Origin: a virus
Length of the DNA: 64,000 bases
Direction: 5' to 3' (one strand)
IMG/VR virus record: IMGVR_UViG_3300009160_000036
Coordinates: 1 to 64,000 of that record
Every line of letters starts with the position of its first letter. The first letter of the stretch is position 1. Of the stretch, positions 1 to 64,000 are shown in pieces. The translations under genes and the position numbers were made by a program. The notes under the pieces were generated by a model, which saw only the letters and a list, made by a program, of their open reading frames with translations, was not told the DNA's origin and searched no databases.

Positions 1-38
1 ACAGGCGGTTGTCGGTTCAACTCCGTCCCGATGCTCCA
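1..38 (+). tRNA. tRNA, 3' part only
   Basis: The 3' end of a tRNA cut by the window edge. The T-loop (ttcaact, 16-22) lies between imperfect stem strands, followed by the acceptor 3' strand and an encoded CCA at 36-38. The anticodon is outside the window. Confidence 0.75.
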
Positions 39-43
39 TTTAA

Positions 44-116
44 GGGTGCGTAGTTCAAAGGTCAGAACACCCTGCTCATAACGGGAGAGACGCTGGTTCA
101 AATCCAGCCACACCCA
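44..116 (+). tRNA. tRNA with CAT anticodon (Met/fMet/Ile2)
   Basis: A cloverleaf can be drawn: acceptor strands at 44-50 and 109-115 with one mismatch, anticodon loop CTCATAA with CAT at 77-79, and a perfect T-arm (stem 92-96/104-108, loop ttcaaat). CCA is not clearly encoded. The sequence alone does not separate elongator Met, initiator Met and lysidine-modified Ile. Confidence 0.85.
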
Positions 117-120
117 ATTC

Positions 121-194
121 GACCTGATAGTTCAATGGACAGAACCGGCGGCTTCTATCCGCCTAATACAGGTTCGAGTCCTGTTCGGGTCACC
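121..194 (+). tRNA. tRNA-Arg (TCT)
   Basis: Acceptor gacctga (121-127) pairs with tcgggtc (184-190), with discriminator A and encoded CCA (192-194). The anticodon stem GGCGG/CCGCC closes the loop CTTCTAT, giving anticodon TCT at 154-156. The T-arm is acagg/cctgt. It reads AGA codons. Confidence 0.92.
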
Positions 195-264
195 AATTAC
201 GCGGAAGGTTGTGCGGCGTTCCCAAAATGCCTGCCAGAGCGCAAGCTCTCTTTCCGCACTCTTT

Positions 265-338
265 AGAACCGTGGTGTAATGGTAGCACAGGAGTTTTTGG
301 TTCTCCTTGTCGGGGTTCGAGTCCCTGCGGTTCTGCCA
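265..338 (+). tRNA. tRNA-Gln (TTG)
   Basis: Acceptor agaaccg (265-271) pairs with cggttct (328-334), discriminator G, encoded CCA. The anticodon loop TTTTGGT gives TTG. Last tRNA of the cluster; the about 70 bases before it hold no further tRNA that I can fold. Confidence 0.9.
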
Positions 339-339
339 C

Positions 340-906
340 TTAAAAGTTAATTTCAATCTTCTTTTTCAGCCGGGTTATGCTGGGGTCACCTACTGAAAAG
401 ATAAGCAGCTGGTGTCCTCCCGTTCTGCCTTTTGCAATAAGCTCATGTGGTTCTTTGGGAACATTTTTTAATTTTTCCAACTTTATTCCGGGCCAAGACT
501 TTTCTTGCGAGGTATGGCCAGAGAAGTGCTCCATCCTGTGACAGTTTGCACATAAAAGCATACACTTATCAAGTTCGCTCAACAGTCGTTCCTTGTTCCA
601 AGCCCGCCACTTGCCCCAATCGGCATCTTTCATAGCAGGGTCTTTATGGTGAAAGTCAAAGATAGCGGCATTGCTTCCTGCATGCTGGATTCCGCATTTC
701 TCGCATTTTCCACCTTTATATTTAATGGCATCCTTCTTTTTTGTAGCAAGCCTATTGTGTTGATAAGCCGAATAGCAGCTCCGACATCGGTGCATAATCC
801 GAATGGCTCTGCGAATTGTGCCACATTTTTTCTGGAATGCCTCCATCGGTTTGTGCAGGCCGCATACTGAACATTCCTTAAGGTCTTGTGATTCTTTTTC
901 TGACAT
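340..906 (-). CDS. HNH endonuclease with zinc-ribbon
   Basis: A 188-residue protein. The N-terminus has a Cys4 ribbon (CSVCGLHKP ... CRSCYSAYQ). The C-terminal half carries a second CxxC pair (CEKCGIQH), an HH pair in FDFHHKDP and CANCHRMEH, the usual order of an HNH nuclease fold. I chose the ATG at 906 (MSEKES); an in-frame ATG lies 11 codons upstream. It is convergent with the tRNA cluster. Free-standing HNH genes beside tRNAs are common in phages and are often mobile; its target is unknown. Confidence 0.82.
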   Translation of the reverse strand: MSEKESQDLKECSVCGLHKPMEAFQKKCGTIRRAIRIMHRCRSCYSAYQHNRLATKKKDAIKYKGGKCEKCGIQHAGSNAAIFDFHHKDPAMKDADWGKWRAWNKERLLSELDKCMLLCANCHRMEHFSGHTSQEKSWPGIKLEKLKNVPKEPHELIAKGRTGGHQLLIFSVGDPSITRLKKKIEINF

Positions 907-949
907 AAGTGTTGACGGGTGAACAGATGGATACCACACCTAACAGCCA

Positions 950-1180
950 ATGGAACTTACACCAAGACAAAAGTTATGTCTGGCGCACATACGCAGGCTG
1001 ACCAACATCAAGGGCTACTCGCCCTCCATACGCGAGCTCTGCCGCGAGATGGGTAACATCGGCACCAATGCGGTCTTTGGACACCTGATGGCACTTGAAG
1101 AGAAGGGCTTCATTAAGCGTCCACCCGGAACCGCCCGCGCTATCATCCTCTGTGATAGGAAGGCTCTTGCACGTGCGTGA
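950..1180 (+). CDS. LexA-type winged-helix DNA-binding protein (no peptidase domain)
   Basis: 76 residues matching only the N-terminal domain of LexA: LTPRQKLCLAHI, then KGYSPSIRELCREMG and TNAVFGHLMALEEKGFI, which form the helix-turn-helix and wing. LexA is about 200 residues with a C-terminal self-cleaving peptidase that is missing here, so this cannot be inactivated by RecA-stimulated cleavage. Likely a small transcriptional regulator or an SOS-box competitor; that role is inferred. Its stop overlaps the GTG start of the next gene. Confidence 0.8.
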   Translation: MELTPRQKLCLAHIRRLTNIKGYSPSIRELCREMGNIGTNAVFGHLMALEEKGFIKRPPGTARAIILCDRKALARA

Positions 1181-1533
1181 GAAAAAAGTGGGCAAAGGAG
1201 TTCCGCTGGAGAAGCCGGCAAAGGTTGCCCGACGGCAGCCAAGTGGTATCCTTGAGGGAAGCCGAGGAGATGCTATCCAGAGCAGTAGCGGTGGGGGATT
1301 GCCTATCACTCGAAATGATGCGGCAAATGCTAATGGGGTTGAGCGACCCGCAGTTCTGCCGAGTCCAGAACGCGTGGAACCAGTTCCTGCAATCCCACAA
1401 GAGCCCAAGCGACTTGGGCCTCGACCCGGATTCATCACCGAGCGGACTTACGTCCACACCTCAAGCCCTTGGTGCGTCTTCAGACACCGCACAAGCCGAG
1501 CTGGAACACAGAAAACAAAGCACGCCCACATAA
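1177..1533 (+). CDS. hypothetical protein
   Basis: 118 residues starting with GTG that overlaps the upstream stop (GTGA). The N-terminus is basic (MRKKWAKEFRWRSRQR), the middle is helical, and the C-terminal third is Ser/Pro/Thr-rich and probably disordered. I recognise no domain. The reading frame is supported mainly by the tight overlap; a competing frame is also open across it, so confidence is moderate. Confidence 0.5.
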   Translation: MRKKWAKEFRWRSRQRLPDGSQVVSLREAEEMLSRAVAVGDCLSLEMMRQMLMGLSDPQFCRVQNAWNQFLQSHKSPSDLGLDPDSSPSGLTSTPQALGASSDTAQAELEHRKQSTPT

Positions 1534-1547
1534 CCCTACCATACTCA

Positions 1548-1739
1548 ATGGCGGCTAAGATTGTGGAGGAGCGCAAGAAGCTGGAAGTTTGGATAGACCG
1601 ATGCGTCAACTCCATTGAGGACTACCAAGCCCTGATGTCCAACCCGCAATGGATGACCGAAGACAGAGAGAAGCAGATTGAAAGAATCATGTCGACTTTG
1701 CAGAACCGCCTAACCAATCTAAAGAGACTGAACAAATGA
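1548..1739 (+). CDS. small helical protein
   Basis: 63 residues beginning MAAKIVEERKK and ending LKRLNK, predicted almost entirely helical and highly charged. The frame is open much further upstream, but that extension overlaps the preceding gene; the ATG at 1548 is the natural start. The stop overlaps the ATG of the PAPS-reductase-like gene (ATGA), implying translational coupling. Confidence 0.65.
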   Translation: MAAKIVEERKKLEVWIDRCVNSIEDYQALMSNPQWMTEDREKQIERIMSTLQNRLTNLKRLNK

Positions 1740-2821
1740 GCAGATTTAAAAAGCCCCTTGGCATCAGCGTCTTGGATGCTGGTTACGAGCGCATCCATCA
1801 CATCTACGACACCCACGACACTCCGGTAGTGCTATTCTCTGGGGGTAAGGACTCGCAGGTCCTCCTACACATGACTTGGGAGGTGGCCCAACAGCGAGGC
1901 TTGGATTTCGTGAATTGTGTATTCCGACACGACGAGTTCACACTCGCACCGACGGTGGACATCGTTCGCCACTATGCAGCTTTCCCTTGGGTGCGTATGC
2001 ACCACCTGTGCATCCCAGAGCCGGGTTTGCGGTATGTCTTTGATAAGCCCATCCATTACCAGCAGTGGGACAAGAACAGAGAGAACCTAAGACCGATGCC
2101 GGACTATGCCATTCGCCCAGAGGCGAAGGATTGGGAACGCGATTGGTGGGACCACGAGGTCGAGGAATACCAATGCCAATACTTTGTCGGAAAGGTCGCG
2201 CAGCTTAATGGCATCCGCGCCAGCGAGAGTAGGTTCCGTTGGCGTGGCTCTGTGAATAAGCTTGTGGAGAACTACATCAACAAGTCGCTGGGCTGGAAGC
2301 CCGCCACTCTGTGTAAGCCCCTGTATGATTGGGAGGAGAAGGACATCCTGAAATACCTTTACGACGCCAAGATTCCCTACTGCAAGGTCTATGACTTCCA
2401 GCTTTTTGCCAAGATGGAGCTGCGGACGTCCAGCTTCCTTCATCCAGAGAAGATGCGGCACCTTAAGAAACTCCGGCAGATTGACCCTAACTTCTATGAG
2501 CAGTTGCTCAAGATTTTCCCCGACCAAGTTGTGCATGACCGCTATGGCGATGACCGCAACGACACGGCAATCATCGAAAAGTATGGCAAGTCTATCGAGA
2601 GCATCGAGCAATACATCAAGGACCACTATCAGGAGGGGAAGCCTAGAACCCTTGCGCTCAACCGCCTCTACCAGATTTACAAGTTGCAGAACAGCGAGCG
2701 GAACAAGGAGATGAACAACTACCCGCTGGACTATGTCCTCAAGTATTTCATCCGGGGACAGATTTGGAAGCTCCTGCTTCCCTTCCGCAAGGGGCAGAAG
2801 GCTTGGGCCAAGCTAGTGTAG
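1736..2821 (+). CDS. PAPS-reductase-family (PP-loop) protein, IbrA-like
   Basis: 361 residues with the PP-loop ATP pyrophosphatase signature FSGGKDSQVLLH near residues 34-45. The family covers phosphoadenylylsulfate reductases, DndC and IbrA. A second conserved segment, LNGIRASESRFRWRG, and a long C-terminal region (DUF3440-like) resemble IbrA rather than true PAPS reductase. No C-terminal catalytic Cys motif of sulfite-forming reductases is visible. A ParB/sulfiredoxin-fold gene (4102-4776) lies just downstream, and IbrA works with the ParB-like IbrB, so I read the two as a pair separated by two leader proteins. The biochemical role, whether nucleotide sensing, sulfur transfer to DNA or RNA, or regulation, is not shown. 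Confidence 0.82.
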   Translation: MSRFKKPLGISVLDAGYERIHHIYDTHDTPVVLFSGGKDSQVLLHMTWEVAQQRGLDFVNCVFRHDEFTLAPTVDIVRHYAAFPWVRMHHLCIPEPGLRYVFDKPIHYQQWDKNRENLRPMPDYAIRPEAKDWERDWWDHEVEEYQCQYFVGKVAQLNGIRASESRFRWRGSVNKLVENYINKSLGWKPATLCKPLYDWEEKDILKYLYDAKIPYCKVYDFQLFAKMELRTSSFLHPEKMRHLKKLRQIDPNFYEQLLKIFPDQVVHDRYGDDRNDTAIIEKYGKSIESIEQYIKDHYQEGKPRTLALNRLYQIYKLQNSERNKEMNNYPLDYVLKYFIRGQIWKLLLPFRKGQKAWAKLV

Positions 2822-2845
2822 GGGTGGACACCGGACCAAGGCATC

Positions 2846-3478
2846 ATGGCACGAGGTTATTCAACAGCACGCTCCGAGAGCGCCCTCCGCAGTCTGGGCG
2901 GTGGCTCTGACGAAATCGCATCTTATCGGCAAGCCCGGAGACTCGACAAGGAATACCTTGGTGCTACCAAGGAGCTCCGCTCGCTGATTAAGGACAAACG
3001 CGTCTACATCGGCGATGAGCTCACAGCCTTCATTGACTCGAAGAACCTAGAACTGAGCAAGGTGAACGCACAAGACGGAAACTTCTACAAGGAGGTTGCC
3101 CGCATTACGAAGGAAATCGAAGCCAAGGTAGCCAAGACCCGCGCCGAGTTCGGCGTGCTGGGTGACCTGCCGGTGTCCTATCCGAGACAGGATGCACAAA
3201 CCCTGCGTCGTTATTATGACGACACGATGGTTCAGATGGCATACGTGAAGGGTCCGGAAGACACCAAGGCATCTGCCGGCAAGCAGGTCTTCATCATCGG
3301 CGACCAGCTCCGCAAGGGCGACACTTTTAGCTTCAAGGACAAGGACGGCAACAAGGTCAAGGTGGACATGGTGGGCGCGGGCAAGCCGCTGAAGGACATG
3401 CCTAACCTTGAAGCGGGCATCGACTTGGGAACACCCGTCTACATCCTGCCGGAAGAATACTTCAAGCGAGGCGAATAA
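2846..3478 (+). CDS. leader-family protein 1 (MARGYSTARSE)
   Basis: 210 residues with leader form MARGYSTARSE. The rest is a charged helical region followed by a beta-rich C-terminal domain from about residue 145 (QVFIIGDQLRKGDTFSF ... PVYILPEEYF). No known domain recognised. A GTGGACA box sits at 2824-2830, 15 nt before the ATG, and there is no Shine-Dalgarno. It ends in a TAATG overlap with the next leader gene. It lies inside the IbrA/IbrB-like pair. Confidence 0.85.
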   Translation: MARGYSTARSESALRSLGGGSDEIASYRQARRLDKEYLGATKELRSLIKDKRVYIGDELTAFIDSKNLELSKVNAQDGNFYKEVARITKEIEAKVAKTRAEFGVLGDLPVSYPRQDAQTLRRYYDDTMVQMAYVKGPEDTKASAGKQVFIIGDQLRKGDTFSFKDKDGNKVKVDMVGAGKPLKDMPNLEAGIDLGTPVYILPEEYFKRGE

Positions 3479-4035
3479 TGGCGCGAGGTTACTCACAGTC
3501 GCGTAGCGAGCTTACGGCTCAAGACCTCGCCGACAGGGAAGCGGCAGCTGAACGCGGCACCGGTCGCATCAGCGATAGAAACAAGATGCGTGCGGACATG
3601 AACAAGCGCTTCTACGAGAATGCGGAAATTATCAGGTCGGCATACGAAATCGCATCCGAGGTGCATGCCACCCAAACTCGCCGGGATGGAGCTCCTTACA
3701 TGCAGCACGTCCTAGAAGTGGCAGACGGCACCAGAGGCCCCAAGGCTCGGATGGTAGCCCTCTTGCATGACACAATGGAGGATGGCGGCATCACCAGAGA
3801 GCAGATGGTCGCCAAGGGCATCCCGGCAGATGTGATAACGGCGGTGGAAGCCTTGACGCGTCCCCCGAAGTCGGAGCAGAAGATGACTTACCAAGAATAC
3901 ATCGAGAGAGTGGTGAAGCCTAATGAGCTTGCCCGCCAAGTGAAGATTGCGGACTTGAAGTCCAACCTGAAGAACAACGACAATCCGGGTCAGGTGAAGC
4001 GGTATGAGCGAGCTCTGAAAGCGTTGCTTCCATAA
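3478..4035 (+). CDS. leader-family protein 2 with RelA/SpoT-type HD hydrolase domain
   Basis: 185 residues with leader MARGYSQSRSE. Residues about 60-165 match the HD hydrolase half of RelA/SpoT proteins: H63 in EVHATQTRRDGAPY, H77 in MQHVLEVAD, H97-D98 and E101-D102 in LLHDTMEDG, and D159 in VKIADLKSNL. All metal-site residues of the family are present; synthetase and regulatory domains are absent. Such stand-alone domains hydrolyse (p)ppGpp or related nucleotides. If the leader targets the virion, this enzyme could be delivered at infection to lower host alarmone. The activity is inferred from motifs; delivery is a hypothesis. Confidence 0.88.
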   Translation: MARGYSQSRSELTAQDLADREAAAERGTGRISDRNKMRADMNKRFYENAEIIRSAYEIASEVHATQTRRDGAPYMQHVLEVADGTRGPKARMVALLHDTMEDGGITREQMVAKGIPADVITAVEALTRPPKSEQKMTYQEYIERVVKPNELARQVKIADLKSNLKNNDNPGQVKRYERALKALLP

Positions 4036-4057
4036 TAGTGAACTGACGGTCACTATT
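4034..4057. terminator. 8-bp inverted repeat, terminator or operator
   Basis: AATAGTGA and TCACTATT are separated by 8 bases, directly after the stop of the HD-domain gene. No clear T-run follows on the plus strand (TTCTCTTG), so it may be a weak terminator, an operator or an mRNA 3' stabiliser. Confidence 0.45.
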
Positions 4058-4101
4058 CTCTTGCGTCATACGCCGCCCCCTTTAAGCATAGGGCTTCCCT
4101 T

Positions 4102-4776
4102 ATGAGCGCCCCACAGAAAAAAGAGCCGGTGGAGGACATCCAATGGATAGACGTGGATACCCTTTCGGCTAATCACTACAACCCCAACCGAGTTATGAAC
4201 GCGGAGATGAACTTAATCGAGAAGTCCATTCTTCGCACCGGATGGATTCAACCCATCCTCGTCAATAGGAACAACCGCATCATTGACGGCTTCCACCGCT
4301 GGACGCTTTCCAGACTGTCCTCGCAGCTCCGGGAGCGGTATCATGGCAAGGTGCCTTGCGCCATCCTCGATGTCTCCGACGCGGAGGCGATGATTATCAC
4401 AGTCCGCATCAACCGTGCAAAGGGCACACACCTAGCGTTCCGGATGAGCGATTACGTCAAGGAGCTGGTGGAGAAGCACAACATCACCCTCGAATACCTT
4501 GCGGGCGAAATCGGTGCGACGATGGATGAGGTCCTGTTGCTGATGCGCTCGGATATGTTCGAGCACAAGGATGTGAAGAATTGGGCATACTCGGAAGCTT
4601 GGTTTCCGGCAGAGTCAGGCAGAACCCGCCTACCAACGCTGTGGGACTTCCAAGAAGGTGGCGAGGTCATTAAGAACAAGGAGCGCCAGACGATGATGGG
4701 CGAGAAGTTTGGCTTTGGTGCGACTGCCGTCGACCCGGATGACGAAGAGGACGAAGACGAGGAAATCATGCGATGA
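4102..4776 (+). CDS. ParB/sulfiredoxin-fold nuclease-like protein, IbrB-like
   Basis: 224 residues. The N-terminal part has the ParB-type signature: IDVDTLSANHYNPNRV, then GWIQPILVNRNNRIIDGFHR, close to the ParB/Srx core (QPI.V......IIDG.HR). It lacks a ParB-like centromere-binding HTH, and its C-terminus is a very acidic tail (DPDDEEDEDEEIM). Family members include ParB CTPases and IbrB, the partner of IbrA, whose homologue is at 1736-2821. The stop overlaps the next gene's start (ATGA). Confidence 0.82.
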   Translation: MSAPQKKEPVEDIQWIDVDTLSANHYNPNRVMNAEMNLIEKSILRTGWIQPILVNRNNRIIDGFHRWTLSRLSSQLRERYHGKVPCAILDVSDAEAMIITVRINRAKGTHLAFRMSDYVKELVEKHNITLEYLAGEIGATMDEVLLLMRSDMFEHKDVKNWAYSEAWFPAESGRTRLPTLWDFQEGGEVIKNKERQTMMGEKFGFGATAVDPDDEEDEDEEIMR

Positions 4777-5348
4777 AAAAGGAAAAGAACATCCTAGGAA
4801 TCTGTGGGTATGCGCAAGCCGGCAAAGATACTTTTGGAAATGCGGTCTGGGAGCTGACCATCCAGAATAACGTGGTGAAATACAAGTTTGCAGAGTCTCT
4901 CCGGGACTCGCTGAACTTCGCCTTTGGCAATCTTGGTTTGAAGAAAGACCTGTGGACAGAAGACCTTGCGGAAAAGACCAAGCTGCGCCCCCTGCTCGTC
5001 GAGTATGGTCGCTATGCTAGGTCAGCCGACCAAGATGTCTTTGCCCGCGTGGTGACCGATAAGATTGAGCACGATTTCCGTCTGGGCGTAACCCTCGCCA
5101 TCATCACCGACCTTCGCTACCTCAATGAGGATGAACTACTCCGCACCTTGGCAGCTTCTAGGGGCTGGGGCTACCAGCGAGTCTGGATTATCAGAGATGG
5201 GTCTGAACCTTCTAACGCAGAGGAACGAGAAAGCATCCACGTTCTCAATTCGGCCTCGCCGCTTGACCGGAGTTACGTCGCTCTGGAAGGCAGAACCGAT
5301 ACCTTGGAAATGCGAGCCAAGGAATACGTGAGGGATTACATCCTATGA
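4773..5348 (+). CDS. deoxynucleoside monophosphate kinase
   Basis: 191 residues with a P-loop GYAQAGKDT at about residues 12-20, a conserved EYGRYAR region and an ITDLRYLNE segment, the pattern of T4 gp1-type dNMP kinases. It phosphorylates deoxynucleoside monophosphates to diphosphates for phage DNA synthesis. Length is slightly below the T4 enzyme. It is coupled to the ParB-like gene upstream by a 4-base overlap and overlaps the small gene downstream. Confidence 0.85.
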   Translation: MKKEKNILGICGYAQAGKDTFGNAVWELTIQNNVVKYKFAESLRDSLNFAFGNLGLKKDLWTEDLAEKTKLRPLLVEYGRYARSADQDVFARVVTDKIEHDFRLGVTLAIITDLRYLNEDELLRTLAASRGWGYQRVWIIRDGSEPSNAEERESIHVLNSASPLDRSYVALEGRTDTLEMRAKEYVRDYIL

Positions 5349-5566
5349 GGCGGATACCAAAAAACGAGCATCACCTCTGGCAGAACAATGGCATCTGGTG
5401 GATTCACTTTGTGCCGGCGGGAGAATTGAAAGAAGCACGCGTTCGGCGCTCGCTCAAAACCAATGACCTCACCCTCGCTCGTTATGAGCGGGATGAGATA
5501 CTTGGGAGTATCCTTCTCACCACAAGGGGCGAGAACAAGAAGCTTACCACCAGCAGGAATAAATAA
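5345..5566 (+). CDS. small protein resembling the N-terminal arm domain of a phage integrase
   Basis: 73 residues with the pattern NGIWWIHFVPAG ... VRRSLKTNDLTLARYERDEIL, like the beta-sheet arm-binding domain that begins many tyrosine integrases. No core-binding or catalytic domain follows in any frame. It could be a stand-alone DNA-binding protein or a remnant. The start overlaps the kinase stop (ATGA). The last residues overlap the convergent gene at 5544. Confidence 0.55.
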   Translation: MRRIPKNEHHLWQNNGIWWIHFVPAGELKEARVRRSLKTNDLTLARYERDEILGSILLTTRGENKKLTTSRNK

Positions 5567-5969
5567 CCTGCTGACCGGCATCCATCGCTCGCTTCGCCTT
5601 CTCGATGAAGTCGAGGTCAAGCTGCTTGTCTTCGGGGAAGCTCTTGCCCCAGAAAAACCCGCCACCGATGGGCATCTCGTCAGAGAGCACCGTGGCTTCT
5701 AGGTCAGCGATGTCATCCGCATCGAGCAGGAGGTCTACGCAGTTGAACTCAATGGCATCCTTCACGACGCCCTTGCGGACGGCGAGTTGGGTCATCCACT
5801 CATTGAGGTTGGCGTGTTTGCGCCAAGTCTGGATGGTGTCCACTTCATCTTCGCCGCGGTTTTCCTCCCAGAACGCTTTGCGGTCCTGATTGGTCGGCAG
5901 TTGGAGCATCTGCTCCCGGAGTTTCTGTCCCCGTTTGGAAACGGTGGAGGCGTATTGGTCGAGTCCCAT
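5544..5969 (-). CDS. MGLDQY-family conserved phage protein
   Basis: 141 residues starting MGLDQYAS. It has the recurring features of a widespread uncharacterised phage family: W(R)KHANLNEWM, a NCVDLLLDADDIADLE segment, and a Gly/Phe-rich PIGGGFFWG motif followed by an aromatic C-terminus. Databases give the family inconsistent functional labels; I would assign none. It is the last gene of the minus-strand block running from 7577 to 5544. Confidence 0.8.
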   Translation of the reverse strand: MGLDQYASTVSKRGQKLREQMLQLPTNQDRKAFWEENRGEDEVDTIQTWRKHANLNEWMTQLAVRKGVVKDAIEFNCVDLLLDADDIADLEATVLSDEMPIGGGFFWGKSFPEDKQLDLDFIEKAKRAMDAGQQVIYSCWW

Positions 5970-6005
5970 AGTAGTCGTTGTTGGTATTAGGTTTGGGTGT
6001 GGAGA

Positions 6006-6278
6006 TTAGAGAGTTTCGAGGGTCAGGCCTTCTTCCTTCATCCGACGTTCCTCACGGGCGAGGTAGCGGCGCATGTCAGCCATCTCTCCGACTGCCTTGG
6101 CGAGTTGTTCAAGCTCGTCGGGGGACGAGTCACGATACATCTGGACGAGCGTGCCGTCGGTGTAGCGTCCCTTGAGGACCATATCGGGGATGAGTTTGTC
6201 GGCCTTGGCGAGGGCGTCCCGGTAGTATCCGAGATGTTCCGCGTATCGGTCGAGGGTGGCTTGTTGGTCTTCGGTCAT
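6006..6278 (-). CDS. hypothetical helical protein
   Basis: 90 residues, MTEDQQATLDRYAEHLGYY to EEGLTLETL, largely helical and charged. No domain recognised. The leader (cgttgttggtattt on plus) resembles that of the neighbouring minus-strand gene, whose start is also followed by agtcgttgttggta, so the two may share a translational or promoter element. Confidence 0.75.
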   Translation of the reverse strand: MTEDQQATLDRYAEHLGYYRDALAKADKLIPDMVLKGRYTDGTLVQMYRDSSPDELEQLAKAVGEMADMRRYLAREERRMKEEGLTLETL

Positions 6279-6347
6279 AGTCGTTGTTGGTATTTACAGA
6301 GGTTGAGTGATACCCAATCGGTTGTCGAGACTTATTTTAAACTATTT

Positions 6348-6656
6348 TCAAAGAGCCTGCCGAGCCTCATCATCAGCCCTACGATTGATAGCCCGGATGG
6401 TGTGCTGAACAACGGGAAGCCCGCGCACCGCATTGTAAAGCTCATCTTCCAAGGAAGGAGCACCATCTGCTTCATAACCCCTCCCGCTGCACCAAACCGA
6501 CAAACCATTACCTTCCAGCAAAAGCCGGATGGTGATGGACTCCTCCTTGCCCTTGAGACGGGACTCAAGGTTGAAATCGTAAGACTGCTGCTCGCAGTCT
6601 GCCAAGTAGATGGAGAACTCCGATGAGACTGTAGCGATAAGCGAGGTGTTAGGCAT
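6348..6656 (-). CDS. hypothetical protein
   Basis: 102 residues from MPNTSLIATVSSEFS. Mixed alpha/beta sequence, acidic C-terminal half (SLEDELYNAVRGL), no recognised domain. The start at 6656 was preferred over an in-frame ATG 18 codons upstream because the latter would run through the next gene. Confidence 0.7.
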   Translation of the reverse strand: MPNTSLIATVSSEFSIYLADCEQQSYDFNLESRLKGKEESITIRLLLEGNGLSVWCSGRGYEADGAPSLEDELYNAVRGLPVVQHTIRAINRRADDEARQAL

Positions 6657-6658
6657 AG

Positions 6659-6874
6659 TTAGATTTGCTTGAGAGCGAGTTTGACCTGCTGGCGCACCTC
6701 TGCCTCCCATCCTGCTGGAACTTCGTCCAGAGGGATGCGGGAGAGCTGACGTTCAAGGTCTTCAAGGAAGGTCTGGTCCTTCCCGTGTGCTAGGCACATT
6801 AGCCAAGAGCCGGTGTCGTCGAACAACTCAAGCGTGTGCGAGCCGTTGTCTTCGGGGCAAAGGATGGCTTTCAC
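6659..6874 (-). CDS. hypothetical protein
   Basis: 71 residues, MKAILCPEDNGSHTLELFDD to RQQVKLALKQI. Short beta-rich N-terminus and helical C-terminus. Overlaps the upstream minus-strand gene by 4 bases, typical of a phage operon. Confidence 0.7.
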   Translation of the reverse strand: MKAILCPEDNGSHTLELFDDTGSWLMCLAHGKDQTFLEDLERQLSRIPLDEVPAGWEAEVRQQVKLALKQI

Positions 6875-7050
6875 TTGATGGAGGCGGTAGCACCCTCATG
6901 GGCGACTGCGAGCTCCTGCGAGGCAAGGAGAGCAAAGTTGCTTGCAGCAACAAGGTGGTCAATCCTTGTCCAGCCGGTTGCGGCGTTAGCCATGATGGTA
7001 GCCTCCGTCGCTTTGGCGAGGAAGAGGGTAGCTTTTTCGGTGTGCGTCAT
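6871..7050 (-). CDS. small Ala-rich protein
   Basis: 59 residues beginning MTHTEKATLFLAKATEATI. Rich in Ala and predicted helical. The frame is open upstream but becomes low-complexity Ser/Pro/Arg, typical of an antisense artefact, so the ATG at 7050 was chosen. Overlaps 6659-6874 by 4 bases. Confidence 0.65.
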   Translation of the reverse strand: MTHTEKATLFLAKATEATIMANAATGWTRIDHLVAASNFALLASQELAVAHEGATASIK

Positions 7051-7054
7051 AGGA

Positions 7055-7237
7055 TTAGAGGGACTTGATGTATGCGGTGAGGAAGGTGTCGGAGATGGGA
7101 GCAACCTTCGGCATCTGCACGATGGTCTTCGGGAGAGACTTGTTCTCCTTGACCTTCGCGTTGTGGGCGTAGCGCTTGTTGAGCTCACGGTTAAGGGTGA
7201 GGCACTTTTTGAGGTCGGCGTTATTTAGTTTTGGCAT
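7055..7237 (-). CDS. small basic protein
   Basis: 60 residues beginning MPKLNNADLKKCLTLN; basic, with a helical first half. The start is the ATG at 7237; the longer upstream frame is low-complexity and overlaps 7272-7577. Confidence 0.65.
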   Translation of the reverse strand: MPKLNNADLKKCLTLNRELNKRYAHNAKVKENKSLPKTIVQMPKVAPISDTFLTAYIKSL

Positions 7238-7271
7238 GGGATTGGTAGGTATGGGCAAGCGGATGGGTTTG

Positions 7272-7577
7272 TCAAGCGTGCTTCTGCATCTTCTTGGACG
7301 TGCCGTCCTTGAAGTGAACAACGACAGGGCTGGAGCTCCAATGGGAGTCCACGGCTTCCTCGGCAGAGCCAAAGCCGGTGTCGGAGTCGAACGCCTCGGA
7401 GAAGCGTGGGCCACAGCAATCGCAGAAGGAGCGAGAGAACACGCCAGCCTTCTTTGCACGCTTGTTGGCTTCCTTGGGAGAGGATGCTTCAAAGACGCAG
7501 CCACCTTCGTCGACGACTTCATCGACATGGAAGAAGCCACCGCTGTTGTTTTGGGAGAAATGGAAGAACTTGGTCAT
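7272..7577 (-). CDS. conserved phage protein
   Basis: 101 residues, MTKFFHFSQNNSGGFFHVDE to DGTSKKMQKHA. An aromatic, Gly-rich N-terminus is followed by CDCCGPRF and a VVVHFKDGTSKK strand. It resembles a small uncharacterised family found next to MGLDQY-type genes in phages. First gene of the minus-strand operon; its upstream region is shared with the divergent promoter at 7638. Confidence 0.75.
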   Translation of the reverse strand: MTKFFHFSQNNSGGFFHVDEVVDEGGCVFEASSPKEANKRAKKAGVFSRSFCDCCGPRFSEAFDSDTGFGSAEEAVDSHWSSSPVVVHFKDGTSKKMQKHA

Positions 7578-7637
7578 AGGAGGAAGTGTGAACGAGCGGT
7601 TGGGTTTTGTCGAGTTTTATTTTCTGCTATTTTGTGC

Positions 7638-7666
7638 TTGCCAGAAACCAATCGGTTGAGCATAAC
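7638..7666 (+). promoter_or_regulatory. promoter TTGCCA-N17-CATAAC
   Basis: A -35 TTGCCA (7638-7643) and -10 CATAAC (7661-7666) are exactly 17 bases apart. The ATG of the downstream gene at 7674 is only 7 bases after the -10, so the mRNA would be leaderless or nearly so. The same architecture recurs at 26522, 48635 and 60684. Confidence 0.65.
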
Positions 7667-7673
7667 ACTCCTT

Positions 7674-7991
7674 ATGAATACGCACACTATCAATATGCTC
7701 GCCTTCAATGAGGGCATGTCCTTCGGGGGCGACGGCACTCGCTCCGGTGACTTCTTCCACAATGAGGTCAAGCCCCTGCTCGATGCTAATCCTACGATGG
7801 AGCTGGTCATTGACATGACCGGCATCGACTCGATGACCGACTCCTTCTGCCACGCCTTCTTCGTCCCTGTATGGTTCGAGAAGTTCAAGGGACGTCCGGT
7901 GCGCTTCAAGGGCTGCACCCCCCTTGTTCAGGACTTCATCCTGTTCAGCCGAACCCTTGCCGAGGGCGACATGAAAAATAGTCAAAAATAA
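7674..7991 (+). CDS. STAS-like protein (DUF4325-like)
   Basis: 105 residues. The core VIDMTGIDSMTDSFCHAFF, followed by VWFEKFKGRPVRF and a C-terminal helix, fits the STAS-like DUF4325 pattern (hydrophobic strand, D.xG, then SF). Such proteins occur in phages and bacterial regulatory loci, sometimes with anti-sigma-type kinases; none is seen here. The frame continues far upstream as an artefact; the ATG at 7674, just after the promoter, is the start. Confidence 0.75.
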   Translation: MNTHTINMLAFNEGMSFGGDGTRSGDFFHNEVKPLLDANPTMELVIDMTGIDSMTDSFCHAFFVPVWFEKFKGRPVRFKGCTPLVQDFILFSRTLAEGDMKNSQK

Positions 7992-7993
7992 GT

Positions 7994-8022
7994 TTGACAC
8001 GCAACCCCTTGTCTATCTAACT
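7994..8022 (+). promoter_or_regulatory. candidate promoter upstream of 8047
   Basis: A-rich tract then TTGACA (7994-7999). A -10-like TCTAAC lies 16 bases downstream. The A-rich/TTGACA combination (aaaaataagt-ttgaca) is shared with 28910 and 48635. Confidence 0.45.
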
Positions 8023-8046
8023 ACCTCTACCAACCCAACGACACAT

Positions 8047-8514
8047 ATGCAAATCACGCTCAAAAACTTCAAGCACGCCGCCTTCGCCTCCGAGGAGACT
8101 TACTGCTTCCAAGCCACCGTCTATGTAGACGGCATCAAGGTCGGCGTCGCCGGAAACGACGGACACGGCGGTTGCACTTACATCCACTTCGACGAAGCCC
8201 ACCGTGGCAAGTTCACGCAGGAGCAGGAGTCCGCTATGGAAGATGCGGTGGATACCGAGTGTCATAAACTTGTCTGCGAAAAGCAGGACAAGGGCATCAT
8301 CACCTCTGTGAAGAAGAAACTCGCCAAGGACCTCATCTTCACCCGCAAGAGCAAGGCTGGCTCGTATGCCTTCTACAAGGACTGCATCGGTCAGCCCAAG
8401 GAAGCCGCCATCCGTGCCAAGTTGAAGTCCGACCCCGATGTCGAACTCATCCTCAACGACGTCCACATCGCCGTCGCTGCCAAGACCCTGTATGCCCACT
8501 ACAAGACCGCTTAA
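8047..8514 (+). CDS. conserved phage protein
   Basis: 155 residues starting MQITLKNFKHAAFASEET. The N-terminal half is beta-rich (FQATVYVDGIKVGVAGNDGHGG), followed by helices. The layout of a small beta-domain with a GNDGHGG turn occurs in other phage hypothetical proteins. No enzymatic motif seen. First gene of a dense run of small plus-strand genes. Confidence 0.75.
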   Translation: MQITLKNFKHAAFASEETYCFQATVYVDGIKVGVAGNDGHGGCTYIHFDEAHRGKFTQEQESAMEDAVDTECHKLVCEKQDKGIITSVKKKLAKDLIFTRKSKAGSYAFYKDCIGQPKEAAIRAKLKSDPDVELILNDVHIAVAAKTLYAHYKTA

Positions 8515-8515
8515 C

Positions 8516-8752
8516 ATGAAACCCGCCACCTCCCCCCTCGCCCAAGTCGTGAAGATTGTAGCGACCCAGCAGATGAAGCTGGAAGCCCTCGAAGGACGCA
8601 ACCGCGTGCTCCACAAACTCCTCGATGCTTTCGAGAAGGAGTGCGCCGGACGTGCCAGCGACCCGCTTGCAGCAATCATCAAGGATTACCGCCAACTCAA
8701 GACCAACATCAAGAACCGAGCAGCCAAGGAAGCCGCGAAAGCCGCCCTATGA
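8516..8752 (+). CDS. small helical protein
   Basis: 78 residues from MKPATSPLAQVVKIV, predicted as two helices with a basic, Ala-rich C-terminus (KNRAAKEAAKAAL). Starts right after the previous stop and overlaps the next start (ATGA). Confidence 0.7.
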   Translation: MKPATSPLAQVVKIVATQQMKLEALEGRNRVLHKLLDAFEKECAGRASDPLAAIIKDYRQLKTNIKNRAAKEAAKAAL

Positions 8753-9342
8753 GCCGATACGAATCTTTTATGAAGTGCCTGCCTCTCGATAACAAGTGTG
8801 AGCGCAAGCCCTGTTGCTGGTCCGAGCTTCGTGAGCGTGACCTCACCAAAGCAGAGACGGCTGTCCTCAAAGGACTCCCTGTGGTCGCCCTTGCTCCCGG
8901 ACACAAGCCGATGATAGATGACCTACCAGAGGGAACGCCCCAGCGCTTCGTCGCCACCGTCGGTGAGCAGTGCTTCTACGTGAACACGGAAGGTTATTCT
9001 TACGTCCGCTACGGATTTAAGTTGTCAAAGGTGCTTTGTGCCTACTACGTTAAGCCAATGAACGACCCCAAGACCACTTATGTCACGCGTGAAACTTTCA
9101 ATGAAGTCTACGCAGAACTCCAATCGCTTAAAAGCCTCCCGAAGTCGCTCGCCATTGTTTCCTTTGACGACATTCGCAAAGCAAACTACGACTCCATCCT
9201 CGCAGACATCCAGCAACTTCAATCCGAAGCAGCCGACCTCCGCACCGCCGGAGAGAACCTTCTTGCGGTCCTTGAGATTTCGCTTTCGGCCAAACAGTTT
9301 GCCGATGCCAAGGAGAAGTGGATTAAGGTTGCTCGCAATTAA
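8749..9342 (+). CDS. hypothetical protein
   Basis: 197 residues from MSRYESFMKCLPLDNK. Three Cys fall in a short N-terminal stretch (C10, C17, C22-C23), followed by a mixed alpha/beta region and a C-terminal coiled-coil-like helix (SILADIQQLQSEAADLRTAG). No family recognised. Coupled to the upstream gene by ATGA overlap. Confidence 0.72.
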   Translation: MSRYESFMKCLPLDNKCERKPCCWSELRERDLTKAETAVLKGLPVVALAPGHKPMIDDLPEGTPQRFVATVGEQCFYVNTEGYSYVRYGFKLSKVLCAYYVKPMNDPKTTYVTRETFNEVYAELQSLKSLPKSLAIVSFDDIRKANYDSILADIQQLQSEAADLRTAGENLLAVLEISLSAKQFADAKEKWIKVARN

Positions 9343-9347
9343 TTCCT

Positions 9348-9629
9348 ATGACCCTCGAAGAACTCGAAATCCAGAACCGCTATCTCGCTTCCGAGATTGA
9401 GCGTCTGAATAACAACGTCGACTACATCGACCAGAAGTTAAATGAGGAACTCGATAAGAGCATCCAGCTTTCTAACTTAATCCGCCAGCTCCACGAAGAG
9501 TTAAGGGCAGTCATCAGTTGCGGGGACAAGATGTCTATCCGCACCGGACAGTTTGCATGTTCAATGCACTACAAGGCCGAGCTCAAAGATTGGGCTGACT
9601 TGACTGCGCCTATCAAAAACCGAGCATGA
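9348..9629 (+). CDS. coiled-coil protein
   Basis: 93 residues. The first 60 form a coiled coil with regular Leu/Ile spacing (MTLEELEIQNRYLASEIERL ... LIRQLHEELRAV), followed by a short tail with two Cys. Overlaps the next gene (ATGA). Confidence 0.7.
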   Translation: MTLEELEIQNRYLASEIERLNNNVDYIDQKLNEELDKSIQLSNLIRQLHEELRAVISCGDKMSIRTGQFACSMHYKAELKDWADLTAPIKNRA

Positions 9630-9904
9630 GCGACGTTGCACAACTCCAAGTTGAGGTAAAGAAACTCCGCAAGGAGAACACTCGCCTCCGAGGGCTGATG
9701 ATTAACTATGGTCCCGCCCAGAGCCGTCGCAAGACAGGCGAGCTACGCTCTCGCTGGGGCATTGTGAAGGATGGAGTGATTGCGAACACGCACCTACCAG
9801 CCCCAGAGATTGCCCGCATCACCGGATTTGACCGACACGCCATCTATGCGGCAGCTCGTCGCATTGGGGTTGTCCTGCCTTCCGCATACGCATCAAAGCG
9901 ATGA
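9626..9904 (+). CDS. coiled-coil plus HTH DNA-binding protein
   Basis: 92 residues. An N-terminal leucine-zipper-like segment (VAQLQVEVKKLRKENTRLRG) precedes a helix-turn-helix (LPAPEIARITGFDRHAIYAAARRIGV). The HTH resembles that of 12638-12823 (MSVPQAARHFSVNRNSIYWAARRMGV), suggesting two related small regulators or DNA-binding adaptors. Confidence 0.72.
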   Translation: MSDVAQLQVEVKKLRKENTRLRGLMINYGPAQSRRKTGELRSRWGIVKDGVIANTHLPAPEIARITGFDRHAIYAAARRIGVVLPSAYASKR

Positions 9905-10278
9905 GCGAGCCGAAGCGATGGATGCTTGAGTGGGACGAGGACAAGGGTTGCTCCTGTGGTCAGAAGGAACACCCGCAAGGAGACTTTGTTTACTACTCCG
10001 CTTATGCCGAAGTCAAAGCTGGATGGCAGGCGGCTGCGTCCCGCGCCGTCTCTTACATCGGTCAGTTGGGGGACCAGTCTGCCGAAATCGCCCGGCTCAA
10101 TGCCGAGGTGACTGATTTAAAGTCTACGGCTGACGGATTTAAAGCCGAGGTCGAGCGGCTGACGGCCTTCACCACCCGCACCATCATCCCCAACGAAATC
10201 CTACAAGCTCAGGTTGAGCGATTGGAGTGCGCCATACTTACTGGCAACGCCATTACGCCTGACGCCAAGCCTGAATGA
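9901..10278 (+). CDS. hypothetical coiled-coil protein
   Basis: 125 residues. The N-terminus has a Cys pair (GCSCGQKEHPQG) and aromatic residues. The rest is a long helix with heptads (SAEIARLNAEVTDLKSTADG). No domain recognised. Linked to both neighbours by ATGA-type overlaps. Confidence 0.68.
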   Translation: MSEPKRWMLEWDEDKGCSCGQKEHPQGDFVYYSAYAEVKAGWQAAASRAVSYIGQLGDQSAEIARLNAEVTDLKSTADGFKAEVERLTAFTTRTIIPNEILQAQVERLECAILTGNAITPDAKPE

Positions 10279-10478
10279 GCAGGCCAAGGTCAGGTAAGCC
10301 GTGGAAGAAGTTCTCTTCAACAAAGCGACCCGCTCACGGCGGTGGATACCTCGTAGCCGGCTTAAAAAACCAAACCCCCTTGGAGTTTGCAACAAGTCGG
10401 AAATACCTAACGGATGCCAAGGCACATTGGGAATACCTGTTCCACCCAGACCGGAATAAGTGGACGCTGATAGTGTGA
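10275..10478 (+). CDS. small basic protein
   Basis: 67 residues, strongly basic, beginning MSRPRSGKPWKKFSSTKRPA with a GGGYLVAGLKN strand and ending in aromatic residues. Possibly a small nucleic-acid-binding domain; a distant likeness to integrase arm domains is too weak to assert. Confidence 0.6.
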   Translation: MSRPRSGKPWKKFSSTKRPAHGGGYLVAGLKNQTPLEFATSRKYLTDAKAHWEYLFHPDRNKWTLIV

Positions 10479-10504
10479 GTTGACAAGCAAGCAACCCGCT
10501 TGCT

Positions 10505-10762
10505 ATGACGACCCAAAAAAACTCCTCCCTTAAGGCGGCCGCGGTGCTGCTTGGCGTGAATGAAGATGCCCTTCATACGTTTGTGAACTGCTACAACCCT
10601 AGACCGGGGACTCGCGCCGAAAAGTCCGAAGATGTTCTTGATGTGGGAACAGAGATGGCAGTTGCGCTGGATGCCATGAATCCGATACTTGCCCAGAGAT
10701 GGCGTATGGCCAATAGCCTGACGCGTCTCTCTCAAAATGATACTGCCTCTCGAATGTCCTAA
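10505..10762 (+). CDS. hypothetical protein
   Basis: 85 residues, MTTQKNSSLKAAAVLLGVN onward. Mostly helical; the N-terminus could be an incomplete HTH. A TTGACA box ends 19 nt before the ATG (10480-10485). The 3' end overlaps the next gene by 26 bases. Confidence 0.6.
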   Translation: MTTQKNSSLKAAAVLLGVNEDALHTFVNCYNPRPGTRAEKSEDVLDVGTEMAVALDAMNPILAQRWRMANSLTRLSQNDTASRMS

Positions 10763-10964
10763 GTGCCAGAAGTCTCTGGATGGGAGCAAGGTTCTCCCGG
10801 AGTCCAGAGCTTTTAGCCTTTCGACATACTCGAAGTGGTCGACGGTGCAGATTGTGGTGGAAAACGATAAAGCTGTGGGCTTCCAATGCCCGCATTGTGC
10901 TGGAACTTGGGATATTCCTTGGATGGCAAAGCCTCCGCAGGATGCCCAAGACCTAGACAGTTGA
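10737..10964 (+). CDS. zinc-ribbon protein
   Basis: 75 residues with two CxxC knuckles, CPKCQKSL near the N-terminus and CPHCAGTWDIPW near residue 50, a standard zinc-ribbon spacing. Probably a nucleic-acid or protein-binding adaptor. Confidence 0.72.
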   Translation: MILPLECPKCQKSLDGSKVLPESRAFSLSTYSKWSTVQIVVENDKAVGFQCPHCAGTWDIPWMAKPPQDAQDLDS

Positions 10965-10987
10965 CACCAAGCCAAGTCCATTAACTA

Positions 10988-11266
10988 ATGAGCTACCGGA
11001 GGGACCATCTTCCTTACTTCAAGGACCTCGGCCACGGGCAGATAATGATGGACATCGCACCGGATGATGGGTGCCTATCGTGTGGGCATTGGAAGTGGGG
11101 TTTCGCTATGGTGAACACGAACATCCGTCACGATTTGTTGACGGACAAGGAGATTAAGGATTACAGCGCGAAATCCGATTGCCTTGCCTGCGGCATGACG
11201 ACCATCTGGAATCCGGAACCCGACCAACCTTACCCCCTTTCCAACGATGACCCCTTCGCAAAGTAA
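10988..11266 (+). CDS. small Cys-pair (zinc-binding) protein
   Basis: 92 residues with CLSCGHWKWG and CLACGMTTIW, two CxxC pairs about 33 residues apart, suggesting a zinc ribbon. Follows a TTGACA box that overlaps the upstream stop. Confidence 0.68.
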   Translation: MSYRRDHLPYFKDLGHGQIMMDIAPDDGCLSCGHWKWGFAMVNTNIRHDLLTDKEIKDYSAKSDCLACGMTTIWNPEPDQPYPLSNDDPFAK

Positions 11267-11516
11267 AAGACTTGAGAACATCCTGAAGGTGGTGCAAGAC
11301 CTACGGCGCAGCTTGGACAAAGAGGCTGCATCGGGGATGACCGGAGTGGGTGCCAACTTCGGCACCGAAATCGACATTAATGACGCCATCTTTGGTATCG
11401 TCTACACAGAGAAGGCTTTATGCCGCATCTGGGAGCGCGAGGCATATGTGAGAACCCTAACACCAGCGACAAAGGCCCGCATCCGGATAAACAAGGACAA
11501 GCCGATAAGTCGGTGA
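11247..11516 (+). CDS. hypothetical protein
   Basis: 89 residues, MTPSQSKRLENILKVVQDL to INKDKPISR. Helical N-terminal half and a basic tail. Overlaps the preceding gene by 20 bases. No domain recognised. Confidence 0.62.
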   Translation: MTPSQSKRLENILKVVQDLRRSLDKEAASGMTGVGANFGTEIDINDAIFGIVYTEKALCRIWEREAYVRTLTPATKARIRINKDKPISR

Positions 11517-11523
11517 AAAAGAG

Positions 11524-11856
11524 ATGTCGCGCAAAATCCCCAAAATCGTCTATCGCCCTCTCGGAAATGAGTGGGCTTGGGGTCAAGCTCATCAAGACCC
11601 AAATAACCCCCTTATTGAAATCGACCCTAGACTGGGCGCTAAACGCCATCTCGAAGTCCTCTGTCATGAAGCCCTTCATATCGCTCTTCCAGAGCTCGTG
11701 GGGGACAAAGGGGAAGCGGAAATAGACCGCCTCGGCAAGAGGGTATCCGAAGTCCTGTGGAAGGATGGATACCGGAAAGTCCTGCTGCCCAAACATTCTA
11801 CACCTGTTAAGATTACTCAACGAAGACCCCAAGGAAGAAAAAAGAAACCTAAATGA
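11524..11856 (+). CDS. HExxH metalloprotease-like protein
   Basis: 110 residues with a zincin motif HEALH in VLCHEALHIALPEL near residue 48, followed by a helix containing E66. A basic C-terminal tail (RRPQGRKKKPK) could bind nucleic acid. Length and motif fit small phage/plasmid zincin-like (SprT- or WSS1-like) proteins, though the full SprT signature is not seen. Substrate unknown. Confidence 0.7.
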   Translation: MSRKIPKIVYRPLGNEWAWGQAHQDPNNPLIEIDPRLGAKRHLEVLCHEALHIALPELVGDKGEAEIDRLGKRVSEVLWKDGYRKVLLPKHSTPVKITQRRPQGRKKKPK

Positions 11857-12107
11857 GAGCAGAAGAAATTATCGTCAACAATCCCAGAGCTCAAGTGCTC
11901 GAACCGGCAAACCTCTACAATGAGGCTGTCATCGGCCTGTCCTCGGATGGCAGACTAATCTACTCGGAGAACAAGATACTCAACGCCCTGCAAGACCTAG
12001 AAGGTCTTTCTTACGAAGAAGCTCTTGACCACTATGCTACGAAGACACTATCTTCGTTGTCTAATGGAAATCGTTTCTCCCCGATTATTGCGACCGAAAC
12101 CGTTTGA
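11853..12107 (+). CDS. conserved small phage protein
   Basis: 84 residues. The core AVIGLSSDGRLIYSENKIL followed by LEGLSYEEALDHY recurs in phage hypothetical proteins of this size as an alpha/beta unit. Function unknown. Overlaps the zincin gene (ATGA) and the next gene by 44 bases. Confidence 0.7.
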   Translation: MRAEEIIVNNPRAQVLEPANLYNEAVIGLSSDGRLIYSENKILNALQDLEGLSYEEALDHYATKTLSSLSNGNRFSPIIATETV

Positions 12108-12393
12108 TAATCGGTTGGAGTGTGAGTTCTTCGACTGCTCTACGCGCTTCCTTGTGCGCTCGGAGAGCCGTAAGAATGAGGTCCACCTCGTCGACTTGGA
12201 TTCCGAAGACCGTGGTAGGTTCGAGTGCTCCTGCGAGGATTGGCATTTCCGCAATCCCGATTGGGTCATCGCCCCTGTGCCGTATCAGTGCAAGCACATC
12301 CACAGAGCCAAGCAGTTCATCTATGAGTTGGCAGAGGTCATCCGTAAGGAGGATGCCCGCAAAGAAAGATTTCGTAACGCACCGGACATTTAA
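12064..12393 (+). CDS. SWIM zinc-finger protein
   Basis: 109 residues from MEIVSPRLLRPKP. FECSCEDWHFR ... YQCKHIHRAKQ fits the SWIM finger CxCx(n)CxH used for DNA or protein binding. A longer start at 12025 would deepen the overlap with the upstream gene, so the ATG at 12064 was chosen. Confidence 0.75.
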   Translation: MEIVSPRLLRPKPFDNRLECEFFDCSTRFLVRSESRKNEVHLVDLDSEDRGRFECSCEDWHFRNPDWVIAPVPYQCKHIHRAKQFIYELAEVIRKEDARKERFRNAPDI

Positions 12394-12434
12394 CTCTTGC
12401 GCACGCCCACATAACAGGCATCACAACCTCCGAC

Positions 12435-12632
12435 ATGACTACCAAGATTCATTACCTCAAAGCTGCGACTATCCGCAAACTCATCAAGAGCCACGGTAAG
12501 CGCACCAGCGCCGAGTTCCTCGCCTCGCTTGACCGCTGGGTCGAAGACAAGGTGACCATCGCCTGCAAGGAGCACAATGGTGGCAAGAAGACGCTCGATG
12601 CTTCTCTTGCCCTCTACATGCTGGGCAAGTAA
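12435..12632 (+). CDS. possible histone-fold-like small DNA-binding protein
   Basis: 65 residues, basic: MTTKIHYLKAATIRKLIKS, a middle helix (TSAEFLASLDRWVEDKVTIA) and GGKKTLDASLALYML. The helix lengths and the GKKTLDA segment recall the single histone fold, where the last loop reads GRKTVxxxDV. The similarity is by eye only; a generic three-helix DNA-binding protein is the alternative. Short plus-strand gene between the SWIM and HTH genes. Confidence 0.6.
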   Translation: MTTKIHYLKAATIRKLIKSHGKRTSAEFLASLDRWVEDKVTIACKEHNGGKKTLDASLALYMLGK

Positions 12633-12637
12633 AACCT

Positions 12638-12823
12638 ATGAACCCCGAAGCAACCAAACGCAACCCTCATGGCTTCATCAAGGATGTCGTCATGCAGGCA
12701 AAGGTGAATGATATGTCCGTCCCGCAGGCGGCACGTCACTTCTCCGTCAACCGCAACAGCATCTATTGGGCGGCACGCCGAATGGGTGTCCAGCTCAAAG
12801 TCCTCAAAGCCCGCAAAGCTTAA
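12638..12823 (+). CDS. small HTH protein
   Basis: 61 residues with a helix-turn-helix MSVPQAARHFSVNRNSIYWAARRMG and a basic tail (KVLKARKA). Related in pattern to the C-terminal half of 9626-9904. Stop and next start overlap (TAATG). Confidence 0.7.
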   Translation: MNPEATKRNPHGFIKDVVMQAKVNDMSVPQAARHFSVNRNSIYWAARRMGVQLKVLKARKA

Positions 12824-13167
12824 TGGAAAACGCGTCTCTGCTCATCGCTGCCGGCGGTGGCATCATCCTGTGCGGTCTGTATGTCTATCTCGCAAAGAAG
12901 GCATCCATCAATGAGGAGGTCGAACAGTTGAAGACCGAAGTGCGCAAGTCTTACGCAGCTTTGGAAGCCTGCCAGAACCTATGGGAAAAGGAAAAGCACG
13001 ACCTTGAAGAGCGCCTCAAGAAAAGCGTCGATGAATTGGAGGCATACCGGAAAGGCTATGTCACCGAGTTCAAGGCTCGCGCAGAAGCCGTAAGACAGCT
13101 CACCGAGAAGGCAAACAGGGTTCTCAACGAAGTCCCCACCAAGCCGAAGAAGAAGAAAAAGTCGTAA
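12823..13167 (+). CDS. single-pass membrane coiled-coil protein
   Basis: 114 residues. Residues about 5-24 (LLIAAGGGIILCGLYVYLA) form a transmembrane helix, followed by a long coiled coil and a Lys-rich end. The topology resembles an i-spanin (Rz), but it is not near the lysis genes at 25525-26153, so this remains a guess. Start is the ATG overlapping the HTH stop. Confidence 0.68.
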   Translation: MENASLLIAAGGGIILCGLYVYLAKKASINEEVEQLKTEVRKSYAALEACQNLWEKEKHDLEERLKKSVDELEAYRKGYVTEFKARAEAVRQLTEKANRVLNEVPTKPKKKKKS

Positions 13168-13198
13168 CGGTTGACAGGGGGCCACAACGACGCGACCA

Positions 13199-14851
13199 AT
13201 GAGATACCTATCAGTCTGTTCAGGGATGGAAGCCGCGACTTGTGCGTGGCATCACATGGGCTGGACGCCTGTTGGCTTCTCTGAAATCGAGCCTTTCCCA
13301 TCCGCAATCCTCAAACACAGATTCCCCAACGTTCCTAATTATGGCGACCTCACCAAGTTCAAAGAATGGCCAATCGAACCCGGAACAGTCGATGTTCTCG
13401 TTGGAGGGACCCCATGTCAAGCATTTTCAGTCGCAGGGCTCCGGAAAGGACTCGAAGACCCCAGAGGAAATCTTGCTCTCACCTTTCTGGCTCTGGCTGA
13501 CAGAATCAAACCCAAATGGATATTATGGGAAAACGTTCCGGGCGTCCTTACTTCCTCTGGGGGAAGGGATTTCCACAGCTTCCTCTCTGCCTTGGGGGAG
13601 CTCGGGTATGGGTGGTCGTATCGAGTGCTTGACGCTCAATTTGTCGGAGGGTCAGGAGCAGTGCCTCAACGGAGAAGGCGAGTGTTCGTTGTCGCAAGTG
13701 TTAGAGGCTGGGAAGCTGCCGCCGAGGTTCTATCTCTCCGCGCGGGCTTGCAGGGGTATTCTGCGTCGCGCATTGCGAAGGGGCAAAAGTCTGCCGCCCG
13801 CTCTGCAAAGAGCGTTAGAGGAAAAGGCGGCGTCGGAGCCGGAGAACTCTTCGGAAGCGGACGAGACGGAAACGGATTAAGCACGACTACCGGAACGCTG
13901 TGTGCGACGGGCAATGTCTTTGACGGACAAGATGCCCATCAGGACAGACTTATCCTAGGGGAGGGGAGCAGCTCGCCAGCCGCCATCCCTTTTCGCAAAT
14001 CGAAGAAGGCTCAGTCCGAAACGGACTATGAGACTTGGGTTCCCGGCGAAACCTCCAATTGCCTGAACTGCTTTGACGTGGGTGATACCCGCGCAACGGT
14101 AGCCATCGTAGAGCCGAATCAGGTGAGTCCTACGCTGACAGCCCGGATGCAGGGTTCTTCTGGTTGGGCTCCATACAATGAGACGGCGCACATACTGCCC
14201 GTTGCCTTTACCCAGAACCAGAGAGAAGAAGTCAGGGAGCTGGGGGATACGGCAGGAACGCTGTCCTCGCAACCGGGGACGCACCAGCAGACCTACATTG
14301 CCGAGCCTGTGGTGGTCTTGGACCGCGCCGCATACAACCAAGGGGCAAACGCCCTGTATGTTCCTCTGATTGAGGAGTCGCACACCACACCAACCTTGGT
14401 GGCACGTGGACCCCATGCAGTTTTAACTCCGGTAGCCTTCTCGATGAGAGAGGATGCCTCGAATGGCAGCTTTGATGTCAAGGAAGCCAAGACAGCACAT
14501 TGCCTACAAGCGATGAGGCCAGCGGTTACGAGCCACCACGCACAGAACATCATTGTTCAGCCAGAAGCATACATTCTGGACTCCTTTACCTCGAACTCGA
14601 TGCTTTCCTCCAACCCGAACTCAGGATGCCGCCAAGCGGACATCTCGAAGTGTCTGGACACCGCATGCTTGAACCCTACGGCAAACCAAGGTGGGGTGGC
14701 AATCGTGCAGAAGCTTTACGAGAACCATCCGAACGATAGTCGGGTGACCGGACCGCACGACATTGCGCCGACGGTGGTATCCCGCTATGGGACAGGCGGG
14801 GGCAACGTGCCCCTCATCAACACCGAGAAAGATGGAACCGATACCCATTGA
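13199..14851 (+). CDS. C5 cytosine DNA methyltransferase, catalytic part (split gene)
   Basis: 550 residues with motif I (CSGMEAATCAW), motif IV with the catalytic Cys (GGTPCQAFS), motif VI (ENVPG) and motif VIII (QRRRRVFVVA). A long region with repeated PTL-type segments follows (SPTLTARMQ, TPTLVARG, APTVVSRYG). The frame stops at 14851 before motifs IX and X, which lie in the next frame at 14832-15722. Together they would make one large phage-type methyltransferase. Either a +1 frameshift joins them or the halves associate as separate chains. The enzyme would methylate C5 of cytosine at an unknown site. Confidence 0.88.
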   Translation: MRYLSVCSGMEAATCAWHHMGWTPVGFSEIEPFPSAILKHRFPNVPNYGDLTKFKEWPIEPGTVDVLVGGTPCQAFSVAGLRKGLEDPRGNLALTFLALADRIKPKWILWENVPGVLTSSGGRDFHSFLSALGELGYGWSYRVLDAQFVGGSGAVPQRRRRVFVVASVRGWEAAAEVLSLRAGLQGYSASRIAKGQKSAARSAKSVRGKGGVGAGELFGSGRDGNGLSTTTGTLCATGNVFDGQDAHQDRLILGEGSSSPAAIPFRKSKKAQSETDYETWVPGETSNCLNCFDVGDTRATVAIVEPNQVSPTLTARMQGSSGWAPYNETAHILPVAFTQNQREEVRELGDTAGTLSSQPGTHQQTYIAEPVVVLDRAAYNQGANALYVPLIEESHTTPTLVARGPHAVLTPVAFSMREDASNGSFDVKEAKTAHCLQAMRPAVTSHHAQNIIVQPEAYILDSFTSNSMLSSNPNSGCRQADISKCLDTACLNPTANQGGVAIVQKLYENHPNDSRVTGPHDIAPTVVSRYGTGGGNVPLINTEKDGTDTH

Positions 14852-15722
14852 TTCGATGAACCTACTTTCCCGTCTGGGGAAGGGGTCTGAAAATCATTCT
14901 ATCCAGAACTTTATTCCGGGCGAGCCGATGTTCACCTTGACCAAGGGTCATCACCACGCGGTAGCTCAACCCATCCCCATCCAAGATACCAGACCGATGG
15001 AAAAGAAGCAGAATGGGCTTGGTATTGGACTGACCGGTGATGTAGCCTACACTTTGGACACGACCGGCAGCCAAGGCGTCGCGCAACCCATCGCTATGAG
15101 GGAATCAGGTCCCGGCTTCTGGATGGAGGACACTAAAGCCGGAACTCTCCGCGCCGAAGGCGAGAATAGGCCTTCCCGTCCCTCCCATGTCATTGGGGTA
15201 GTATCCCCAACGGTTACAACCTGCAAGGGGTCAAAGGGCGGTAGCTCCTCGGAAGCCATCGACGAACTCATTGCCCTCCACCAAGCACAACTTATGAACG
15301 AAGAAGAACCTATCACCTTTCAGCCCGGTAACCTTCGCCGTAAGGCGGGTGCCGCACCCTCGACAGAAGTATTCCCGACCTTGAAGTGCGACACAGGCGA
15401 CCAATCGCCCCACATCTGTGCGCCTACCCTCACGGCATCCAATGACCCTTCCCGGAGTCCACAGAGCTCCGAAGTCACCCAACAAGTCCACTCGGTCCAT
15501 CAGGTGACGATGGCCGTAAGGCGCTTAACCCCTAGGGAGTGCGAACGGTTGCAGGGCTTCCCGGATGATTGGTCCCAAATCCCTTGGAAGGGTAAGCCCG
15601 CTGAAGATTGCCCAGATGGTCCGCGTTATAAAGCGTGCGGCAACTCGATGGCCGTTCCGTGTATGCGCTGGATTGGGGAGCAAATCGACAAGAAGCACAA
15701 AGAGCTGTTCGGCACACCTTGA
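14832..15722 (+). CDS. C5 cytosine DNA methyltransferase, C-terminal part (split gene)
   Basis: 296 residues if started at the ATG at 14832 (MEPIPIDS), or 288 from 14856. It continues the PTL-repeat region (VSPTVTTCKG, APTLTASND). It ends with motif IX (RRLTPRECERLQGFPDDW) and motif X (YKACGNSMAVPCMRWIG), needed for target recognition and SAM-domain closure. It lies one base forward relative to the upstream frame, with up to 20 bases of overlap. Both halves look intact and unmutated in their motifs. Confidence 0.85.
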   Translation: MEPIPIDSMNLLSRLGKGSENHSIQNFIPGEPMFTLTKGHHHAVAQPIPIQDTRPMEKKQNGLGIGLTGDVAYTLDTTGSQGVAQPIAMRESGPGFWMEDTKAGTLRAEGENRPSRPSHVIGVVSPTVTTCKGSKGGSSSEAIDELIALHQAQLMNEEEPITFQPGNLRRKAGAAPSTEVFPTLKCDTGDQSPHICAPTLTASNDPSRSPQSSEVTQQVHSVHQVTMAVRRLTPRECERLQGFPDDWSQIPWKGKPAEDCPDGPRYKACGNSMAVPCMRWIGEQIDKKHKELFGTP

Positions 15723-15757
15723 CAACGTAGTAGGGGTGGACAGACTGCCATCCACAA

Positions 15758-16351
15758 ATGGCAAGAGGCTACTCACAGTCCAGAAGCGAAAGCGCCCCCG
15801 ATGGCAGAGCCAAATGGGAAGCGATGCAGGGCAAGAAGAGCATTGAAGCTCTTGCCCGCGTCAAGACCCGCCTTGGCAATGGCGACGTGGGCAATGGCGT
15901 CCTCGCAGATGGGAAACTGACCCTGCGCGACGATGACATCAAGTATCTCACGGAGAGCATGATTGGTCCCAAGAACGAAATCTCCGACATGTTCGACGAA
16001 GGCTATCCCGGTAAGACTAATTACAGGGCATACGACGCGGTGCAAACCCTCCACTTCTATCCCGAAAACACCGACAAGTTCGCTGGCGACATGGCTGGCT
16101 ACATCGAGTCTGCCGCCTTCAAGCTTGAACCTAGAGACTATACCAACGACGCCAACTCTGGTGAAGCATACAATCCGGGCAGGGAGTTTGTCGAAGTTGA
16201 CCCAGAGGTCCTTCAGGCAGACTACTTGTTCGCATTTGGCGTCGAGCTGGATGACAACTCGGCGAAGCGCCTAGCAGAGTCGTTCCGGGAAGCCCTTGGC
16301 GAGTCCATCGAGCAGTGGGCTGAAGACCGAGAAGAAAGACGGAGACGCTAA
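15758..16351 (+). CDS. leader-family protein 3 (MARGYSQSRSE)
   Basis: 197 residues with the perfect leader consensus, followed by a mixed, mostly helical and acidic body and a very basic end (EDREERRRR). No domain recognised. A GTGGACA box at 15736-15742 lies 15 nt before the ATG. First gene of the largest leader cluster. Confidence 0.85.
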   Translation: MARGYSQSRSESAPDGRAKWEAMQGKKSIEALARVKTRLGNGDVGNGVLADGKLTLRDDDIKYLTESMIGPKNEISDMFDEGYPGKTNYRAYDAVQTLHFYPENTDKFAGDMAGYIESAAFKLEPRDYTNDANSGEAYNPGREFVEVDPEVLQADYLFAFGVELDDNSAKRLAESFREALGESIEQWAEDREERRRR

Positions 16352-16354
16352 TTT

Positions 16355-16912
16355 ATGGCACGAGGATACTCACAAGCAAGGTCTGAAAATCTTGATGCTG
16401 GATACAGGCTCAAGACTTTTGGCGAGAACGAGAAGCAAGGTCGGGTAGAAAAACTTGACCGGCTCGTCGAGGGGAAATACATCACCGCCAAGGCGGCCGA
16501 GGTTCTTAAGGAAGACGGGTCGCAACATGATGGTCGTTATTACAATGAGTCCTCCTTAAAAAGGACGTTTGGAAAAGACTTTTTCAAAAAGGGTTGGGTT
16601 CAAGAAAAGAGTGACTTCATCCCCAATGCCGTGATAGAGTGGAAGAATCTTGGTGGACAAATCTTTTACAAGGTTAAAGACATAGAGATGTTCGGTGGCG
16701 TGCCTTACCAGAAGGACGGCAAGTATGTCGGAATGACCTACCTTATGTCGCTTGACGAAAAGGTTCTTGCCGAGAACGGAGGCAGATACAAAACGATTAA
16801 AGAGGCGATTGATGTTCTGGAGACAAACAGCCAGATTTCCCAAAAGCAGTCGGGCGATGCAATGCAGTCTGCATACGAAGCTGCTGGAAGCCCTCGTGGT
16901 TGGTGGGAGTAA
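16355..16912 (+). CDS. leader-family protein 4 (MARGYSQARSE)
   Basis: 185 residues. After the leader comes a helical region and then a beta-rich segment (GGQIFYKVKDIEMFGG ... YVGMTYLMSL). No domain recognised. Three bases separate it from the preceding stop; there is no ribosome-binding motif. Confidence 0.83.
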   Translation: MARGYSQARSENLDAGYRLKTFGENEKQGRVEKLDRLVEGKYITAKAAEVLKEDGSQHDGRYYNESSLKRTFGKDFFKKGWVQEKSDFIPNAVIEWKNLGGQIFYKVKDIEMFGGVPYQKDGKYVGMTYLMSLDEKVLAENGGRYKTIKEAIDVLETNSQISQKQSGDAMQSAYEAAGSPRGWWE

Positions 16913-16943
16913 GCCTAGTCGTTGACAGCGACCCAAGAACACT

Positions 16944-17537
16944 ATGGCAGACAAAACCGGTATCTGTGAATGTGGCGACCCCTCTTGCACCTGCAAGCCG
17001 GGAACCTGCGACTGCATCCAGCCCTCCGAGAAGTTCCTCCCCAAGGAGGACAAGAAGCCCATTACCAACCAAACCATTAACGCCCCTGTGAATCCTACAT
17101 CTGACCCCGCCAAACAAAAGGGCGAATACAACGCCCTTGCCTCCGAAATCCCCCTCGACCTCATTCCTTACAAGGATAAGCAAGCTGCCGTCGCTGATGC
17201 TGGCAAAACCGACTTCCCCTTCTGGTCCAAGGCTATTACGCGCCTACAAGAGGCGGTGGCTCAAAACATTGAGCGCCAAGCTACCAGCCAGACCAAGTTC
17301 ACCTCAAAGCCCTGTTCTTGGAGAATCGGGAAGGATGGACTCCGGGAAGTAGCTTACAACTACATCGAAGAAGTCCGCACCGACATCAACATCTCTGGCT
17401 CTATGGCGTCCAGCCCCAAGACTATGGTGTCCTATGCCACCGTTGACAAGCGAGTGGTGCTCTCAAAGCACTTGGATGACAAGTCTGCTACCCTTGCCTC
17501 CCAGACTTACAACGAGTTCCTTGGTCTGACCAAGTAA
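16944..17537 (+). CDS. protein with metallothionein-like Cys-rich N-terminus
   Basis: 197 residues. It lacks the leader and instead begins with a Cys cluster at residues 8-24, CECGDPSCTCKPGTCDC, with three CxC pairs, which would bind several zinc or similar ions. The remainder is alpha/beta with no recognised domain. It lies between leader proteins 4 and 5. A TTGACA box at 16922-16927 is 16 nt before the ATG. Confidence 0.78.
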   Translation: MADKTGICECGDPSCTCKPGTCDCIQPSEKFLPKEDKKPITNQTINAPVNPTSDPAKQKGEYNALASEIPLDLIPYKDKQAAVADAGKTDFPFWSKAITRLQEAVAQNIERQATSQTKFTSKPCSWRIGKDGLREVAYNYIEEVRTDINISGSMASSPKTMVSYATVDKRVVLSKHLDDKSATLASQTYNEFLGLTK

Positions 17538-17541
17538 GACC

Positions 17542-18102
17542 GTGGCACGCGGTTATTCACAATCCCGGTCGGAGTCCAGCAATGCTAAAGCGGAAGCTGT
17601 CCGGGCACAGCGTGCTTCTGATGAAGTCACGTTCTCCAAGCTGGCTTCTGGGACAGACTTTCAAATGTTTGACAGTGAGGACCTAGTGGTCGGCGAGAGC
17701 GTAAAGACTCTCAATGACCTTGAGACAAAGATAGCGGATTTATTTGGCAGCGAAGACCCAGAGGACATTTATTCGAGCTTCACCGCTGATTTCATTGATA
17801 ACAACCCGGAGTTTATCAAAGAGCTTGATAAGGCCAGAGAAGGTGCTTATGAAGGCGGTAAGGAAGAAACTCCTTCTATCTATCAATCCTCTACTGCAAC
17901 CGAGCAACGTTTTGATTACTCTTTTGGCGACGGGTCAAGTGGCACCTACACAACCATCTTAAAGTTCCCCGGCGCGCCGTCTATTGAGATGAAATGGTCT
18001 GTTGAAATGAGCGTATCATACGATTATGACTATAAAAGAGACGAAGAGAACGAAAGCATCTCCTACCGAACAAGGGTAAAAAACGTAAGAATACTAACAT
18101 AA
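17542..18102 (+). CDS. leader-family protein 5 (GTG start, ARGYSQSRSE)
   Basis: 186 residues. The leader is perfect but the start codon is GTG, showing that the peptide rather than the exact DNA is retained. Acidic helical middle, then a beta-rich C-terminal third (TYTTILKFPGAPSIEMKWSV). TAATG overlap with the next gene. Confidence 0.82.
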   Translation: MARGYSQSRSESSNAKAEAVRAQRASDEVTFSKLASGTDFQMFDSEDLVVGESVKTLNDLETKIADLFGSEDPEDIYSSFTADFIDNNPEFIKELDKAREGAYEGGKEETPSIYQSSTATEQRFDYSFGDGSSGTYTTILKFPGAPSIEMKWSVEMSVSYDYDYKRDEENESISYRTRVKNVRILT

Positions 18103-18818
18103 TGGCACGCGGCAACTCCACACGGCGCAACCTTGCGCCCGAAGACATCTCCAAGCTCATCCGGGGAGACAAGACCGCATTGCAGGCTAATGCCGCCAAG
18201 GGTGGTAATGCTCCTGCCGCACAGCCCAATCCTACGGCTCCGGCAGCGACAACACCCACTCCGGTTCCGCAGAACCCGAATGTTCCCACCACTATACCCC
18301 TGACGCAGGCAGAGGTTGATGCAATCAAGGCAGAGTTTGCTGCCGACGAAGCCAAGGAAGTCGCCTTCAAGAAGTATTTCCAGAACCTACAAGACAAGGC
18401 AGAGTTTGACTCCGAGCAGGCAGCCGAAGCTGCACGCGAAGCCGCGTTTAAGGCTTACGTTGAAGGTCAGAGAAGTCTTGCCGAAGCTGCGGCTCTCGCC
18501 TCGCCAAAGAACGCTCAAAAGGCAGGACTCGCCAATGCCAACAAGGAAGAAAAGGGCAAAAAGAAGGAAAAGAGCGGCAAGGAAAAGGCAGGCGAAAAAC
18601 CGTGGTATCTCCGCTCTGGCAGAGGTCCGGGAAGCATTTTATTTGGTCGTGGCAAATCGGGCAACATCAATGAAATTAGCACAGTTGGTGGTGGTGCAGA
18701 AGAGTTTGCGGTGGAAGCCTTGAACAACCTACGGAAGAAGGCGGGCGTCTCCAAGAACTTTCTTCTGGGCAAGGCAGGCCCCTCTGCCCCATCAGCTCCA
18801 TCTGGTCCCTCGAAGTAA
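18102..18818 (+). CDS. leader-family protein 6, degenerate leader (MARGNSTRR)
   Basis: 238 residues. The leader is only partly kept (MARGNSTRRN; no RSE). It is followed by a Pro/Ala/Thr-rich linker (about residues 35-65), an Ala/Glu-rich helix and a Lys-rich stretch, ending SAPSAPSGPSK. Low-complexity composition suggests a disordered or structural protein. Confidence 0.78.
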   Translation: MARGNSTRRNLAPEDISKLIRGDKTALQANAAKGGNAPAAQPNPTAPAATTPTPVPQNPNVPTTIPLTQAEVDAIKAEFAADEAKEVAFKKYFQNLQDKAEFDSEQAAEAAREAAFKAYVEGQRSLAEAAALASPKNAQKAGLANANKEEKGKKKEKSGKEKAGEKPWYLRSGRGPGSILFGRGKSGNINEISTVGGGAEEFAVEALNNLRKKAGVSKNFLLGKAGPSAPSAPSGPSK

Positions 18819-18842
18819 GGTGGACAGAAATCAAGTGCTACT

Positions 18843-19490
18843 ATGGCACGTGGTTATTCCCAATCGAGGTCGGAAGATTTGCGCGAACGTAATGAGTTAC
18901 GTGAAGCCGACAAGCCCCAGACGCCCCCCAAGGGAATTAGCGCCAAGCAGATTGATTCTATCTCTGACCCCCTAATCAAGGCGTTGGTCAGACAATCTCC
19001 CATTCTTCCTTCCAAGAGTCCAAGAAATCCCGGAGATAAGGATGTTCTGCCTCTGGATGCCATCTTTGAGTCGGTTTCGGAAGCCATCCCGTCGACCGAT
19101 TTCCTTGAAAAGGAATACAGCAATCGAGCTAAGGCAGCCTATGCTGCTATTGCAACGGATATGCTTGAGCTTAACCTGCTTCAAGCGGAACGCGCTGGTC
19201 GCGTCCGGGCGGCAGCCGAGTATGGTCCCAAGGACGAGGAAGAAGTGGCGGCTCGTATGGACAAGCAAATTGCCGAAATCAAGTCGTCCCTTAAGGACAA
19301 CATCCGTGACCTAGATGAGCAGACGGGCGGCGAACTTGGCATTAAGAGCATGGTTCAAGACTTGGCATACCAGATTACCCAAGGCGTGAGAAACGGCCTT
19401 GAAAAGGGCAATGGCAAGAAGTATGCCCCCACCGAAACGAGAGAGCGCAAGAAGCAGCTCGACTCACTCTACAACTTTATTAGCCAATAA
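18843..19490 (+). CDS. leader-family protein 7 (MARGYSQSRSE)
   Basis: 215 residues, perfect leader, then mostly long charged helices. No domain recognised. A GTGGACA box (18820-18826) sits exactly 16 nt before the ATG. Confidence 0.84.
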   Translation: MARGYSQSRSEDLRERNELREADKPQTPPKGISAKQIDSISDPLIKALVRQSPILPSKSPRNPGDKDVLPLDAIFESVSEAIPSTDFLEKEYSNRAKAAYAAIATDMLELNLLQAERAGRVRAAAEYGPKDEEEVAARMDKQIAEIKSSLKDNIRDLDEQTGGELGIKSMVQDLAYQITQGVRNGLEKGNGKKYAPTETRERKKQLDSLYNFISQ

Positions 19491-19493
19491 CCT

Positions 19494-19898
19494 ATGCAAG
19501 CCTGCGAAGAAGCCACACAGCTCATCATGTCCTTGACCGCGCAAGTTGCGCAACTCAAGCAGATGACCAGCGTCGAACACATCTCCCGCCAGCAGATTGT
19601 CTCTACCGGAGAGGACATCCTCCAAGCTTGGATTAAGGGCGAGAAGCATTCGCCTGTCCTACACGCTCGGTGGAAGGAAGCGACTGACCCAAAGACCATC
19701 GACAAGAAGTTTAAGCAGATTGCCAAAGAGTATGAGGCAAAGCTCGCCGAGGTTGAAAAAGCCAAAGGCGTCCTGAAACAGCACGAAGCCGACCAAGCAG
19801 ACCCCAAGATGCCGACGATTAAAGAACCGGCAGGCCCGCAAGAAGTCCCGTCGGACATCCCTGCTATTGAGCAACCTAAAAAGGGGAAGGGCAAATAA
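19494..19898 (+). CDS. helical protein without leader
   Basis: 134 residues, MQACEEATQLIMSLTAQVAQ onward. Helical with a central coiled coil and a Pro/Lys-rich tail (EQPKKGKGK). It is embedded in the leader cluster but starts differently, so it may act on, or chaperone, neighbouring products; that is a guess. Confidence 0.7.
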   Translation: MQACEEATQLIMSLTAQVAQLKQMTSVEHISRQQIVSTGEDILQAWIKGEKHSPVLHARWKEATDPKTIDKKFKQIAKEYEAKLAEVEKAKGVLKQHEADQADPKMPTIKEPAGPQEVPSDIPAIEQPKKGKGK

Positions 19899-19899
19899 G

Positions 19900-20559
19900 A
19901 TGGCCAGAGGATACGGAAAAGCCGGCAGCGAATCCCAAGCATATGGCGGCAGGGGTTCTGGCGGCGTTAATTGGATTATTAGCAAGGATGCCCACGACAA
20001 TCGCATCGAAGACAACATCAAGAGCAACGCGTATGGCCCTACGCTCAGGGGCAACCTTGGCAACGATGTGGCTGTTGCCAAACAAGCCGTCTTAAAGGAT
20101 GCTCAACGCAAAGAGCTGATTGACCAGAAGTTTGAAGCCAAGGAGAAGGCCACCGCCCTCCGAGGAAAATTAAAAGACTTTGACTTTGAAGATGGAGACG
20201 CTGTGGATGCCGCCCTACCTCGCTATCCGGGCGAACACGGTAAGGACATCTATCAGATGTTTGACGAGTCTCTGGATAGCCGAACGCGTGCCGCCATTGA
20301 CCGTGATGAGCGCCGGCAAGCCCAAGACGATGGCGTCGGGGGTGGCGATGGATACTCCCGCAGAGCGGAAGAGTTTGCCAAGTTCACCAAGGAGCTGCTT
20401 ACGGAAAGAACGGCCACCACGTCTTCCTCTTTTCAGTATCAGCGAGACGGCATCGGTGGCATCATCGCCCAATACAACCGAGACATCTTCAAGCGAGAGA
20501 AGGACATCTTCAACGATGCGGAGAATAAGGTGTATCGCTCGCAGAACCCCGAAGCTTAA
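19900..20559 (+). CDS. leader-family protein 8 (MARGYGKAGSE)
   Basis: 219 residues. The leader is diverged in the middle but keeps MARGY and SE, followed by a Gly-rich spacer (SQAYGGRGSGGVNW) and a charged helical body. An ATG 11 codons upstream is in frame but overlaps the previous gene. Confidence 0.83.
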   Translation: MARGYGKAGSESQAYGGRGSGGVNWIISKDAHDNRIEDNIKSNAYGPTLRGNLGNDVAVAKQAVLKDAQRKELIDQKFEAKEKATALRGKLKDFDFEDGDAVDAALPRYPGEHGKDIYQMFDESLDSRTRAAIDRDERRQAQDDGVGGGDGYSRRAEEFAKFTKELLTERTATTSSSFQYQRDGIGGIIAQYNRDIFKREKDIFNDAENKVYRSQNPEA

Positions 20560-20562
20560 TCT

Positions 20563-21054
20563 ATGGCACGTGGCTACTCCAGTGCTATGACCGAATCGGA
20601 ACGCGTCATTACGGGCAAGAAGACAAAGCCTAGTGACCCGGCATACGAGCCTGTCCAGATGGATGGCGACTTGGTGCGCCGCAAGAACGGCTTCAAAGCC
20701 CCGCAGCTCCAACCCGACTTTAAGCCAGATAAAGTGTATGCGGAGATTGGAATGAAGTATCTCCGCGCCGACCAGAAGCTTACCGACCAATCCCCCTCCG
20801 AGAACATTAAGGAGAATGACCCCTATTGGTTCATCGCGGCCGCAAAGGAAACTCCGCGCCAGCGTTGGCTGGAAATCGGAGATGAAGGCATCCGTGCCAA
20901 CCTGCGTTCGGCTGGATTCAAGGATTGGGCTAATGTCGATGGAGTTGGACCTGACCGGTTGATGGCATCTTGGATGCTCAACTCGAAGTTCTTTGACCTT
21001 TCTGGCAAGGTTCCGGTGCAGATAGCGCCTATCCCGAAGACGTTCACCAAGTAA
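20563..21054 (+). CDS. leader-family protein 9 (MARGYSSAMTESE)
   Basis: 163 residues. Leader variant with Glu at 11 and 13. The body is alpha/beta with an aromatic segment (DPYWFIAAAKETPRQRWLEIGD). No domain recognised. Convergent with the minus-strand gene at 21055. Confidence 0.82.
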   Translation: MARGYSSAMTESERVITGKKTKPSDPAYEPVQMDGDLVRRKNGFKAPQLQPDFKPDKVYAEIGMKYLRADQKLTDQSPSENIKENDPYWFIAAAKETPRQRWLEIGDEGIRANLRSAGFKDWANVDGVGPDRLMASWMLNSKFFDLSGKVPVQIAPIPKTFTK

Positions 21055-21465
21055 CTAAATCGGCAGCTCGGTCTTGGCGATGTGGTGCAGCTCCGAAATG
21101 GGGATGACCAGCATTCTGGACGCCTTATCGTCCCCGCCGTTTACGATGCGTGCTTTATAATCCGAAGGGTTTTTTATAGCTTTCCGGAGGAACGCCTTCA
21201 GTTGGACGGTAGGCCATCCATACATCCCGACAACAGACCCATCCTTGGAGAGCAATTGCACCCAGAAGTCAGACTCGGTGGTAGAGATGCCAGAGGCTTT
21301 GCCTCGGCACCAATACTCGAAGACAATGTTGCCCGTCGTAAACCATTGGTCGCGCTCGGTCTTGACCTCAATCTTCATACCGCCCGAAGTGCCTAGCATC
21401 TTCAACCATTGTTCGCCGGCTTGACCAAACTTTAAGTCGAGGTCGAACTTTGGATTCCAGCTCAT
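21055..21465 (-). CDS. PD-(D/E)XK-like phage nuclease candidate
   Basis: 136 residues. A D..FG..GE start (DLDLKFGQAGEQWL) is followed by KIEVKTERDQWFTTGNIVFEYWCRGKASGI. The E-x-K strand after an upstream acidic residue, and the TGN..FEY..GK.SGI segment, match a phage nuclease family of the restriction-endonuclease fold. A single minus-strand gene within the plus-strand leader cluster, which suggests independent acquisition. Possible role in host DNA degradation or branch cleavage. Confidence 0.7.
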   Translation of the reverse strand: MSWNPKFDLDLKFGQAGEQWLKMLGTSGGMKIEVKTERDQWFTTGNIVFEYWCRGKASGISTTESDFWVQLLSKDGSVVGMYGWPTVQLKAFLRKAIKNPSDYKARIVNGGDDKASRMLVIPISELHHIAKTELPI

Positions 21466-21508
21466 TGTGTCTTGACGAGTGGTATGGTCGTTTGTTCACT
21501 ACTTGTCA

Positions 21509-21769
21509 ATGGAAGAAGAGCGCAAAACGCGATTGGAGAAAATGGACACCAAGTCGCTGAACAATTACAGGTTCATCCTACAATCCATAGCGGGGGACAT
21601 CAAGCTTACCGAGAAGAACATGAAGCTGCTTGTGAACCAGAACACCTTGGACCTGACCCCGACGCTTTTATCTGGGACTGACACCGGAGCGCAAGAACGC
21701 GTCCATGCGGCGTCCACCGTCATCGAGGCTCTCAATAGGATACGCCAGCTCATTGACACGCTGCCATAA
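21509..21769 (+). CDS. small helical protein
   Basis: 86 residues from MEEERKTRLEKMDTKSLN, helical throughout. A GTG 10 codons upstream is an alternative start. A TTGACG element at 21473-21478 lies in the divergent gap with the nuclease gene. Confidence 0.65.
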   Translation: MEEERKTRLEKMDTKSLNNYRFILQSIAGDIKLTEKNMKLLVNQNTLDLTPTLLSGTDTGAQERVHAASTVIEALNRIRQLIDTLP

Positions 21770-21773
21770 TCAA

Positions 21774-22556
21774 ATGGCGCGGGGTTATTCACAAAGCAAA
21801 AGCGAGCTTAACACCGATTATGGTCGGGAAAATCAATTGCTGAAAGAAGACCTTCCCCGGAATCCTATTATGAAGACCACCGTCGAGCAGGAGCGCGACT
21901 ATTGGCCGATGATTAGAAAGTTTTACGCCGATGAAGCCAAGGCAATAGACAAAGAATACAAGCCAATGGTAGCCAAGGTGAAGAAGCTCCCAGCCGACGA
22001 GCGCATTAAAGTAATGGGGGCTATTGAAAGATTGCAAGACCTAGTTGGGCAACATGTTAATCGCTACATGAGCGACATCAATGAGGGGCAATCTGGCAAC
22101 CTTGTTGAAATCAATCGGGCAGACACCTTAAAACAGAGGATTGTCGAGCGCATCGAGCAACTCCCAGAATGGGTCAGAAGCACGATGTATGCCCCGGCAG
22201 ATAAGATTGGAGAGCTTTCGAGGGGGGCAGATAGACCTACGCTTACTTCGGTTGAGGGCGGAGGCAATATTGGCTCATTTACCGACAGCCCAACCCAAGC
22301 TGCCAATTTTGGCAAAGGGACAGGGACTTATGGCATCCAGCGTTTCTACACAGCCAAGGACATCGACTCTTTTGACAAGATTATTGACCTCCAGAGAGTA
22401 GCCAGATTTGCCTATGCTTTTAGCGCCAATGAAGAGAACGACTTTATCAAAGAAACCGTTCGTGATGAGCGCGAGTATTTGGTTACTGGCATCAAGTGGA
22501 AAGAATCCACTTTAAAAGAGCAGATTGGGACTGAGCGGTCTAAGGCTACCATATGA
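21774..22556 (+). CDS. leader-family protein 10 with ADP-ribosyltransferase-like domain
   Basis: 260 residues with leader MARGYSQSKSE. The C-terminal half fits the R-S-E pattern of arginine-type ADP-ribosyltransferases: an Arg in ELSRGADRP (about residue 150), then GSFTDSPTQAANFG (about 167-180, the S-F-T motif followed by Ala and Phe), and an E-x-E-like DEREYLVTG (about 231-239). T4 Alt is an injected transferase carried in the head by a short N-terminal targeting peptide, so this protein suits the cargo idea well. The assignment is by motif order only; structure prediction would decide it. Confidence 0.8.
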   Translation: MARGYSQSKSELNTDYGRENQLLKEDLPRNPIMKTTVEQERDYWPMIRKFYADEAKAIDKEYKPMVAKVKKLPADERIKVMGAIERLQDLVGQHVNRYMSDINEGQSGNLVEINRADTLKQRIVERIEQLPEWVRSTMYAPADKIGELSRGADRPTLTSVEGGGNIGSFTDSPTQAANFGKGTGTYGIQRFYTAKDIDSFDKIIDLQRVARFAYAFSANEENDFIKETVRDEREYLVTGIKWKESTLKEQIGTERSKATI

Positions 22557-22918
22557 CCACCCTTGGAGACTTTGCGCTCGGAACACCATCGCCCCGGAGG
22601 GCAGATGCCCGCCTTATCACCAAAATCGTAGATGGGGTAGAGTTCACAGGAAGCGTCATTATGCGGTGGTCGACGGCAGATACCCTTTACCTAGAAAGCT
22701 TGCGGGCAATCACGCGTGGCGGGGGCAAGACGACCTTGGACGCCGTAATAGAGGTAGCGGACAGGAATCAGGTGAACCTCGCCTTGTTCGCCCAGCCATA
22801 CGACGCAAACCGCTGCACAGTCCGGATGACCAAGAAGAAGCTCATCGCATGGTATGAGCGCTTCGGCTTCGAGCATAGGACCAACGGCTTTATGGTCCGC
22901 AAGCCGTTGACAAAATAG
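22553..22918 (+). CDS. GNAT-like N-acetyltransferase domain protein A
   Basis: 121 residues. GGGKTTLDAVIEVADRNQVN, LALFAQPYD and LIAWYERFGFEH ... GFMVRKP follow the order of the C-terminal half of a GNAT fold (acetyl-CoA helix, then a strand and the YxxxGF motif). The protein at 58605-59021 has the same layout, so they are paralogues. Overlaps the ADP-ribosyltransferase-like gene by 4 bases. Substrate unknown; it might modify that neighbour. Confidence 0.68.
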   Translation: MTTLGDFALGTPSPRRADARLITKIVDGVEFTGSVIMRWSTADTLYLESLRAITRGGGKTTLDAVIEVADRNQVNLALFAQPYDANRCTVRMTKKKLIAWYERFGFEHRTNGFMVRKPLTK

Positions 22919-22928
22919 CAAGATTACT

Positions 22929-23663
22929 ATGGCAAGAGGTTATTCGCAGGCTAAATCCGAGGAAAGCAGAGAAATGCGCCGTCAAGGCCAAGCTCTTATT
23001 GATAAGGCACAGGCTATTGAAGCCAAGGAGATGGCCGATAAGGTTATCGCCAAGGAAGCAAAAGCCCAAAACCTTGAACCGGGCCGCGACCCGATGCGTG
23101 CGCTCAACCAGACGGCAGCCCTATTGACGGCAGGACCTTCGGAAGAGGATAAGAATATCCGTGGTGGCTATGATGCCGAGAGATTCAACCGCCGGAAGGC
23201 CGATGCCGAAGCCCGTCTTATGAAGGTGAAGGAAGTCCTAGAAGCGTCGAAGAACAATAAGGAGTTCTTTGAGAAGCTGGGCGAAGCCAAGGAAATGACC
23301 ATCGAGGGCAATTACTCCGTCGAGAAAGGTCTTCTTTACAACGGCAACCTTGGTGGCAAGAAGCGTGCAGAGCAGTTCCTAGAATCGGTCAAAGAAGGAC
23401 TCAAGGAAGGTTCTTTCGGCGACGCGTTTCGTCAGGCCAAGGTCACGTTCAAGGGCTCCCGCAAGGATGAGGTTCGGGTGGACTTCCCGGCTGGGACCGA
23501 GCTACCTCGCCGCTCCGACCTACGCTCCGCAATCAGAAGCTTGGGAACGGCGATGACATACACGCAGACGGAGCAGTATGGCGATGGCTTTGGCCATACC
23601 CCGATGCCCAAGGTGACCTTCCGGGTCGGTGGCGAAGAAGTCGATACCATCGACTACATGTAA
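22929..23663 (+). CDS. leader-family protein 11 (MARGYSQAKSE)
   Basis: 244 residues. Beyond the leader, residues 12-50 (MRRQGQALIDKAQAIEAKE) resemble the same part of leader protein 22 at 61875 (MRKEATRLIDAAQKIEAKE). These two are therefore true paralogues over more than the leader. The C-terminal region is beta-rich (PKVTFRVGGEEVDTIDYM). TTGACA at 22907-22912 is 16 nt before the ATG. Confidence 0.84.
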   Translation: MARGYSQAKSEESREMRRQGQALIDKAQAIEAKEMADKVIAKEAKAQNLEPGRDPMRALNQTAALLTAGPSEEDKNIRGGYDAERFNRRKADAEARLMKVKEVLEASKNNKEFFEKLGEAKEMTIEGNYSVEKGLLYNGNLGGKKRAEQFLESVKEGLKEGSFGDAFRQAKVTFKGSRKDEVRVDFPAGTELPRRSDLRSAIRSLGTAMTYTQTEQYGDGFGHTPMPKVTFRVGGEEVDTIDYM

Positions 23664-23757
23664 TTGGGCGGTTGCCCCATGCGCTCTCCACGCGCCACCC
23701 ACCGGGAAACCACCGGTCACCCACGCGCCAACCCTGCGCTCCCCACCCATGCCCCAC
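23664..23757. other. GC-rich convergent intergenic region with short repeats
   Basis: 94 bases between converging genes. Contains ACCGG/CCGGT (hairpin with 7-base loop around 23700) and two direct copies each of cacgcgcca and tgcgctc. A bidirectional terminator is likely; no T-run is evident on either strand. Confidence 0.4.
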
Positions 23758-25035
23758 TTAAAGGGAAGAGCGGATGCGGGCCTCGGCTATCCGTAGGTAT
23801 TCGGCCTCTTTTTCGATTCCAACGTAACTGAATCCTTCTTTAAGGGCAGCTTTGCCGGTCGAACCTGACCCATTAAAGGGGTCGAGGACTGTCCCTCCCG
23901 GAGGGGTAATAAGCCTGCACAGATACCTCATCAGCTCCGTAGGCTTCACCGTCGGGTGGGTGTTCTTGCGTTGGGTGGCCTGAAAGCCATCCGTCATTGA
24001 AGTATCCCCTGTCCCGTTGCCGGTTCTCATGTGCGCGGGCTTCTCTTTGGTTTCCAGCTCGTCGCAACCCTCATCCCTATCCTTCTTGGTGGCTTTGGGG
24101 CAGTAAAAGAACCGGGCGGCTGAACCTTTGTCGCCATAAAAGGTCGCGCCATCATCGCCCCTTTGGGCATAGTCATTGTAGATACCATTGGACTCCCCTG
24201 AATGACCGCTCTTTACCGGAGCTGCCGCTCCAGCGTTGGAGGGAAATAGGTCAAGGACTTGTTGCGAGCCATCGTGCATCAGGTTGGCTGGGAAGCGACC
24301 AAGGTTTGACGATGAAACATCCTTACCTTCGTATTTTCCGTAAACATTGGCTGCCATTTTGTCAGATTTCCAAGTTCCTTTTCCTCCGAGTCTTGGGTCG
24401 TCAAAGGCAGGGTCTGCCGCCACCCGGCATCCATCTATGTTCAGCCCTCCTGTGCCATACTTCAGGACGTTCTCGGCCACAGTTCCCTCAACAGGCTTCC
24501 TCGCCAGCACAATAGGCTCATGGGCGGGCTTGAGCGCCGTCCCCCATCCGTCCCATTGTTTTGCGGCTTCGGTAGCCGGTGCTTTGTATTCATAATCACC
24601 ACTTGTATTGTTTTCGTTCCAACCGTTCTGGTCATCAAACGGTTTTACATTTCTTGACCTCTTTCCAATAACTTCGGTTCTTTCTACGCCCGCGGCTTTA
24701 TCCAGCGCCTTGCTAATGTTGTGTGACTTCGGAAAGCCAGAGCCATACACCCACATAAGCTGGTCACGCACCTCAAAGCCAGCATCCTCGATGGCAACCG
24801 CCATCCGGTGATAAGTTCTCGACCCTCCGAACGATAGGATATGCCCGCCGGGTTTCAGGACGCGGAAAACCTCTGCCCACATCGTTTTGTCATAAGCGAT
24901 GCCCGACGCATCCCAAGACTTTCCCATAAAGCCCAGCTCATAAGGCGGGTCGGTGACCACCGCGTCTATCGAATCACTAGGCAGGGTCTTCAAAACCTCC
25001 CGGCAATCACCCTCCAGCAGCTTGAAATCAGCCAT
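23758..25035 (-). CDS. DNA methyltransferase (N6-adenine or N4-cytosine, beta class)
   Basis: 425 residues. The catalytic DPPY motif is near residue 28 (VVTDPPYELGFMGKSWD). The SAM-binding motif is near the C-terminus (VLDPFNGSGSTGKAAL), preceded by HPTVKPTELMRYL; this order defines the beta class. Residues 100-330 hold the target-recognition region. It modifies the exocyclic amine of A or C in an unknown sequence, presumably to protect phage DNA. Start at 25035 (MADFKLLEGDC); it overlaps the resolvase gene by 8 bases. Confidence 0.9.
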   Translation of the reverse strand: MADFKLLEGDCREVLKTLPSDSIDAVVTDPPYELGFMGKSWDASGIAYDKTMWAEVFRVLKPGGHILSFGGSRTYHRMAVAIEDAGFEVRDQLMWVYGSGFPKSHNISKALDKAAGVERTEVIGKRSRNVKPFDDQNGWNENNTSGDYEYKAPATEAAKQWDGWGTALKPAHEPIVLARKPVEGTVAENVLKYGTGGLNIDGCRVAADPAFDDPRLGGKGTWKSDKMAANVYGKYEGKDVSSSNLGRFPANLMHDGSQQVLDLFPSNAGAAAPVKSGHSGESNGIYNDYAQRGDDGATFYGDKGSAARFFYCPKATKKDRDEGCDELETKEKPAHMRTGNGTGDTSMTDGFQATQRKNTHPTVKPTELMRYLCRLITPPGGTVLDPFNGSGSTGKAALKEGFSYVGIEKEAEYLRIAEARIRSSL

Positions 25036-25528
25036 TGGGCTTCCGCAGCAGAGGATTATGCACGTTAAAATACCAATCGGCGAGCAATAGGGCATCTGCC
25101 GTCTGGTTGGTCAGGTCTTTCCGCTCTCCATAATGCTCTCTGGCATAGATGGTCAGCTGCTTTTTCCATTCAGCGTGCTTGATTTCTCCGCGTTTGATGC
25201 CCTTCTCGTCCCGGATGTGGCGTTGCCACTCAACGGGGGTTACCTCTAATGGTCTTAGGTTCTTTGCCGCCAGATAGCCCAAGGTAATGCCAAAGGCTTC
25301 AAAGAGGACTGCGATGCGGGACGAGGGAATCATAGTCCCCATGAAGCGGGGCGGCCGCTCTATGACGACCTCTTGGATGTCCGCTGTGATGGCGAAGTGC
25401 CGGTCAAGGACAGGCTTCAAGGTTTCCATCGTATCCCCTGTTAGCTTCTCAAGGGTGTATTGGTGGGTCTTTAAATCCCAGACGCAGATGCCACCGTTGG
25501 CTCCGCTGTCGATGCAGATGAGTTTCAT
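25028..25528 (-). CDS. RuvC-like Holliday junction resolvase
   Basis: 166 residues with the RNase-H-fold acidic residues in order: D7 in ICIDSGANGG, E in VVIERPPRFMG, and a C-terminal D in TNQTADALLLADWY. Spacing matches phage and poxvirus RuvC relatives. It would resolve branched DNA before packaging. It sits between the methyltransferase and lysis genes on the minus strand. Confidence 0.83.
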   Translation of the reverse strand: MKLICIDSGANGGICVWDLKTHQYTLEKLTGDTMETLKPVLDRHFAITADIQEVVIERPPRFMGTMIPSSRIAVLFEAFGITLGYLAAKNLRPLEVTPVEWQRHIRDEKGIKRGEIKHAEWKKQLTIYAREHYGERKDLTNQTADALLLADWYFNVHNPLLRKPNG

Positions 25529-25689
25529 TTCTTTACTGTTATTAGGAGGCAGATATTGGCCACACTATAACATCCCCACATGACCGCAAGGGCATAACGC
25601 CCTGTGTAAACATTGGCTACGGCCGCAGAGAAGTATGCGGCAGAGGCGATACCCGGCACGATGACCGTGGTGAAGTATTCAATGCTCAC
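25525..25689 (-). CDS. small two-helix membrane protein, holin candidate
   Basis: 54 residues from a GTG at 25689 that overlaps the upstream lysozyme stop. Two hydrophobic segments (FTTVIVPGIASAAYFSAAVA and LAVMWGCYSVANICLLI) and a Lys-Lys end. Size, topology and position directly after a lytic transglycosylase suggest a holin; not proven. Confidence 0.6.
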   Translation of the reverse strand: MSIEYFTTVIVPGIASAAYFSAAVANVYTGRYALAVMWGCYSVANICLLITVKK

Positions 25690-26153
25690 CGAGGGGGCAT
25701 CTCCTTCATCTGTGTAGCGATGACCTTGATGGCGCGGTGCGTGCGTGCCGGCAGATTGTGATAGGAGTATCCTCCGTCCGCAAACTCCGAAGGGCCGCGG
25801 GCATAAGCCGCATAGATTTCCCAATAGACAGGCTTTCGGTTGAGCTTGGCTTCAAGGACACTCGAACACCAGCGGAGGTAGTCGATGGCATACTGCCTAC
25901 TAACGTAAGCGTCGTGGGCATAAGACCAAGGATACTGTTTCATCCCCTCGGTCTTGCGCACCTTGTTGGCTTGGTCCCAAGCTATTTTCCACATTTGATA
26001 AGCTCCTCTTGCCTTGCCGGAATCGCCAACGGCGTGAGGGTTGTTGTTACTCTCTGCAACCGCTACCGCATCCGCAAGGTTATGAAAATCGACGCCCCAG
26101 CCGATGATAGGTGTCATCAGAAATAGTAAATTAGTCAGGAAGTTCTTCGTCAT
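25686..26153 (-). CDS. lytic transglycosylase-type endolysin (SLT fold)
   Basis: 155 residues from MTKNFLTNLLFLM. A hydrophobic N-terminal segment (residues 5-20) is followed by AVAESNNNPHAVGDSGKARGAYQM, with the catalytic Glu in ESNN and the GxxQM element of the SLT family. It would cleave the glycan strands of peptidoglycan. The N-terminal segment could be a signal-anchor-release sequence, allowing export without a classical holin pathway. Confidence 0.8.
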   Translation of the reverse strand: MTKNFLTNLLFLMTPIIGWGVDFHNLADAVAVAESNNNPHAVGDSGKARGAYQMWKIAWDQANKVRKTEGMKQYPWSYAHDAYVSRQYAIDYLRWCSSVLEAKLNRKPVYWEIYAAYARGPSEFADGGYSYHNLPARTHRAIKVIATQMKEMPPR

Positions 26154-26451
26154 CGTCGTCAACACCTTCGAGCGCATCGTTAATGAGCTTCATTGTGTCA
26201 TCAAAGTCAGTCTGGTCCTTATCGGGGACATCTTCAACCTCTATTTCCACAATGCCCTCAACCATACGTCCGAGCTTACCGGCTTCCACCCTGTCTCCCT
26301 TTGCTAGGGCTATGTGCATTGCGAACCACAAAAGGTTTGTCGCCGCAGCAACGCTTGTGCTAATGTTGTCGTTATCAACAGGCTCGCACAAAGGAAGCAC
26401 AGTCTTGCCACCGATTTCCTGTGCCTCAAAGACAGAGATTTGACGAACCAT
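26131..26451 (-). CDS. hypothetical acidic protein
   Basis: 106 residues, MVRQISVFEAQEIGGKTVLP onward, ending in a strongly acidic stretch (EGVDDDDEELPD). Helical middle. Overlaps the endolysin gene by 23 bases. First gene of the minus-strand block, divergent from the recombination operon. Confidence 0.7.
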   Translation of the reverse strand: MVRQISVFEAQEIGGKTVLPLCEPVDNDNISTSVAAATNLLWFAMHIALAKGDRVEAGKLGRMVEGIVEIEVEDVPDKDQTDFDDTMKLINDALEGVDDDDEELPD

Positions 26452-26521
26452 AATACCTTTTGCTTTCAGTCAACCTCTGATGTGGACGAAGTGGAGTAGT
26501 TCACAACCTCGCCAATACCGC

Positions 26522-26550
26522 TTGACGAAACTATGACAGATGAGCATAAC
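26522..26550 (+). promoter_or_regulatory. promoter TTGACG-N17-CATAAC
   Basis: TTGACG (26522-26527) and CATAAC (26545-26550) are 17 bases apart. The downstream ATG at 26570 leaves a leader of about a dozen bases. It drives the RecT/RecE/DUF669 operon. Confidence 0.68.
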
Positions 26551-26569
26551 ACTTTTTCCACAACCCAAT

Positions 26570-27418
26570 ATGTCCAACGACAACAACGGCGAAATCATCG
26601 AGGTCACTAACGCCAACCTCTCCAACGCTGCTCCTCTCGGAAACAGCATCTACAACAAAATTGGTGACCCCATCCAAGCCATCAAGGAGATGGGCGAGAT
26701 GATTGCTGGCTCTGGTATGTTCGGATGCACCAAGGTTGAGCAGGGACACGTTCTCGCTATGCAGTGCCTCGCAGAAGGCAAAGCCCCTTTGGAGCTCGCC
26801 AAGACTTACCACCTCATTGAGGGCAAGTTGACGATGCGTGCCGATGCTATGCTGGGTCGCTATCTCACGACCGGCGGTAAGGTGAAATGGATTACCCGCT
26901 CCGATGTTGAAGTGAAGGCTATCTGGTCGAAGGATGGCAACGACATTGAAATCTCGTCCACCATCGAGGAATACACGAAGAACGGTATCGCCTGTGGTAA
27001 AGATGGTCGCACTCTCAAAACCAATTGGCAGAAGTTCCCTCGCCAGATGCTCACGGCGCGAAACGTGAGCGAGGCTATTCGACTTCTCGCCCCTCAAATC
27101 ATCAGCGGTATCTACACGCCCGAAGAAGTGTCTGACTTCTCGTCGAATGACCGCCCCCTGCCGACCAAGGTGTATGTGGAAGCCCGCCCCATCATCGACG
27201 CCCGCCCCGATGTTGAAAACCCCGCACAGGTCGTCGTAGGTCGCTTGGATGACCTTCTGGAAAAGTATGAACCCGATGCCTCGGCTTACCTCCTTGAAAA
27301 GAAATACATCAAGGCGGGTCAGACTTATCGTGACCTCGATGCAATGACCGCACAGCGAGTCCTCGGTAATCCTTCCAAGATGATTTCCATCCTTGAAGGT
27401 CTGCGGAACAACCTCTAA
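26570..27418 (+). CDS. RecT-like single-strand annealing protein
   Basis: 282 residues from MSNDNNGEIIEV. Segments such as VEQGHVLAMQCLAEGKAPLE, YHLIEGKLTMRADAMLGRYL and RQMLTARNVSEAIRLLAPQI are characteristic of phage RecT/Bet-type recombinase relatives. It would anneal single strands made by the exonuclease encoded next. An ATG at 26540 lies within the promoter -10 region, so 26570 was chosen. Confidence 0.8.
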   Translation: MSNDNNGEIIEVTNANLSNAAPLGNSIYNKIGDPIQAIKEMGEMIAGSGMFGCTKVEQGHVLAMQCLAEGKAPLELAKTYHLIEGKLTMRADAMLGRYLTTGGKVKWITRSDVEVKAIWSKDGNDIEISSTIEEYTKNGIACGKDGRTLKTNWQKFPRQMLTARNVSEAIRLLAPQIISGIYTPEEVSDFSSNDRPLPTKVYVEARPIIDARPDVENPAQVVVGRLDDLLEKYEPDASAYLLEKKYIKAGQTYRDLDAMTAQRVLGNPSKMISILEGLRNNL

Positions 27419-27439
27419 TCTTCTCGCTCACCCAACGAC

Positions 27440-28345
27440 ATGAGCCAATACCCGACTACTGATAATTCCAAGCAGGACGCTCCCGCAGTTGCGGCGGGGG
27501 TGTATGACAACATCCAAGCAGAGGACTACCACCGTATCCTCGGCCTAACAAAGACCGGACTGATGATGATGAGAAAATCACCCGCACACTTCTGGCATTG
27601 GATGACCAGCCCCTCTGACCCTTCCACGAAGGCGATGCACATTGGCACTGCGACTCACCTCGCCGTGTTCGAGCCTCACAAGTGGGCTGACGAAGTAATC
27701 GTTGTCCCGATGGATGCTCCCAAGAAGCCGACCAAGGCGCAGATGGATGCCAAGAAGCCAAGCGAAGATGCGGTCACCGCTATCGCTTATTGGAAGAAGT
27801 TCCAAGAGGATGCTGGCACGCGTATCGTCCTATCACAAGACGAGGATGCGGAAGTGCGAGCGATGGCCGCTATGGTCAGAGCAAACAAGGAAGTTGTTCC
27901 TTACCTCACTCACCCCTCTGCCAAGATTGAGACGTCCATCGTCTCCGTTGAGAAGGTCAAGGGTCTGGACATTGTTTGCAAGGGTCGCTGCGACATGATT
28001 ACAATGGATAACACGGTCATCGTGGACCTGAAGACATGCGAAGATGCGTCAGCGGAAGGCTTCTCCAAGAGCTTTATGACGTATGGCTATTGGATGCAGG
28101 CAGCCCATTACATGAGCATCTGCCGAGCATCGGGTATTCCCATCGAGCGTTTTCTGTTCATTGCGGTGGAAAAAAATCCCCCTTACTGCACAGCAGTCTA
28201 TGAGCTTGACGATGATTCTTTGCAGAAAGCATTTGCAATCCGCGCACGCCTGATGGAAAATCTTTCCGACTGTATCGCACGCAATGAGTTCCCCGCGTAT
28301 CAAAAGGGCGTTAACGCCTTGACTCTCCCGCCTTGGATTAAGTAA
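27440..28345 (+). CDS. RecE-like PD-(D/E)XK exonuclease
   Basis: 301 residues. GTATHLAVFEP near residue 70, CKGRCDMI and TVIVDLKTCEDAS (the D ... E/D-x-K active site) and YGYWMQAAHYMSI (Q-x3-Y motif) mark the RecE/exonuclease VIII and DUF3799 family. It digests double-stranded DNA ends to give 3' overhangs for the RecT-like partner upstream. Confidence 0.85.
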   Translation: MSQYPTTDNSKQDAPAVAAGVYDNIQAEDYHRILGLTKTGLMMMRKSPAHFWHWMTSPSDPSTKAMHIGTATHLAVFEPHKWADEVIVVPMDAPKKPTKAQMDAKKPSEDAVTAIAYWKKFQEDAGTRIVLSQDEDAEVRAMAAMVRANKEVVPYLTHPSAKIETSIVSVEKVKGLDIVCKGRCDMITMDNTVIVDLKTCEDASAEGFSKSFMTYGYWMQAAHYMSICRASGIPIERFLFIAVEKNPPYCTAVYELDDDSLQKAFAIRARLMENLSDCIARNEFPAYQKGVNALTLPPWIK

Positions 28346-28367
28346 TTTTACTCTCCCGCAAGGGGCA

Positions 28368-28403
28368 ACCAAAACCAAAAAAACCAAAAAACCAAAAAAA
28401 CAC
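28368..28403 (+). repeat. A/C-rich tandem leader (CCAAAA repeats)
   Basis: Repeated ccaaaa units directly before the ATG at 28404. No Shine-Dalgarno. Such unstructured leaders aid initiation in organisms that do not rely on SD pairing. Confidence 0.6.
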
Positions 28404-28820
28404 ATGAGCAAGTTCAAAGTGGACCTCAACTCCGGCGACCGTCCGGAACGCTTCTCCGAAGAGGGCGATTACACGGTCACCATCGCAAACGTGGAGCGCA
28501 ATCTGACCTCGCAAGGGTTCGAGAAGGCACTCATCACGTTCGTCGATGACAAGAACCGCAGCTGTAAGGACGACCTGCTGAACAAGGACACCGTTTACTG
28601 GCGTCTGAATCAGCTCATCGTCGCTACGGGCATGAAGGTTCCGAACGGTGCGGAGTTCGACTTCGCCAAGAGCGGAGAGTTCTTCAACTTCGTCAAGACC
28701 TTCGTGGGCATGAAGCTCACGGTGACCTTGAAGAAGGATTCCTACGAGAAGAACGGCGAGACGAAGACCTTCTTGAAGGTCAATCGCTACTCGAAGTCCA
28801 AAGAAGACGCACCCTTCTAA
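28404..28820 (+). CDS. DUF669-like single-strand DNA-binding partner
   Basis: 138 residues: GDYTVTIANVE, FEKALITFVDD and a C-terminal beta segment ending YSKSKEDAPF, the pattern of phage DUF669 proteins that accompany RecT/RecE-type systems and bind single-stranded DNA. Last gene of the operon, followed by a terminator. The A/C-rich leader suggests high expression. Confidence 0.75.
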   Translation: MSKFKVDLNSGDRPERFSEEGDYTVTIANVERNLTSQGFEKALITFVDDKNRSCKDDLLNKDTVYWRLNQLIVATGMKVPNGAEFDFAKSGEFFNFVKTFVGMKLTVTLKKDSYEKNGETKTFLKVNRYSKSKEDAPF

Positions 28821-28866
28821 TCACTTTCCCCGCAAGGGGAGGGTAGTGAAGTCGTTGTCATTACCG

Positions 28867-28894
28867 GGTGGGGGGTAAAACCCCCGCCTTTTTT
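28867..28894 (+). terminator. Rho-independent terminator
   Basis: An 8-bp G/C stem (28867-28874 with 28881-28888, one wobble) with loop GTAAAA, followed by six T. Ends the recombination operon. Confidence 0.85.
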
Positions 28895-28909
28895 GTGCAA
28901 AAATAATAG

Positions 28910-28938
28910 TTGACAAAGGCTATCGGTTGTGAATTATC
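28910..28938 (+). promoter_or_regulatory. candidate promoter TTGACA-N17-ATTATC
   Basis: An A-rich tract then TTGACA (28910-28915); ATTATC/AATTAT at 16-17 bases. Placed just after the terminator and before the gene at 28955. Confidence 0.5.
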
Positions 28939-28954
28939 CAAGATACTAAATCAA

Positions 28955-29278
28955 ATGAGTCTATTCCACGACCGCCTCAACCGCCTCGACAAAACCCAGC
29001 CTAACGGAACCTGCCGCGCCGGCTTCCTCGACGACGTGACCCTCCCGGAGCTCGTTGCTCACTTTGGCGAACCCGAAGTTGAGTTCGAGGACTACGGCGA
29101 CGATTGCCTCGCCCGTGACGAGTATCATTGGACGCTCCACATGCCCTGTGGCGAGTGTTTCACCATCTACACCCGCAAGACCTCCAACTTCAAGATTGGC
29201 GGGCACTACGACTCCCACGCGAAGGTTCTGGCTCACGTTGCCAAGGAACTGCCCCTCTCCAAGGTCATCGAAGGCTAA
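28955..29278 (+). CDS. hypothetical protein
   Basis: 107 residues from MSLFHDRLNRLDKTQ. Mixed alpha/beta with HMPCGECFTIYTRK; no domain recognised. An in-frame ATG at 28910 lies inside the promoter, so the start at 28955 was chosen. Confidence 0.72.
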   Translation: MSLFHDRLNRLDKTQPNGTCRAGFLDDVTLPELVAHFGEPEVEFEDYGDDCLARDEYHWTLHMPCGECFTIYTRKTSNFKIGGHYDSHAKVLAHVAKELPLSKVIEG

Positions 29279-29287
29279 AAATAAGTC

Positions 29288-29316
29288 TCGACAATAGCCA
29301 ACCAATTGCCCAATCT
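29288..29316 (+). promoter_or_regulatory. candidate promoter (TCGACA box)
   Basis: aaaaataagtctcgaca precedes the gene at 29339. The same aaaataagtctcgaca string occurs on the minus strand at about 6323-6340, upstream of 6006-6278, and a near copy lies at 46825. The -10 is weak (CAATCT). Confidence 0.4.
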
Positions 29317-29338
29317 CCCCTTACACCAAACAACGACT

Positions 29339-29629
29339 ATGCCCAGCATTGCTCCTATCATCGCCCTCGAACAAATCGAGTCCCTCTACATCGGCAAAGG
29401 CCATTGTTGCCGATGCGGTTGCGGTGGCAATTACTTCCGCGTTGAGGAAGACCCTGCCCACGCCAAGAAAATCAAGCACTTCCTCAAGAAGCTCGCCTCT
29501 GGCAAGTATGAGGTCACCGAGCAGGATGGCTTTGCCGGCGAATACATCTACGAAATCAACCTGTCCAAGTCGGGACACGACCGCGTGGCTACCTTCTACG
29601 TCAAGCCTGTGGTGGACAACGCATCATAA
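29339..29629 (+). CDS. hypothetical protein with Cys cluster
   Basis: 96 residues from MPSIAPIIALEQIESLYIG. GHCCRCGCGGNYFRV could bind a metal; beta-rich C-terminus. No family recognised. It precedes the second leader cluster by 5 bases. Confidence 0.7.
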   Translation: MPSIAPIIALEQIESLYIGKGHCCRCGCGGNYFRVEEDPAHAKKIKHFLKKLASGKYEVTEQDGFAGEYIYEINLSKSGHDRVATFYVKPVVDNAS

Positions 29630-29634
29630 GTATT

Positions 29635-30210
29635 ATGGCTCGCGGCTACTCACAATCTCGCTCTGAGGGTCCGGGCTACTCCGAAGGTAGTGACCGCAAG
29701 AGCCAACCTAGAAGTGAATACCCTCCGGGAACGGACGATTACGAATACAAGAACAAGGTGTCAGCCGAGCTGAACAGTCTTGTTCGAGCGGGCGATGCCG
29801 ACGGCAAGACCATCTTGGCGATGGATGACCCCACCAGAAACAAGCTCGTGGGAGCGATTGCCGATGGGACTACCGATGCTCGCTCTGGTCTGGACGACTT
29901 TGAATACCAAGTCGAGAGGGCGAACAAGGCGATTGATGCCGGCACTGTGGACTTTGAGTCTTACAGCGAGGCGGGTGCTATCCTGCCGTTGAACCTATCA
30001 GAGGTGATGGATGGCGCGGATGGCTTTGACATCATCAACGATGCCGTCGAAGACGAGCGACCGGATGACATCGCCGAGTTCGTCGAAGAGTTCGTCAAGA
30101 GCCGCATCCTCGATGCGGATGCCCTCCGAAAGGAGTTCGAGGAAGAAATCTCCCTTGCCAAGGAAAACGCGATGGAAACCTTCCTCACGGACTTCCGCAA
30201 CAAACCCTAA
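29635..30210 (+). CDS. leader-family protein 12 (MARGYSQSRSE)
   Basis: 191 residues with a perfect leader, then a short disordered spacer and an acidic, all-helical body. No domain recognised. First gene of the second leader cluster. Confidence 0.84.
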   Translation: MARGYSQSRSEGPGYSEGSDRKSQPRSEYPPGTDDYEYKNKVSAELNSLVRAGDADGKTILAMDDPTRNKLVGAIADGTTDARSGLDDFEYQVERANKAIDAGTVDFESYSEAGAILPLNLSEVMDGADGFDIINDAVEDERPDDIAEFVEEFVKSRILDADALRKEFEEEISLAKENAMETFLTDFRNKP

Positions 30211-30216
30211 CAACTT

Positions 30217-30897
30217 ATGAGCCGAGGATATTCCCAATCACAATCTGAAGGTTTTGCCAAGAAGGGCAGCCCTGCTGACCTGCGCAACCAAGCACTCGAC
30301 GCCCAAGCTGCCAAGGCTGGTCAGCGACAGGTGGACTCCGCTCGCGTAGCGGTGCAAGGCATCTTGGATAACCTTAAGACAAGCATTAAGGGCGAAGAAA
30401 TCGCCGAGTTAGTCAAATACACCGCACAGGCTTCCGAAAAGGCGGCCGACCATCTTGAAAACCACACAGAGTCAGTCCGGGTAGCCAAGTTGCTATTGGA
30501 CTCCAAGAAGAAGGGAACGTGGCCCTATGAGGACTTTGACGAATTAACCAGAGGTATGGGCATCAATCTCCTGACGCCTGATGAAATGAAAGAAGCTGAT
30601 GAAGATGAGGACGCCCCCGGCGACTATGCAGAGAAGATGAGCCAAATCCTTGATTACGAGTATGAGGATGAGGTTATGTCGGACTCCAGAGACAACTACC
30701 TTCGCACCAACTACGACGACTATGACAAGAACGAAGCCAATGAGTCCAAGAACAAGGCGGGCTTTGCCAAGTCATTCATCAAGGACCGCCTAGAAGCGGC
30801 CGAGAATACTGGTAAGGAATTGCAGGCAAACCTTGATAAGGTTCGCACCAATGCGGTCAACCGCTGGCTGAACCAGCGAGAAAAGGGCAACATCTAA
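30217..30897 (+). CDS. leader-family protein 13 (MSRGYSQSQSE)
   Basis: 226 residues. Ser replaces Ala at position 2 and Gln replaces Arg at 9, leaving RGYSQS and SE. Helical body with a very acidic middle (ADEDEDAPGDYAEKM). No domain recognised. Confidence 0.84.
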   Translation: MSRGYSQSQSEGFAKKGSPADLRNQALDAQAAKAGQRQVDSARVAVQGILDNLKTSIKGEEIAELVKYTAQASEKAADHLENHTESVRVAKLLLDSKKKGTWPYEDFDELTRGMGINLLTPDEMKEADEDEDAPGDYAEKMSQILDYEYEDEVMSDSRDNYLRTNYDDYDKNEANESKNKAGFAKSFIKDRLEAAENTGKELQANLDKVRTNAVNRWLNQREKGNI

Positions 30898-30922
30898 TCG
30901 TTGACACAAAACCAATAGCACT

Positions 30923-31552
30923 ATGGCACGCGGATACTACCAAGCTTCAGGAACCTCTCGTTCTAACCTTTCGCCTGCTGACCGAGTTAAGGCAATTGAG
31001 GAAGCTAAAACAGCGGTCGCCAACGCCGACCGTAACTTTGAATACAATGGCTCTGGCAAGAAGGGTCGTCAGGCTCTTATTGAAGCCGAGGATAAGCTAG
31101 AAAAGCTAATGGCTGAACGCTCACCCGGCGCTCTTCCTACCAAGATGGACAAGCGTTCGGCAGAGAGACTGCACGACAACGCCATTTCCGCTTTTGATGC
31201 GGCATTTCAGAAGTCCGATGAAGACGGCAAGGGCATCAAGTTCAAGGCAGCCCCCGGCATTGTCACCTTTGGCGAAGCGCACACTGGCGGTTCGGGCTTT
31301 AGCGATGAAATTGACACCGCCAAGATGGATGTCGTATTCCACAACAAGGGTTTCTACTACAACTTGCCTATTCAGGGCAAGGGCACTGCCGTCATGGTTC
31401 CGATTCAAATCGAAATCAAGGATGGCTTCAAGCGAGCCATCACGCGAGAGAAGGACCTCGTGGAAGCCGGCAAGCACCTCAACATTGATTGGAACGACCT
31501 AGATGACGTCGTTCGTCAGAACGCCAATCAGTGGTTCAACCGTAAGGGTTAA
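30923..31552 (+). CDS. leader-family protein 14 (MARGYYQASGTSRS)
   Basis: 209 residues. The leader is diverged after MARGY. The body has helical N-terminal and beta-rich C-terminal parts (VVFHNKGFYYNLPIQGKG). TTGACA at 30901-30906 is 16 nt before the ATG. Confidence 0.82.
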   Translation: MARGYYQASGTSRSNLSPADRVKAIEEAKTAVANADRNFEYNGSGKKGRQALIEAEDKLEKLMAERSPGALPTKMDKRSAERLHDNAISAFDAAFQKSDEDGKGIKFKAAPGIVTFGEAHTGGSGFSDEIDTAKMDVVFHNKGFYYNLPIQGKGTAVMVPIQIEIKDGFKRAITREKDLVEAGKHLNIDWNDLDDVVRQNANQWFNRKG

Positions 31553-31556
31553 TTTT

Positions 31557-32342
31557 ATGGCACGCGGCTACTCTCAATCCAAATCCGAAGTCGGCACTAA
31601 CACTCGTGTCACTAATTACCAAGGTCGCCTTCGTAAGGCAGAGCAAGAGCTCGAAAAGGCTGACCGCCCCGGTTACAATGCCACGGAGCAAATCGCTAAG
31701 GTTCAGGAAATCCTACGGGCGGGCTTTGGTCGTGACGAAAAATACAACATCAAGGTCGCTCAAGCCCTCGATAAGGGTGGCAAGCTGAACATGATAGATG
31801 GCACAATTGATGGCAAGGAGCTAGCGCCTAACCTTGGTGCGTTCAGCAGAACAAATGTTAAGAGCCGGGCATCTGCCGATGCCGATGCGGACTTCAATTA
31901 TGAAGCCAATCGAGCCAACGAGCAACAGGGCTTTATCTTTGCCAAGGACGAAAAAGGCGAAATCTTTGCCCTTCCTCACACTTGGAACGTCAATCGTGCC
32001 GCACAGACCGTTGGGGTCTTTCAGGGCGATACTCTTAATTTCCTTGGTAGCGCCGATGGCACGAAGAAAGCCAGAACCCTTGAGGTCATTGGCACGTTCG
32101 ACAATACGAAGCGTGGTCTGAACCTAGCGGCTGCAGCGTGTGGTGATGCAATTGGTAGAACCGGCGGCATCAAGCAAACGGCGACCATCTTGACGAGCAA
32201 CAAATACGAAGAGTTTACCAATCAGAACTTTAGCCGAAAGGTAAGCGTCATTCCTCCGAACGTCCGTGACCAGCTTAACATGGCTGGCGATGGTTCCAGC
32301 CCCAATCCGTCGGGTGATGGATTTGACATCAAACGGAAGTAA
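31557..32342 (+). CDS. leader-family protein 15 (MARGYSQSKSE)
   Basis: 261 residues. Helical first third, then a beta-rich middle (GFIFAKDEKGEIFALPHTWN) and a Gly/Pro-rich end. No domain recognised. The frame is open upstream through the previous gene; the leader ATG at 31557 is the start. Confidence 0.84.
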   Translation: MARGYSQSKSEVGTNTRVTNYQGRLRKAEQELEKADRPGYNATEQIAKVQEILRAGFGRDEKYNIKVAQALDKGGKLNMIDGTIDGKELAPNLGAFSRTNVKSRASADADADFNYEANRANEQQGFIFAKDEKGEIFALPHTWNVNRAAQTVGVFQGDTLNFLGSADGTKKARTLEVIGTFDNTKRGLNLAAAACGDAIGRTGGIKQTATILTSNKYEEFTNQNFSRKVSVIPPNVRDQLNMAGDGSSPNPSGDGFDIKRK

Positions 32343-32369
32343 GGGTTGACTGTCTGACAATGTGCAAGG

Positions 32370-32795
32370 ATGAAACCTTGCAAGTGTTGCGGCAAAGCTA
32401 TTGCTCCCCGGAAGGACAAAACGCGCCCTATTGTCTATTGCTCGGCGCAGTGCCAGAATGATTTCCAGAACGCCAAGACCATAAAGGATTGGAAGGCGGG
32501 AAGGTTTGATGGACTCCGGGGCATCCAGCTTCAGCTCTCACAGCCGATAAGGAACTACATCCTCGATAAGGCGGGCCACAAGTGCAATAGGTGTGGCTGG
32601 GCAGCTCGTCATCCCACGACCGGTCGAGTGCCGGTGCAAGTCCACCACATCGACGGGAACGCAGAGAACACCAAGGAGAAGAACCTTGAGGTGCTTTGTC
32701 CCAATTGCCATGCCCTAACCCCGAATTGGGGCGCGGGAAACCTTGGCAAGGGTCGGACCTTGACCCACCGGAAGCGGATGACAAAAGGCAAGTAG
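32370..32795 (+). CDS. HNH endonuclease
   Basis: 141 residues. An N-terminal Cys ribbon (CKCCGKAI ... VYCSAQCQ) precedes CNRCGW, VQVHHIDGN, NLEVLCPNCHAL, the H-N-H core with its zinc-binding CxxC pairs. It interrupts the leader cluster and has no leader, suggesting a mobile insertion; an endonuclease acting in packaging is the alternative. Confidence 0.85.
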   Translation: MKPCKCCGKAIAPRKDKTRPIVYCSAQCQNDFQNAKTIKDWKAGRFDGLRGIQLQLSQPIRNYILDKAGHKCNRCGWAARHPTTGRVPVQVHHIDGNAENTKEKNLEVLCPNCHALTPNWGAGNLGKGRTLTHRKRMTKGK

Positions 32796-32799
32796 CACT

Positions 32800-33510
32800 A
32801 TGGCCAGAGGATATGCACAATCTCGTTCTGAACTCACGGGCAACCTCCCGGTGGGAAGATATGAAAACACCCAGAGCTTGAAGAACCTATTTCCAGCAAC
32901 AAGGATTCCCAAGGCAGAAAAGGATAAAGCCTCCGACGAAGCCGCATTGAGCATCGTTAAAAGGTCGAGTCCTTACATCGGCAGGGGCCGCGACCGGGCA
33001 GAGGCCGAAAGCCAGCAGAACGACTATGCCAAGCGTCTGGCAAAGGCGATGGTTAATGGAGATGATTCCAATGGCGTCGAGGAATACTTCCCCAAGTCGA
33101 TGAGCACTCAATTCATCAATGCTCTTGCCAAGAGCAACTATGCTCCGGGACCTTTCGACAGGGACACGCTTGATGCTGTCTCCAAGATTATTGATTTGCG
33201 AGTTGCGGACAACTTGGGAAAGCAAGACTTTTCAGGAGATTTCAGCATTCGCTCAGTCCAAGATGATGATGGATTTCGCTTGGAACTTTACACCAGCGAA
33301 TACCGTGGTCGTGGGGCAGATGGCGAAAAGCAGTATCGCTCTTCTGGCGCAAAAGAAATCGCCTTTATTCCGCATGATGAGGTTTCGGGACGCATCACCA
33401 AGACCAAGGTGGCCAACTATCCTACGGAGATGTTTGAGTCCAAGGCCTTCCTTAAGGCCAAAGCTCTTGATGGCTACCTTGACGCCCTTCTGATGACTTC
33501 TGGCTTCTAA
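32800..33510 (+). CDS. leader-family protein 16 (MARGYAQSRSE)
   Basis: 236 residues with Ala for Ser at position 6. Helical N-terminal half and a beta-rich segment (FRLELYTSEYRGRG). No domain recognised. TAATG overlap with the next leader gene. Confidence 0.84.
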   Translation: MARGYAQSRSELTGNLPVGRYENTQSLKNLFPATRIPKAEKDKASDEAALSIVKRSSPYIGRGRDRAEAESQQNDYAKRLAKAMVNGDDSNGVEEYFPKSMSTQFINALAKSNYAPGPFDRDTLDAVSKIIDLRVADNLGKQDFSGDFSIRSVQDDDGFRLELYTSEYRGRGADGEKQYRSSGAKEIAFIPHDEVSGRITKTKVANYPTEMFESKAFLKAKALDGYLDALLMTSGF

Positions 33511-34118
33511 TGGCACGCGGTTATTCCAGCGCGGGTTCAGAGTCCACGTCCATCCGGGCGCGGGCTTATCCTGTCATCTGGGAGAAGAAGACCAAAGCTG
33601 CCATTGAGAAGGTCATCGCTAGGCGTGGTGAGGAGTTTCCCAACGAGAAGGTAAATGCCCTGCTGGGCGTTGAAACCATCGCTAAAGGGCTTAAAAGGCA
33701 TTCCGAATATGTCTTTCAATGGATTGATGTAGTCCCGTCAGAGGATAAAGACTATCCGTTTGAGCTGGAAGCCTCTATGAGCATTCCGGGAACAAATAAG
33801 CGGGCTGTTATGAAGATTGGCTCGTTCTTTGCCACCAAGGAGGAAGCCGAACAGGTTTCATACACAATGGGCGAGGGAATGGACATCGAGGAGAGCGGCA
33901 GGCCGTTGAACCTACGGCGAGATACTACCGAGGACGAGGAATCCAAAGCCCTCGACCAACGCGAGAAGAACAAAGTTCAAACCGTTGAGCTCGCAGTTTT
34001 CGAGCGCCGGCAAACATCAAAGCGATATGATGAATGGGTAAAGCGTTCCACAGAACGCTATTACGCCGAACAGAAGAAGGAAAACGAAGCAGCCATCGAG
34101 CGGAACAAGAATAAATGA
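33510..34118 (+). CDS. leader-family protein 17 (MARGYSSAGSE)
   Basis: 202 residues. Short beta domain (YVFQWIDVVPSEDKDYPFEL) in the middle, then a long charged helix to the end. No domain recognised. Coupled on both sides (TAATG, ATGA). Confidence 0.83.
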   Translation: MARGYSSAGSESTSIRARAYPVIWEKKTKAAIEKVIARRGEEFPNEKVNALLGVETIAKGLKRHSEYVFQWIDVVPSEDKDYPFELEASMSIPGTNKRAVMKIGSFFATKEEAEQVSYTMGEGMDIEESGRPLNLRRDTTEDEESKALDQREKNKVQTVELAVFERRQTSKRYDEWVKRSTERYYAEQKKENEAAIERNKNK

Positions 34119-34792
34119 GCAGGGGATACACCACAGGGGTGCGCGGAGGCTTTCAGGCCCGGAGCGAGGCTCCACGGCTCAAGGGCATTGACTTTATGGC
34201 TTCGGGGCGGATTACCAAGATGAAGGGCAACTTCCCTCTTGAGCGCGATGCTCGTCCGTCCAAGGTCCTAGTGGAGGCCAAGGACAAAGACCTTGTTGGC
34301 ACCGAAAAAGTGTTTGGCAATCAAGACATCGAGCACGCCGCTGTCTTCGTGAAAGGCAAGCAGGTGTTTCTTCGCACCGACGAGTCGTCCAATAGCGTCA
34401 CCTTTACCCTCAAGGAGCTCAAAGCAATGAAAGATGCAGTCTTTACCCACAATCATCCGGTAGTCGAAGGAGTTTCCTTCCCGTTCAGTAGGGCCGACAT
34501 CTTGATGATGAGAGACGTCCGCGCTCAAGGCTTCCGGGCCGTTGCTGGCGGCACAACCTTTGTGATGGAACCCCCCAAGGACTCAAAGTTCTGGAAGACC
34601 AACTTCTCGAAACTCGAAGGCATGATGCAACAGGTCCTCGAAGTCCAGCTCAAGTCTAGGGGCGTCCCCGGCAACTCGGTTGACGAAATGTTTGCTCGCG
34701 CAAAACCCAAGGATGCGGCGTTCGCCCTTGATGCTATGTTGACCTTAATGGACAAGCAGCTGAACATCGGCTACAAGAAGCTCAAAAGCTAA
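34115..34792 (+). CDS. leader-family protein 18 with JAB/MPN-like metalloprotease motif
   Basis: 225 residues. The leader is extended (MSRGYTTGVRGGFQARSE), as if a spacer were inserted before RSE. Residues 108-131 contain AVFTHNHPVVEGVSFPFSRA followed by D128: HxHP, then SxxD, the zinc site of JAMM isopeptidases, with 9 instead of 7 residues between P and S. JAB proteins remove ubiquitin-like tags or process phage and tail proteins. If delivered, it could act on host conjugates. Motif-level inference. Confidence 0.78.
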   Translation: MSRGYTTGVRGGFQARSEAPRLKGIDFMASGRITKMKGNFPLERDARPSKVLVEAKDKDLVGTEKVFGNQDIEHAAVFVKGKQVFLRTDESSNSVTFTLKELKAMKDAVFTHNHPVVEGVSFPFSRADILMMRDVRAQGFRAVAGGTTFVMEPPKDSKFWKTNFSKLEGMMQQVLEVQLKSRGVPGNSVDEMFARAKPKDAAFALDAMLTLMDKQLNIGYKKLKS

Positions 34793-34800
34793 CCCTTTTT

Positions 34801-34980
34801 ATGACCACAGGAAAATACAATACCACGAAGCACGACGTCCCCGCCGAAAACTTCAAGAACCCTATCAAGGATGACGCTTACCCGGAGATGACGGATGAGC
34901 AGAAGAAGAAACTTGAAGAAGACATGGCGAAGCTTGAACAAGCCTTTACCAAGGCTGTTCGCAAGGCTTTTAAGGGTTGA
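34801..34980 (+). CDS. small helical protein
   Basis: 59 residues, MTTGKYNTTKHDVPAENFKN to AVRKAFKG, with a C-terminal charged helix. It follows the JAB-like gene by 8 bases and overlaps the TTGACG box of the next gene. No leader; function unknown. Confidence 0.7.
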   Translation: MTTGKYNTTKHDVPAENFKNPIKDDAYPEMTDEQKKKLEEDMAKLEQAFTKAVRKAFKG

Positions 34981-34997
34981 CGCTCGTCCATCGGTAG

Positions 34998-35366
34998 ATG
35001 GCAAGAGGCTACACCAAGTCTAATTCCGAGGCAATCGCATCCGAGATGCGTGCGTCCGGAGTTTCCGTGTTCACACCAGCGCCCAACACATCGGTTGCTG
35101 CTTATTTCAAGGACAAGCCCACACGCTCCCTGAAGGGGCTTTACAAGGAAGGGATGAACATCGACATTCTTGATAACACGGGCAAGTTCACGGCCGCAAG
35201 GGTGATGAGCGTCAAGGACAAGAGCATCTCATTGTTTCCTATCTTCAAGCTTCCGGGTGTTGCGCCCTCTTTCTCTGGTGAATTGACTTTCAACCTTGAG
35301 CGCGGACCCGACAAGCAGGTGCTTGGACTCCGGAACAAGGAATACAAGTTCCGAGCGGGGCTTTAA
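34998..35366 (+). CDS. leader-family protein 19 (MARGYTKSNSE)
   Basis: 122 residues, the shortest leader protein. A compact beta-rich body (NIDILDNTGKFTAARVMSVK ... ELTFNLERG) suggests a small barrel. TTGACG at 34977-34982 is 15 nt before the ATG. Converges with the minus-strand block. Confidence 0.83.
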   Translation: MARGYTKSNSEAIASEMRASGVSVFTPAPNTSVAAYFKDKPTRSLKGLYKEGMNIDILDNTGKFTAARVMSVKDKSISLFPIFKLPGVAPSFSGELTFNLERGPDKQVLGLRNKEYKFRAGL

Positions 35367-35698
35367 AAGCCCAAGGGACGGTGCATGTCTTTCGTCTGCT
35401 TGGACACAGGCAGGTCAGGGTCTATGAGCCATCTAACGGTCTTGTCGCAAGTCTTACAGGTGGACGACGCTCGCCAGAGGCGGGTCGGAGCACTGTGCAT
35501 AGAAGTTTCGTTTGCCCAAAGCTTGCCGGCGCAATGAGGACAAGCAAAGGTCGGCTTAATGTGCTGTATGGATACTAGGTCGTCCTCTGTGTATCCAAGC
35601 TCGCGTTGCTTTTTGTCCATGCACGGAAGGAAAGTCGCATTCCATTCCGCATCAAGTCGGGAGAAGAAAGACTTGTTCAGTCTTTCACCTGCGTCCAT
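35363..35698 (-). CDS. zinc-ribbon protein
   Basis: 111 residues with CPHCAGKL and CKTCDKTVRW, two CxxC pairs 29 residues apart. N-terminal helical region. Last gene of the minus-strand block that begins near 39355. Confidence 0.75.
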   Translation of the reverse strand: MDAGERLNKSFFSRLDAEWNATFLPCMDKKQRELGYTEDDLVSIQHIKPTFACPHCAGKLWANETSMHSAPTRLWRASSTCKTCDKTVRWLIDPDLPVSKQTKDMHRPLGF

Positions 35699-35922
35699 CG
35701 GTCAAGCGAGTGTTGCAGCAAGTCCCGTGTGACCGTTCCCTTATCATCCTTTGGGAGGATGTTCATAAAGGCTTGGATGTTTCCCGCAAGGGCGTCGCCG
35801 GCTTGGATGAGTGCTAGGTTCTTGGCAGAAGCCTTTTCGGATTGCTCAAGGGTGTCAGCGATTCGTGCAACGCTCGTATTGAGCTTGTGCAGGAGGGCTT
35901 GGGTTGGGTCAGAGTAGTGCAT
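35677..35922 (-). CDS. helical protein
   Basis: 81 residues, MHYSDPTQALLHKLNTSVA onward, entirely helical. Overlaps the zinc-ribbon gene by 22 bases and abuts the next. No domain recognised. Confidence 0.7.
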   Translation of the reverse strand: MHYSDPTQALLHKLNTSVARIADTLEQSEKASAKNLALIQAGDALAGNIQAFMNILPKDDKGTVTRDLLQHSLDRWTQVKD

Positions 35923-36200
35923 CAGGAGTCATAGCCCTTGCGGGTGGTGTCCACATACTTGACGCGGAACTTCTTCGACCAGCGGACCTTGGGATAGCCC
36001 AATTCGGTCAAGCGGTCTTTATCGAGGTGCTGCCACTCTCCCGGAAGCGGGAGTTTGCCTGCCCTCATCATTTGCAGGGCGAGGTCATCTGGCAGGTTCG
36101 GATTGCCCTTTGGGGTGTCAAAGGAGATGATAAGGGTATCGGCTTTGCCGTAAGAATACGGGGCGCGATACTTGAACTTGAATGTAAGGTCGTTGCTCAT
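35922..36200 (-). CDS. hypothetical protein
   Basis: 92 residues from MSNDLTFKFKYRAPYSYGK. Beta-rich N-terminal half and a basic C-terminus (RWSKKFRVKYVDTTRKG). Starts at 36200; the upstream extension overlaps the neighbour. Confidence 0.7.
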   Translation of the reverse strand: MSNDLTFKFKYRAPYSYGKADTLIISFDTPKGNPNLPDDLALQMMRAGKLPLPGEWQHLDKDRLTELGYPKVRWSKKFRVKYVDTTRKGYDS

Positions 36201-36403
36201 GTCATACGAACGATGGGGAATGCGGTGTCGGGCATCAAGCACAAACTTACTTTTTCTTTGTTCGCAAGCGTAAGGTGCATCCGCTCGTCGGGAGCATCAA
36301 TCATCTTTACGGCTTCGCCGATGAGCCGGAGGTCGTCGGGCGTGAGCTCGATGTCGCACACAATCGAGTGTGCGGTGAGGTTGTGCAGTCGGATGTGCTT
36401 CAT
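36197..36403 (-). CDS. hypothetical protein
   Basis: 68 residues, MKHIRLHNLTAHSIVCDIEL onward; alternating strands with one helix. Linked to neighbours by 4-base overlaps. Confidence 0.7.
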   Translation of the reverse strand: MKHIRLHNLTAHSIVCDIELTPDDLRLIGEAVKMIDAPDERMHLTLANKEKVSLCLMPDTAFPIVRMT

Positions 36404-36621
36404 GGTAGGTCGCGCAAATCGTAAGAGCCATCAGCCTTTTGCTTGCCCTCACGGACCAACAGGTCCGGGTTAAGAACCGCAAAGGTGCGGAGCTTGTGGC
36501 GCAGTATCGCTTCAACCTCTTTGGGGGATTTGCCCTTCCCTTCGGTTTCCACGAACAACGTGATGCCGACGTGATAGGTCGGACGCGGGTCAATGCCCGT
36601 TGGCTTGGCTTTGGAGCTCAT
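36400..36621 (-). CDS. hypothetical protein
   Basis: 73 residues, MSSKAKPTGIDPRPTYHVGI onward; alpha/beta ferredoxin-like pattern (strand-helix-strand). Abuts the next gene. No family recognised. Confidence 0.7.
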   Translation of the reverse strand: MSSKAKPTGIDPRPTYHVGITLFVETEGKGKSPKEVEAILRHKLRTFAVLNPDLLVREGKQKADGSYDLRDLP

Positions 36622-36971
36622 TAGAGAGGGGACATGCCCAGAGGATAGACCTTGCCGTTAAAGTGGTCGGAGACGCGTCCTGCGGAGCCGAGGTCATCTT
36701 CCAGACCCTTACCATACAGGGTGAGGGTGTCCATCGCCTTGATGTAATCCCGGCGGGCTTCTTCGAGACGCTCTTTCGAGCGAGCGGACTCTTTGTCGGC
36801 GTCCAGACCTTCTTCCTTGGCGAAAGAAATGTCGTCGGCGAGCATACCCTCATAGAGGTCAATGTCCTTGCGGGCATCGAGCGCTTCAAGGGCTGCGGTG
36901 TGTGCCTTATCGAGGGAGTGCTTGGACTCGCTCAAGAGGCTGATGATTTTGTTGAGGTCGTTGAGACTCAT
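36621..36971 (-). CDS. helical coiled-coil protein
   Basis: 116 residues from MSLNDLNKIISLL; two long helices rich in Asp, Glu and Lys. Start at 36971 chosen because the upstream extension crosses the terminator of the next gene. Confidence 0.72.
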   Translation of the reverse strand: MSLNDLNKIISLLSESKHSLDKAHTAALEALDARKDIDLYEGMLADDISFAKEEGLDADKESARSKERLEEARRDYIKAMDTLTLYGKGLEDDLGSAGRVSDHFNGKVYPLGMSPL

Positions 36972-37020
36972 AGTGGCGTAGTTAATGTTATGCCCGACGG
37001 CTTGGGTTGCGTCAAGCGGA

Positions 37021-37056
37021 AAAAGAAAAGGGGCAGGAGATTTCTCCCCCGCCCCC
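37021..37056 (-). terminator. Rho-independent terminator (minus)
   Basis: On the minus strand a G/C-rich stem (GGGGC/GCCCC plus CTCC/GGAG with loop AAAT) is followed by a T-rich run. Ends the DUF932-like gene. Confidence 0.75.
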
Positions 37057-37071
37057 AGCGGTGCTTTCGGA

Positions 37072-37929
37072 TTAGTTGAGCTTGATGAGGAGGGCTTCAA
37101 CGTTGCCGGTATTCGCGGCTCGGATGAAGTTGTTCATCACAGCAGTCCCGACGCGTTCAGCGAGCTCGAAGCGAGGCTTCTCGGCGCGACCAGCGACATC
37201 GTGCGTGAGGTGTTGCGTGACGCTGTTGTAGAGGTTCCACAGGTTGCGTTCACGGTCTTCGTGGTAGGACGGAGACTCCCAGATGCCGACGACCTTCTCG
37301 GCCATACGCTCCGACAGCACCTTGCGGTCAGCGAGGTTCAGCAGGACACGCGAGCCTTCCTTCTGACCGACCTTGATTTCAGCCATACGGCGAAAGGCAG
37401 GCAGGGCATTGTGGAAGGAGTGAATAGCGGCATCCAGCGACTCGCCCACAAACTCGGTTTCAAGCGAGGAGGTGTGCTTGCGGGTGAGGTTGAGAGCGTT
37501 CACAGGGACAGCGGCTCCGTTAGAGCAGATGAGGCGGAACAGGCCGACGGCGAATGACGCCCGGAGACTGCCGTCAAACGAGTTTTGGGCGGTGAGACGG
37601 AAGTGAACGTCATCCTTGCCAATCTTACCACCCACGGCGGGGAAGTCATAGATGGCGCGGGCACGAGCTCCACCGTGAGTCACGATGGTTCGACGTTTGA
37701 AGTCCATACCCTTCTGACCGAACAACTTTTCAGCGGTGCTGAACAGCGTTTCGTTCTGGAGGATTTCGTAGCGGTCCGTCACGGTAGCGAACACTTCTCC
37801 AGTGTCCTTGCGTCGCGTGCCGAAGAAGCGAGTCTGCTCGCCGGTGGGGGTGAGGAGCGGGACCTGCTCGACTTCATAGTCGAACTTGGAGGTGACCCGC
37901 TCGTTGGTTTCTGTGATGTTGGTGTGCAT
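37072..37929 (-). CDS. DUF932-like phage/plasmid protein
   Basis: 285 residues from MHTNITETNERVTSK. EVFATVTDRYEILQN, FDGSLRASFAVGLFRLICSNGA and a helical C-terminal half match the DUF932 family (phage and plasmid proteins of unknown function, sometimes near recombination genes). The frame extends upstream but ATG at 37929 fits the family start. Confidence 0.85.
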   Translation of the reverse strand: MHTNITETNERVTSKFDYEVEQVPLLTPTGEQTRFFGTRRKDTGEVFATVTDRYEILQNETLFSTAEKLFGQKGMDFKRRTIVTHGGARARAIYDFPAVGGKIGKDDVHFRLTAQNSFDGSLRASFAVGLFRLICSNGAAVPVNALNLTRKHTSSLETEFVGESLDAAIHSFHNALPAFRRMAEIKVGQKEGSRVLLNLADRKVLSERMAEKVVGIWESPSYHEDRERNLWNLYNSVTQHLTHDVAGRAEKPRFELAERVGTAVMNNFIRAANTGNVEALLIKLN

Positions 37930-37981
37930 GTGGGTTGAAGAATTAAGGTTTTGAGTTATGCGGAAGCGATTGTCAAATAAA

Positions 37982-38152
37982 TTATTGAGCAAATCGTTTT
38001 GCCTTCTCGTTGGCAAGGTCGGCAAGGCGGGAGTAGATGAGGGTCATCGTATCCTTGTCGTAGCGGGCTTGGTCGTTGCGACCCTGCCCCCAAGAGCCTT
38101 CTGCCCAAGCGAGGGCGTCGATGGCGAGCTGGTCAATTTGGTCGTTGGTCAT
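37982..38152 (-). CDS. small helical protein
   Basis: 56 residues from MTNDQIDQLAIDALAWAEG; acidic first half and basic end. Upstream frame is antisense low-complexity, so 38152 was chosen. Confidence 0.65.
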   Translation of the reverse strand: MTNDQIDQLAIDALAWAEGSWGQGRNDQARYDKDTMTLIYSRLADLANEKAKRFAQ

Positions 38153-38162
38153 AGTGGTAGGA

Positions 38163-38438
38163 TTAAGCGAGATGGATTTCGTCGTCTTCCGTTCCGGTGG
38201 TATCGTCGGCATAGTCCTCTTCATCTTCGTCCTCATCGGACTCGATGCGGAAGTCCACATACTTCATACAGAGACGAAGCATGCCGTCATAGTCGGTGCC
38301 GTCGGTCATAGCGACCTTGGTTTCCTCCTTGAACGCCTTGAGGTATGCGGGGGTGGCCGCAAGCGCCCTGTTACAGGCACCAAGGATGTAGAAGATGTTG
38401 CCGTCCGGATTGCGGACGATGGGTTTGGTGTTGGACAT
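38163..38438 (-). CDS. acidic hypothetical protein
   Basis: 91 residues from MSNTKPIVRNPDGNIFYIL. A helical middle and a very acidic C-terminus (ESDEDEDEEDYADDTTGTED). Conserved start pattern NPDGNIF is seen in other phage proteins. Function unknown. Confidence 0.72.
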   Translation of the reverse strand: MSNTKPIVRNPDGNIFYILGACNRALAATPAYLKAFKEETKVAMTDGTDYDGMLRLCMKYVDFRIESDEDEDEEDYADDTTGTEDDEIHLA

Positions 38439-38451
38439 AAGGTGGTAGGAA

Positions 38452-38685
38452 TTAAGAACCGAAGTCGTCGTAGTAAGATTTGTTAAGCTCAACCTCGAAG
38501 ACTCGACCACCCCAAGAGTCAAAGGAGGACTCGAAGTTAGTGTCGGGGTCGGGGCGACCTTCTTTCCCCTCCGCGTAAGCGAGGCGAAGAGCGCCCATAG
38601 CGTTGGCTTCCGAATCAGAGGCGACAGAGATGCCGTATCCGAAGATTCCGGGGATGACCCCAATCCAGATGGTCTTGGCTTTCAT
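38452..38685 (-). CDS. hypothetical protein
   Basis: 77 residues from MKAKTIWIGVIPGIFGYGIS; beta-rich with an aromatic C-terminus (ELNKSYYDDFGS). Its ATG overlaps the stop of the small membrane peptide gene upstream (TAATG). Confidence 0.7.
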   Translation of the reverse strand: MKAKTIWIGVIPGIFGYGISVASDSEANAMGALRLAYAEGKEGRPDPDTNFESSFDSWGGRVFEVELNKSYYDDFGS

Positions 38686-38768
38686 TAGAGGCAGAGGAAG
38701 GCGACAGAGGTAATCCAAGCCAGAGCGACGATGCCGATGGCGATGATGGCTTCTTTGATGATTTGCAT
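38685..38768 (-). CDS. 27-residue membrane peptide
   Basis: MQIIKEAIIAIGIVALAWIT then SVAFLCL: almost entirely one transmembrane helix. TAATG overlap with the next gene and position after a terminator support it. Function unknown. Confidence 0.55.
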   Translation of the reverse strand: MQIIKEAIIAIGIVALAWITSVAFLCL

Positions 38769-38784
38769 GTTGGTAGAAAGAGAA

Positions 38785-38813
38785 GGGGGCGGGGGGATTG
38801 CTCCCCCCACCCG
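38785..38813 (-). terminator. G/C-rich hairpin terminator (minus)
   Basis: GGGGGG/CCCCCC stem with a short loop, followed on the minus strand by a T/C-rich run. Lies directly after the gene at 38819-39355. Confidence 0.65.
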
Positions 38814-38818
38814 CTTGA

Positions 38819-39355
38819 TTAAGCAACCTCTCCGTCGAAGGAGATGAGGTTGGACTCCTTGATGCTGATGACCTCGGTGGCGACCTTGTTTTCGGAGCGA
38901 GCCGAAGGGACGAGGAAGGACTCGAACTCATCCTTGCCCACGGTCACACCGTTGACCTTGAAGACCACGAAGGCCTTCTTGCCAGCAGAGGTGAGACGGA
39001 GGAAGCGTTCGCCCTTATGCTTGATGACGAAGGGGAAGTTTTCCCATTCACCCCAAGCGAGGGGCTGGACTTCACCGCGTTCGTTAGAGGCGATGCCCTC
39101 CTTGACAGAGGCGAGGTTGGCGAAGTTTACGCCGGCTCGAAAGACGTTGGAGACAATCTTTTCGAGGATGACGCCCTTGAAGGCGGCAGCGGGCTTCGGG
39201 TTGGACTTGAAGGTCACCGAGGCGAACTGACCTTTGCAGGCGAGGAAGGCGTCGATGGCGTTGTTGGTGGCGGTGTTGGGCATGTTGGCGGTGTTGGACA
39301 TAAGGGCGGGGGTGGAGGTGAGGGAGGTTTCGTTTGAGGGAGTGCTGTTTTGCAT
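38819..39355 (-). CDS. hypothetical protein
   Basis: 178 residues from ATG at 39355 (MQNSTPSNET); an internal ATG at 39301 (MSNTANMPNT) is a credible alternative. The N-terminal 30 residues are Ser/Thr/Asn-rich and disordered; the rest is alpha/beta (FASVTFKSNPKPAAAFKGVI). No domain recognised. Upstream DNA shares an element with the 7674 promoter region. Confidence 0.75.
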   Translation of the reverse strand: MQNSTPSNETSLTSTPALMSNTANMPNTATNNAIDAFLACKGQFASVTFKSNPKPAAAFKGVILEKIVSNVFRAGVNFANLASVKEGIASNERGEVQPLAWGEWENFPFVIKHKGERFLRLTSAGKKAFVVFKVNGVTVGKDEFESFLVPSARSENKVATEVISIKESNLISFDGEVA

Positions 39356-39394
39356 AAAAGAAGTTGATACTATTCCCTTCCGCTTGCCAAGCAC

Positions 39395-39531
39395 AAAAAA
39401 CAGAAAAAGATTAAAACATCTGTAAGTCGTTGATAATCAATGTAATCAAAATGTGCTATTTTCCTGTTTCGGGAAAGATTTTTGCAGAAAAATGTCGCAT
39501 CAGAGGACAAATCACCCTGTTGTAGATACAG
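39395..39531. promoter_or_regulatory. A/T-rich divergent intergenic region
   Basis: On the minus strand it carries a T-rich tract and TTTTGTGCTTGGC, close to TTTTGTGCTTGCC at 7631-7642 on plus, both just upstream of a start codon. It also holds gtaagtcgttgata, repeated at about 46772 after the terminase gene. Probably divergent promoters. Confidence 0.45.
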
Positions 39532-39891
39532 ATGAAGCGCACACCCTTACGTCGAAAATCCCCAATGAAATCAGGGTCATCGTTCACTTCTCGCAAGCCT
39601 AGCACTCCGGGCAACACTCTTAAGACCCATCGGCCGATGCGTCGCGTAAGCAAGAAGCGAGCAAAGGAGAACAAGCTCTATATGGACGTCCGCAAGGTGT
39701 ATCTTACAGAACACCCCCGCTGTCAGGTGTGCATAGACTCACCCGCATGCGACATACATCATAGAAGGGGGCGATGGAAGTCTCGCCTCTATGATACAGA
39801 GTTCTTCCTTGCCGTCTGCCGACCCTGCCACGACCGGATACATCACAACCCCGAATGGGCATACGCAACAGGTCTGCTCCTACCACGATGA
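39532..39891 (+). CDS. HNH-like endonuclease
   Basis: 119 residues. Very basic N-terminus (MKRTPLRRKSPMKSGSSF), then CQVCIDSPACDIHHRRGR and CRPCHDRIHHNP, a compact HNH motif with two CxxC pairs, similar to phage recombination- or packaging-associated HNH proteins (NinG/Rap-like composition). Overlaps the next start (ATGA). Confidence 0.8.
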   Translation: MKRTPLRRKSPMKSGSSFTSRKPSTPGNTLKTHRPMRRVSKKRAKENKLYMDVRKVYLTEHPRCQVCIDSPACDIHHRRGRWKSRLYDTEFFLAVCRPCHDRIHHNPEWAYATGLLLPR

Positions 39892-40445
39892 GCTCGTGGG
39901 AAGAACGCCTCGAATGGAATATGGTCGAGATAAGGAAGCTCGCCGTCATCAATGAGCAGCGGGCGATTGCCCGTCGCGCAAAGGAGGCAAAAGAAAAACA
40001 ACTCCTGTTAGATTCGGGAGTTGACCCAGAGAAAGTTCTGGGCAAAACAAGTATTCCTCAAACCGTATCACAATCAACCGCACGAAAAATGGAACGACAT
40101 GAATTAGACCTTGGCGACATCTGCCAAGTCACAGCCGGCAAGTTTGCCGATAAGAAGGTGCTCGTCATTAAGGCAGGCATCACCACGAAGTTTGGACTCA
40201 AGAGCATCACCGTCGAATACTTTGGTCCTAACAAGACCGGAGAGAAAGTCTGGGTATCGCCTGAGCAACTCGCCTTCGAGGGAGAGAACGACCTTGAGAC
40301 GGCTAACGCCATCAAAGAGGCCGACTACCAAGAATGGAAGGCTCGCAAGCAAGCAGGTGTCCCGCCAGCTGCTGCCTTCAAGCAGACAAAGAGCTGGAAG
40401 AAGCCCAAGCAGGAGTCCGACCCTTCGGACGATTCGTTTCTCTGA
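39888..40445 (+). CDS. hypothetical protein
   Basis: 185 residues from MSSWEERLEWNMVEIRKLA. Long charged N-terminal helix, then a central beta segment (DICQVTAGKFADKKVLVIKAG) resembling a KOW/SH3-like barrel, then a Lys-rich tail. Function unknown; sits before the primase-helicase. Confidence 0.72.
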   Translation: MSSWEERLEWNMVEIRKLAVINEQRAIARRAKEAKEKQLLLDSGVDPEKVLGKTSIPQTVSQSTARKMERHELDLGDICQVTAGKFADKKVLVIKAGITTKFGLKSITVEYFGPNKTGEKVWVSPEQLAFEGENDLETANAIKEADYQEWKARKQAGVPPAAAFKQTKSWKKPKQESDPSDDSFL

Positions 40446-40959
40446 CGCGGTAGTCCCCGCGCCGGAAGGCTGGGAGATAGTTCCCCCACGCATTCTCCCT
40501 CACACGGAGTTATGCGCCTTTGTCTGCACATCAGGAACAGGCAAGAAGGAGTCCACCTATCACTTCAATATGCAAATCATGCGAGATGCCGAGCTGCTGA
40601 AGCTTGTCGTCGAGTGTGAGGAGATGGACTACCAGAGTAAGCGGACGTATGATACCGACGCTCGCCCGGATTGGGATGGATGGGTCAGGGAGGCAGAGGA
40701 GGCTTGGGTCGATGAAGTAATCATGTATGGGCATGAACAGGCGATAGCGCCGATGCTGGTGTGCTTCAGGAGATTCCTAGTCCCGTTCAGGAAGATGGCC
40801 GCAATCAGGAAAGAAGATTTCCCGGAGCAAGAAGTATTCGGAGAGCCAGAGGAGATGGACACCCCGGACGTGGTGATTCAAAATCTCCCGCCCGCGCCAA
40901 AAACAAAGCCGAAGAAAGTTCTGAAGAAAAAAGATGACAAAGGTCCTGACCTGTTTTAA
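40441..40959 (+). CDS. hypothetical protein, start codon not apparent
   Basis: About 170 residues (SDAVVPAPEGWEIVPP to DDKGPDLF). Helical middle with many Trp/Glu residues and a Lys-rich end. No ATG, GTG or TTG lies in frame near the beginning; the first internal ATG is at MQIMRD, some 40 codons in. Either a rare start (ATT at 40432) is used or the frame is reached by frameshifting from 39888-40445. Given coordinates mark the part lying after the upstream gene. Confidence 0.6.
   Translation, partial: SDAVVPAPEGWEIVPPRILPHTELCAFVCTSGTGKKESTYHFNMQIMRDAELLKLVVECEEMDYQSKRTYDTDARPDWDGWVREAEEAWVDEVIMYGHEQAIAPMLVCFRRFLVPFRKMAAIRKEDFPEQEVFGEPEEMDTPDVVIQNLPPAPKTKPKKVLKKKDDKGPDLF
40775..40784 (-). repeat. 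GGGACTAGGA site 1
   Basis: Minus-strand copy of a 10-mer that occurs five times between 40775 and 43939 and that I found nowhere else in the window. Confidence 0.55.
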
Positions 40960-41010
40960 AAGGTAGTTGGTTGACAGGTGTTATTCACAAGGCATTTCTC
41001 GTCGTGACAC

Positions 41011-43080
41011 ATGACGACGATTTCCCCATACGACAGAGCTGCAAGATACATTGCGGCATCCGCACCAGCAATTTCAGGGGCTGGCGGACACAACACAACA
41101 TTCTCAATGGCGATTGCACTCTATCACGGGTTCAATCTGTCCGAGGCAGAGACATACAGCCTATTGATGGCTTATGCGATGAAGTGCCAACCGCCGTGGT
41201 CCGAGCGCGAAGTGAAACACAAGCTCAAGGAAGCGATGAAGACCGAGCCAACGCAACCTCGCGGCTGGTTGCTGAATGACCAGCACGGTGAGCTAGCACC
41301 GCGTAAGCGGGGTGCCGAACCTGCCAACGTCACACAGTCCGGTAAGTTCAAGGTCAACTTGGGCAACCTAGCGACGGTCCCAGAAGTCGAGCAGTTCACG
41401 ACGGCTCAGCTTCTCCAGAATTGTTTTAAGGATGACGAAATCATCTGCATCACCAATGAGGCGGGGCAGGATGAGGATGGAAGATGGTTCCCGGCGTCCA
41501 AGGGGACGTTCCAGACCGTCCGCTGGTGGTTGGATAAGTATTTTGGTCCTAGTCCCGAAGACAGAGAGCTTTTTATGCACAAGCAGCAGGGTGCATACAT
41601 CCGCATCAACCCGATGAAGCCAGAGGATTACTCTGGCCGAGATGATTCGGTGGGCGTCTTCCGGCACGTGCTCGTCGAGTTCGACACGCGTCCCAAGGAA
41701 GAACAGTATGCCATCTTCAAGCAGTCGCAGCTTCCTATTGCTGCCATCATCGACTCAGGCGGCAAGAGCTTGCACGCATGGGTGAGAGTGGACGCCACAG
41801 ACTTCGAGGACTGGAAGGTCCGTCGCAAGATGGTCTTTGACTACCTGTCCGACTATGAGCCGGACGAGATGACCAAGAACCCCTCACGCTGGTCTAGGCT
41901 CGGCGGTGTGTTTCGTGGCGCAAACGAGCAACGCGTCGTGGGACTCAACGTGGGGCTGTCCGGCTGGGACGAATGGCTCTCATACCTCGAATCCTCCGAA
42001 GTGCCTGATGAGATTACCGTCGACCAGCTCATCGAATACAACACGGACAATGACCCGACCACAGTCCTCGGCAATAGGTGGCTCTGCCAAGGCGGTTCGT
42101 TATGCGTCATCGGTCAGTCCGGTATCGGCAAGTCCAGCTTCCTGATGCAAATGGCAATCATGTTAGCCATCGGCCGACCCTTCTTCAACATCGAGGTCAA
42201 GCGTCCATACAAGTGCATCATTATGCAGGCCGAGAATGACACGGGCGACCTATCGGAGGCGTTCAAAGGCATCGTCTCCTCGATGTCCTTGTCCGAGACA
42301 GAACAGAAGCTGCTCCGCACCAACATCAAGTTCTACCGAGAAACCGTCAAGGTTGGCTTCGAGTTCGTCAAGCAAGCCCGCAAGCTCATCGTTCACAACA
42401 AGGCCGATTTTTTCTTCGCAGACCCGTTGCTCAGCTTTGCCGGCGGCGACATCTCCAAGCAAGACTACGCATCGCAGTTCCTCCGCAATTGGATTACCCC
42501 CGTCCTCATGGAGACGAACGTCGTATGGGTGTTCCTGCACCATACCGGCAAACCCAAAAACGCCGATGTCGCATCATCCCAGACCGTATCCGACCTCGCA
42601 TATTCGGGACTAGGAAGCAGTGAGCTCGTAAATTGGGCGCGTGAAGTCGCCGTATTAAGACGCACAGACAAGGTGAAGCCCTTCTTCGAGTTAGTGATGA
42701 CCAAGAGAGGGAAGCGAGCTGGACTCCTTGATAAGGACGGTAAGCCCACCGCATTTCTTAATCTCCGACACGCGGAAGGTCGAATCCTCTGGGAGGTGAA
42801 CGACGAGAACATCCTGTCCAACTTCGGGCTGAAGGACCTGAACAAGATGATAGACATGCCCCCCACGGAACACCACAACGACCCGGAGCAGTCTCCGCTC
42901 GTCCGCTACATTGCACACAAATTGGGAGTAGGAAACGCCACAGGAGGCGACGTGGCAGCTCACCTTATCCGACTATCGACCACCAACCCAATCATTGTCT
43001 GGAACGCCCGCCGGGGCATCTGGACGGGTGTCCAATGGAGCGACGAAACCATCAAGACTCTGGAAGCCGACCCATTCTGA
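41011..43080 (+). CDS. primase-helicase (AEP-like primase fused to RepA/DnaB-type ATPase)
   Basis: 689 residues. N-terminal PriCT-like helical domain (ALYHGFNLSEAETYSLLMAY). Middle AEP-type primase features: an acidic pair in VLVEFDTRP (about 222) and DSGGKSLHAWVRV (about 247-259). C-terminal RecA-like ATPase: Walker A GQSGIGKSS (about 369), QAEND sensor strand, Walker B FFFADPLLSF (about 468) and LHHTGKP. It would unwind DNA and prime replication as a single polypeptide. No separate DNA polymerase is present in the window. Confidence 0.85.
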   Translation: MTTISPYDRAARYIAASAPAISGAGGHNTTFSMAIALYHGFNLSEAETYSLLMAYAMKCQPPWSEREVKHKLKEAMKTEPTQPRGWLLNDQHGELAPRKRGAEPANVTQSGKFKVNLGNLATVPEVEQFTTAQLLQNCFKDDEIICITNEAGQDEDGRWFPASKGTFQTVRWWLDKYFGPSPEDRELFMHKQQGAYIRINPMKPEDYSGRDDSVGVFRHVLVEFDTRPKEEQYAIFKQSQLPIAAIIDSGGKSLHAWVRVDATDFEDWKVRRKMVFDYLSDYEPDEMTKNPSRWSRLGGVFRGANEQRVVGLNVGLSGWDEWLSYLESSEVPDEITVDQLIEYNTDNDPTTVLGNRWLCQGGSLCVIGQSGIGKSSFLMQMAIMLAIGRPFFNIEVKRPYKCIIMQAENDTGDLSEAFKGIVSSMSLSETEQKLLRTNIKFYRETVKVGFEFVKQARKLIVHNKADFFFADPLLSFAGGDISKQDYASQFLRNWITPVLMETNVVWVFLHHTGKPKNADVASSQTVSDLAYSGLGSSELVNWAREVAVLRRTDKVKPFFELVMTKRGKRAGLLDKDGKPTAFLNLRHAEGRILWEVNDENILSNFGLKDLNKMIDMPPTEHHNDPEQSPLVRYIAHKLGVGNATGGDVAAHLIRLSTTNPIIVWNARRGIWTGVQWSDETIKTLEADPF
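41547..41556 (-). repeat. GGGACTAGGA site 2
   Basis: Second minus-strand copy, inside the primase-helicase gene; encodes GPSP in frame, unlike the plus-strand copies, which encode GLGS. Confidence 0.55.
42606..42617 (+). repeat. GGGACTAGGA site 3
   Basis: Plus-strand copy extended to GGGACTAGGAAG, inside the primase-helicase gene. Orientation is reversed relative to sites 1 and 2. Confidence 0.55.
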
Positions 43081-43084
43081 CCGT

Positions 43085-43327
43085 ATGGGCACAACGGACC
43101 ATCATCCCAAGGCAATTCAGATGAGCAATTCTAACAGCATAGCGAAACGCGTAAGCGTGAGCGTTACCAGTAGCATTGCTACGTGCTACCGTGTCTATAT
43201 GGGACTAGGAAGTCCTTTGTCAAGCAGAAAAGTGCGATTATTTGCAGATAGTCTGAAATACCCCCTTTTGGCCCCCCTTTCCCACCCTCAACCGTTGACA
43301 AATCCCAACCCCTTGACTAATGCCTGA
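43085..43327 (+). CDS. possible small protein (uncertain)
   Basis: 80 codons from ATG at 43085, or 68 from 43121. Ser-rich start and Pro/Leu-rich end, no recognised domain. It spans the gap between the primase-helicase and the HTH gene and overlaps the latter by 8 bases. It may be chance coding; the region also holds repeat site 4 and a TTGACA box. Confidence 0.3.
   Translation: MGTTDHHPKAIQMSNSNSIAKRVSVSVTSSIATCYRVYMGLGSPLSSRKVRLFADSLKYPLLAPLSHPQPLTNPNPLTNA
43199..43212 (+). repeat. GGGACTAGGA site 4
   Basis: ATGGGACTAGGAAG, identical over 14 bases to site 5 at 43926. Confidence 0.55.
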
Positions 43328-44060
43328 CCCCAATTACAGGGAGGTATCCATACCTTCCCATAAGCACGGCATAGAGGCTTATGCCATATGGTTCTCCCAA
43401 CAGCCCATAGAGGCACAGCAGATGCTCATGGCACAGGGCCTTGGCCCAGAGGCCAGAGAGGGCGATGGTAACTACACCTTCGAGGTCAAGGCTGACCACC
43501 AAGCGTACGCATACGAGGACGACCTCACCACAGCAGACGAGCCGGTGGAAGCCCCCCGCACATACACCGAAGACGAAGTGCAAGAGGTCATCAGACGCGT
43601 AGTCATGGCTATGCAACTGTCCGAGTCACCCGACTGCCTCTTCCAAGCACGCTGTATCCTCATAGCCTTCGGCATCGGTGACCCACCATCAGAGACAGAG
43701 CTCGCCAAGCAACGCGAGTGCTCCCGGCAGTTCGTATCCAAGAAGGTCAAACGCATCCAACAACTGTTCAACCTCGCACCCTCCCAATACATGCGTAGCG
43801 AGGCCGCTTGCAAGGCTTACGCCGAGGCTTGGCAACGCAACAGGGATAAGAAGCACACCAAGCAGTCCAAGCGCCCACGCAAGCCCACAGATACCACACA
43901 GGAACTACCACTCCACTCCATCCAAATGGGACTAGGAAGCCAATCAACCCATCAGACCCTCTCTAAACCAATTAAACGCTCCAAGGGCATTAAATGCCCC
44001 CAGACCCCACCCCCCGTTAAGGAATCTATTACTTTCAATAAGGGGGTAGCGGGGTCGTAA
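43320..44060 (+). CDS. HTH protein, sigma-region-4-like
   Basis: 246 residues. The middle contains an HTH (PPSETELAKQRECSRQFVSK followed by KVKRIQQLFNL) of the sigma-70 region 4 or terminase-small-subunit type. The C-terminal third is basic and disordered (KKHTKQSKRPRKPTDTTQE). Likely a DNA-binding regulator or replication/packaging adaptor between helicase and terminase genes. TTGACA box at 43295-43300. Confidence 0.7.
   Translation: MPDPNYREVSIPSHKHGIEAYAIWFSQQPIEAQQMLMAQGLGPEAREGDGNYTFEVKADHQAYAYEDDLTTADEPVEAPRTYTEDEVQEVIRRVVMAMQLSESPDCLFQARCILIAFGIGDPPSETELAKQRECSRQFVSKKVKRIQQLFNLAPSQYMRSEAACKAYAEAWQRNRDKKHTKQSKRPRKPTDTTQELPLHSIQMGLGSQSTHQTLSKPIKRSKGIKCPQTPPPVKESITFNKGVAGS
43926..43939 (+). 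repeat. GGGACTAGGA site 5
   Basis: ATGGGACTAGGAAG inside the 3' part of the HTH gene. Confidence 0.55.
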
Positions 44061-44093
44061 GAACCCACGTTTTTCCCCAATTTGTTTAGACTC

Positions 44094-44121
44094 TTTTGAA
44101 AACACTCATAAACCAATCATA
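44094..44121 (+). promoter_or_regulatory. candidate promoter TTGAAA-N16-CATAAG
   Basis: TTGAAA and CATAAG are 16 bases apart, just upstream of the terminase ATG at 44130, again leaving almost no leader. Probable late promoter for the packaging operon. Confidence 0.5.
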
Positions 44122-44129
44122 AGTATTTA

Positions 44130-44909
44130 ATGGCAACACAGAATGAAATTGCTGCGGCATTGGGGCTAACAAAGGGGCGAGTGTCGCAACTTGTGAAGGA
44201 GGGAATGCCCTCGGATGATATTGAGGAGGCGCGAGCTTGGAGGGATGCCCGGAAAGTTGAGATGCAGAGGGCTGGGCATATTAGCCAGCCAGTTCAGCCG
44301 TTGAGGTTGGGGGACCTAGACTCCATATTGAAATCGGTGACTGGGGAGACGGGTAATACGGAAATGGACACCCGTGTTTCGGAGCAGACCGAATTGTGCC
44401 GGCTGACGCGTGAAGTGTTTATGCAGGCCCTGACCAGCGGTGACCCCGCACAGGGAAAGCTTTATGCCAACTATGACCGAGCGGTGGCTACCCTACTACG
44501 TTTGGAGAAGGAGCGGTTTCTGCGTATTCAGGAGGAGGGTAAATTAATTGATGCGGATGTGGCGGCGGCGCGTTTTGGAAAAGTGATGGGGCAGTTAAGG
44601 TCTTTGATAGACCGAGCGGAGCTGACGGTTGCGCCGAAGGCGAATCCGGACAACCCTCCCAAAGCCCTGAAAGCCTTCCGAGAGTTCAAGGAGGACCTGT
44701 TCCGCAAGATTTCTGAATACTCGCCTAGCGTCCGGGTAGCAGACGGGGTGGAGGATGACTCCCCCATCGGGTTAAAGCCCGCCCTGCCCCCCAATGCAGC
44801 GTTCTTTGATGCCATTGGAGAGGACGATGTGGACGCCCCCAAGCTGGGAGGGTCTTTGGAAGACTTTACCGATGATGCCTTGGGCGAGATGGAGGACGAG
44901 AACGAATGA
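44130..44909 (+). CDS. terminase small subunit (Nu1-like)
   Basis: 259 residues. N-terminal winged HTH (NEIAAALGLTKGRVSQLVKEG) as in lambda Nu1, followed by helical oligomerisation regions (LCRLTREVFMQALTSGD ... YANYDRAVATLLRLEKERFL) and an acidic C-terminus that would contact the large subunit. It recognises the packaging start. Position immediately upstream of the gpA-type subunit (ATGA overlap) supports the call. Confidence 0.85.
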   Translation: MATQNEIAAALGLTKGRVSQLVKEGMPSDDIEEARAWRDARKVEMQRAGHISQPVQPLRLGDLDSILKSVTGETGNTEMDTRVSEQTELCRLTREVFMQALTSGDPAQGKLYANYDRAVATLLRLEKERFLRIQEEGKLIDADVAAARFGKVMGQLRSLIDRAELTVAPKANPDNPPKALKAFREFKEDLFRKISEYSPSVRVADGVEDDSPIGLKPALPPNAAFFDAIGEDDVDAPKLGGSLEDFTDDALGEMEDENE

Positions 44910-46753
44910 CCCCCGCCCAGAAGGAACAGATTGCCGATAGGTTGGAGGCCAAGATAAGAAAGGTGTTCCGCCCGGATGACGGAGGGGACATTGTGACTTG
45001 GCTTCAGGAGAACATCAGGCAGATTCCATTTTCCCCGATGCCTTCGGGATTCCGCGTTCAGGAAACCCCTTGGCTGGCAGAACCCCTGCGGGCGTGTGCC
45101 GACCCGGAGGTGCGCCTAGTGGTGACCATAGCTCCCATTCAGTCGGGGAAGTCTTTGATGGCCGAGATGCTATCCTGTTTTATTGTGGCACGCCAGCCAG
45201 CGCCCACCCTCTACCTGAACGACACGGATGATAATGCGGCGGACTGGATGCAGAGCCGACTCCGCATCCTTTGGGAGAACGTGCCTCCGGTCCTAGCAAA
45301 GCTGAACAAGGATGAGACAGGCAAGAAGTCTGGAACAGTCCAAACCGAGGACATGACCTTCTGGTGTCTGGGGGCGTTCAATGAGAAGAACCTCCAGCGA
45401 CGCTCTATCCGCTGGCTCGTCGGGGACGAGACTTGGCTTTGGCCGCAGGGCCACATGGGGGAAGCTTCTGCCCGTGTGACCTCCTTTGGTTGGCTAGGCA
45501 AACGTATCTTTATGAGTCAGGGGTCGTTTGTCGGAGACGACACCGAAGCTATCTGGCACACCACCGATAAGAGGGTCTGGTCCTTTGCCTGTCCGAAATG
45601 CCAGCACCGGCAACCGTGGAGCTGGGAGTCTATCCGTATCCCGGATTGTAACCTAGCAGACGGGGAGATAGATTTTAACTCGCTGAAAAAAGGAACGATG
45701 TATGAGTGCGAAGGGTGCAAGCATCAGTTTGCCGATACCCGCGCCAATCGAGATGACTTTAATGCGGCTAGCTTCTATGCAAAGACCAACCCCCATGCTG
45801 ACCCCTCGCAGGTCGGGTTCCAGTGGAACGGACTCTGTGCTAGGTCTTGGGGCGGTATGGCCGAGATGTTCATCCGGGCAAAGCTTGCGCTTGATTTGAA
45901 TGGCGATGCAAAGGCAATGCAGATTTTCAAACAAAAGCAGCTCGCTCAATTCTGGTCTGATGTTCCAGACGACTTCCAGACCTTGCAGACGATGGGAGAA
46001 TACAAGCAAGGCGATGAGTGGGAGCTCGAAGCCCGCATCGACCCAGCGACCAAGAAGCTGCACACCGACCACAAGCGAGAGAAGCAGATACGTGCTAGGT
46101 TCATGACCGTTGACGTCCAGCGTCAGGGGTTCTTTGTCCTTATCCGTAGTTGGGCCGAGGGAGGAGTGTCCCGGATGCACCGCTGGAAGTATGTGACCAC
46201 TTGGGATGACGTCGTAGGCATGGCGAAAACCAATGAAGTCCATCCCGCCCTTGTGTATGTTGACTGCGGTGACCAGTTTGACGATGTTATCCGCACCTGT
46301 GGCGTCAACAAGTGGACCGCACTACGCGGTGACCAACGAAATGATTTTGCTTGGATGGTGGATACGAAGCAAGGCCGCAAGGCCATCGCCAAAGTTTATG
46401 CTCCTGCTAGGTTAGTCAATGTGGGCACAGGCGTTGTGCGAGTGCATCACTATTCTAACTTGGCGCTGAAAGACCAGCTCGCGCGATTGCGTAAGACAGG
46501 AAAGCATTCCGCTGCGATTGATTGCTCGCAAGATTACATCGACCAAATGGAATCAGAAGTGAGAACGAAATCCGTCGCTACCGGAAAACCAGAATGGAAA
46601 AGAATTGGTAAGCGAGCAAATCACTTGTGGGACTGTGAAGTGATGCAGTTTGTGCCTGCGCTTGCATTTGGTTTTCTTGCCCCGCCCGTTGTTGTGCCTG
46701 AAAAGAAGGAAGATGGGGTGCCTGTGGCTGAAAATCCTGCGACTCCCGAATAA
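44906..46753 (+). CDS. terminase large subunit (GpA family)
   Basis: 615 residues. ATPase: Walker A IAPIQSGKSLMAEM (about 72-85) and Walker B-like SIRWLVGDETWLW (about 169-181). A CPKCQHRQPW ... CEGCKHQF zinc-like insertion (about 228-270), as in lambda gpA-type enzymes, precedes the C-terminal nuclease domain with VYVDCGDQFDDV. It cuts concatemers and pumps DNA into the prohead. The structured RNA locus begins directly after its stop. Confidence 0.93.
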   Translation: MTPAQKEQIADRLEAKIRKVFRPDDGGDIVTWLQENIRQIPFSPMPSGFRVQETPWLAEPLRACADPEVRLVVTIAPIQSGKSLMAEMLSCFIVARQPAPTLYLNDTDDNAADWMQSRLRILWENVPPVLAKLNKDETGKKSGTVQTEDMTFWCLGAFNEKNLQRRSIRWLVGDETWLWPQGHMGEASARVTSFGWLGKRIFMSQGSFVGDDTEAIWHTTDKRVWSFACPKCQHRQPWSWESIRIPDCNLADGEIDFNSLKKGTMYECEGCKHQFADTRANRDDFNAASFYAKTNPHADPSQVGFQWNGLCARSWGGMAEMFIRAKLALDLNGDAKAMQIFKQKQLAQFWSDVPDDFQTLQTMGEYKQGDEWELEARIDPATKKLHTDHKREKQIRARFMTVDVQRQGFFVLIRSWAEGGVSRMHRWKYVTTWDDVVGMAKTNEVHPALVYVDCGDQFDDVIRTCGVNKWTALRGDQRNDFAWMVDTKQGRKAIAKVYAPARLVNVGTGVVRVHHYSNLALKDQLARLRKTGKHSAAIDCSQDYIDQMESEVRTKSVATGKPEWKRIGKRANHLWDCEVMQFVPALAFGFLAPPVVVPEKKEDGVPVAENPATPE

Positions 46754-46824
46754 GAAAATACAGGGTCTTACGTAAGTCGTTGATAGGTAGTGAGATAAAA
46801 TCTTCTCAAAATGAAAGATTAATC

Positions 46825-46853
46825 TCGACAATACCCAAGCGGTCTGATTGAAT
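46825..46853 (+). promoter_or_regulatory. candidate promoter of the RNA locus
   Basis: agattaatctcgaca resembles the TCGACA boxes at 29288 and 6323 (minus); TTGAAT lies 17 bases downstream. A start near 46860 would precede the first hairpin. Moderate to weak evidence. Confidence 0.4.
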
Positions 46854-46854
46854 G

Positions 46855-47295
46855 TTTGAGTCAGGGTAATAACTGACTGTTCTTTCAAACCAGTGCGAAA
46901 AAAAGCTACCGTAAGTCGGCCGCAACAAGCGGACGCAGTGAACCACCCGGCGGGAAGTCGGGTGAGCGAAAAGCCCAATCGCAGGTCGAAGAAGAACATC
47001 TTTGAAAGTCTTGGTCATCTGATAAAAAACTTTGGGGGTGCCGCAGGGCCAAACCGATTCGACCCTTTAACGAGGGAGGACTGTGAGTCCAAAACCGAAT
47101 CGACCCCAATTCACTTTCAAAACGGATAGTCCGAGGTAGTGTGATGAGTATCTTGTTTGAGGCCGAGTTCCCAGAGAACGGTCAGCAAGAGCAGCGGTTG
47201 GCAAATCCGCTGTGCGCCCACCAGAAAGCCAGCACACCTACCAATCGGACGCGAGGAGAACCCAAAGATGTCTTGTCCTCAATCCGCCACTTTAT
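46855..47295 (+). ncRNA. structured RNA, 5' part of the RNA locus
   Basis: No plausible protein gene. Successive helices are visible: GTTTGA/TTCAAAC enclosing AGTCAG/CTGACT (46855-46888), CACCCG/CGGGTG (about 46944-46964), GATTCG/CGAATC enclosing GGACT/AGTCC (about 47057-47102), CAGCGG/CCGCTG (about 47192-47212) and TTGAGG/CCTCAA as an outer pair (47157 with about 47277). The density of perfect stems far exceeds neighbouring coding DNA. Function unknown. Confidence 0.6.
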
Positions 47296-47369
47296 GTCGA
47301 CGCTCGAATGACCGAGCTGTGAAATCCCTCTGCGGAGGGAGTGCCGTAAAAACGGCAACGTCGACTCCA
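47296..47369 (+). ncRNA. tRNA-like unit U1 (74 nt, short loops)
   Basis: A perfect 7-bp acceptor, GTCGACG (47296-47302) with CGTCGAC (47359-47365), then T and CCA. Inside are three hairpins in cloverleaf order: CTCG/CGAG (D-arm position), TCCCTC-TGCG-GAGGGA (anticodon position) and GCCGT-AAAA-ACGGC (T-arm position). The length is that of a tRNA, but the anticodon and T loops are tetraloops, so it cannot decode. It is preceded and followed by CTTTAT linkers. Confidence 0.65.
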
Positions 47370-47375
47370 CTTTAT

Positions 47376-47552
47376 GCCGCCGGCTGTTCGGGTGTAGTGC
47401 ATCGGTTCCACTGACCTCCAAAAAAAGTCTTACTGCTCTTGCAAGGTGCGTAAGGCGACTGAAGGAGACTGTATCTCGCAAGGGATTTAACCGTGAATCA
47501 AAAGATGCGACTATGACGAAGACACTGATACCGAAAGGTATCCTGCGGCACC
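47376..47552 (+). ncRNA. tRNA-like unit U2 (expanded)
   Basis: GCCGCCG (47376-47382) pairs with CTGCGGC (47543-47549), 6 of 7 pairs, followed by A and CC. Where a T-arm should abut the acceptor there is GATACC-GAAA-GGTATC (47527-47542), a perfect GNRA-capped hairpin. About 140 bases of other structure replace the D and anticodon arms. TTTAT lies on both sides. Confidence 0.5.
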
Positions 47553-47558
47553 CTTTAT

Positions 47559-47735
47559 AGTCACGCTACTCGATTGGTCGAGTTTGCCTCCGCTGAATGT
47601 CGAAACAAACCGTGAAAGGTTGCAACCTAACACGCAGAGTTAGACACCTGTATCCTGTTAAACGGGATTTAACTGTGAGGCACTTCAGGGGATACCCTGT
47701 CGCAAGTTGCAGGTTCAAGTCCTGCCGAGACTGCC
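47559..47735 (+). ncRNA. tRNA-like unit U3 (canonical D- and T-arms, long insert)
   Basis: Acceptor AGTCACG/CGAGACT (6 of 7 pairs), two bases, a D-arm ACTC-GATTGGTC-GAGT with the GG of a true D-loop, and a perfect T-arm GCAGG-TTCAAGT-CCTGC (47709-47725), ending G-CC. Between D- and T-arms lie about 125 bases with CAGGG-GATA-CCCTG and other helices instead of an anticodon arm. A TTTAT linker precedes it. Confidence 0.6.
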
Positions 47736-47741
47736 CTTTAT

Positions 47742-47871
47742 GGACAAGATACTCAATGGTCGAGTTATCTGACCTAGTAACGCTATCGTGGCGCGAACGG
47801 AAAGGCAAGAGAAGCCCCCACGAAGGGCAACTCCGTGAAAGCTGCGGGTTCAACTCCCGCCTTGTCCACCA
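47742..47871 (+). ncRNA. tRNA-like unit U4 (canonical ends, long insert, CCA)
   Basis: Perfect acceptor GGACAAG (47742-47748) with CTTGTCC (47861-47867), A, encoded CCA. D-arm ACTC-AATGGTC-GAGT; T-arm GCGGG-TTCAACT-CCCGC (47844-47860). The 78 bases between them hold CGTGG/CCACG and ACGGA/TCCGT, which interleave as a possible pseudoknot, and no 5-bp/7-loop anticodon arm. The 3' end resembles that of bacterial tmRNA, but no tag reading frame is seen. Confidence 0.62.
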
Positions 47872-48361
47872 ATTTCAACGTCAGCGCAATACCGCGTGTA
47901 GTCGCCTCCTGCTATCAACAGGGTCAAGGCAAGGGAGCCCTACCAAGCTCCGGTCCCGGAAACGGACCGCATCACACGGCAGAGCCACCCGCTAAGGGGT
48001 GGAGTGTTCTTGCACCGAAGATTGCCCACCTCTTTCGTGGGACGGTCGGAATGACGGGCAACAGGCGTGGGGTGCCGAAAGGTCCACAACTCTGACACGG
48101 AGCTCCCGGATAGAAACCGCAATAAGCCGCGGGGGAGACAAGGGAGTGCTGTCGGTTGCCGAATACTTTATCTTGGGCCACGAGGACGCTCATGGCGGTC
48201 ATACGATGGTGGCGTCTGGGTCATCGACCTAGAACAGGCCCGCCTCAACGAAGGACTTTCGTTTCGACCCTTCCGTTCGTATGGCTGGGGTGGGGATGCA
48301 AATCGGAATGGCCGTCGAAAGCCTCCCCGTGCTGCTCCCCCTGCCCCTCACTTTCTTTATG
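47872..48361 (+). ncRNA. structured RNA, central part of the RNA locus
   Basis: No credible protein gene. Strong hairpins include CGGTCC/GGACCG (about 47950-47968), CCACCC-GCTAA-GGGTGG (about 47986-48003) and AACGAA-GGACT-TTCGTT (about 48247-48263). A TTTAT at about 48168 and one at 48356-48360 may delimit another unit whose ends I could not pair convincingly. Confidence 0.5.
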
Positions 48362-48500
48362 ACAGGTGTAGCATCCAAGTGGAGATGACCACTTGGGGTC
48401 GAAGCAATTCGATTAACCCAGAAATGCGGAACGCTGGCGAAGCGACAGGAAGGCGGTTAAACGCCTCTCTGGAGATGTGGGTGCAAATCCCACCACCTAT
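48362..48500 (+). ncRNA. tRNA-like unit U5
   Basis: ACAGGTG (48362-48368) pairs with CACCTAT (48494-48500), 6 of 7. D-arm-like CATC-CAAGTGGA-GATG and T-arm-like GTGGG-TGCAAAT-CCCAC (48477-48493; the loop departs from TTC). The insert holds TCGAA-GCAA-TTCGA with a GNRA loop, CGCT/AGCG and AGGCG/CGCCT hairpins. TTTAT precedes it. Confidence 0.52.
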
Positions 48501-48508
48501 CTCATTTA

Positions 48509-48620
48509 CGCTGGAGCAGGTGCTGTCCTTGGAAGCCGCCTCGATTGGCGGTGGGGTAAGCTTAACAGCTTGCTTCTCCTGAAAAGACTCGTGGACGCCG
48601 GTTCGAGTCCGACCCAGCGA
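48509..48620 (+). ncRNA. tRNA-like unit U6
   Basis: CGCTGG (48509-48514) pairs perfectly with CCAGCG (48614-48619), followed by A. T-arm GCCGG-TTCGAGT-CCGAC with one mismatch (48597-48613). The interior has GCCGCC/GGCGGT and GTAAGC/GCTTGC hairpins; no anticodon arm. Last unit before an independent promoter. Confidence 0.52.
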
Positions 48621-48634
48621 CTTAAAAATAAATG

Positions 48635-48663
48635 TTGACATATCAGAACCAAGACCCCATAAC
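48635..48663 (+). promoter_or_regulatory. promoter TTGACA-N17-CATAAC for the second RNA
   Basis: Perfect -35 TTGACA (48635-48640), exactly 17 bases, CATAAC (48658-48663), preceded by an A-rich tract. It has the strongest match of the four family members and no protein gene follows, so it must drive an RNA. Confidence 0.75.
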
Positions 48664-48669
48664 ACTTTC

Positions 48670-49177
48670 ATTGTTCTTTCACTTTTGGCTTCCGCAAGGA
48701 GGTCAGGCACCGCAACTCGAAAAGACACACCGGCGACCAGCGCTCGCTTCCTGTCCAAAGGGAGGAATGAGGTTACTTAGTCAGCCGCGTCGAGCCTGAA
48801 ATAATGGCTACCCACTCGAATTGGGATGATACTAGATAATCGAGCCAAGATGTTCAAGCAGACAAAAGGGGTGGGAGGCAGACCGAAAGGTCCCCATTTC
48901 TAAAAGCTTGGAACGTGCCTAAGACTTGGTTTGCCACGGGAGGAGCGGGATGAGCAATCACCCGCCCACATCATCAAGGTAGCCCCACGGGGCAGCTCTG
49001 GGACATGGGGAAACACCGTACGGCAAACCTTCCATTTCGGTAAAAGCGTCGGAAGCGCGAAATCGCTCCGGGGAGTTCAGGCATTTACTCCTGTTAGTCG
49101 CTGACTGCCGATTCCAATTTGAGACACCTACCACGGGTGGGATGTCTTGAGCCAACTCTGCGGGGTTGGCTCTTTTT
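48670..49177 (+). ncRNA. independent structured ncRNA of about 500 nt
   Basis: Bounded by its own promoter (48635) and terminator (49149). Contains many stems capped by GNRA loops: TTCC-GCAA-GGAG (about 48692), GACC-GAAA-GGTC (about 48880-48891), GCGGG/CCCGC (about 48945-48964), AGCG/CGCT (about 49054-49067), GGAGT/ACTCC (about 49073-49092) and TACC-ACG-GGTG within GACA/TGTC (about 49123-49146). No tRNA features and no open frame of note. Size, phage setting and ne­arby tRNA-like elements recall the large ornate RNAs ROOL and GOLLD; I cannot test that without a covariance model. Confidence 0.7.
49149..49177 (+). terminator. Rho-independent terminator of the ncRNA
   Basis: GAGCCAAC (49149-49156) and GTTGGCTC (49165-49172) form a perfect 8-bp stem followed by TTTTT. 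Confidence 0.9.
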
Positions 49178-49209
49178 GTTGGTGGAGGCGTTGACAGCCG
49201 CCAATCTAC

Positions 49210-49458
49210 ATGCCCGCAAACGGATTATTTGTCGGTCTTCCCAAAGCTACGATTGAAGCCATTCGAGATAAGGCGGTTACGTTTATCCTAGAAGGCAAGA
49301 CTATCATGAGCTACGGGGATGGTTCCACGAATGCCTCGAAACAATTTGCAATGCCCCCGCAGCAGATGTTGCAGGAGGCAAATTACGCGTTGCTTCGGAT
49401 GGAAGGTGGCCGCACAAGAGGTCTTTACACGAACTACAATCGTCTCGTTGACCGTTAA
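49210..49458 (+). CDS. gpW-like head-tail joining protein
   Basis: 82 residues, with helices at both ends (KATIEAIRDKAVTFILEGK and PPQQMLQEANYALLRMEG). Size, helical pattern and position between the large terminase and portal match lambda gpW and its relatives that plug the portal. TTGACA at 49191-49196, 13 nt before the ATG. TAATG overlap with the portal gene. Confidence 0.72.
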   Translation: MPANGLFVGLPKATIEAIRDKAVTFILEGKTIMSYGDGSTNASKQFAMPPQQMLQEANYALLRMEGGRTRGLYTNYNRLVDR

Positions 49459-51197
49459 TGCCCCTCGAACCCCAGCCTAATCAAAAGCCGCCCGGACTCG
49501 TCGACCGACTCCGAGTTAGCTTGTCTAATCTTCTTAAGCCCAAGGCTTATCAGGGTGCGTTTGAGTCGACGCGTTACAGCGTCCACCGGACTCGTATCGA
49601 CGCTCCGCAGCCAACCGACTTCCGTCAGGAAATGTCGGGTTCGACTCGCCGAGAAATGGTGCGCCTATCGCGCTGGCTGGAAAAGAATAACGGCCTCTAC
49701 AAGCAGATGATTAAGGACACCGCCATTTACACGGTGGGCGAGGGTATCGGGCTTCAGTGCTTGGGTGGAGACTACGATTGGCAGAACGTTGTGGAAGCTG
49801 AATGGGAACAGGAGTGCCTGAACCCGGAAGTCGCTGGACGCTTCTCGATGCTGGAGTGCCTATTCATTATTTGCGAGGCGCTTGACCGAGATGGCGAAAT
49901 CTTTGCGATTAAGTGCAAGACGAAGAACGGCGGTCCGAAGTTTCAGATTATCGAAACGCACAGAATCGAGACTCCCCCAGACGCATCGTCGATGGTGGAC
50001 ATCTTTGATGGCATCAAGTTCGACAAGCTTGGCAGGCCGATAGCCTATTACGTCAAGCAGATGGATGGTAAGTTCCAGACCATTCCGGCGGCGTCTATGA
50101 TGCACATCTTTGACGCGGAATATGCGTCGCAGAGCCGAGCTTTCCCACCCCACCAGCACGCAATCAACAATTTGCGCGACGAGATGGACCTATTGGCGAT
50201 GGAGAAGGTCGCCGTTAAGGACAATTCCCGCACCTCCCGCATTCTCAAGGTCGAAGACCCGAAGATGGACATCGGCGATGTTGGTCTTGGTCAGCCGATG
50301 GGCGAAGGCAGCTCAACGACCGTGAACACCGACCCGGATGCGATGAACCGTATCCTTGGTGGTGTGACCGCAGTGCTCCAGAACAACGAAAGCTTGGTGT
50401 CCTATGCGTCAGCCAGACCCTCGTCGGCTTTTGCCGGATTTATTGACCACCTTCGTCGAGATTCGGTCATGGGCGGGCTTCCGTATGAGTTTGTCGCCGA
50501 CCCTGCGCGGGCAGGCGGAGCTGCTGTTCGATTGATAGTGGCAAAGGCTGGTCGATTCTTCACCCACCGTCAGACAGTCATCATCAACAGATTCCTACAA
50601 CAATACTTCCAATTCTGGTTGGGAATCAAAATCGAGCGCAAGGACGTCCCGAACGCAAAGAATTGGTGGAAGACCGAGTGGGTATGCTGTAAGTCGGTGA
50701 CTGTGGACGCCGGCAGAGAGGGGCAGAACGAAAGAGCTGACCTAGACATGGGCAGAACTCCGATTAGCGATGACTTCCAATCTCGTGGCTACAACTTTGA
50801 AAAGACAATGCGCAAGATTGCACGCGACAACGCGTTCATCCAGCGAGTGTCCAAGGAAACAGGTATCGCAGAGGACAAACTGTGGCGTAAGTCTCCTTCG
50901 GGAGGCGCAGGTGGTCAACCGGGCGGTCCGGGAGCGCCTAAGACAATCCCAGAGGGTGCATTGGGCATCGTTATGCCGGGGCCAGATGGTAATCCGCAGA
51001 TTGTTCCGATTGACCAGATTGCTGGCGCACAAGAAGGCGAACCGCCTGACCCGCTGACTAACACAGACCCAGAACTCAAAGCTCCTCCGCATCAAACAGG
51101 TTGGGTTCCAGCAGAAATGACGGATACTTCTGTTGACACATTGCCAAAACAGAATCCCGGTCTTTCCCGAAACCGAGAACAACCTTACCAACGATGA
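49458..51197 (+). CDS. portal protein (lambda GpB family)
   Basis: 579 residues. RREMVRLSRWLEKNNGLYKQ, TVGEGIGLQC, the long helical domain (RDEMDLLAMEKVAVKDNSRT) and PSSAFAGFIDHLRRDSVMGG are typical of lambda-type portals. Gly/Pro-rich disordered C-terminus. It forms the dodecameric vertex for DNA entry and tail attachment. Coupled to both neighbours by overlaps. Confidence 0.9.
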   Translation: MPLEPQPNQKPPGLVDRLRVSLSNLLKPKAYQGAFESTRYSVHRTRIDAPQPTDFRQEMSGSTRREMVRLSRWLEKNNGLYKQMIKDTAIYTVGEGIGLQCLGGDYDWQNVVEAEWEQECLNPEVAGRFSMLECLFIICEALDRDGEIFAIKCKTKNGGPKFQIIETHRIETPPDASSMVDIFDGIKFDKLGRPIAYYVKQMDGKFQTIPAASMMHIFDAEYASQSRAFPPHQHAINNLRDEMDLLAMEKVAVKDNSRTSRILKVEDPKMDIGDVGLGQPMGEGSSTTVNTDPDAMNRILGGVTAVLQNNESLVSYASARPSSAFAGFIDHLRRDSVMGGLPYEFVADPARAGGAAVRLIVAKAGRFFTHRQTVIINRFLQQYFQFWLGIKIERKDVPNAKNWWKTEWVCCKSVTVDAGREGQNERADLDMGRTPISDDFQSRGYNFEKTMRKIARDNAFIQRVSKETGIAEDKLWRKSPSGGAGGQPGGPGAPKTIPEGALGIVMPGPDGNPQIVPIDQIAGAQEGEPPDPLTNTDPELKAPPHQTGWVPAEMTDTSVDTLPKQNPGLSRNREQPYQR

Positions 51198-52201
51198 TTA
51201 GAAGCGACCTAACTTACGCCCTTTCGACGGGAAAACCCCTTCTCATCGACCCAATTAAGGCGAAGTCGTTTCTGGCTAATGCAAATGCAATTCTCTCTAA
51301 CCCAGAGCTTGCATATCTTTTGTCCCAGCACGTTTCTGGTAAATCCTATCAACCGAAGAAGGACGTTGGTCCCAAGGGTAAGCGTTTTGCGGCATCTGAA
51401 GACGACGATATGGACACGATGGCTGGCGCAACCGGCATTTCCGTCCCCACCCGCCCTTACATCCGTGATGGTATCGGGATTATTCCCGTCCGTGGGGTAA
51501 TCGGAAAGTGCCTTAGCCCTCTTGAGGCGATGCTTGGATGCGCGGACATCGACACGATTGCCAAGACCCTAGATGAGTGGAAGGACAACGATAACATCTT
51601 TGAGGTCATCCTTAACATTGATTCTGGCGGTGGTTCTACCACCGGATTAGAAGAACTTGCCAAGAAAATCCGCAATTACGAAAAGCCGACCATCGGTTTT
51701 TCGGATTCCGATATGGGTTCAGCCGCTTTCTGGATTGGCTCGCAGTGCAAACGCCTAGTGGTGACGTCCAGCTCCTCGATTGGAGCTTGTGGCGTCTACA
51801 TTACGATGAATGACGACCGAAAGAAGTATGAAAAAGAAGGCCGCGAGGTCGTAGTCATAAAATCCGGCAAGTATAAAGCGGCAGGCGTGGAAGGCACCAG
51901 CCTTACCCCTGACCAAATCAATGCCCTACAAGACGAAGTGGACGAGCTGCACCAACGGTTCATCCGTGACGTAGTGGCAGTCCGGCAGTTTGCGCACCTT
52001 GAAGACCTTCAGGGTCAGTCCTTCTATGGCGATAAAGCCGTGGCACGCGGACTATGCACGGGATTGGTGGACTCCTTCGAGGACCTCGTTGAAAGCATCA
52101 AGGCAACCCGCCGAGTGGCACAGAGAACTACACTCCCTTCCCTTTACTCCCAACCCACGTATCCTACCTCTTATGAGGGCATCCAACCGTACGGAGGTTG
52201 A
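51194..52201 (+). CDS. S49-family (SppA-like) prohead protease
   Basis: 335 residues. IIPVRGVIG and LNIDSGGGSTTGLEEL precede the serine nucleophile region DSDMGSAAFWIGSQC (Ser about 173) and the catalytic Lys in VIKSGKYKAAG (about 223), the Ser-Lys dyad of peptidase family S49 to which lambda gpC belongs. It processes scaffold and perhaps cargo leaders during head maturation. In lambda the scaffold is nested in this gene; here it is a separate gene downstream. Confidence 0.88.
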   Translation: MIRSDLTYALSTGKPLLIDPIKAKSFLANANAILSNPELAYLLSQHVSGKSYQPKKDVGPKGKRFAASEDDDMDTMAGATGISVPTRPYIRDGIGIIPVRGVIGKCLSPLEAMLGCADIDTIAKTLDEWKDNDNIFEVILNIDSGGGSTTGLEELAKKIRNYEKPTIGFSDSDMGSAAFWIGSQCKRLVVTSSSSIGACGVYITMNDDRKKYEKEGREVVVIKSGKYKAAGVEGTSLTPDQINALQDEVDELHQRFIRDVVAVRQFAHLEDLQGQSFYGDKAVARGLCTGLVDSFEDLVESIKATRRVAQRTTLPSLYSQPTYPTSYEGIQPYGG

Positions 52202-52230
52202 CAATTTCAAATCTTTAACAATCCCAAACT

Positions 52231-53898
52231 ATGAGCAATAAGTCCGTCGAAACCCAACTCAAGGAAGCCATCGAGGCCTCCAAGCAGACCCTCGCCCTCT
52301 CCGAACAGGTGACTTCGCTCGCCCAAGAGAAGGATGCGCTCTCGAAGCGCCTCGCTGAAATCGAAACTTCCCTCTCCTCCCCAAAGGCTTCCGAGCCGGT
52401 CGCAACCGACCCCCTCATCATCGCCAAGCTGGGAGAACTGCTCGCTGAACGCGAAGCCTCTGCCAAGCTGATTAAGGCTCTGTCCGAAAAGACCGACGCC
52501 GCCCTCGCCTATGCCACCAAGGTTGAGAAGGAAGCCGCCAAGAAGGCCGACCTCAACGAATACGTGAAGCAGAAGATTGAAGACGGCGAAGAAGGCAACA
52601 CCCCCGCAGAGAAGATTAACAACTCTGGCAAGGGTAAGTCCAAGGCCGAAATGCCCCAGTTCATCAAGGACAAGATTGAAGAAAAGGAAGAAGAGTCCGA
52701 AGAAGAAGCTTGTGGTCCTATGAAGTCCAAGAAGGGCAAGGCCAAAGCTGCCAAGGCCTCTTTCGATGACGAAGACGGCGATTTTGGTGACCTCGACGAC
52801 GAAGAAGTGATGCTCATCAAGCAGTATCGCAACTCGTCCAAGACGACCGCCAAGCCGAGCGCTGATTCGACCCTCAAGTCTCCCCTCAAGGAAGAGAAGA
52901 AGGATTTCGGCGACATTATCCCGCAACCCGGTCTCGACCCTAACAAGAACAACGTCAACAAGGACAACACTACCTCTACTGGTATTAAGCTCGCGTCCAA
53001 GGCCTCCAAGAAGGGCGAAACCGACGTTGAAGAAATCATGGAGTCTCCTGATGTCCAAAAGGACGAAGGCGAAGAACATACCCACGAGCAGACCCTATCC
53101 ACACCTGAAAAGGGTGCTAAGAAGGGCAAGAAGGCCGAAGAAGCTTCTCTCGAACCCCAAGCCGCTACTGCCGCCAAGGGCGAAGCCCTCCCGCAGGCCG
53201 TTATGGATTACATCAAGCAGCTCGTCGAAAAGGAAAAGCAGGCTAATTCCCTCCCCGGAATTGGCAAGCACGACGTTGTTGGTCAGCCCGACCAAGACGG
53301 CGAAGAGTCTGTCCTAAACAAGAAGGATGGCAAGAAAGCCGAGTCCATCGAAAAGTGCGTCAAGGACAACTGTGCTGACGATACCACCAAGGTTCACGAA
53401 GACGGCTGTGCCCCGACCAAGGGTAACACTACCCCTGTCGGCGACCTCCAGCCCCTCGCTGCCGAAGCCCCTAAGTCCTTTGATAACGTTGTCGAAGCCG
53501 CCGTTGAGCGTTTCGCCACGGTTGCCAAGGCAAAGAAGGAAGCCGAAGAACAGCTTTCCAAGATGGGCGAGACTCTTGCCCTCGAAAAGAACGCCAAGAC
53601 GGAAGCCTATGCGGCCGTTGCCCAGCTCCAAGCCAAGTTTGAAGCCCTGATGGGTAAGGTTGCCCAGATTGAAGCCTCTGACAAGTCCATCGAAATGAAG
53701 GCCGCCAAGATTGTCTCTGCCTCTGCCTCCGAAGCAGTGGCTGTGGGTATGGACTCTGCCGGTATCAAGACCGACCAAGAAGTGATGAATCAGTTCGAGG
53801 CTATCTCCGATGCCCGTGAGAAGAACAAGTTCTTCATGGCTAACCGCAAGGTTATCGAAGGCGTTGCGATGAGCAACCTCAAGCGTCGCTCCCGCTAA
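52231..53898 (+). CDS. scaffold/prohead core protein
   Basis: 555 residues, extremely rich in Lys, Glu, Asp and Ala with long coiled-coil stretches (EQVTSLAQEKDALSKRLAEI near the start, KKEAEEQLSKMGETLALEKN near the end) and low-complexity acidic and basic segments. Position between protease and capsid genes identifies it as the internal core or scaffold. Several Cys occur in two short clusters (KCVKDNCADD, DGCAPTK), unusual for scaffolds. It may bind leader-tagged cargo. Confidence 0.8.
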   Translation: MSNKSVETQLKEAIEASKQTLALSEQVTSLAQEKDALSKRLAEIETSLSSPKASEPVATDPLIIAKLGELLAEREASAKLIKALSEKTDAALAYATKVEKEAAKKADLNEYVKQKIEDGEEGNTPAEKINNSGKGKSKAEMPQFIKDKIEEKEEESEEEACGPMKSKKGKAKAAKASFDDEDGDFGDLDDEEVMLIKQYRNSSKTTAKPSADSTLKSPLKEEKKDFGDIIPQPGLDPNKNNVNKDNTTSTGIKLASKASKKGETDVEEIMESPDVQKDEGEEHTHEQTLSTPEKGAKKGKKAEEASLEPQAATAAKGEALPQAVMDYIKQLVEKEKQANSLPGIGKHDVVGQPDQDGEESVLNKKDGKKAESIEKCVKDNCADDTTKVHEDGCAPTKGNTTPVGDLQPLAAEAPKSFDNVVEAAVERFATVAKAKKEAEEQLSKMGETLALEKNAKTEAYAAVAQLQAKFEALMGKVAQIEASDKSIEMKAAKIVSASASEAVAVGMDSAGIKTDQEVMNQFEAISDAREKNKFFMANRKVIEGVAMSNLKRRSR

Positions 53899-53925
53899 TT
53901 CTTAACACCTAATACACACAATACT

Positions 53926-54654
53926 ATGGCAAGAGGATTTGGCGGCGGTTATGCTCGTGGCACTAATGTCGCTACCGGTGAACTTATCGGTGGCGGTGCT
54001 GCGGGCGGCGGTGCTGGTGGCGTCCGTCGTGATGCCGAAGTGACTGCATCCCAGCGCTCGGTTTCTTCTGGTGGCGACGTCAAAGAGGCTATTGCCCGCG
54101 TCCAGAACGCTGGTGGTGGCGAGATTAAGCTGAACAAGGACCAAGTGGCTGATGCCCTATCGTTGCGCCGTGGCGTGGCTGTGGGACCGAATGGCGCTCT
54201 GATGCTTGATATGGGTAAGATTTCCAACTCTGACCTCCTCAAGGGGCAGATTAAGATGTTTGATGCCAATGGTAAGGAAATGAAGATGGAGCGCACCGTG
54301 ACCGTCCAGATTGTCGAAAACGGCATCTCTGGATTCCGCGTTGGCACTGCCGGTGGCACTTTCCAGCCTGCTCGTGCTAAGGCCGAAATCACCGAAGAGC
54401 AGCGTCAAGCTATTCTGGGTGCAAACCTACCGCTCCAACTCCGCGGCGCTCGCTTCAATCAGTCTGGCCAAATCAATGGCTTCAAGATTAACCCTGAGCA
54501 GTTTGATAAGCCGACGCGTGCGGTTCTCTACAAAAACTCTGGTCCCGATGGCACGATGCGTTTCTCGCCTAATTCTCCGGTTGGCAAAGCCCTTCAGGGT
54601 CAGCTCGGCGATAGCGGCATCAGCATCCAGAAGCTTAACAACCTCCTCGGCTAA
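53926..54654 (+). CDS. head protein in the lambda D position, leader-like N-terminus (MARGFGGGYARG)
   Basis: 242 residues. It begins MARGFGGGYARGTNVATG, a partial match to the leader without SE. A Gly-rich segment follows (GGGAAGGGAGGVRRD), then a compact beta-rich domain (GVAVGPNGALMLDMGKI ... RTVTVQIVENGISGFRVG). Located between scaffold and capsid genes, where lambda has its decoration protein, but more than twice that length. Likely a decoration or internal head protein. Confidence 0.75.
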   Translation: MARGFGGGYARGTNVATGELIGGGAAGGGAGGVRRDAEVTASQRSVSSGGDVKEAIARVQNAGGGEIKLNKDQVADALSLRRGVAVGPNGALMLDMGKISNSDLLKGQIKMFDANGKEMKMERTVTVQIVENGISGFRVGTAGGTFQPARAKAEITEEQRQAILGANLPLQLRGARFNQSGQINGFKINPEQFDKPTRAVLYKNSGPDGTMRFSPNSPVGKALQGQLGDSGISIQKLNNLLG

Positions 54655-54716
54655 TTGTCCACAGAGGTTGACAATAATCAAACCTCGAACTTTCAACCCC
54701 CCAATAAAATAATCCT

Positions 54717-55631
54717 ATGAGTAACACTCTCGGTGGTATTAACCTCCAAGTCATTGCGCAGGACAGTCTCACGACCCTCCTTGCTCAGTTCCCCTTGGTC
54801 AACAAGTTCACAACTGACTTCGGTGGAGACATTCTCCAGCGCGGTGAGTCCGTGACTACTCGCATCGCCTCTGGCGTTGCTGCAACTGACATTGCTGCCG
54901 GCGGCTACTCCCGCTCCAATGTCTCCTCCACGGCCAAGACCGTGACCCTGAACAAGCATAAGGGCTTCGTGATGGGCTTCGCTGATGGCGAAGTCGCTCG
55001 TGGCGGTTATGACGTTCTTCGTCGCACATTCATCCGCCCGGCTGCTCACGCTGTCGTCAAGGCGGTCATGGATGACGTCTTCCTCCTCTGCACAGCTGGC
55101 AATTTCTCCTCGACTGGCTACAATGGCACCGTTGCTGCTTTTGATGCTGACGCTGTTGCTGACATCTCGCAGGCCCTCACCGATGCCAACGTGCCTATGG
55201 CTGGTCGTACGCTTATCGTGCGTCCTTCCCTCTACACGTCCCTCGCTAAGGATAACTCGATTCAGGCGCAGTATGCTTCCGGCACCAATGCTCCTCTGAC
55301 CGAGAACCTTCTGCCTCGTATCCACGGCTTTGAAATCAATCAATACACGGCTCTGCCTAACGGTGGCGTCTCTGGTTTCGGTGCTCTCGATGCAAATCTG
55401 AAGGGTATCGCTGTTTCGCCTGAGGCCATCCTCATCGCGGCTCGTCTGCCTGCTACCCCGACCAACTGGTATGGTAACGTCGCTACTGCGACGGATGCTG
55501 AATCCGGTCTGTCGATTCAGGTTCGTGAGTGGTATGATGGTGACGCCGGCGAGCAGAAGCTCTCGATGTCCATCCTCTACGGTATGAGCGTCGGTAACGC
55601 CGCCTGCCTCTCGAAGATTATCGCTTCGTAA
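54717..55631 (+). CDS. major capsid protein (HK97 fold expected)
   Basis: 304 residues: FTTDFGGDILQRGESVTTRI, HKGFVMGFADGEVARGGYDV, a helix rich in Ala (PAAHAVVKAVMDDVFLLCTA), GRTLIVRPSLYTSLAKD, and a C-terminal IQVREWYDGDAGEQKLSMSILYG. The order of N-arm, E-loop, spine helix and P-domain strands is that of P22/N4-type HK97-fold coat proteins. Strong terminator follows. Confidence 0.88.
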   Translation: MSNTLGGINLQVIAQDSLTTLLAQFPLVNKFTTDFGGDILQRGESVTTRIASGVAATDIAAGGYSRSNVSSTAKTVTLNKHKGFVMGFADGEVARGGYDVLRRTFIRPAAHAVVKAVMDDVFLLCTAGNFSSTGYNGTVAAFDADAVADISQALTDANVPMAGRTLIVRPSLYTSLAKDNSIQAQYASGTNAPLTENLLPRIHGFEINQYTALPNGGVSGFGALDANLKGIAVSPEAILIAARLPATPTNWYGNVATATDAESGLSIQVREWYDGDAGEQKLSMSILYGMSVGNAACLSKIIAS

Positions 55632-55654
55632 GCGATACCCAAGATATTCAAACA

Positions 55655-55678
55655 GCCCCCTTAATCGGGGGCTTTTTT
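55655..55678 (+). terminator. Rho-independent terminator after the capsid gene
   Basis: GCCCCC-TTAATC-GGGGGC followed by six T. Confidence 0.92.
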
Positions 55679-55706
55679 GTGCCTTGTTGACAAGCCAGCA
55701 TAGCGT

Positions 55707-55907
55707 ATGGTCCGAGCACCTAAATACGCTGCCGTGATTATAGATGACGGCGACAATCTGACTATCACGCAGTATGCCAATGCTACTCAAGCCAAGGAGG
55801 ACTATCGAGAAGCTCTGGCTGAAGGATACACGGCATACTTTTATGCCCGCCCGATGAAGCGTAAGACTACTTTGGACGACCCAGCCCCCATCGAGATTAC
55901 CGACTAA
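55707..55907 (+). CDS. small alpha/beta domain protein, paralogue of the 55907 N-terminus
   Basis: 66 residues: YAAVIIDDGDNLTITQYANA, ATQAKEDYREALAEGYTAYF and YARPMKRK. The same strand-helix-strand pattern, ending in an aromatic-rich strand and P-M-K, opens the 906-residue protein downstream and recurs at 59560 and 59859. TTGACA box at 55687-55692. TAATG overlap with the next gene. Confidence 0.75.
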   Translation: MVRAPKYAAVIIDDGDNLTITQYANATQAKEDYREALAEGYTAYFYARPMKRKTTLDDPAPIEITD

Positions 55908-58627
55908 TGCCTACGAAGCCCAAGCACTATGCGGTGTTTATTCTCAATGAGAATGGTAGTGGAGTCGTGAAGCAGTTCGACACTTGGCAGGAAGCCAAGG
56001 CAGCTTACGCGGCAGAGAGCGCTACGGGCAAGGCGGTGTATCTTTACCCCCAGCCGATGAAGTCTATCGGAGCTGGCTCGTCGCCTATTGAGGCCCCAGC
56101 GAAGGTCCCTGTGACCTTTACACCACAGCAGAACACAGGAGAGTTCAATTGGCCGCCCCACCCACCGCTTCCAAGACCGACAGAACGTGAACCCGGTGTC
56201 GTCGGACCGTTCCTCCCAGAAAGTAATTATGACAAATGGATGATGTATTGCACGGCTCATCCTACGCACAGGGAATGCACTATTCCCGGAAAGGAAAAGT
56301 TTGGAAATGTCATGTCGACCGTATGCTCCTTGGTGGAGGGGGCAACTGTCACCGATGATACTGGCCAACCTTTCCCCGCAAGCATACCAAATCAATTTAA
56401 GGCCGACGGCCTTGGGGGAACATTCGAGGCTGGCCCCCCAGAAGGCGCTCAATACTTTGATGGTCCATGTCAGTTGCCGAACGGTTTTCAGAAGTATGGA
56501 GACACAATTTTCATAGCTCCTGAAATCGTCATATTCACGCTTAAAAGCACCGCAACAGCAGGTCCGGCTTTCCTTGGAAACGCCGTAGTGGAGCGCCAGC
56601 GCGAACTGAAAATGTGGAATGGCGCTGGTGGTTCTGAAGTCGTTCGGACGGAGCATGGATTTCCTGTCCCCGGAGAGCAATATGGAGAGCTTGTCCCAGC
56701 GGAGGATGGAGACTCTATCACCAAGCTCGACGGAAGCATCATCGGGACGATAAATGTCGTCTATCCCTTGATGCCATCATCCGACAGTCACATCGAAGAA
56801 GTTGGAACAGAGATGGAAGACGTGATGGTCAGTATCGTAGAGCGCGGAACAACCGTGAAGTCTGGAACTCGTTCTGCTGACAAGTTTGAAAACAAGTGGC
56901 CTACTATGGACCCAGATAGCGTCGTGTCTAACATTGGATATGACGACCCACCCGGAACAGGAACGGGGGCTTGGTCTATTACCCATGGCCCAAATAGCGA
57001 TGGCGGTGTGAACTTTGAATGGCTACCGGGAACACCTCCCGATGGCAGACCGCCCGCAGGATGGGCTGGTTATGTAAAGCGAGGCGCAGATGGCAGCTTC
57101 GACAGAGTGGACCCCCCCATCCCCACTCCTGAAGGTCAGACTTGGCTGGGTGAATGGGTATACGCCTACTACCCAGATGGGACTATTTTGGATGAGGACT
57201 CGGAAAACTACTACAAGTCAGATGGATTGGGAAGCTACTACGCAGAGTCCAAGAACACGACCCCATGCGACCCAGCAGATACGCTAGTCAATGACATGGG
57301 CAATGACCCGATATTCGCAAATGTCGGCTGTGGAGACTGGGAAGTCGGCAGGCTTTATTACAGCGTTTACGCTGATGGTAATTGCTCGTTCTACTCGGTC
57401 ACCACAAGCGACTCTTACACGCCTTCTGGTCAGCTCTTGGGCAAGTGTGGTGACAACTGCTACTTTACCAGCGGAACAGGCACGCCTACGTCAGAACCTT
57501 CCTCGCAAGCAGGACAACAAATTGGCGATGCAACGACCTCTCCGCTTGAATATGAGGTGGGGTGCGGGACTTGGACTATTGGAACAAGGTCTGTGGTAAC
57601 CCTCTCCAATGGAGATTGCACGACGCGGGAAGAAACGACGGATACCTACAATGAGGGCGACATCGGGACCTGCAATGGCTACATTTATTCCGTGGATAGC
57701 GTTGGCGCGGTCACTTCACGCCCAGACAACCCGCCTCCTTGCCCTGATGCTGGAACGGAAGCAGGCCGAAGCGGCAACAATGATTTGATGTATGATGCGG
57801 GCTGTGGCTCAATTCAGATTGGCTACTACGTCGAAGTCACAATGAACGACGGAAGTTGCGGCACCTACACTTACAACGAGAACACATCCACTCCGGGGGA
57901 CTTTACGACCTGTAACGGCAACATTTACACCGTTGATAGCGGCGGCAACGTGACCTCGCGCCCAGAGTGCGACTCGTCCGGCACTGACCTTGGCATAGAC
58001 CCTAGCGACTCTTGCAACAACTTGTATGCTGACGGAACTTGCGGCACATACTCTAATTCTAACGGCTCTTGCGATGATGATGACTGCGAAGACTCGGCGT
58101 TGCACACGGAAGGCTCCGAAGGCTGGAGCTACGATGGTTGCTATTGGACTCAAGACCCGAATTGGAATTGCGACGCCTCCGGCACTGACTATGGAGTTTG
58201 GGCTGGTGACTCCTGTTACAACGTCTATGCAGACGGCACATGCGGAACATACACTTCTTCCAATGGAAGTTGCGATGGCCCAAACTGCGACTCGTCAGGA
58301 ACCGACATGGGCGTAGACCCTTACGACTCTTGCTATAACATCTATGCTGATGGTAGCTGTGGCACTTACACATCTGACAACGGAAGCTGCTCGTCCTGCG
58401 ACTCGTCTGGCAACTTTGTAAACAGCAGCATGGACAGCATATACTACAATGCGGGTTGCGGTGATTGGTATGTTGGTTCTGTTAATTGGCAGGAATACAC
58501 CGACGGCGACTGCGGGACGTATAAGAACTACGACCCGCCGTCCTACAACGGTTCGGGCAGCTACCTTGGTGAGTGCAATGGCTGGACTTACTACACAGAT
58601 GGCAATGGTGGAGCATACACTGACTAA
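55907..58627 (+). CDS. large Cys-rich repeat protein, adhesin or spike candidate
   Basis: 906 residues. The N-terminal 55 residues repeat the small domain of 55707-55907 (YAVFILNENGSGVVKQFDTW ... YLYPQPMK). The C-terminal half carries at least four copies of a 65-75 residue unit with the pattern GCGxWxVG, DGxCxTY, CNGxxY and DSxGxVTSRP. Three shorter units have CDSSGTD, DSCYNxYADGxCGTY and NGSC. Regular Cys pairing suggests disulphide-stabilised or metal-bound surface repeats. It lies between the capsid and FII-like genes, so a head fibre or host-binding spike is likely; a tail role is possible. Confidence 0.8.
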   Translation: MPTKPKHYAVFILNENGSGVVKQFDTWQEAKAAYAAESATGKAVYLYPQPMKSIGAGSSPIEAPAKVPVTFTPQQNTGEFNWPPHPPLPRPTEREPGVVGPFLPESNYDKWMMYCTAHPTHRECTIPGKEKFGNVMSTVCSLVEGATVTDDTGQPFPASIPNQFKADGLGGTFEAGPPEGAQYFDGPCQLPNGFQKYGDTIFIAPEIVIFTLKSTATAGPAFLGNAVVERQRELKMWNGAGGSEVVRTEHGFPVPGEQYGELVPAEDGDSITKLDGSIIGTINVVYPLMPSSDSHIEEVGTEMEDVMVSIVERGTTVKSGTRSADKFENKWPTMDPDSVVSNIGYDDPPGTGTGAWSITHGPNSDGGVNFEWLPGTPPDGRPPAGWAGYVKRGADGSFDRVDPPIPTPEGQTWLGEWVYAYYPDGTILDEDSENYYKSDGLGSYYAESKNTTPCDPADTLVNDMGNDPIFANVGCGDWEVGRLYYSVYADGNCSFYSVTTSDSYTPSGQLLGKCGDNCYFTSGTGTPTSEPSSQAGQQIGDATTSPLEYEVGCGTWTIGTRSVVTLSNGDCTTREETTDTYNEGDIGTCNGYIYSVDSVGAVTSRPDNPPPCPDAGTEAGRSGNNDLMYDAGCGSIQIGYYVEVTMNDGSCGTYTYNENTSTPGDFTTCNGNIYTVDSGGNVTSRPECDSSGTDLGIDPSDSCNNLYADGTCGTYSNSNGSCDDDDCEDSALHTEGSEGWSYDGCYWTQDPNWNCDASGTDYGVWAGDSCYNVYADGTCGTYTSSNGSCDGPNCDSSGTDMGVDPYDSCYNIYADGSCGTYTSDNGSCSSCDSSGNFVNSSMDSIYYNAGCGDWYVGSVNWQEYTDGDCGTYKNYDPPSYNGSGSYLGECNGWTYYTDGNGGAYTD

Positions 58628-59021
58628 CGCGCTGGCAGCTCTCGGTTGCCCTTCAAATGAGCCTAGTCTGGCTCGCCGTAACCTTGTAGTTGTCGGAGAT
58701 GGGGCATTGGCAGCTCGCCCACACCATATGAAGGAAGGGAAGTATGTGGATTTCCCCAAAGGGGGAGAGGCAATCTTCTTGGAAAGCCTACAAGCGCTGA
58801 AGCCGGGCGGCGGAGCACAAGCTCTTAAGGCGCTTTGCGAAATTGCGGACAAAATTAAAGTCCCGATTATTCTTATCCCAACGGGATACGCAACAGCCCT
58901 TCGCCCATCCCCTCTATCTGTCGAGGAACTCACCGCTTACTACACTAGGTTCGGATTCCAGCCCCTCCGCTCGGTTCGCCCCGGTAAATGGCTCACTTCG
59001 ATTATGGTGCGTGCAAGTTGA
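58605..59021 (+). CDS. GNAT-like N-acetyltransferase domain protein B
   Basis: 138 residues from ATG at 58605, overlapping the repeat gene by 23 bases. GGGAQALKALCEIADKIKVP, IILIPTGYA and LTAYYTRFGFQPL parallel the protein at 22553-22918 over the whole GNAT-like C-terminal half. Substrate unknown. Confidence 0.68.
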   Translation: MVEHTLTNALAALGCPSNEPSLARRNLVVVGDGALAARPHHMKEGKYVDFPKGGEAIFLESLQALKPGGGAQALKALCEIADKIKVPIILIPTGYATALRPSPLSVEELTAYYTRFGFQPLRSVRPGKWLTSIMVRAS

Positions 59022-59039
59022 CAGTTGTCCACAAACGAT

Positions 59040-59408
59040 ATGCCAGCCCCATATAACTCTACCAAAGGCCCGTTCTCTGTGGCCATTTTTGCAACTCAAG
59101 ATGGCATGAAGCGCACCTCCGTCTACTACGGCGCGGACGAACGCGCCCTCTATGAAGCCGACTTTCAGGATGCACGTGAGTTTGGATACCACTTTCAGGG
59201 CCTGTGGCAGCCTGTCTGGGATAAGGACTATGGCAAGCAAGCCAACATCGGCGGCACCTTCCAAGTGAGCGATGGCCAAGGTGGCTACAACACCGTCACC
59301 AAGGGCTACACGGACGCCGCCGGCGTTACGCACACCCCTGCTCCTACTTACTTTGAAGACGCGTATGGCGTCTGGCGTCAAGTGGGCAACCCCGACATCA
59401 TCGACTAA
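59040..59408 (+). CDS. hypothetical structural protein
   Basis: 122 residues from MPAPYNSTKGPFSVAIFATQ. Starts with the strand-helix pattern of the small domain family, then a Gly/Thr/Tyr-rich beta segment (DGQGGYNTVTKGYTDAAGVT) ending VWRQVGNPDIID. TTGACA at 59018-59023, 16 nt before the ATG. TAATG overlap with the next gene. Confidence 0.72.
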   Translation: MPAPYNSTKGPFSVAIFATQDGMKRTSVYYGADERALYEADFQDAREFGYHFQGLWQPVWDKDYGKQANIGGTFQVSDGQGGYNTVTKGYTDAAGVTHTPAPTYFEDAYGVWRQVGNPDIID

Positions 59409-59536
59409 TGAGCGACGATACAGAGCCGACCCCGGTTTCCACGCCTCCGCCTGCGCCGGTTGTGCCCCCAAGGCCTACTACGCCTGTCAAGATTGGCAAT
59501 GTTGAGGTCAAGCCCAACAAGCCCTTCTGGAAGTAA
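59408..59536 (+). CDS. small Pro-rich peptide
   Basis: 42 residues: MSDDTEPTPVSTPPPAPVVP onward to NKPFWK. Disordered, ends in an aromatic anchor. TAATG overlap with the upstream gene and a TTGACA box just after its stop support it as a real gene. Confidence 0.6.
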   Translation: MSDDTEPTPVSTPPPAPVVPPRPTTPVKIGNVEVKPNKPFWK

Positions 59537-59559
59537 GTTGACATACGCCCACTATCACT

Positions 59560-59814
59560 ATGAGCGCATCTGGCCCCTCTTCTCTCTCCATCGTTGTCCA
59601 AAACTGCGGCAGCCCTTCTGAAACCGTTGACATCTTCCATTCGGCCGAAGAAGCCCAAGCTCTTTTCTCGACCTTGGTAATCAACCCGTCTGCCGCTCAC
59701 TACCTTTTTCTTGAAGCTATGCCTACGAAGGCACTGAAGCCTTCCAAGGTGTCTGGCACTTACGTTGATGCCTTTGGTGTTACTCGCGTTTTCGGCACAG
59801 GCGAAATCGACTAA
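59560..59814 (+). CDS. small alpha/beta domain protein
   Basis: 84 residues: SLSIVVQNCG, FHSAEEAQALFSTLVINPSA and HYLFLEAMPTKALK, the shared domain, then a strand GTYVDAFGVTRVFGTGEID similar to the end of 59040-59408 (EDAYGVWRQVGNPDIID). TTGACA at 59538-59543, 16 nt upstream. Confidence 0.72.
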   Translation: MSASGPSSLSIVVQNCGSPSETVDIFHSAEEAQALFSTLVINPSAAHYLFLEAMPTKALKPSKVSGTYVDAFGVTRVFGTGEID

Positions 59815-59858
59815 TTACCTGTTGACTCGGTAGTTGGTTGGGCATCATCAGAGGTCTT

Positions 59859-60221
59859 ATGTCCCAGAAGTTTTCTATCGTCATCGAAGTTCAGACCGAT
59901 GGCCGCCCAAAGGCGACTGCGTATCTGAAGTCCGAAGCCCAGCAAGCCGCAGCACATTTCCTTACACTCCGCAACGCGGAGAAAGAAGCGTATCTGTTCC
60001 AACATCCTCTCGCAGACCGTCGCTCCAAGAGCGCAGCTCAAGTCGTCGCAACGCTTGGCTTGCGTGATGAAAATGGCAAAGTTCCCGACAGCGTTATTCA
60101 TGAACAGGAAGTGGCTAAAACAGAGCTCAACGAAGAGGCTCAAAAGAAATCTACCGAGAAAATCAAGAAGGCTTCCAGCAAGAATAAAATCGAAGGCATC
60201 AATGAAGCCGTCGACATGTAA
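59859..60221 (+). CDS. small alpha/beta domain protein with charged tail
   Basis: 120 residues from MSQKFSIVIEVQTDGRPKAT. Carries the shared domain (EAQQAAAHFLTLRNAEKEAY then LFQHPLAD) and a long Lys/Glu helix. An in-frame ATG at 59838 is an alternative start. Confidence 0.72.
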   Translation: MSQKFSIVIEVQTDGRPKATAYLKSEAQQAAAHFLTLRNAEKEAYLFQHPLADRRSKSAAQVVATLGLRDENGKVPDSVIHEQEVAKTELNEEAQKKSTEKIKKASSKNKIEGINEAVDM

Positions 60222-60239
60222 TTTTCACCCAACAAAAAA

Positions 60240-60389
60240 ATGATTACACACCTCATCGCACTCGTTGTCGGCTTTATCGCCGGCGCCCTCGTGTTCCGCA
60301 ACAACGCCAAGAAAGCCGAAGCCATCGTGCAGAAGGGCTCCGAAGTCGTTGACAAGGCTGGCATCGCCGTCAAGTCCTTCAAGAAGTAA
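60240..60389 (+). CDS. 49-residue single-pass membrane protein
   Basis: MITHLIALVVGFIAGALVF forms one transmembrane helix followed by a charged amphipathic helix ending KSFKK. A poly-A leader precedes the ATG. Possibly a small holin or membrane anchor; undetermined. Confidence 0.68.
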   Translation: MITHLIALVVGFIAGALVFRNNAKKAEAIVQKGSEVVDKAGIAVKSFKK

Positions 60390-60392
60390 GTC

Positions 60393-60608
60393 ATGGACAA
60401 GAAAGCATTCCAACCCATCCTCGGTGACGACGCTGGCAACCTGACCAAGGCAGGCTATGAGCCTACCCAAATCAAGGTCGCCCAGAAGCACTACGACGAG
60501 ATGCTGAAAGAGCATCCAGAGGACATGGCTAACGTGACCTTCTCCGAATACCTCTTCAACAATGCCGTCCTCGCGTATTACGTGAAGTTCGGTATGGAGA
60601 AGAAGTAA
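60393..60608 (+). CDS. small helical protein
   Basis: 71 residues, MDKKAFQPILGDDAGNLTKA to KFGMEKK; helical with an acidic middle. Three bases after the membrane protein; followed by a terminator. Confidence 0.7.
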   Translation: MDKKAFQPILGDDAGNLTKAGYEPTQIKVAQKHYDEMLKEHPEDMANVTFSEYLFNNAVLAYYVKFGMEKK

Positions 60609-60631
60609 GGAGAGCTGGACACCGGCAACAG

Positions 60632-60653
60632 GGCATCTTCGGATGCCTTTTTT
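60632..60653 (+). terminator. Rho-independent terminator (UUCG loop)
   Basis: GGCATC-TTCG-GATGCC followed by six T, a textbook stable tetraloop terminator. Confidence 0.93.
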
Positions 60654-60683
60654 GTGCCCAAGTAAGATTTGTCCACAATCTTC

Positions 60684-60712
60684 TTGACATTTCTCATAGG
60701 TGGACACATAAC
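60684..60712 (+). promoter_or_regulatory. promoter TTGACA-N17-CATAAC
   Basis: TTGACA (60684-60689), 17 bases, CATAAC (60707-60712); the leader gene ATG at 60722 follows within 10 bases. A GTGGACA box overlaps the spacer (60700-60706), 15 nt before the ATG, so both elements coexist here. Confidence 0.72.
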
Positions 60713-60721
60713 AATTATCAA

Positions 60722-61237
60722 ATGGCACGAGGATACTCAAATGCACAAAGCGAGCGGCTTTCCCGCACCGTCAACGTCATCGCAATGATGGCCAAAGACA
60801 GGGGCATCGACCCCAGCTCAATGACCTTGGGTGCTGCCGAGAAGTTCGTCCTAGCACGTTACAATGCTCCGGGTGAGAGAGGTCGCTTCGAGGCAGACAA
60901 GACCACCCTCCGGGATGAACACGGCGAACAGTCCTTCGAGATGCGTGCCAATGGAATGCGTGCCCCTTCTTACTCCAAGTGGGTAAAGGACAAGGTGGCT
61001 ATGATGCTCTTCTCCGATAAGACCGCCAAGGACCGCGCCGACTTTGAAGCAACCCCTGAAGGTGCTGCCCTCCGAGCCACCAAGGAAGCCACCTACAAGG
61101 CTATGATGGCAAGGTTTGAGAAGGGTGCAGTCCAAATCCCTTACGAGGAACAGAGGAAGCTGGATGCCGCTAATGATGTGGCTGACAAAGCCCTTCGAGC
61201 CGCCCAGAGGAATTGGGAACGCCTTAACAACCGCTAA
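60722..61237 (+). CDS. leader-family protein 20 (MARGYSNAQSE)
   Basis: 171 residues. Helical and charged throughout, no domain recognised. It has its own promoter with almost no leader RNA, starting the third leader cluster within the late region. Confidence 0.84.
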   Translation: MARGYSNAQSERLSRTVNVIAMMAKDRGIDPSSMTLGAAEKFVLARYNAPGERGRFEADKTTLRDEHGEQSFEMRANGMRAPSYSKWVKDKVAMMLFSDKTAKDRADFEATPEGAALRATKEATYKAMMARFEKGAVQIPYEEQRKLDAANDVADKALRAAQRNWERLNNR

Positions 61238-61256
61238 TTGACAAGCCTACAAGAAT

Positions 61257-61871
61257 ATGGCCAGAGGATACTCCCAATCTCGTTCAGAAAATCCGACCCA
61301 GCGGCTTGATTCGCTCTCTCAACAACCCATTCCCAATGCTAATGCCGCATTGATTGGCAATGGTCTTGGGAGCGTTGAAAAGCTTGCCCTCGAACTTAAG
61401 GGCAGTCGCGCCTATGATGGCAACTATGAGACAATGAGCGACAAGGACATCGAAGAAACCGCCCAGCACGTCAAGGAAGTCAATGACAAGGCAAAGTCTG
61501 ATATCGACAAGCTTCTTGCCGGCGGTTGGGACGAAGACAAAATCCAGAAAGCTTATGAGATAAAATCTACTCTTTCAAAACTCTGGCAACAAAACGCCAC
61601 TCCTAATCCAAATGACCACTTTGCCCACGAAGCGGTAAACATTGACCGCATCGACATCACCGCCCGTGAAGTGAACGAATACAAGGAAATGCAGTATGAA
61701 ATCAACGAGCTTCTTATGGAGGACGGCCCTCAAGGAGGCGGGTTTGACGAAGGACGTCGAGTATCCAGCGACCGTGAAGACGAACTATCCAACGACATGG
61801 GTGACATTGAGCGTAAGTTTGTCACTCAACTCAAGGACCTTCGCACCCGAATCGAGAGGATTACCGGTTAA
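61257..61871 (+). CDS. leader-family protein 21 (MARGYSQSRSE)
   Basis: 204 residues with a perfect leader. Body all-helical and acidic. No domain recognised. TTGACA at 61238-61243, 13 nt before the ATG. Confidence 0.85.
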   Translation: MARGYSQSRSENPTQRLDSLSQQPIPNANAALIGNGLGSVEKLALELKGSRAYDGNYETMSDKDIEETAQHVKEVNDKAKSDIDKLLAGGWDEDKIQKAYEIKSTLSKLWQQNATPNPNDHFAHEAVNIDRIDITAREVNEYKEMQYEINELLMEDGPQGGGFDEGRRVSSDREDELSNDMGDIERKFVTQLKDLRTRIERITG

Positions 61872-61874
61872 TTT

Positions 61875-62891
61875 ATGGCAAGAGGATATTCCACCGCCCG
61901 CTCTGAACAGAGCGACGCTATGCGCAAAGAAGCCACTCGGCTTATTGATGCCGCCCAAAAGATTGAAGCCAAGGAGCGTGAGGATGCGGCCGCGAAAGCC
62001 ATCGCCGATGCGAAAGCCAAAGCCGAAGCCCTTGTTGCTTCCGGCAAGATTCCGACGGTAGACGAAGTGACTGCTGCTCAAAGGGCAGCCAATGCGTTTT
62101 GGGAAGAAAACAAGCCAGCGATTAAAACAGGCTTATACAACGCTAATGCTTGGGCGTCGGAAAAGGCATTGGCAAAGAAGTATCAAGCAATGGTCGAAAG
62201 AGTCCGAGAAATGGAAGAAGAACGAAAGGCCCCTGAAAAGCTCAAGGAGCTTGCCGATGCCGCCCTGCGCGACAAGGCCGAAAAGCAAGCCATAAATATT
62301 ACCAAAAAGGGCAACGACTCTGGCGACAAAGCCACAAACGAAGGCCCCAAGGCACAGAAACTTGCCCTCAAGGTCGAGAAGATTGCGACCAAGGCGTCCA
62401 TCGCCGCCGATAAATACTTTGGAGCGAAGGACAAGAAGGGCGTGAACGCCCAGAAGAACAAGGAGAAGATGAAGGAGCTCGTCGCAAAGCAGGTTAATGC
62501 TATCCCCTTGGAAGTCCGCATCGCCATTCAGCAGCTTTCGAGACACAACCTTGGACAAGACTTAATGGACGCCGGCGTTAACGCCCTCAAATACAACAAA
62601 TCGAGCGGAAAAATCGTTGGTGGCGAGGACCACGAGAACGGCCGAAATGGAGACGGTGCTTTTGAATACAGCAGTTGGGGTGCTTTACGCAACGAAGCCC
62701 GCCGTGAGGGTGTGGACCAGCGCGTTGGCAACGTCACCCACAAGGGTGTCACTTACAAGTGGAAGACGGAGGATTCATCCTACAAGATTGGCTGGGACCC
62801 GAAGCAGTTTGCTACCCACGGCAGAATTACAATCAGCGCCGGTGGTAAAACAATTTTCGAGGGCGAAGAATTGGGCATTGAAGGCGGCTGA
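61875..62891 (+). CDS. leader-family protein 22 (MARGYSTARSE)
   Basis: 338 residues, the longest leader protein. A long Ala/Lys/Glu helix (about residues 15-160), a second charged helical region and a beta-rich C-terminal domain (NVTHKGVTYKWKTEDSSYKI ... GRITISAGGKTIFEGEEL). Residues 12-50 resemble leader protein 11 (22929). Confidence 0.85.
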   Translation: MARGYSTARSEQSDAMRKEATRLIDAAQKIEAKEREDAAAKAIADAKAKAEALVASGKIPTVDEVTAAQRAANAFWEENKPAIKTGLYNANAWASEKALAKKYQAMVERVREMEEERKAPEKLKELADAALRDKAEKQAINITKKGNDSGDKATNEGPKAQKLALKVEKIATKASIAADKYFGAKDKKGVNAQKNKEKMKELVAKQVNAIPLEVRIAIQQLSRHNLGQDLMDAGVNALKYNKSSGKIVGGEDHENGRNGDGAFEYSSWGALRNEARREGVDQRVGNVTHKGVTYKWKTEDSSYKIGWDPKQFATHGRITISAGGKTIFEGEELGIEGG

Positions 62892-62911
62892 TTGACACCC
62901 GCCCATAGCGA

Positions 62912-63238
62912 ATGGGCAACATCTGGGATGAGCTGACTAATGACGGTCCGGAGTTCCTAACGGAGTTCGGCAGGACGGTCGTTTTCCGCAACCAGACCTT
63001 CAAGGCATTGGTATCCAGAGCTCCGGTAGAGCAGATGCTTGCCGAGGGTGGCTTTGCATACAACTCAAGCTACAATGTCCGCATCTATGCCCCCGCTGGC
63101 AACCCGCTTGAAACATCGCCGCCTACGCAGGGGGAGCACATTACGGTTTTTGGAAGACGCTACACCATAACCAACGTGACCAATCGCCCGCCCGACCCTT
63201 GGGTCGATGTCGGGGTCAGCATCAGCTCGAACGCATAA
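62912..63238 (+). CDS. head-tail joining protein (lambda FII-like by position)
   Basis: 108 residues. A C-terminal beta-barrel pattern (GEHITVFGRRYTITNVTNRP followed by DPWVDVGVSI) with a disordered start fits small head-completion proteins. Lambda order would place FII here. TTGACA at 62892-62897, 14 nt before the ATG. TAATG overlap with the next gene. Confidence 0.65.
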   Translation: MGNIWDELTNDGPEFLTEFGRTVVFRNQTFKALVSRAPVEQMLAEGGFAYNSSYNVRIYAPAGNPLETSPPTQGEHITVFGRRYTITNVTNRPPDPWVDVGVSISSNA

Positions 63239-64000
63239 TGTCTATCCCACAGGTAAAGGCATCGGTCAGCAACAAAGTCCCTGAGCGAATGAAGCGCTTG
63301 GACAAGGGTATGAAATACTCCCTAGGGAAACAGCTTATGGAAAGCTGTAAGCAACTTCTTCGGACTATCATTGCCCATACGCCTCCTTTTGAAGGGAAGC
63401 AGGGGACGGGTGGAACTGAGCAGGCAGACAAATCAGGCATGAAGCGAGAAGAACGCTTTATCCGGTCAGCGTTTATGCCTTTGAGCTCGGAGAAGTTTGG
63501 TAACCTAATCATGGCAAGGAACGACAAGGCTCTCTGGAACTATGAAAACATTGTTTGGCGCGAAGCCAACTGCGAGGACGCTTGGAACGAGCGCAATATG
63601 GACAAGCTTTACGCTATTTTCCAAGCTGCGGGCTGGCCCGCGCAGGAGAACAACACCCCATACTTTAGTGATGTGACGGAGGCTCAATTGGGAGCAATCC
63701 TATCTACTCAGGGGGCGGCTAAAGATGCGTCTGCCCACAATCCTTCTGTCCGGGCATACGTCAAAAATCGCGCGGTCATTGAGAAGATGGTCGCCTTTAA
63801 GCAAAAAACCGTGGGAGTGGTCAATGCTGGCTGGAAGGCGTGCCTAAGCCAACTGGGGGGAGTGGTAGCCGGCAAGCAGGCAGCCTCAACTGGCTCCGTC
63901 GAAAAGAAGGGCGTGGAAACCGAAGTCGTCCAGCACGTTGTCATCAAGAACAACGCTATGAAAAGTCCAGCCATCGTTGCGTCTTACGAGTCCTCGATGA
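63238..64000 (+). CDS. tail-completion/minor tail protein candidate, partial
   Basis: At least 254 residues, open at the window end. Begins MSIPQVKASVSNKVPERMKR; basic helical N-terminus, a HTPPFEGKQGTGG loop, and a later region with QHVVIKNNAMKSPAIVASYE. In lambda order this is the Z position (tail completion). I see no diagnostic motif. Confidence 0.55.
   Translation, partial: MSIPQVKASVSNKVPERMKRLDKGMKYSLGKQLMESCKQLLRTIIAHTPPFEGKQGTGGTEQADKSGMKREERFIRSAFMPLSSEKFGNLIMARNDKALWNYENIVWREANCEDAWNERNMDKLYAIFQAAGWPAQENNTPYFSDVTEAQLGAILSTQGAAKDASAHNPSVRAYVKNRAVIEKMVAFKQKTVGVVNAGWKACLSQLGGVVAGKQAASTGSVEKKGVETEVVQHVVIKNNAMKSPAIVASYESSM

What the first reader, a model, noticed from the sequence alone, without database searches (positions are those of the whole stretch)
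2846..62891. 22 proteins share one N-terminal address peptide, consensus MARGYSQSRSE
Seen: genes starting at 2846, 3478, 15758, 16355, 17542, 18102, 18843, 19900, 20563, 21774, 22929, 29635, 30217, 30923, 31557, 32800, 33510, 34115, 34998, 60722, 61257 and 61875 all begin with this peptide or a close variant, then diverge almost completely. Arg, Tyr and Ser codons vary freely between copies (cga/cgc/aga, tat/tac, tca/tcc/agc) and one start is GTG, so selection acts on the peptide, not the DNA or RNA. Known: T4 internal proteins and Alt carry a roughly 10-residue N-terminal capsid-targeting sequence, removed after Glu by the prohead protease; phiKZ-type phages also cleave after Glu. Here Glu is the near-invariant last leader residue. 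Inference: a capsid-targeting tag for a large set of injected proteins, used with the S49 protease and scaffold at 51194-53898. I know of no described leader family this large.
Basis: partly seen in the sequence, partly recalled or inferred. Interest (0 to 1): 0.96.

Follow-up and report, generated by a model that had tools for sequence, protein, structure and literature searches.

The report
Shared shipping label on phage proteins
This uncultivated phage puts the same 11-residue label on the front of 22 otherwise unrelated, almost cysteine-free proteins, and its relatives do the same with their own private labels, which is best explained as an address tag that loads a large set of proteins into the virus head for delivery into the next bacterium.

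Summary
All 22 ORFs exist, and 19 end the leader with Glu at residue 11. Bodies share no BLAST-detectable homology, and conservation stops abruptly after residue 11. Synonymous codons are near-random, so selection acts on the peptide.

Relatives in IMG/VR (same portal and capsid genes) carry the same device with other sequences: MARGSNSREGRAARSE (15 genes), MATRSNKQSLASD (25 genes), MARGNNQSQSSVRSE and MARSYNKSSSANSVRSD. The common plan is a fixed start (MAR[GS] or MATR), a variable linker and a terminal Ser-acid. The acid is genome-specific: Glu in the window, Asp in G018. Homologous bodies in different genomes usually carry their own genome's tag (21 of 27 pairs).

Three further facts point to virion cargo. 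Tagged proteins are nearly cysteine-free (1 Cys in 4,687 residues, against 166 in 9,056 untagged); T4 internal proteins and P1 Dar proteins show a weaker form of this. A head-module protein between scaffold and capsid starts with the same residues in most lineages. Bodies include a T4-Alt-like ADP-ribosyltransferase signature.

Best reading: a capsid-targeting leader working like the T4 CTS but not homologous to it. Cleavage after the acid, perhaps by the S49 protease, is plausible but unproven. No virion data exist.

The parts
2846..3478 (+). tagged protein 1, leader MARGYSTARSE; ortholog in G011 has MARGTSRAQSE
3478..4035 (+). tagged protein 2, MARGYSQSRSE; HD phosphohydrolase-like body, ortholog in G011 66% identical
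15758..16351 (+). tagged protein 3, MARGYSQSRSE
16355..16912 (+). tagged protein 4, MARGYSQARSE
17542..18102 (+). tagged protein 5, GTG start, (M)ARGYSQSRSE
18102..18818 (+). tagged protein 6, degenerate leader MARGNSTRRNL; G006 homolog MARGRGAGRNALSE
18843..19490 (+). tagged protein 7, MARGYSQSRSE
19900..20559 (+). tagged protein 8, MARGYGKAGSE
20563..21054 (+). tagged protein 9, MARGYSSAMTE
21774..22556 (+). tagged protein 10, MARGYSQSKSE; R-S-E ADP-ribosyltransferase-like signature shared with five G018 tagged proteins; leader disordered in the model
22929..23663 (+). tagged protein 11, MARGYSQAKSE; body 64% identical to G006_40562, which has leader MARGQNASTGRTARSS
29635..30210 (+). tagged protein 12, MARGYSQSRSE
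30217..30897 (+). tagged protein 13, MSRGYSQSQSE
30923..31552 (+). tagged protein 14, degenerate MARGYYQASGT
31557..32342 (+). tagged protein 15, MARGYSQSKSE (the only window tagged protein with a Cys)
32800..33510 (+). tagged protein 16, MARGYAQSRSE
33510..34118 (+). tagged protein 17, MARGYSSAGSE
34115..34792 (+). tagged protein 18, MSRGYTTGVRGGFQARSE (long linker); JAB/MPN-like HxH...D motif seen by eye; homologs tagged in G006, G018, G030
34998..35366 (+). tagged protein 19, MARGYTKSNSE
60722..61237 (+). tagged protein 20, MARGYSNAQSE; homologs tagged in G006 and G015
61257..61871 (+). tagged protein 21, MARGYSQSRSE
61875..62891 (+). tagged protein 22, MARGYSTARSE
49458..51197 (+). portal protein (Phage_portal_2), used to find relatives
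51194..52201 (+). S49-family prohead protease, candidate leader-cutting enzyme
   Evidence: PF01343, 3.2e-18
52231..53898 (+). putative scaffold, charged, with a conserved C-terminal segment
53722..53733 (+). scaffold SASE motif; Glu in the SE-tag genomes, Asp in G029/G016/G017, Glu in G018; candidate shared cleavage site
53926..54654 (+). D-position head-module protein (between scaffold and capsid), starts MARGF, Cys-free, residues 1-31 disordered in the model; shares the tag's first residues in most lineages
54717..55631 (+). major capsid protein, P22-coat-like; N-terminus invariant across relatives, so probably not processed

Best explanation
The 11-residue leader is a capsid-targeting signal. 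During assembly the fixed N-terminal part (MARG-Y) docks on the inside of the prohead, most likely on the scaffold or capsid, at the site also used by the N-terminus of the D-position head protein. The ~22 tagged proteins are thereby enclosed with the DNA and enter the next host with it, where they act as early effectors (ADP-ribosyltransferase-like, HD hydrolase-like, JAB-like and many unknown). The Ser-Glu end (Ser-Asp in some relatives) is the likely point at which a head protease, probably the S49 enzyme, removes the leader. Shown: the peptide-level signal, its sharp end, its genome-specific form in relatives, cysteine depletion, and the shared start with the D-position protein. Inferred: packaging (about 0.75), injection (about 0.7), cleavage after the acid (about 0.55), S49 as the enzyme (about 0.45).
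For: Tag at 22 N-termini of non-homologous bodies; peptide-level selection and abrupt end at residue 11; 15 tagged genes in G006, 25 in G018, and smaller numbers in fragmentary contigs, each with its own tag. Homologous bodies carry their own genome's tag in 21 of 27 pairs. Terminal acid is strictly genome-specific (window 20/22 Glu, 0 Asp; G018 21/25 Asp, 0 Glu) while bodies use SE and SD equally. Tagged proteins are Cys-free in 21/22 against 4/34 untagged (Fisher p 1.8e-10); T4 IPs+Alt 0.28% against 1.27% Cys, P1 Dar proteins 0.30% against 1.00%; the tape measure protein and the D-position protein are also Cys-free. The D-position protein shares the tag's start: MARG with MARG tags, MARSY with MARSY tags, MATR with MATR tags. 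Leader disordered in both models. ART-like signature in T21774 and five G018 proteins parallels T4 Alt. Precedent: T4 IPs share only a leader that packages them (PMC12373910, PMC3012670); P1 DarB N-terminal 30 residues package mCherry (PMC9024508).
Against: No virion proteomics or cultured phage. The D-position protein lacks the tag start in G005 and G008-G010 (MPGSN, MPTYG) although their tags are MARG-type. The scaffold site reads AVE in G018 although its tags end in Asp, and Pro follows the acid in many relatives, which is unusual for a cleavage site. Four window leaders depart from consensus. Cys depletion also fits other export routes. The ART assignment rests on a motif; fold search gave no significant match.
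Confidence: 0.72

Rival explanations
1. The leader is an uncleaved capsid- or portal-binding peptide (an encapsulation or decoration signal). Tagged proteins are virion proteins, inside or outside the shell, but no protease removes the leader.
For: The D-position protein, which by position could be a decoration protein, shares the tag start. The capsid protein itself looks unprocessed. No cleavage evidence exists.
Against: The strict genome-specific Glu or Asp at the end of a variable-length linker is better explained by a second recognition event, such as cutting, than by docking alone. Outside decoration would not explain effector-like bodies.
Confidence: 0.2
2. The leader addresses proteins to an intracellular place or partner (replication site, membrane, host enzyme) and tagged proteins are never packaged.
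For: No direct packaging data. Tagged genes lie among early and accessory genes.
Against: Near-total cysteine loss in all 75 tagged proteins from many genomes (7 Cys in 16,930 residues), shared start with a head-module protein, and restriction to the capsid/portal clade that has this D-position protein family.
Confidence: 0.12
3. The shared start is a DNA or RNA element (translation control, recombination site, regulator binding) that happens to be coding.
For: Slight A-ending codon bias at residues 2, 6 and 7.
Against: Codon heterozygosity 0.65 against 0.68 expected; relatives keep the peptide plan with different residues and spacing.
Confidence: 0.02
4. The tagged genes are divergent paralogs of one family whose N-terminus alone is still recognisable.
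For: G018 has several tagged ART-like paralogs and G015 two pentapeptide proteins.
Against: No window body pair matches at E<1e-3; bodies belong to different kinds (HD, pentapeptide, GNAT); tag follows genome rather than body descent.
Confidence: 0.03

Closest known systems
T4 internal proteins IPI-III and Alt with the capsid targeting sequence (CTS)
   Same: Short N-terminal leader shared by unrelated Cys-poor bodies; Glu ends the leader (MKTYQEFIAE in ipII/ipIII); an ADP-ribosyltransferase among the cargo.
   Different: Leader sequences unrelated; protease is S49 rather than T4 gp21 type; 22-25 tagged genes per genome against three IPs in T4; relatives end in Asp; P22-like capsid and lambda-like gene order.
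Phage P1 Dar system (DarB N-terminal packaging signal)
   Same: N-terminal signal sends large cargo proteins into the head (PMC9024508); Dar proteins are Cys-poor.
   Different: Dar proteins share no consensus leader (PMC9024508); six proteins only.
SPN3US and phiKZ-type ejection proteins
   Same: Many head-packaged ejection proteins; cleavage after an acid (AXE motif, PMC7411985).
   Different: Long propeptides (124-130 residues in the abundant ones) and a T4-related protease; no short common leader.
Verrucomicrobia phage P8625
   Same: Nearest cultivated relative by capsid (33% identity), portal and terminase.
   Different: 32.9 kb, protease gene directly followed by capsid gene, no D-position protein, no shared leader.

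Membership tests
T4-type CTS / internal proteins | Short N-terminal leader common to otherwise unrelated proteins | tested here: met
T4-type CTS / internal proteins | Leader homologous to MKTYQEFIAE | tested here: not met
   T4 leaders read from AF158101; no resemblance to MARGYSQSRSE beyond a terminal Glu
T4-type CTS / internal proteins | T4 gp21-type prohead protease | tested here: not met
   The head-module protease is Pfam S49
T4-type CTS / internal proteins | Leader removed after Glu in the prohead | not testable with these tools
   Only indirect support: genome-specific terminal acid, candidate scaffold site
T4-type CTS / internal proteins | Proteins present in virions and injected | not testable with these tools
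   No virion data; indirect support from Cys depletion
P1 Dar proteins | Homology to DarA/DarB/DdrA/DdrB/Hdf/Ulx | tested here: inconclusive
   Pfam and PHROGs scans of 75 tagged proteins named no Dar family; many PHROGs have no name
Lambda-type head module (S49 protease, scaffold, D, capsid) | Order terminase gpA, portal, S49 protease, scaffold, D-position protein, capsid | tested here: met
Lambda gpD decoration proteins | Fold of gpD | tested here: inconclusive
   Model mean pLDDT 67, no significant PDB match
ADP-ribosyltransferases (T21774 and five G018 proteins) | R ... S-x-[ST] ... ExE triad | tested here: met
   Invariant R150 and E234, with the S-F-[TS] motif in most
ADP-ribosyltransferases (T21774 and five G018 proteins) | ART fold | tested here: inconclusive
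   Rifampin ADP-ribosyltransferase ranks 2-3 but E 2.5-3.8

The most novel reading that the evidence does not exclude
Each phage lineage uses a private packaging code: a peptide label and its reader (scaffold, D-position protein, protease) have co-diverged, including a Glu-to-Asp switch. About a fifth to a quarter of the genome can then be devoted to interchangeable injected effectors, and cargo of co-infecting relatives is not loaded.
Probability: 0.3. Interest if true: 0.92.

Novelty: new variant of a known kind. Interest (0 to 1): 0.82.

Why it matters
If right, this is the largest known set of phage proteins sharing one packaging label, in a phage lineage unrelated to T4 by leader and protease. 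It would let anyone list a phage's injected arsenal from sequence alone: tag plus cysteine absence. It supplies dozens of candidate host-takeover or anti-defence proteins, most with no Pfam match, and several unrelated natural label sequences for loading foreign proteins into heads. The genome-specific tags make label-reader co-evolution directly testable.

Tried and rejected
Chance similarity: rejected. DNA/RNA element: rejected by codon diversity. Shared folded domain beyond residue 11: rejected by entropy, BLAST and disordered leader in models. D-position protein as a known decoration fold: no match. ART assignment by PDB sequence profile or fold search: no significant hit, so kept as a motif-level statement. 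First G006-type pattern had the wrong spacing and found nothing; the corrected one worked. Host by prophage or contig in 84,980 genomes: portal and capsid both found nothing. Basic charge of cargo (as I recall for T4 IPs) is not a general feature here: pI is mixed.
Full report
CHECK OF THE OBSERVATION. The window is positions 1-64,000 of a 78,596-bp IMG/VR virus record, G000. All 22 ORFs start where stated. Twenty score 29-54 against MARGYSQSRSE, while shuffled windows reach 23-28. The two lower-scoring starts (18102 and 34115) still begin MARG or MSRG. Glu is residue 11 in 19 of 22. Conservation collapses right after it: entropy is 1.05 and 0.79 bits at residues 10-11 and 2.95 or more from residue 12. 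Among copies of the same residue, codon heterozygosity is 0.65 against 0.68 expected, so the peptide is selected. Window bodies have no BLAST homology to one another at E<1e-3.

RELATIVES. A portal search of IMG/VR gave 28 loci and a capsid search 35, all uncultivated. In contigs with portal identity of 68% or more and enough sequence, the same device appears with other letters. G006 (43 kb) has 15 genes with MARG[SNQ]..GR[AST]ARSE. G018 (74 kb) has 25 with MATRS...SD. G015 has four with MARGNNQS.SVRSE. G029 has two with MARSY...RSD. G011, G005, G008-G010, G012 and G013 (partial or fragmentary contigs) show one or two each. L071/G030 is a further G006-type genome. The more distant relatives examined (portal about 60% or less) show no such repeated leader, nor does the cultivated phage P8625.

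ANATOMY OF THE TAG. Across genomes the plan is bipartite: fixed start (M-A-R-[GS] or M-A-T-R), a linker of variable length, and Ser plus an acid. The leader is 11 residues in most window genes, 18 in 34115, about 14-19 in G006 and 13-19 in G018. The acid does not mix within a genome: window 20 Glu and 0 Asp, G018 21 Asp and 0 Glu (two rows that the script scored SE, 7894 and 62919, end in LKSD and LRSD), although SE and SD are equally common in the bodies. This strictness suggests a partner that tells Glu from Asp, as a protease would.

TAG FOLLOWS GENOME, BODY FOLLOWS DESCENT. Among 28 pairs of homologous bodies in different genomes, 27 could be compared. In 21 the tag is closer to its own genome's tags than to the homolog's tag; for example body 22929 and G006_40562 are 64% identical but have different leaders. 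The exceptions involve atypical leaders (18102, 34115, 34998, 72204) or close tag types (2846, G012_8440). These pairs are not fully independent: they fall into roughly 13 body families.

CYSTEINE DEPLETION. Tagged proteins in the window hold 1 Cys in 4,687 residues; 34 untagged ones hold 166 in 9,056 (21/22 against 4/34 Cys-free, Fisher p 1.8e-10). All 75 tagged proteins together have 7 Cys in 16,930 residues. Known head cargo behaves similarly but less strongly: T4 IPI-III plus Alt 0.28% against 1.27% for other T4 genes sampled, P1 Dar proteins 0.30% against 1.00%. The tape measure protein (973 aa here, 883 aa in G018) and the D-position protein are also Cys-free, while terminase, portal, protease and capsid are not. 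I read this as adaptation to leaving the reducing cytoplasm and passing through the tail; that reading is inference.

LINK TO THE HEAD. The head module is terminase gpA, portal, S49 protease, scaffold, D-position protein and P22-like capsid. The D-position protein begins with the same residues as its genome's tags: MARG with MARG, MARSY with MARSY, MATR with MATR. The exceptions are one group (G005, G008-G010) with MPGSN or MPTYG. Its first 31 residues are disordered in the model. A database scan with this family returned only contigs of the tagged clade. In the untagged sister clade the protein at this position starts with a longer motif (for example RTYYATGTGRF), and in some genomes two neighbouring proteins share it. 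A plausible history is that the capsid-binding N-terminus of this head protein was co-opted as a cargo label; this is inference.

CLEAVAGE. The scaffold has a conserved motif just before its C-terminal segment: SASE or SVSE in most Glu-tag genomes, TAHE in G005, QGVD or QGID in G029, G016 and G017, but AVE in G018. It may be the same protease's site, but the G018 mismatch and a following Pro in many genomes weaken this. The capsid N-terminus is invariant, so the capsid itself is probably not cut.

CARGO. Most bodies have no Pfam match. Recognised are HD domains, pentapeptide repeats and a weak GNAT, with JAB/MPN-like motifs seen by eye. T21774 and five G018 proteins share an R...SF[TS]...ExE signature of ADP-ribosyltransferases with invariant R150 and E234, the kind of enzyme T4 Alt is. 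Fold search was not significant.

COMPARISON WITH THE KNOWN. T4 internal proteins share no homology except a leader that packages them, and related phages have at least 10 reported (PMC12373910). T4 IPs and Alt carry a roughly 10-20-residue CTS that is removed by gp21 (PMC7411985). P1 DarB has an N-terminal signal, but Dar proteins share no consensus (PMC9024508). The present system works like these but fails two membership features of the T4 family: leader homology and protease family. I therefore class it as a new variant of a known kind.

LIMITS. No virion data, no host, fragmentary relatives, few independent lineages, and predicted structures of moderate confidence.

Noticed in passing
53926-54654 and the same place in L019, L024, L027, L029, L032, L052, L055, L111-L119: A Cys-free head protein between scaffold and capsid with a disordered N-terminus; in sister phages without tags it begins with a conserved RT[FWY]-rich motif, sometimes on two adjacent proteins.
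   Followed up: partly
55907-58627: A 906-aa protein with 34 cysteines in repeated motifs, right after the capsid gene: the opposite of the cysteine-free cargo. Possibly a virion surface protein.
   Followed up: no
L055 7894-8598; L057 14705-15625; L058 3473-4114, 5280-5912, 5919-6545: G018 carries five tagged ADP-ribosyltransferase-like paralogs, an expansion of one effector type.
   Followed up: partly
L039 and L040 (G027, G028): Two large neighbouring proteins beginning MPTEEGDKR with JAB/MPN-like HTHP motifs, in relatives that lack the short tags.
   Followed up: no
G023 (contig IMGVR_UViG_3300042868_007474) 37058, 37703, 39992, 41725, 43960: Five short ORFs begin MHTV(S), perhaps a repeated DNA element around start sites rather than a protein tag.
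   Followed up: no
L027 2623-3501 and 3508-4374: Tandem tagged pentapeptide-repeat proteins; such proteins can mimic DNA, so they may be injected inhibitors.
   Followed up: no
upstream of 18843, 22929, 30923, 32800 and 53926: Starts are often preceded by ...ACT directly before ATG with no clear Shine-Dalgarno sequence, in the window and relatives alike.
   Followed up: no
44-338: Three adjacent tRNA genes (Met, Arg-tct, Gln-ttg) at the window's left end.
   Followed up: no
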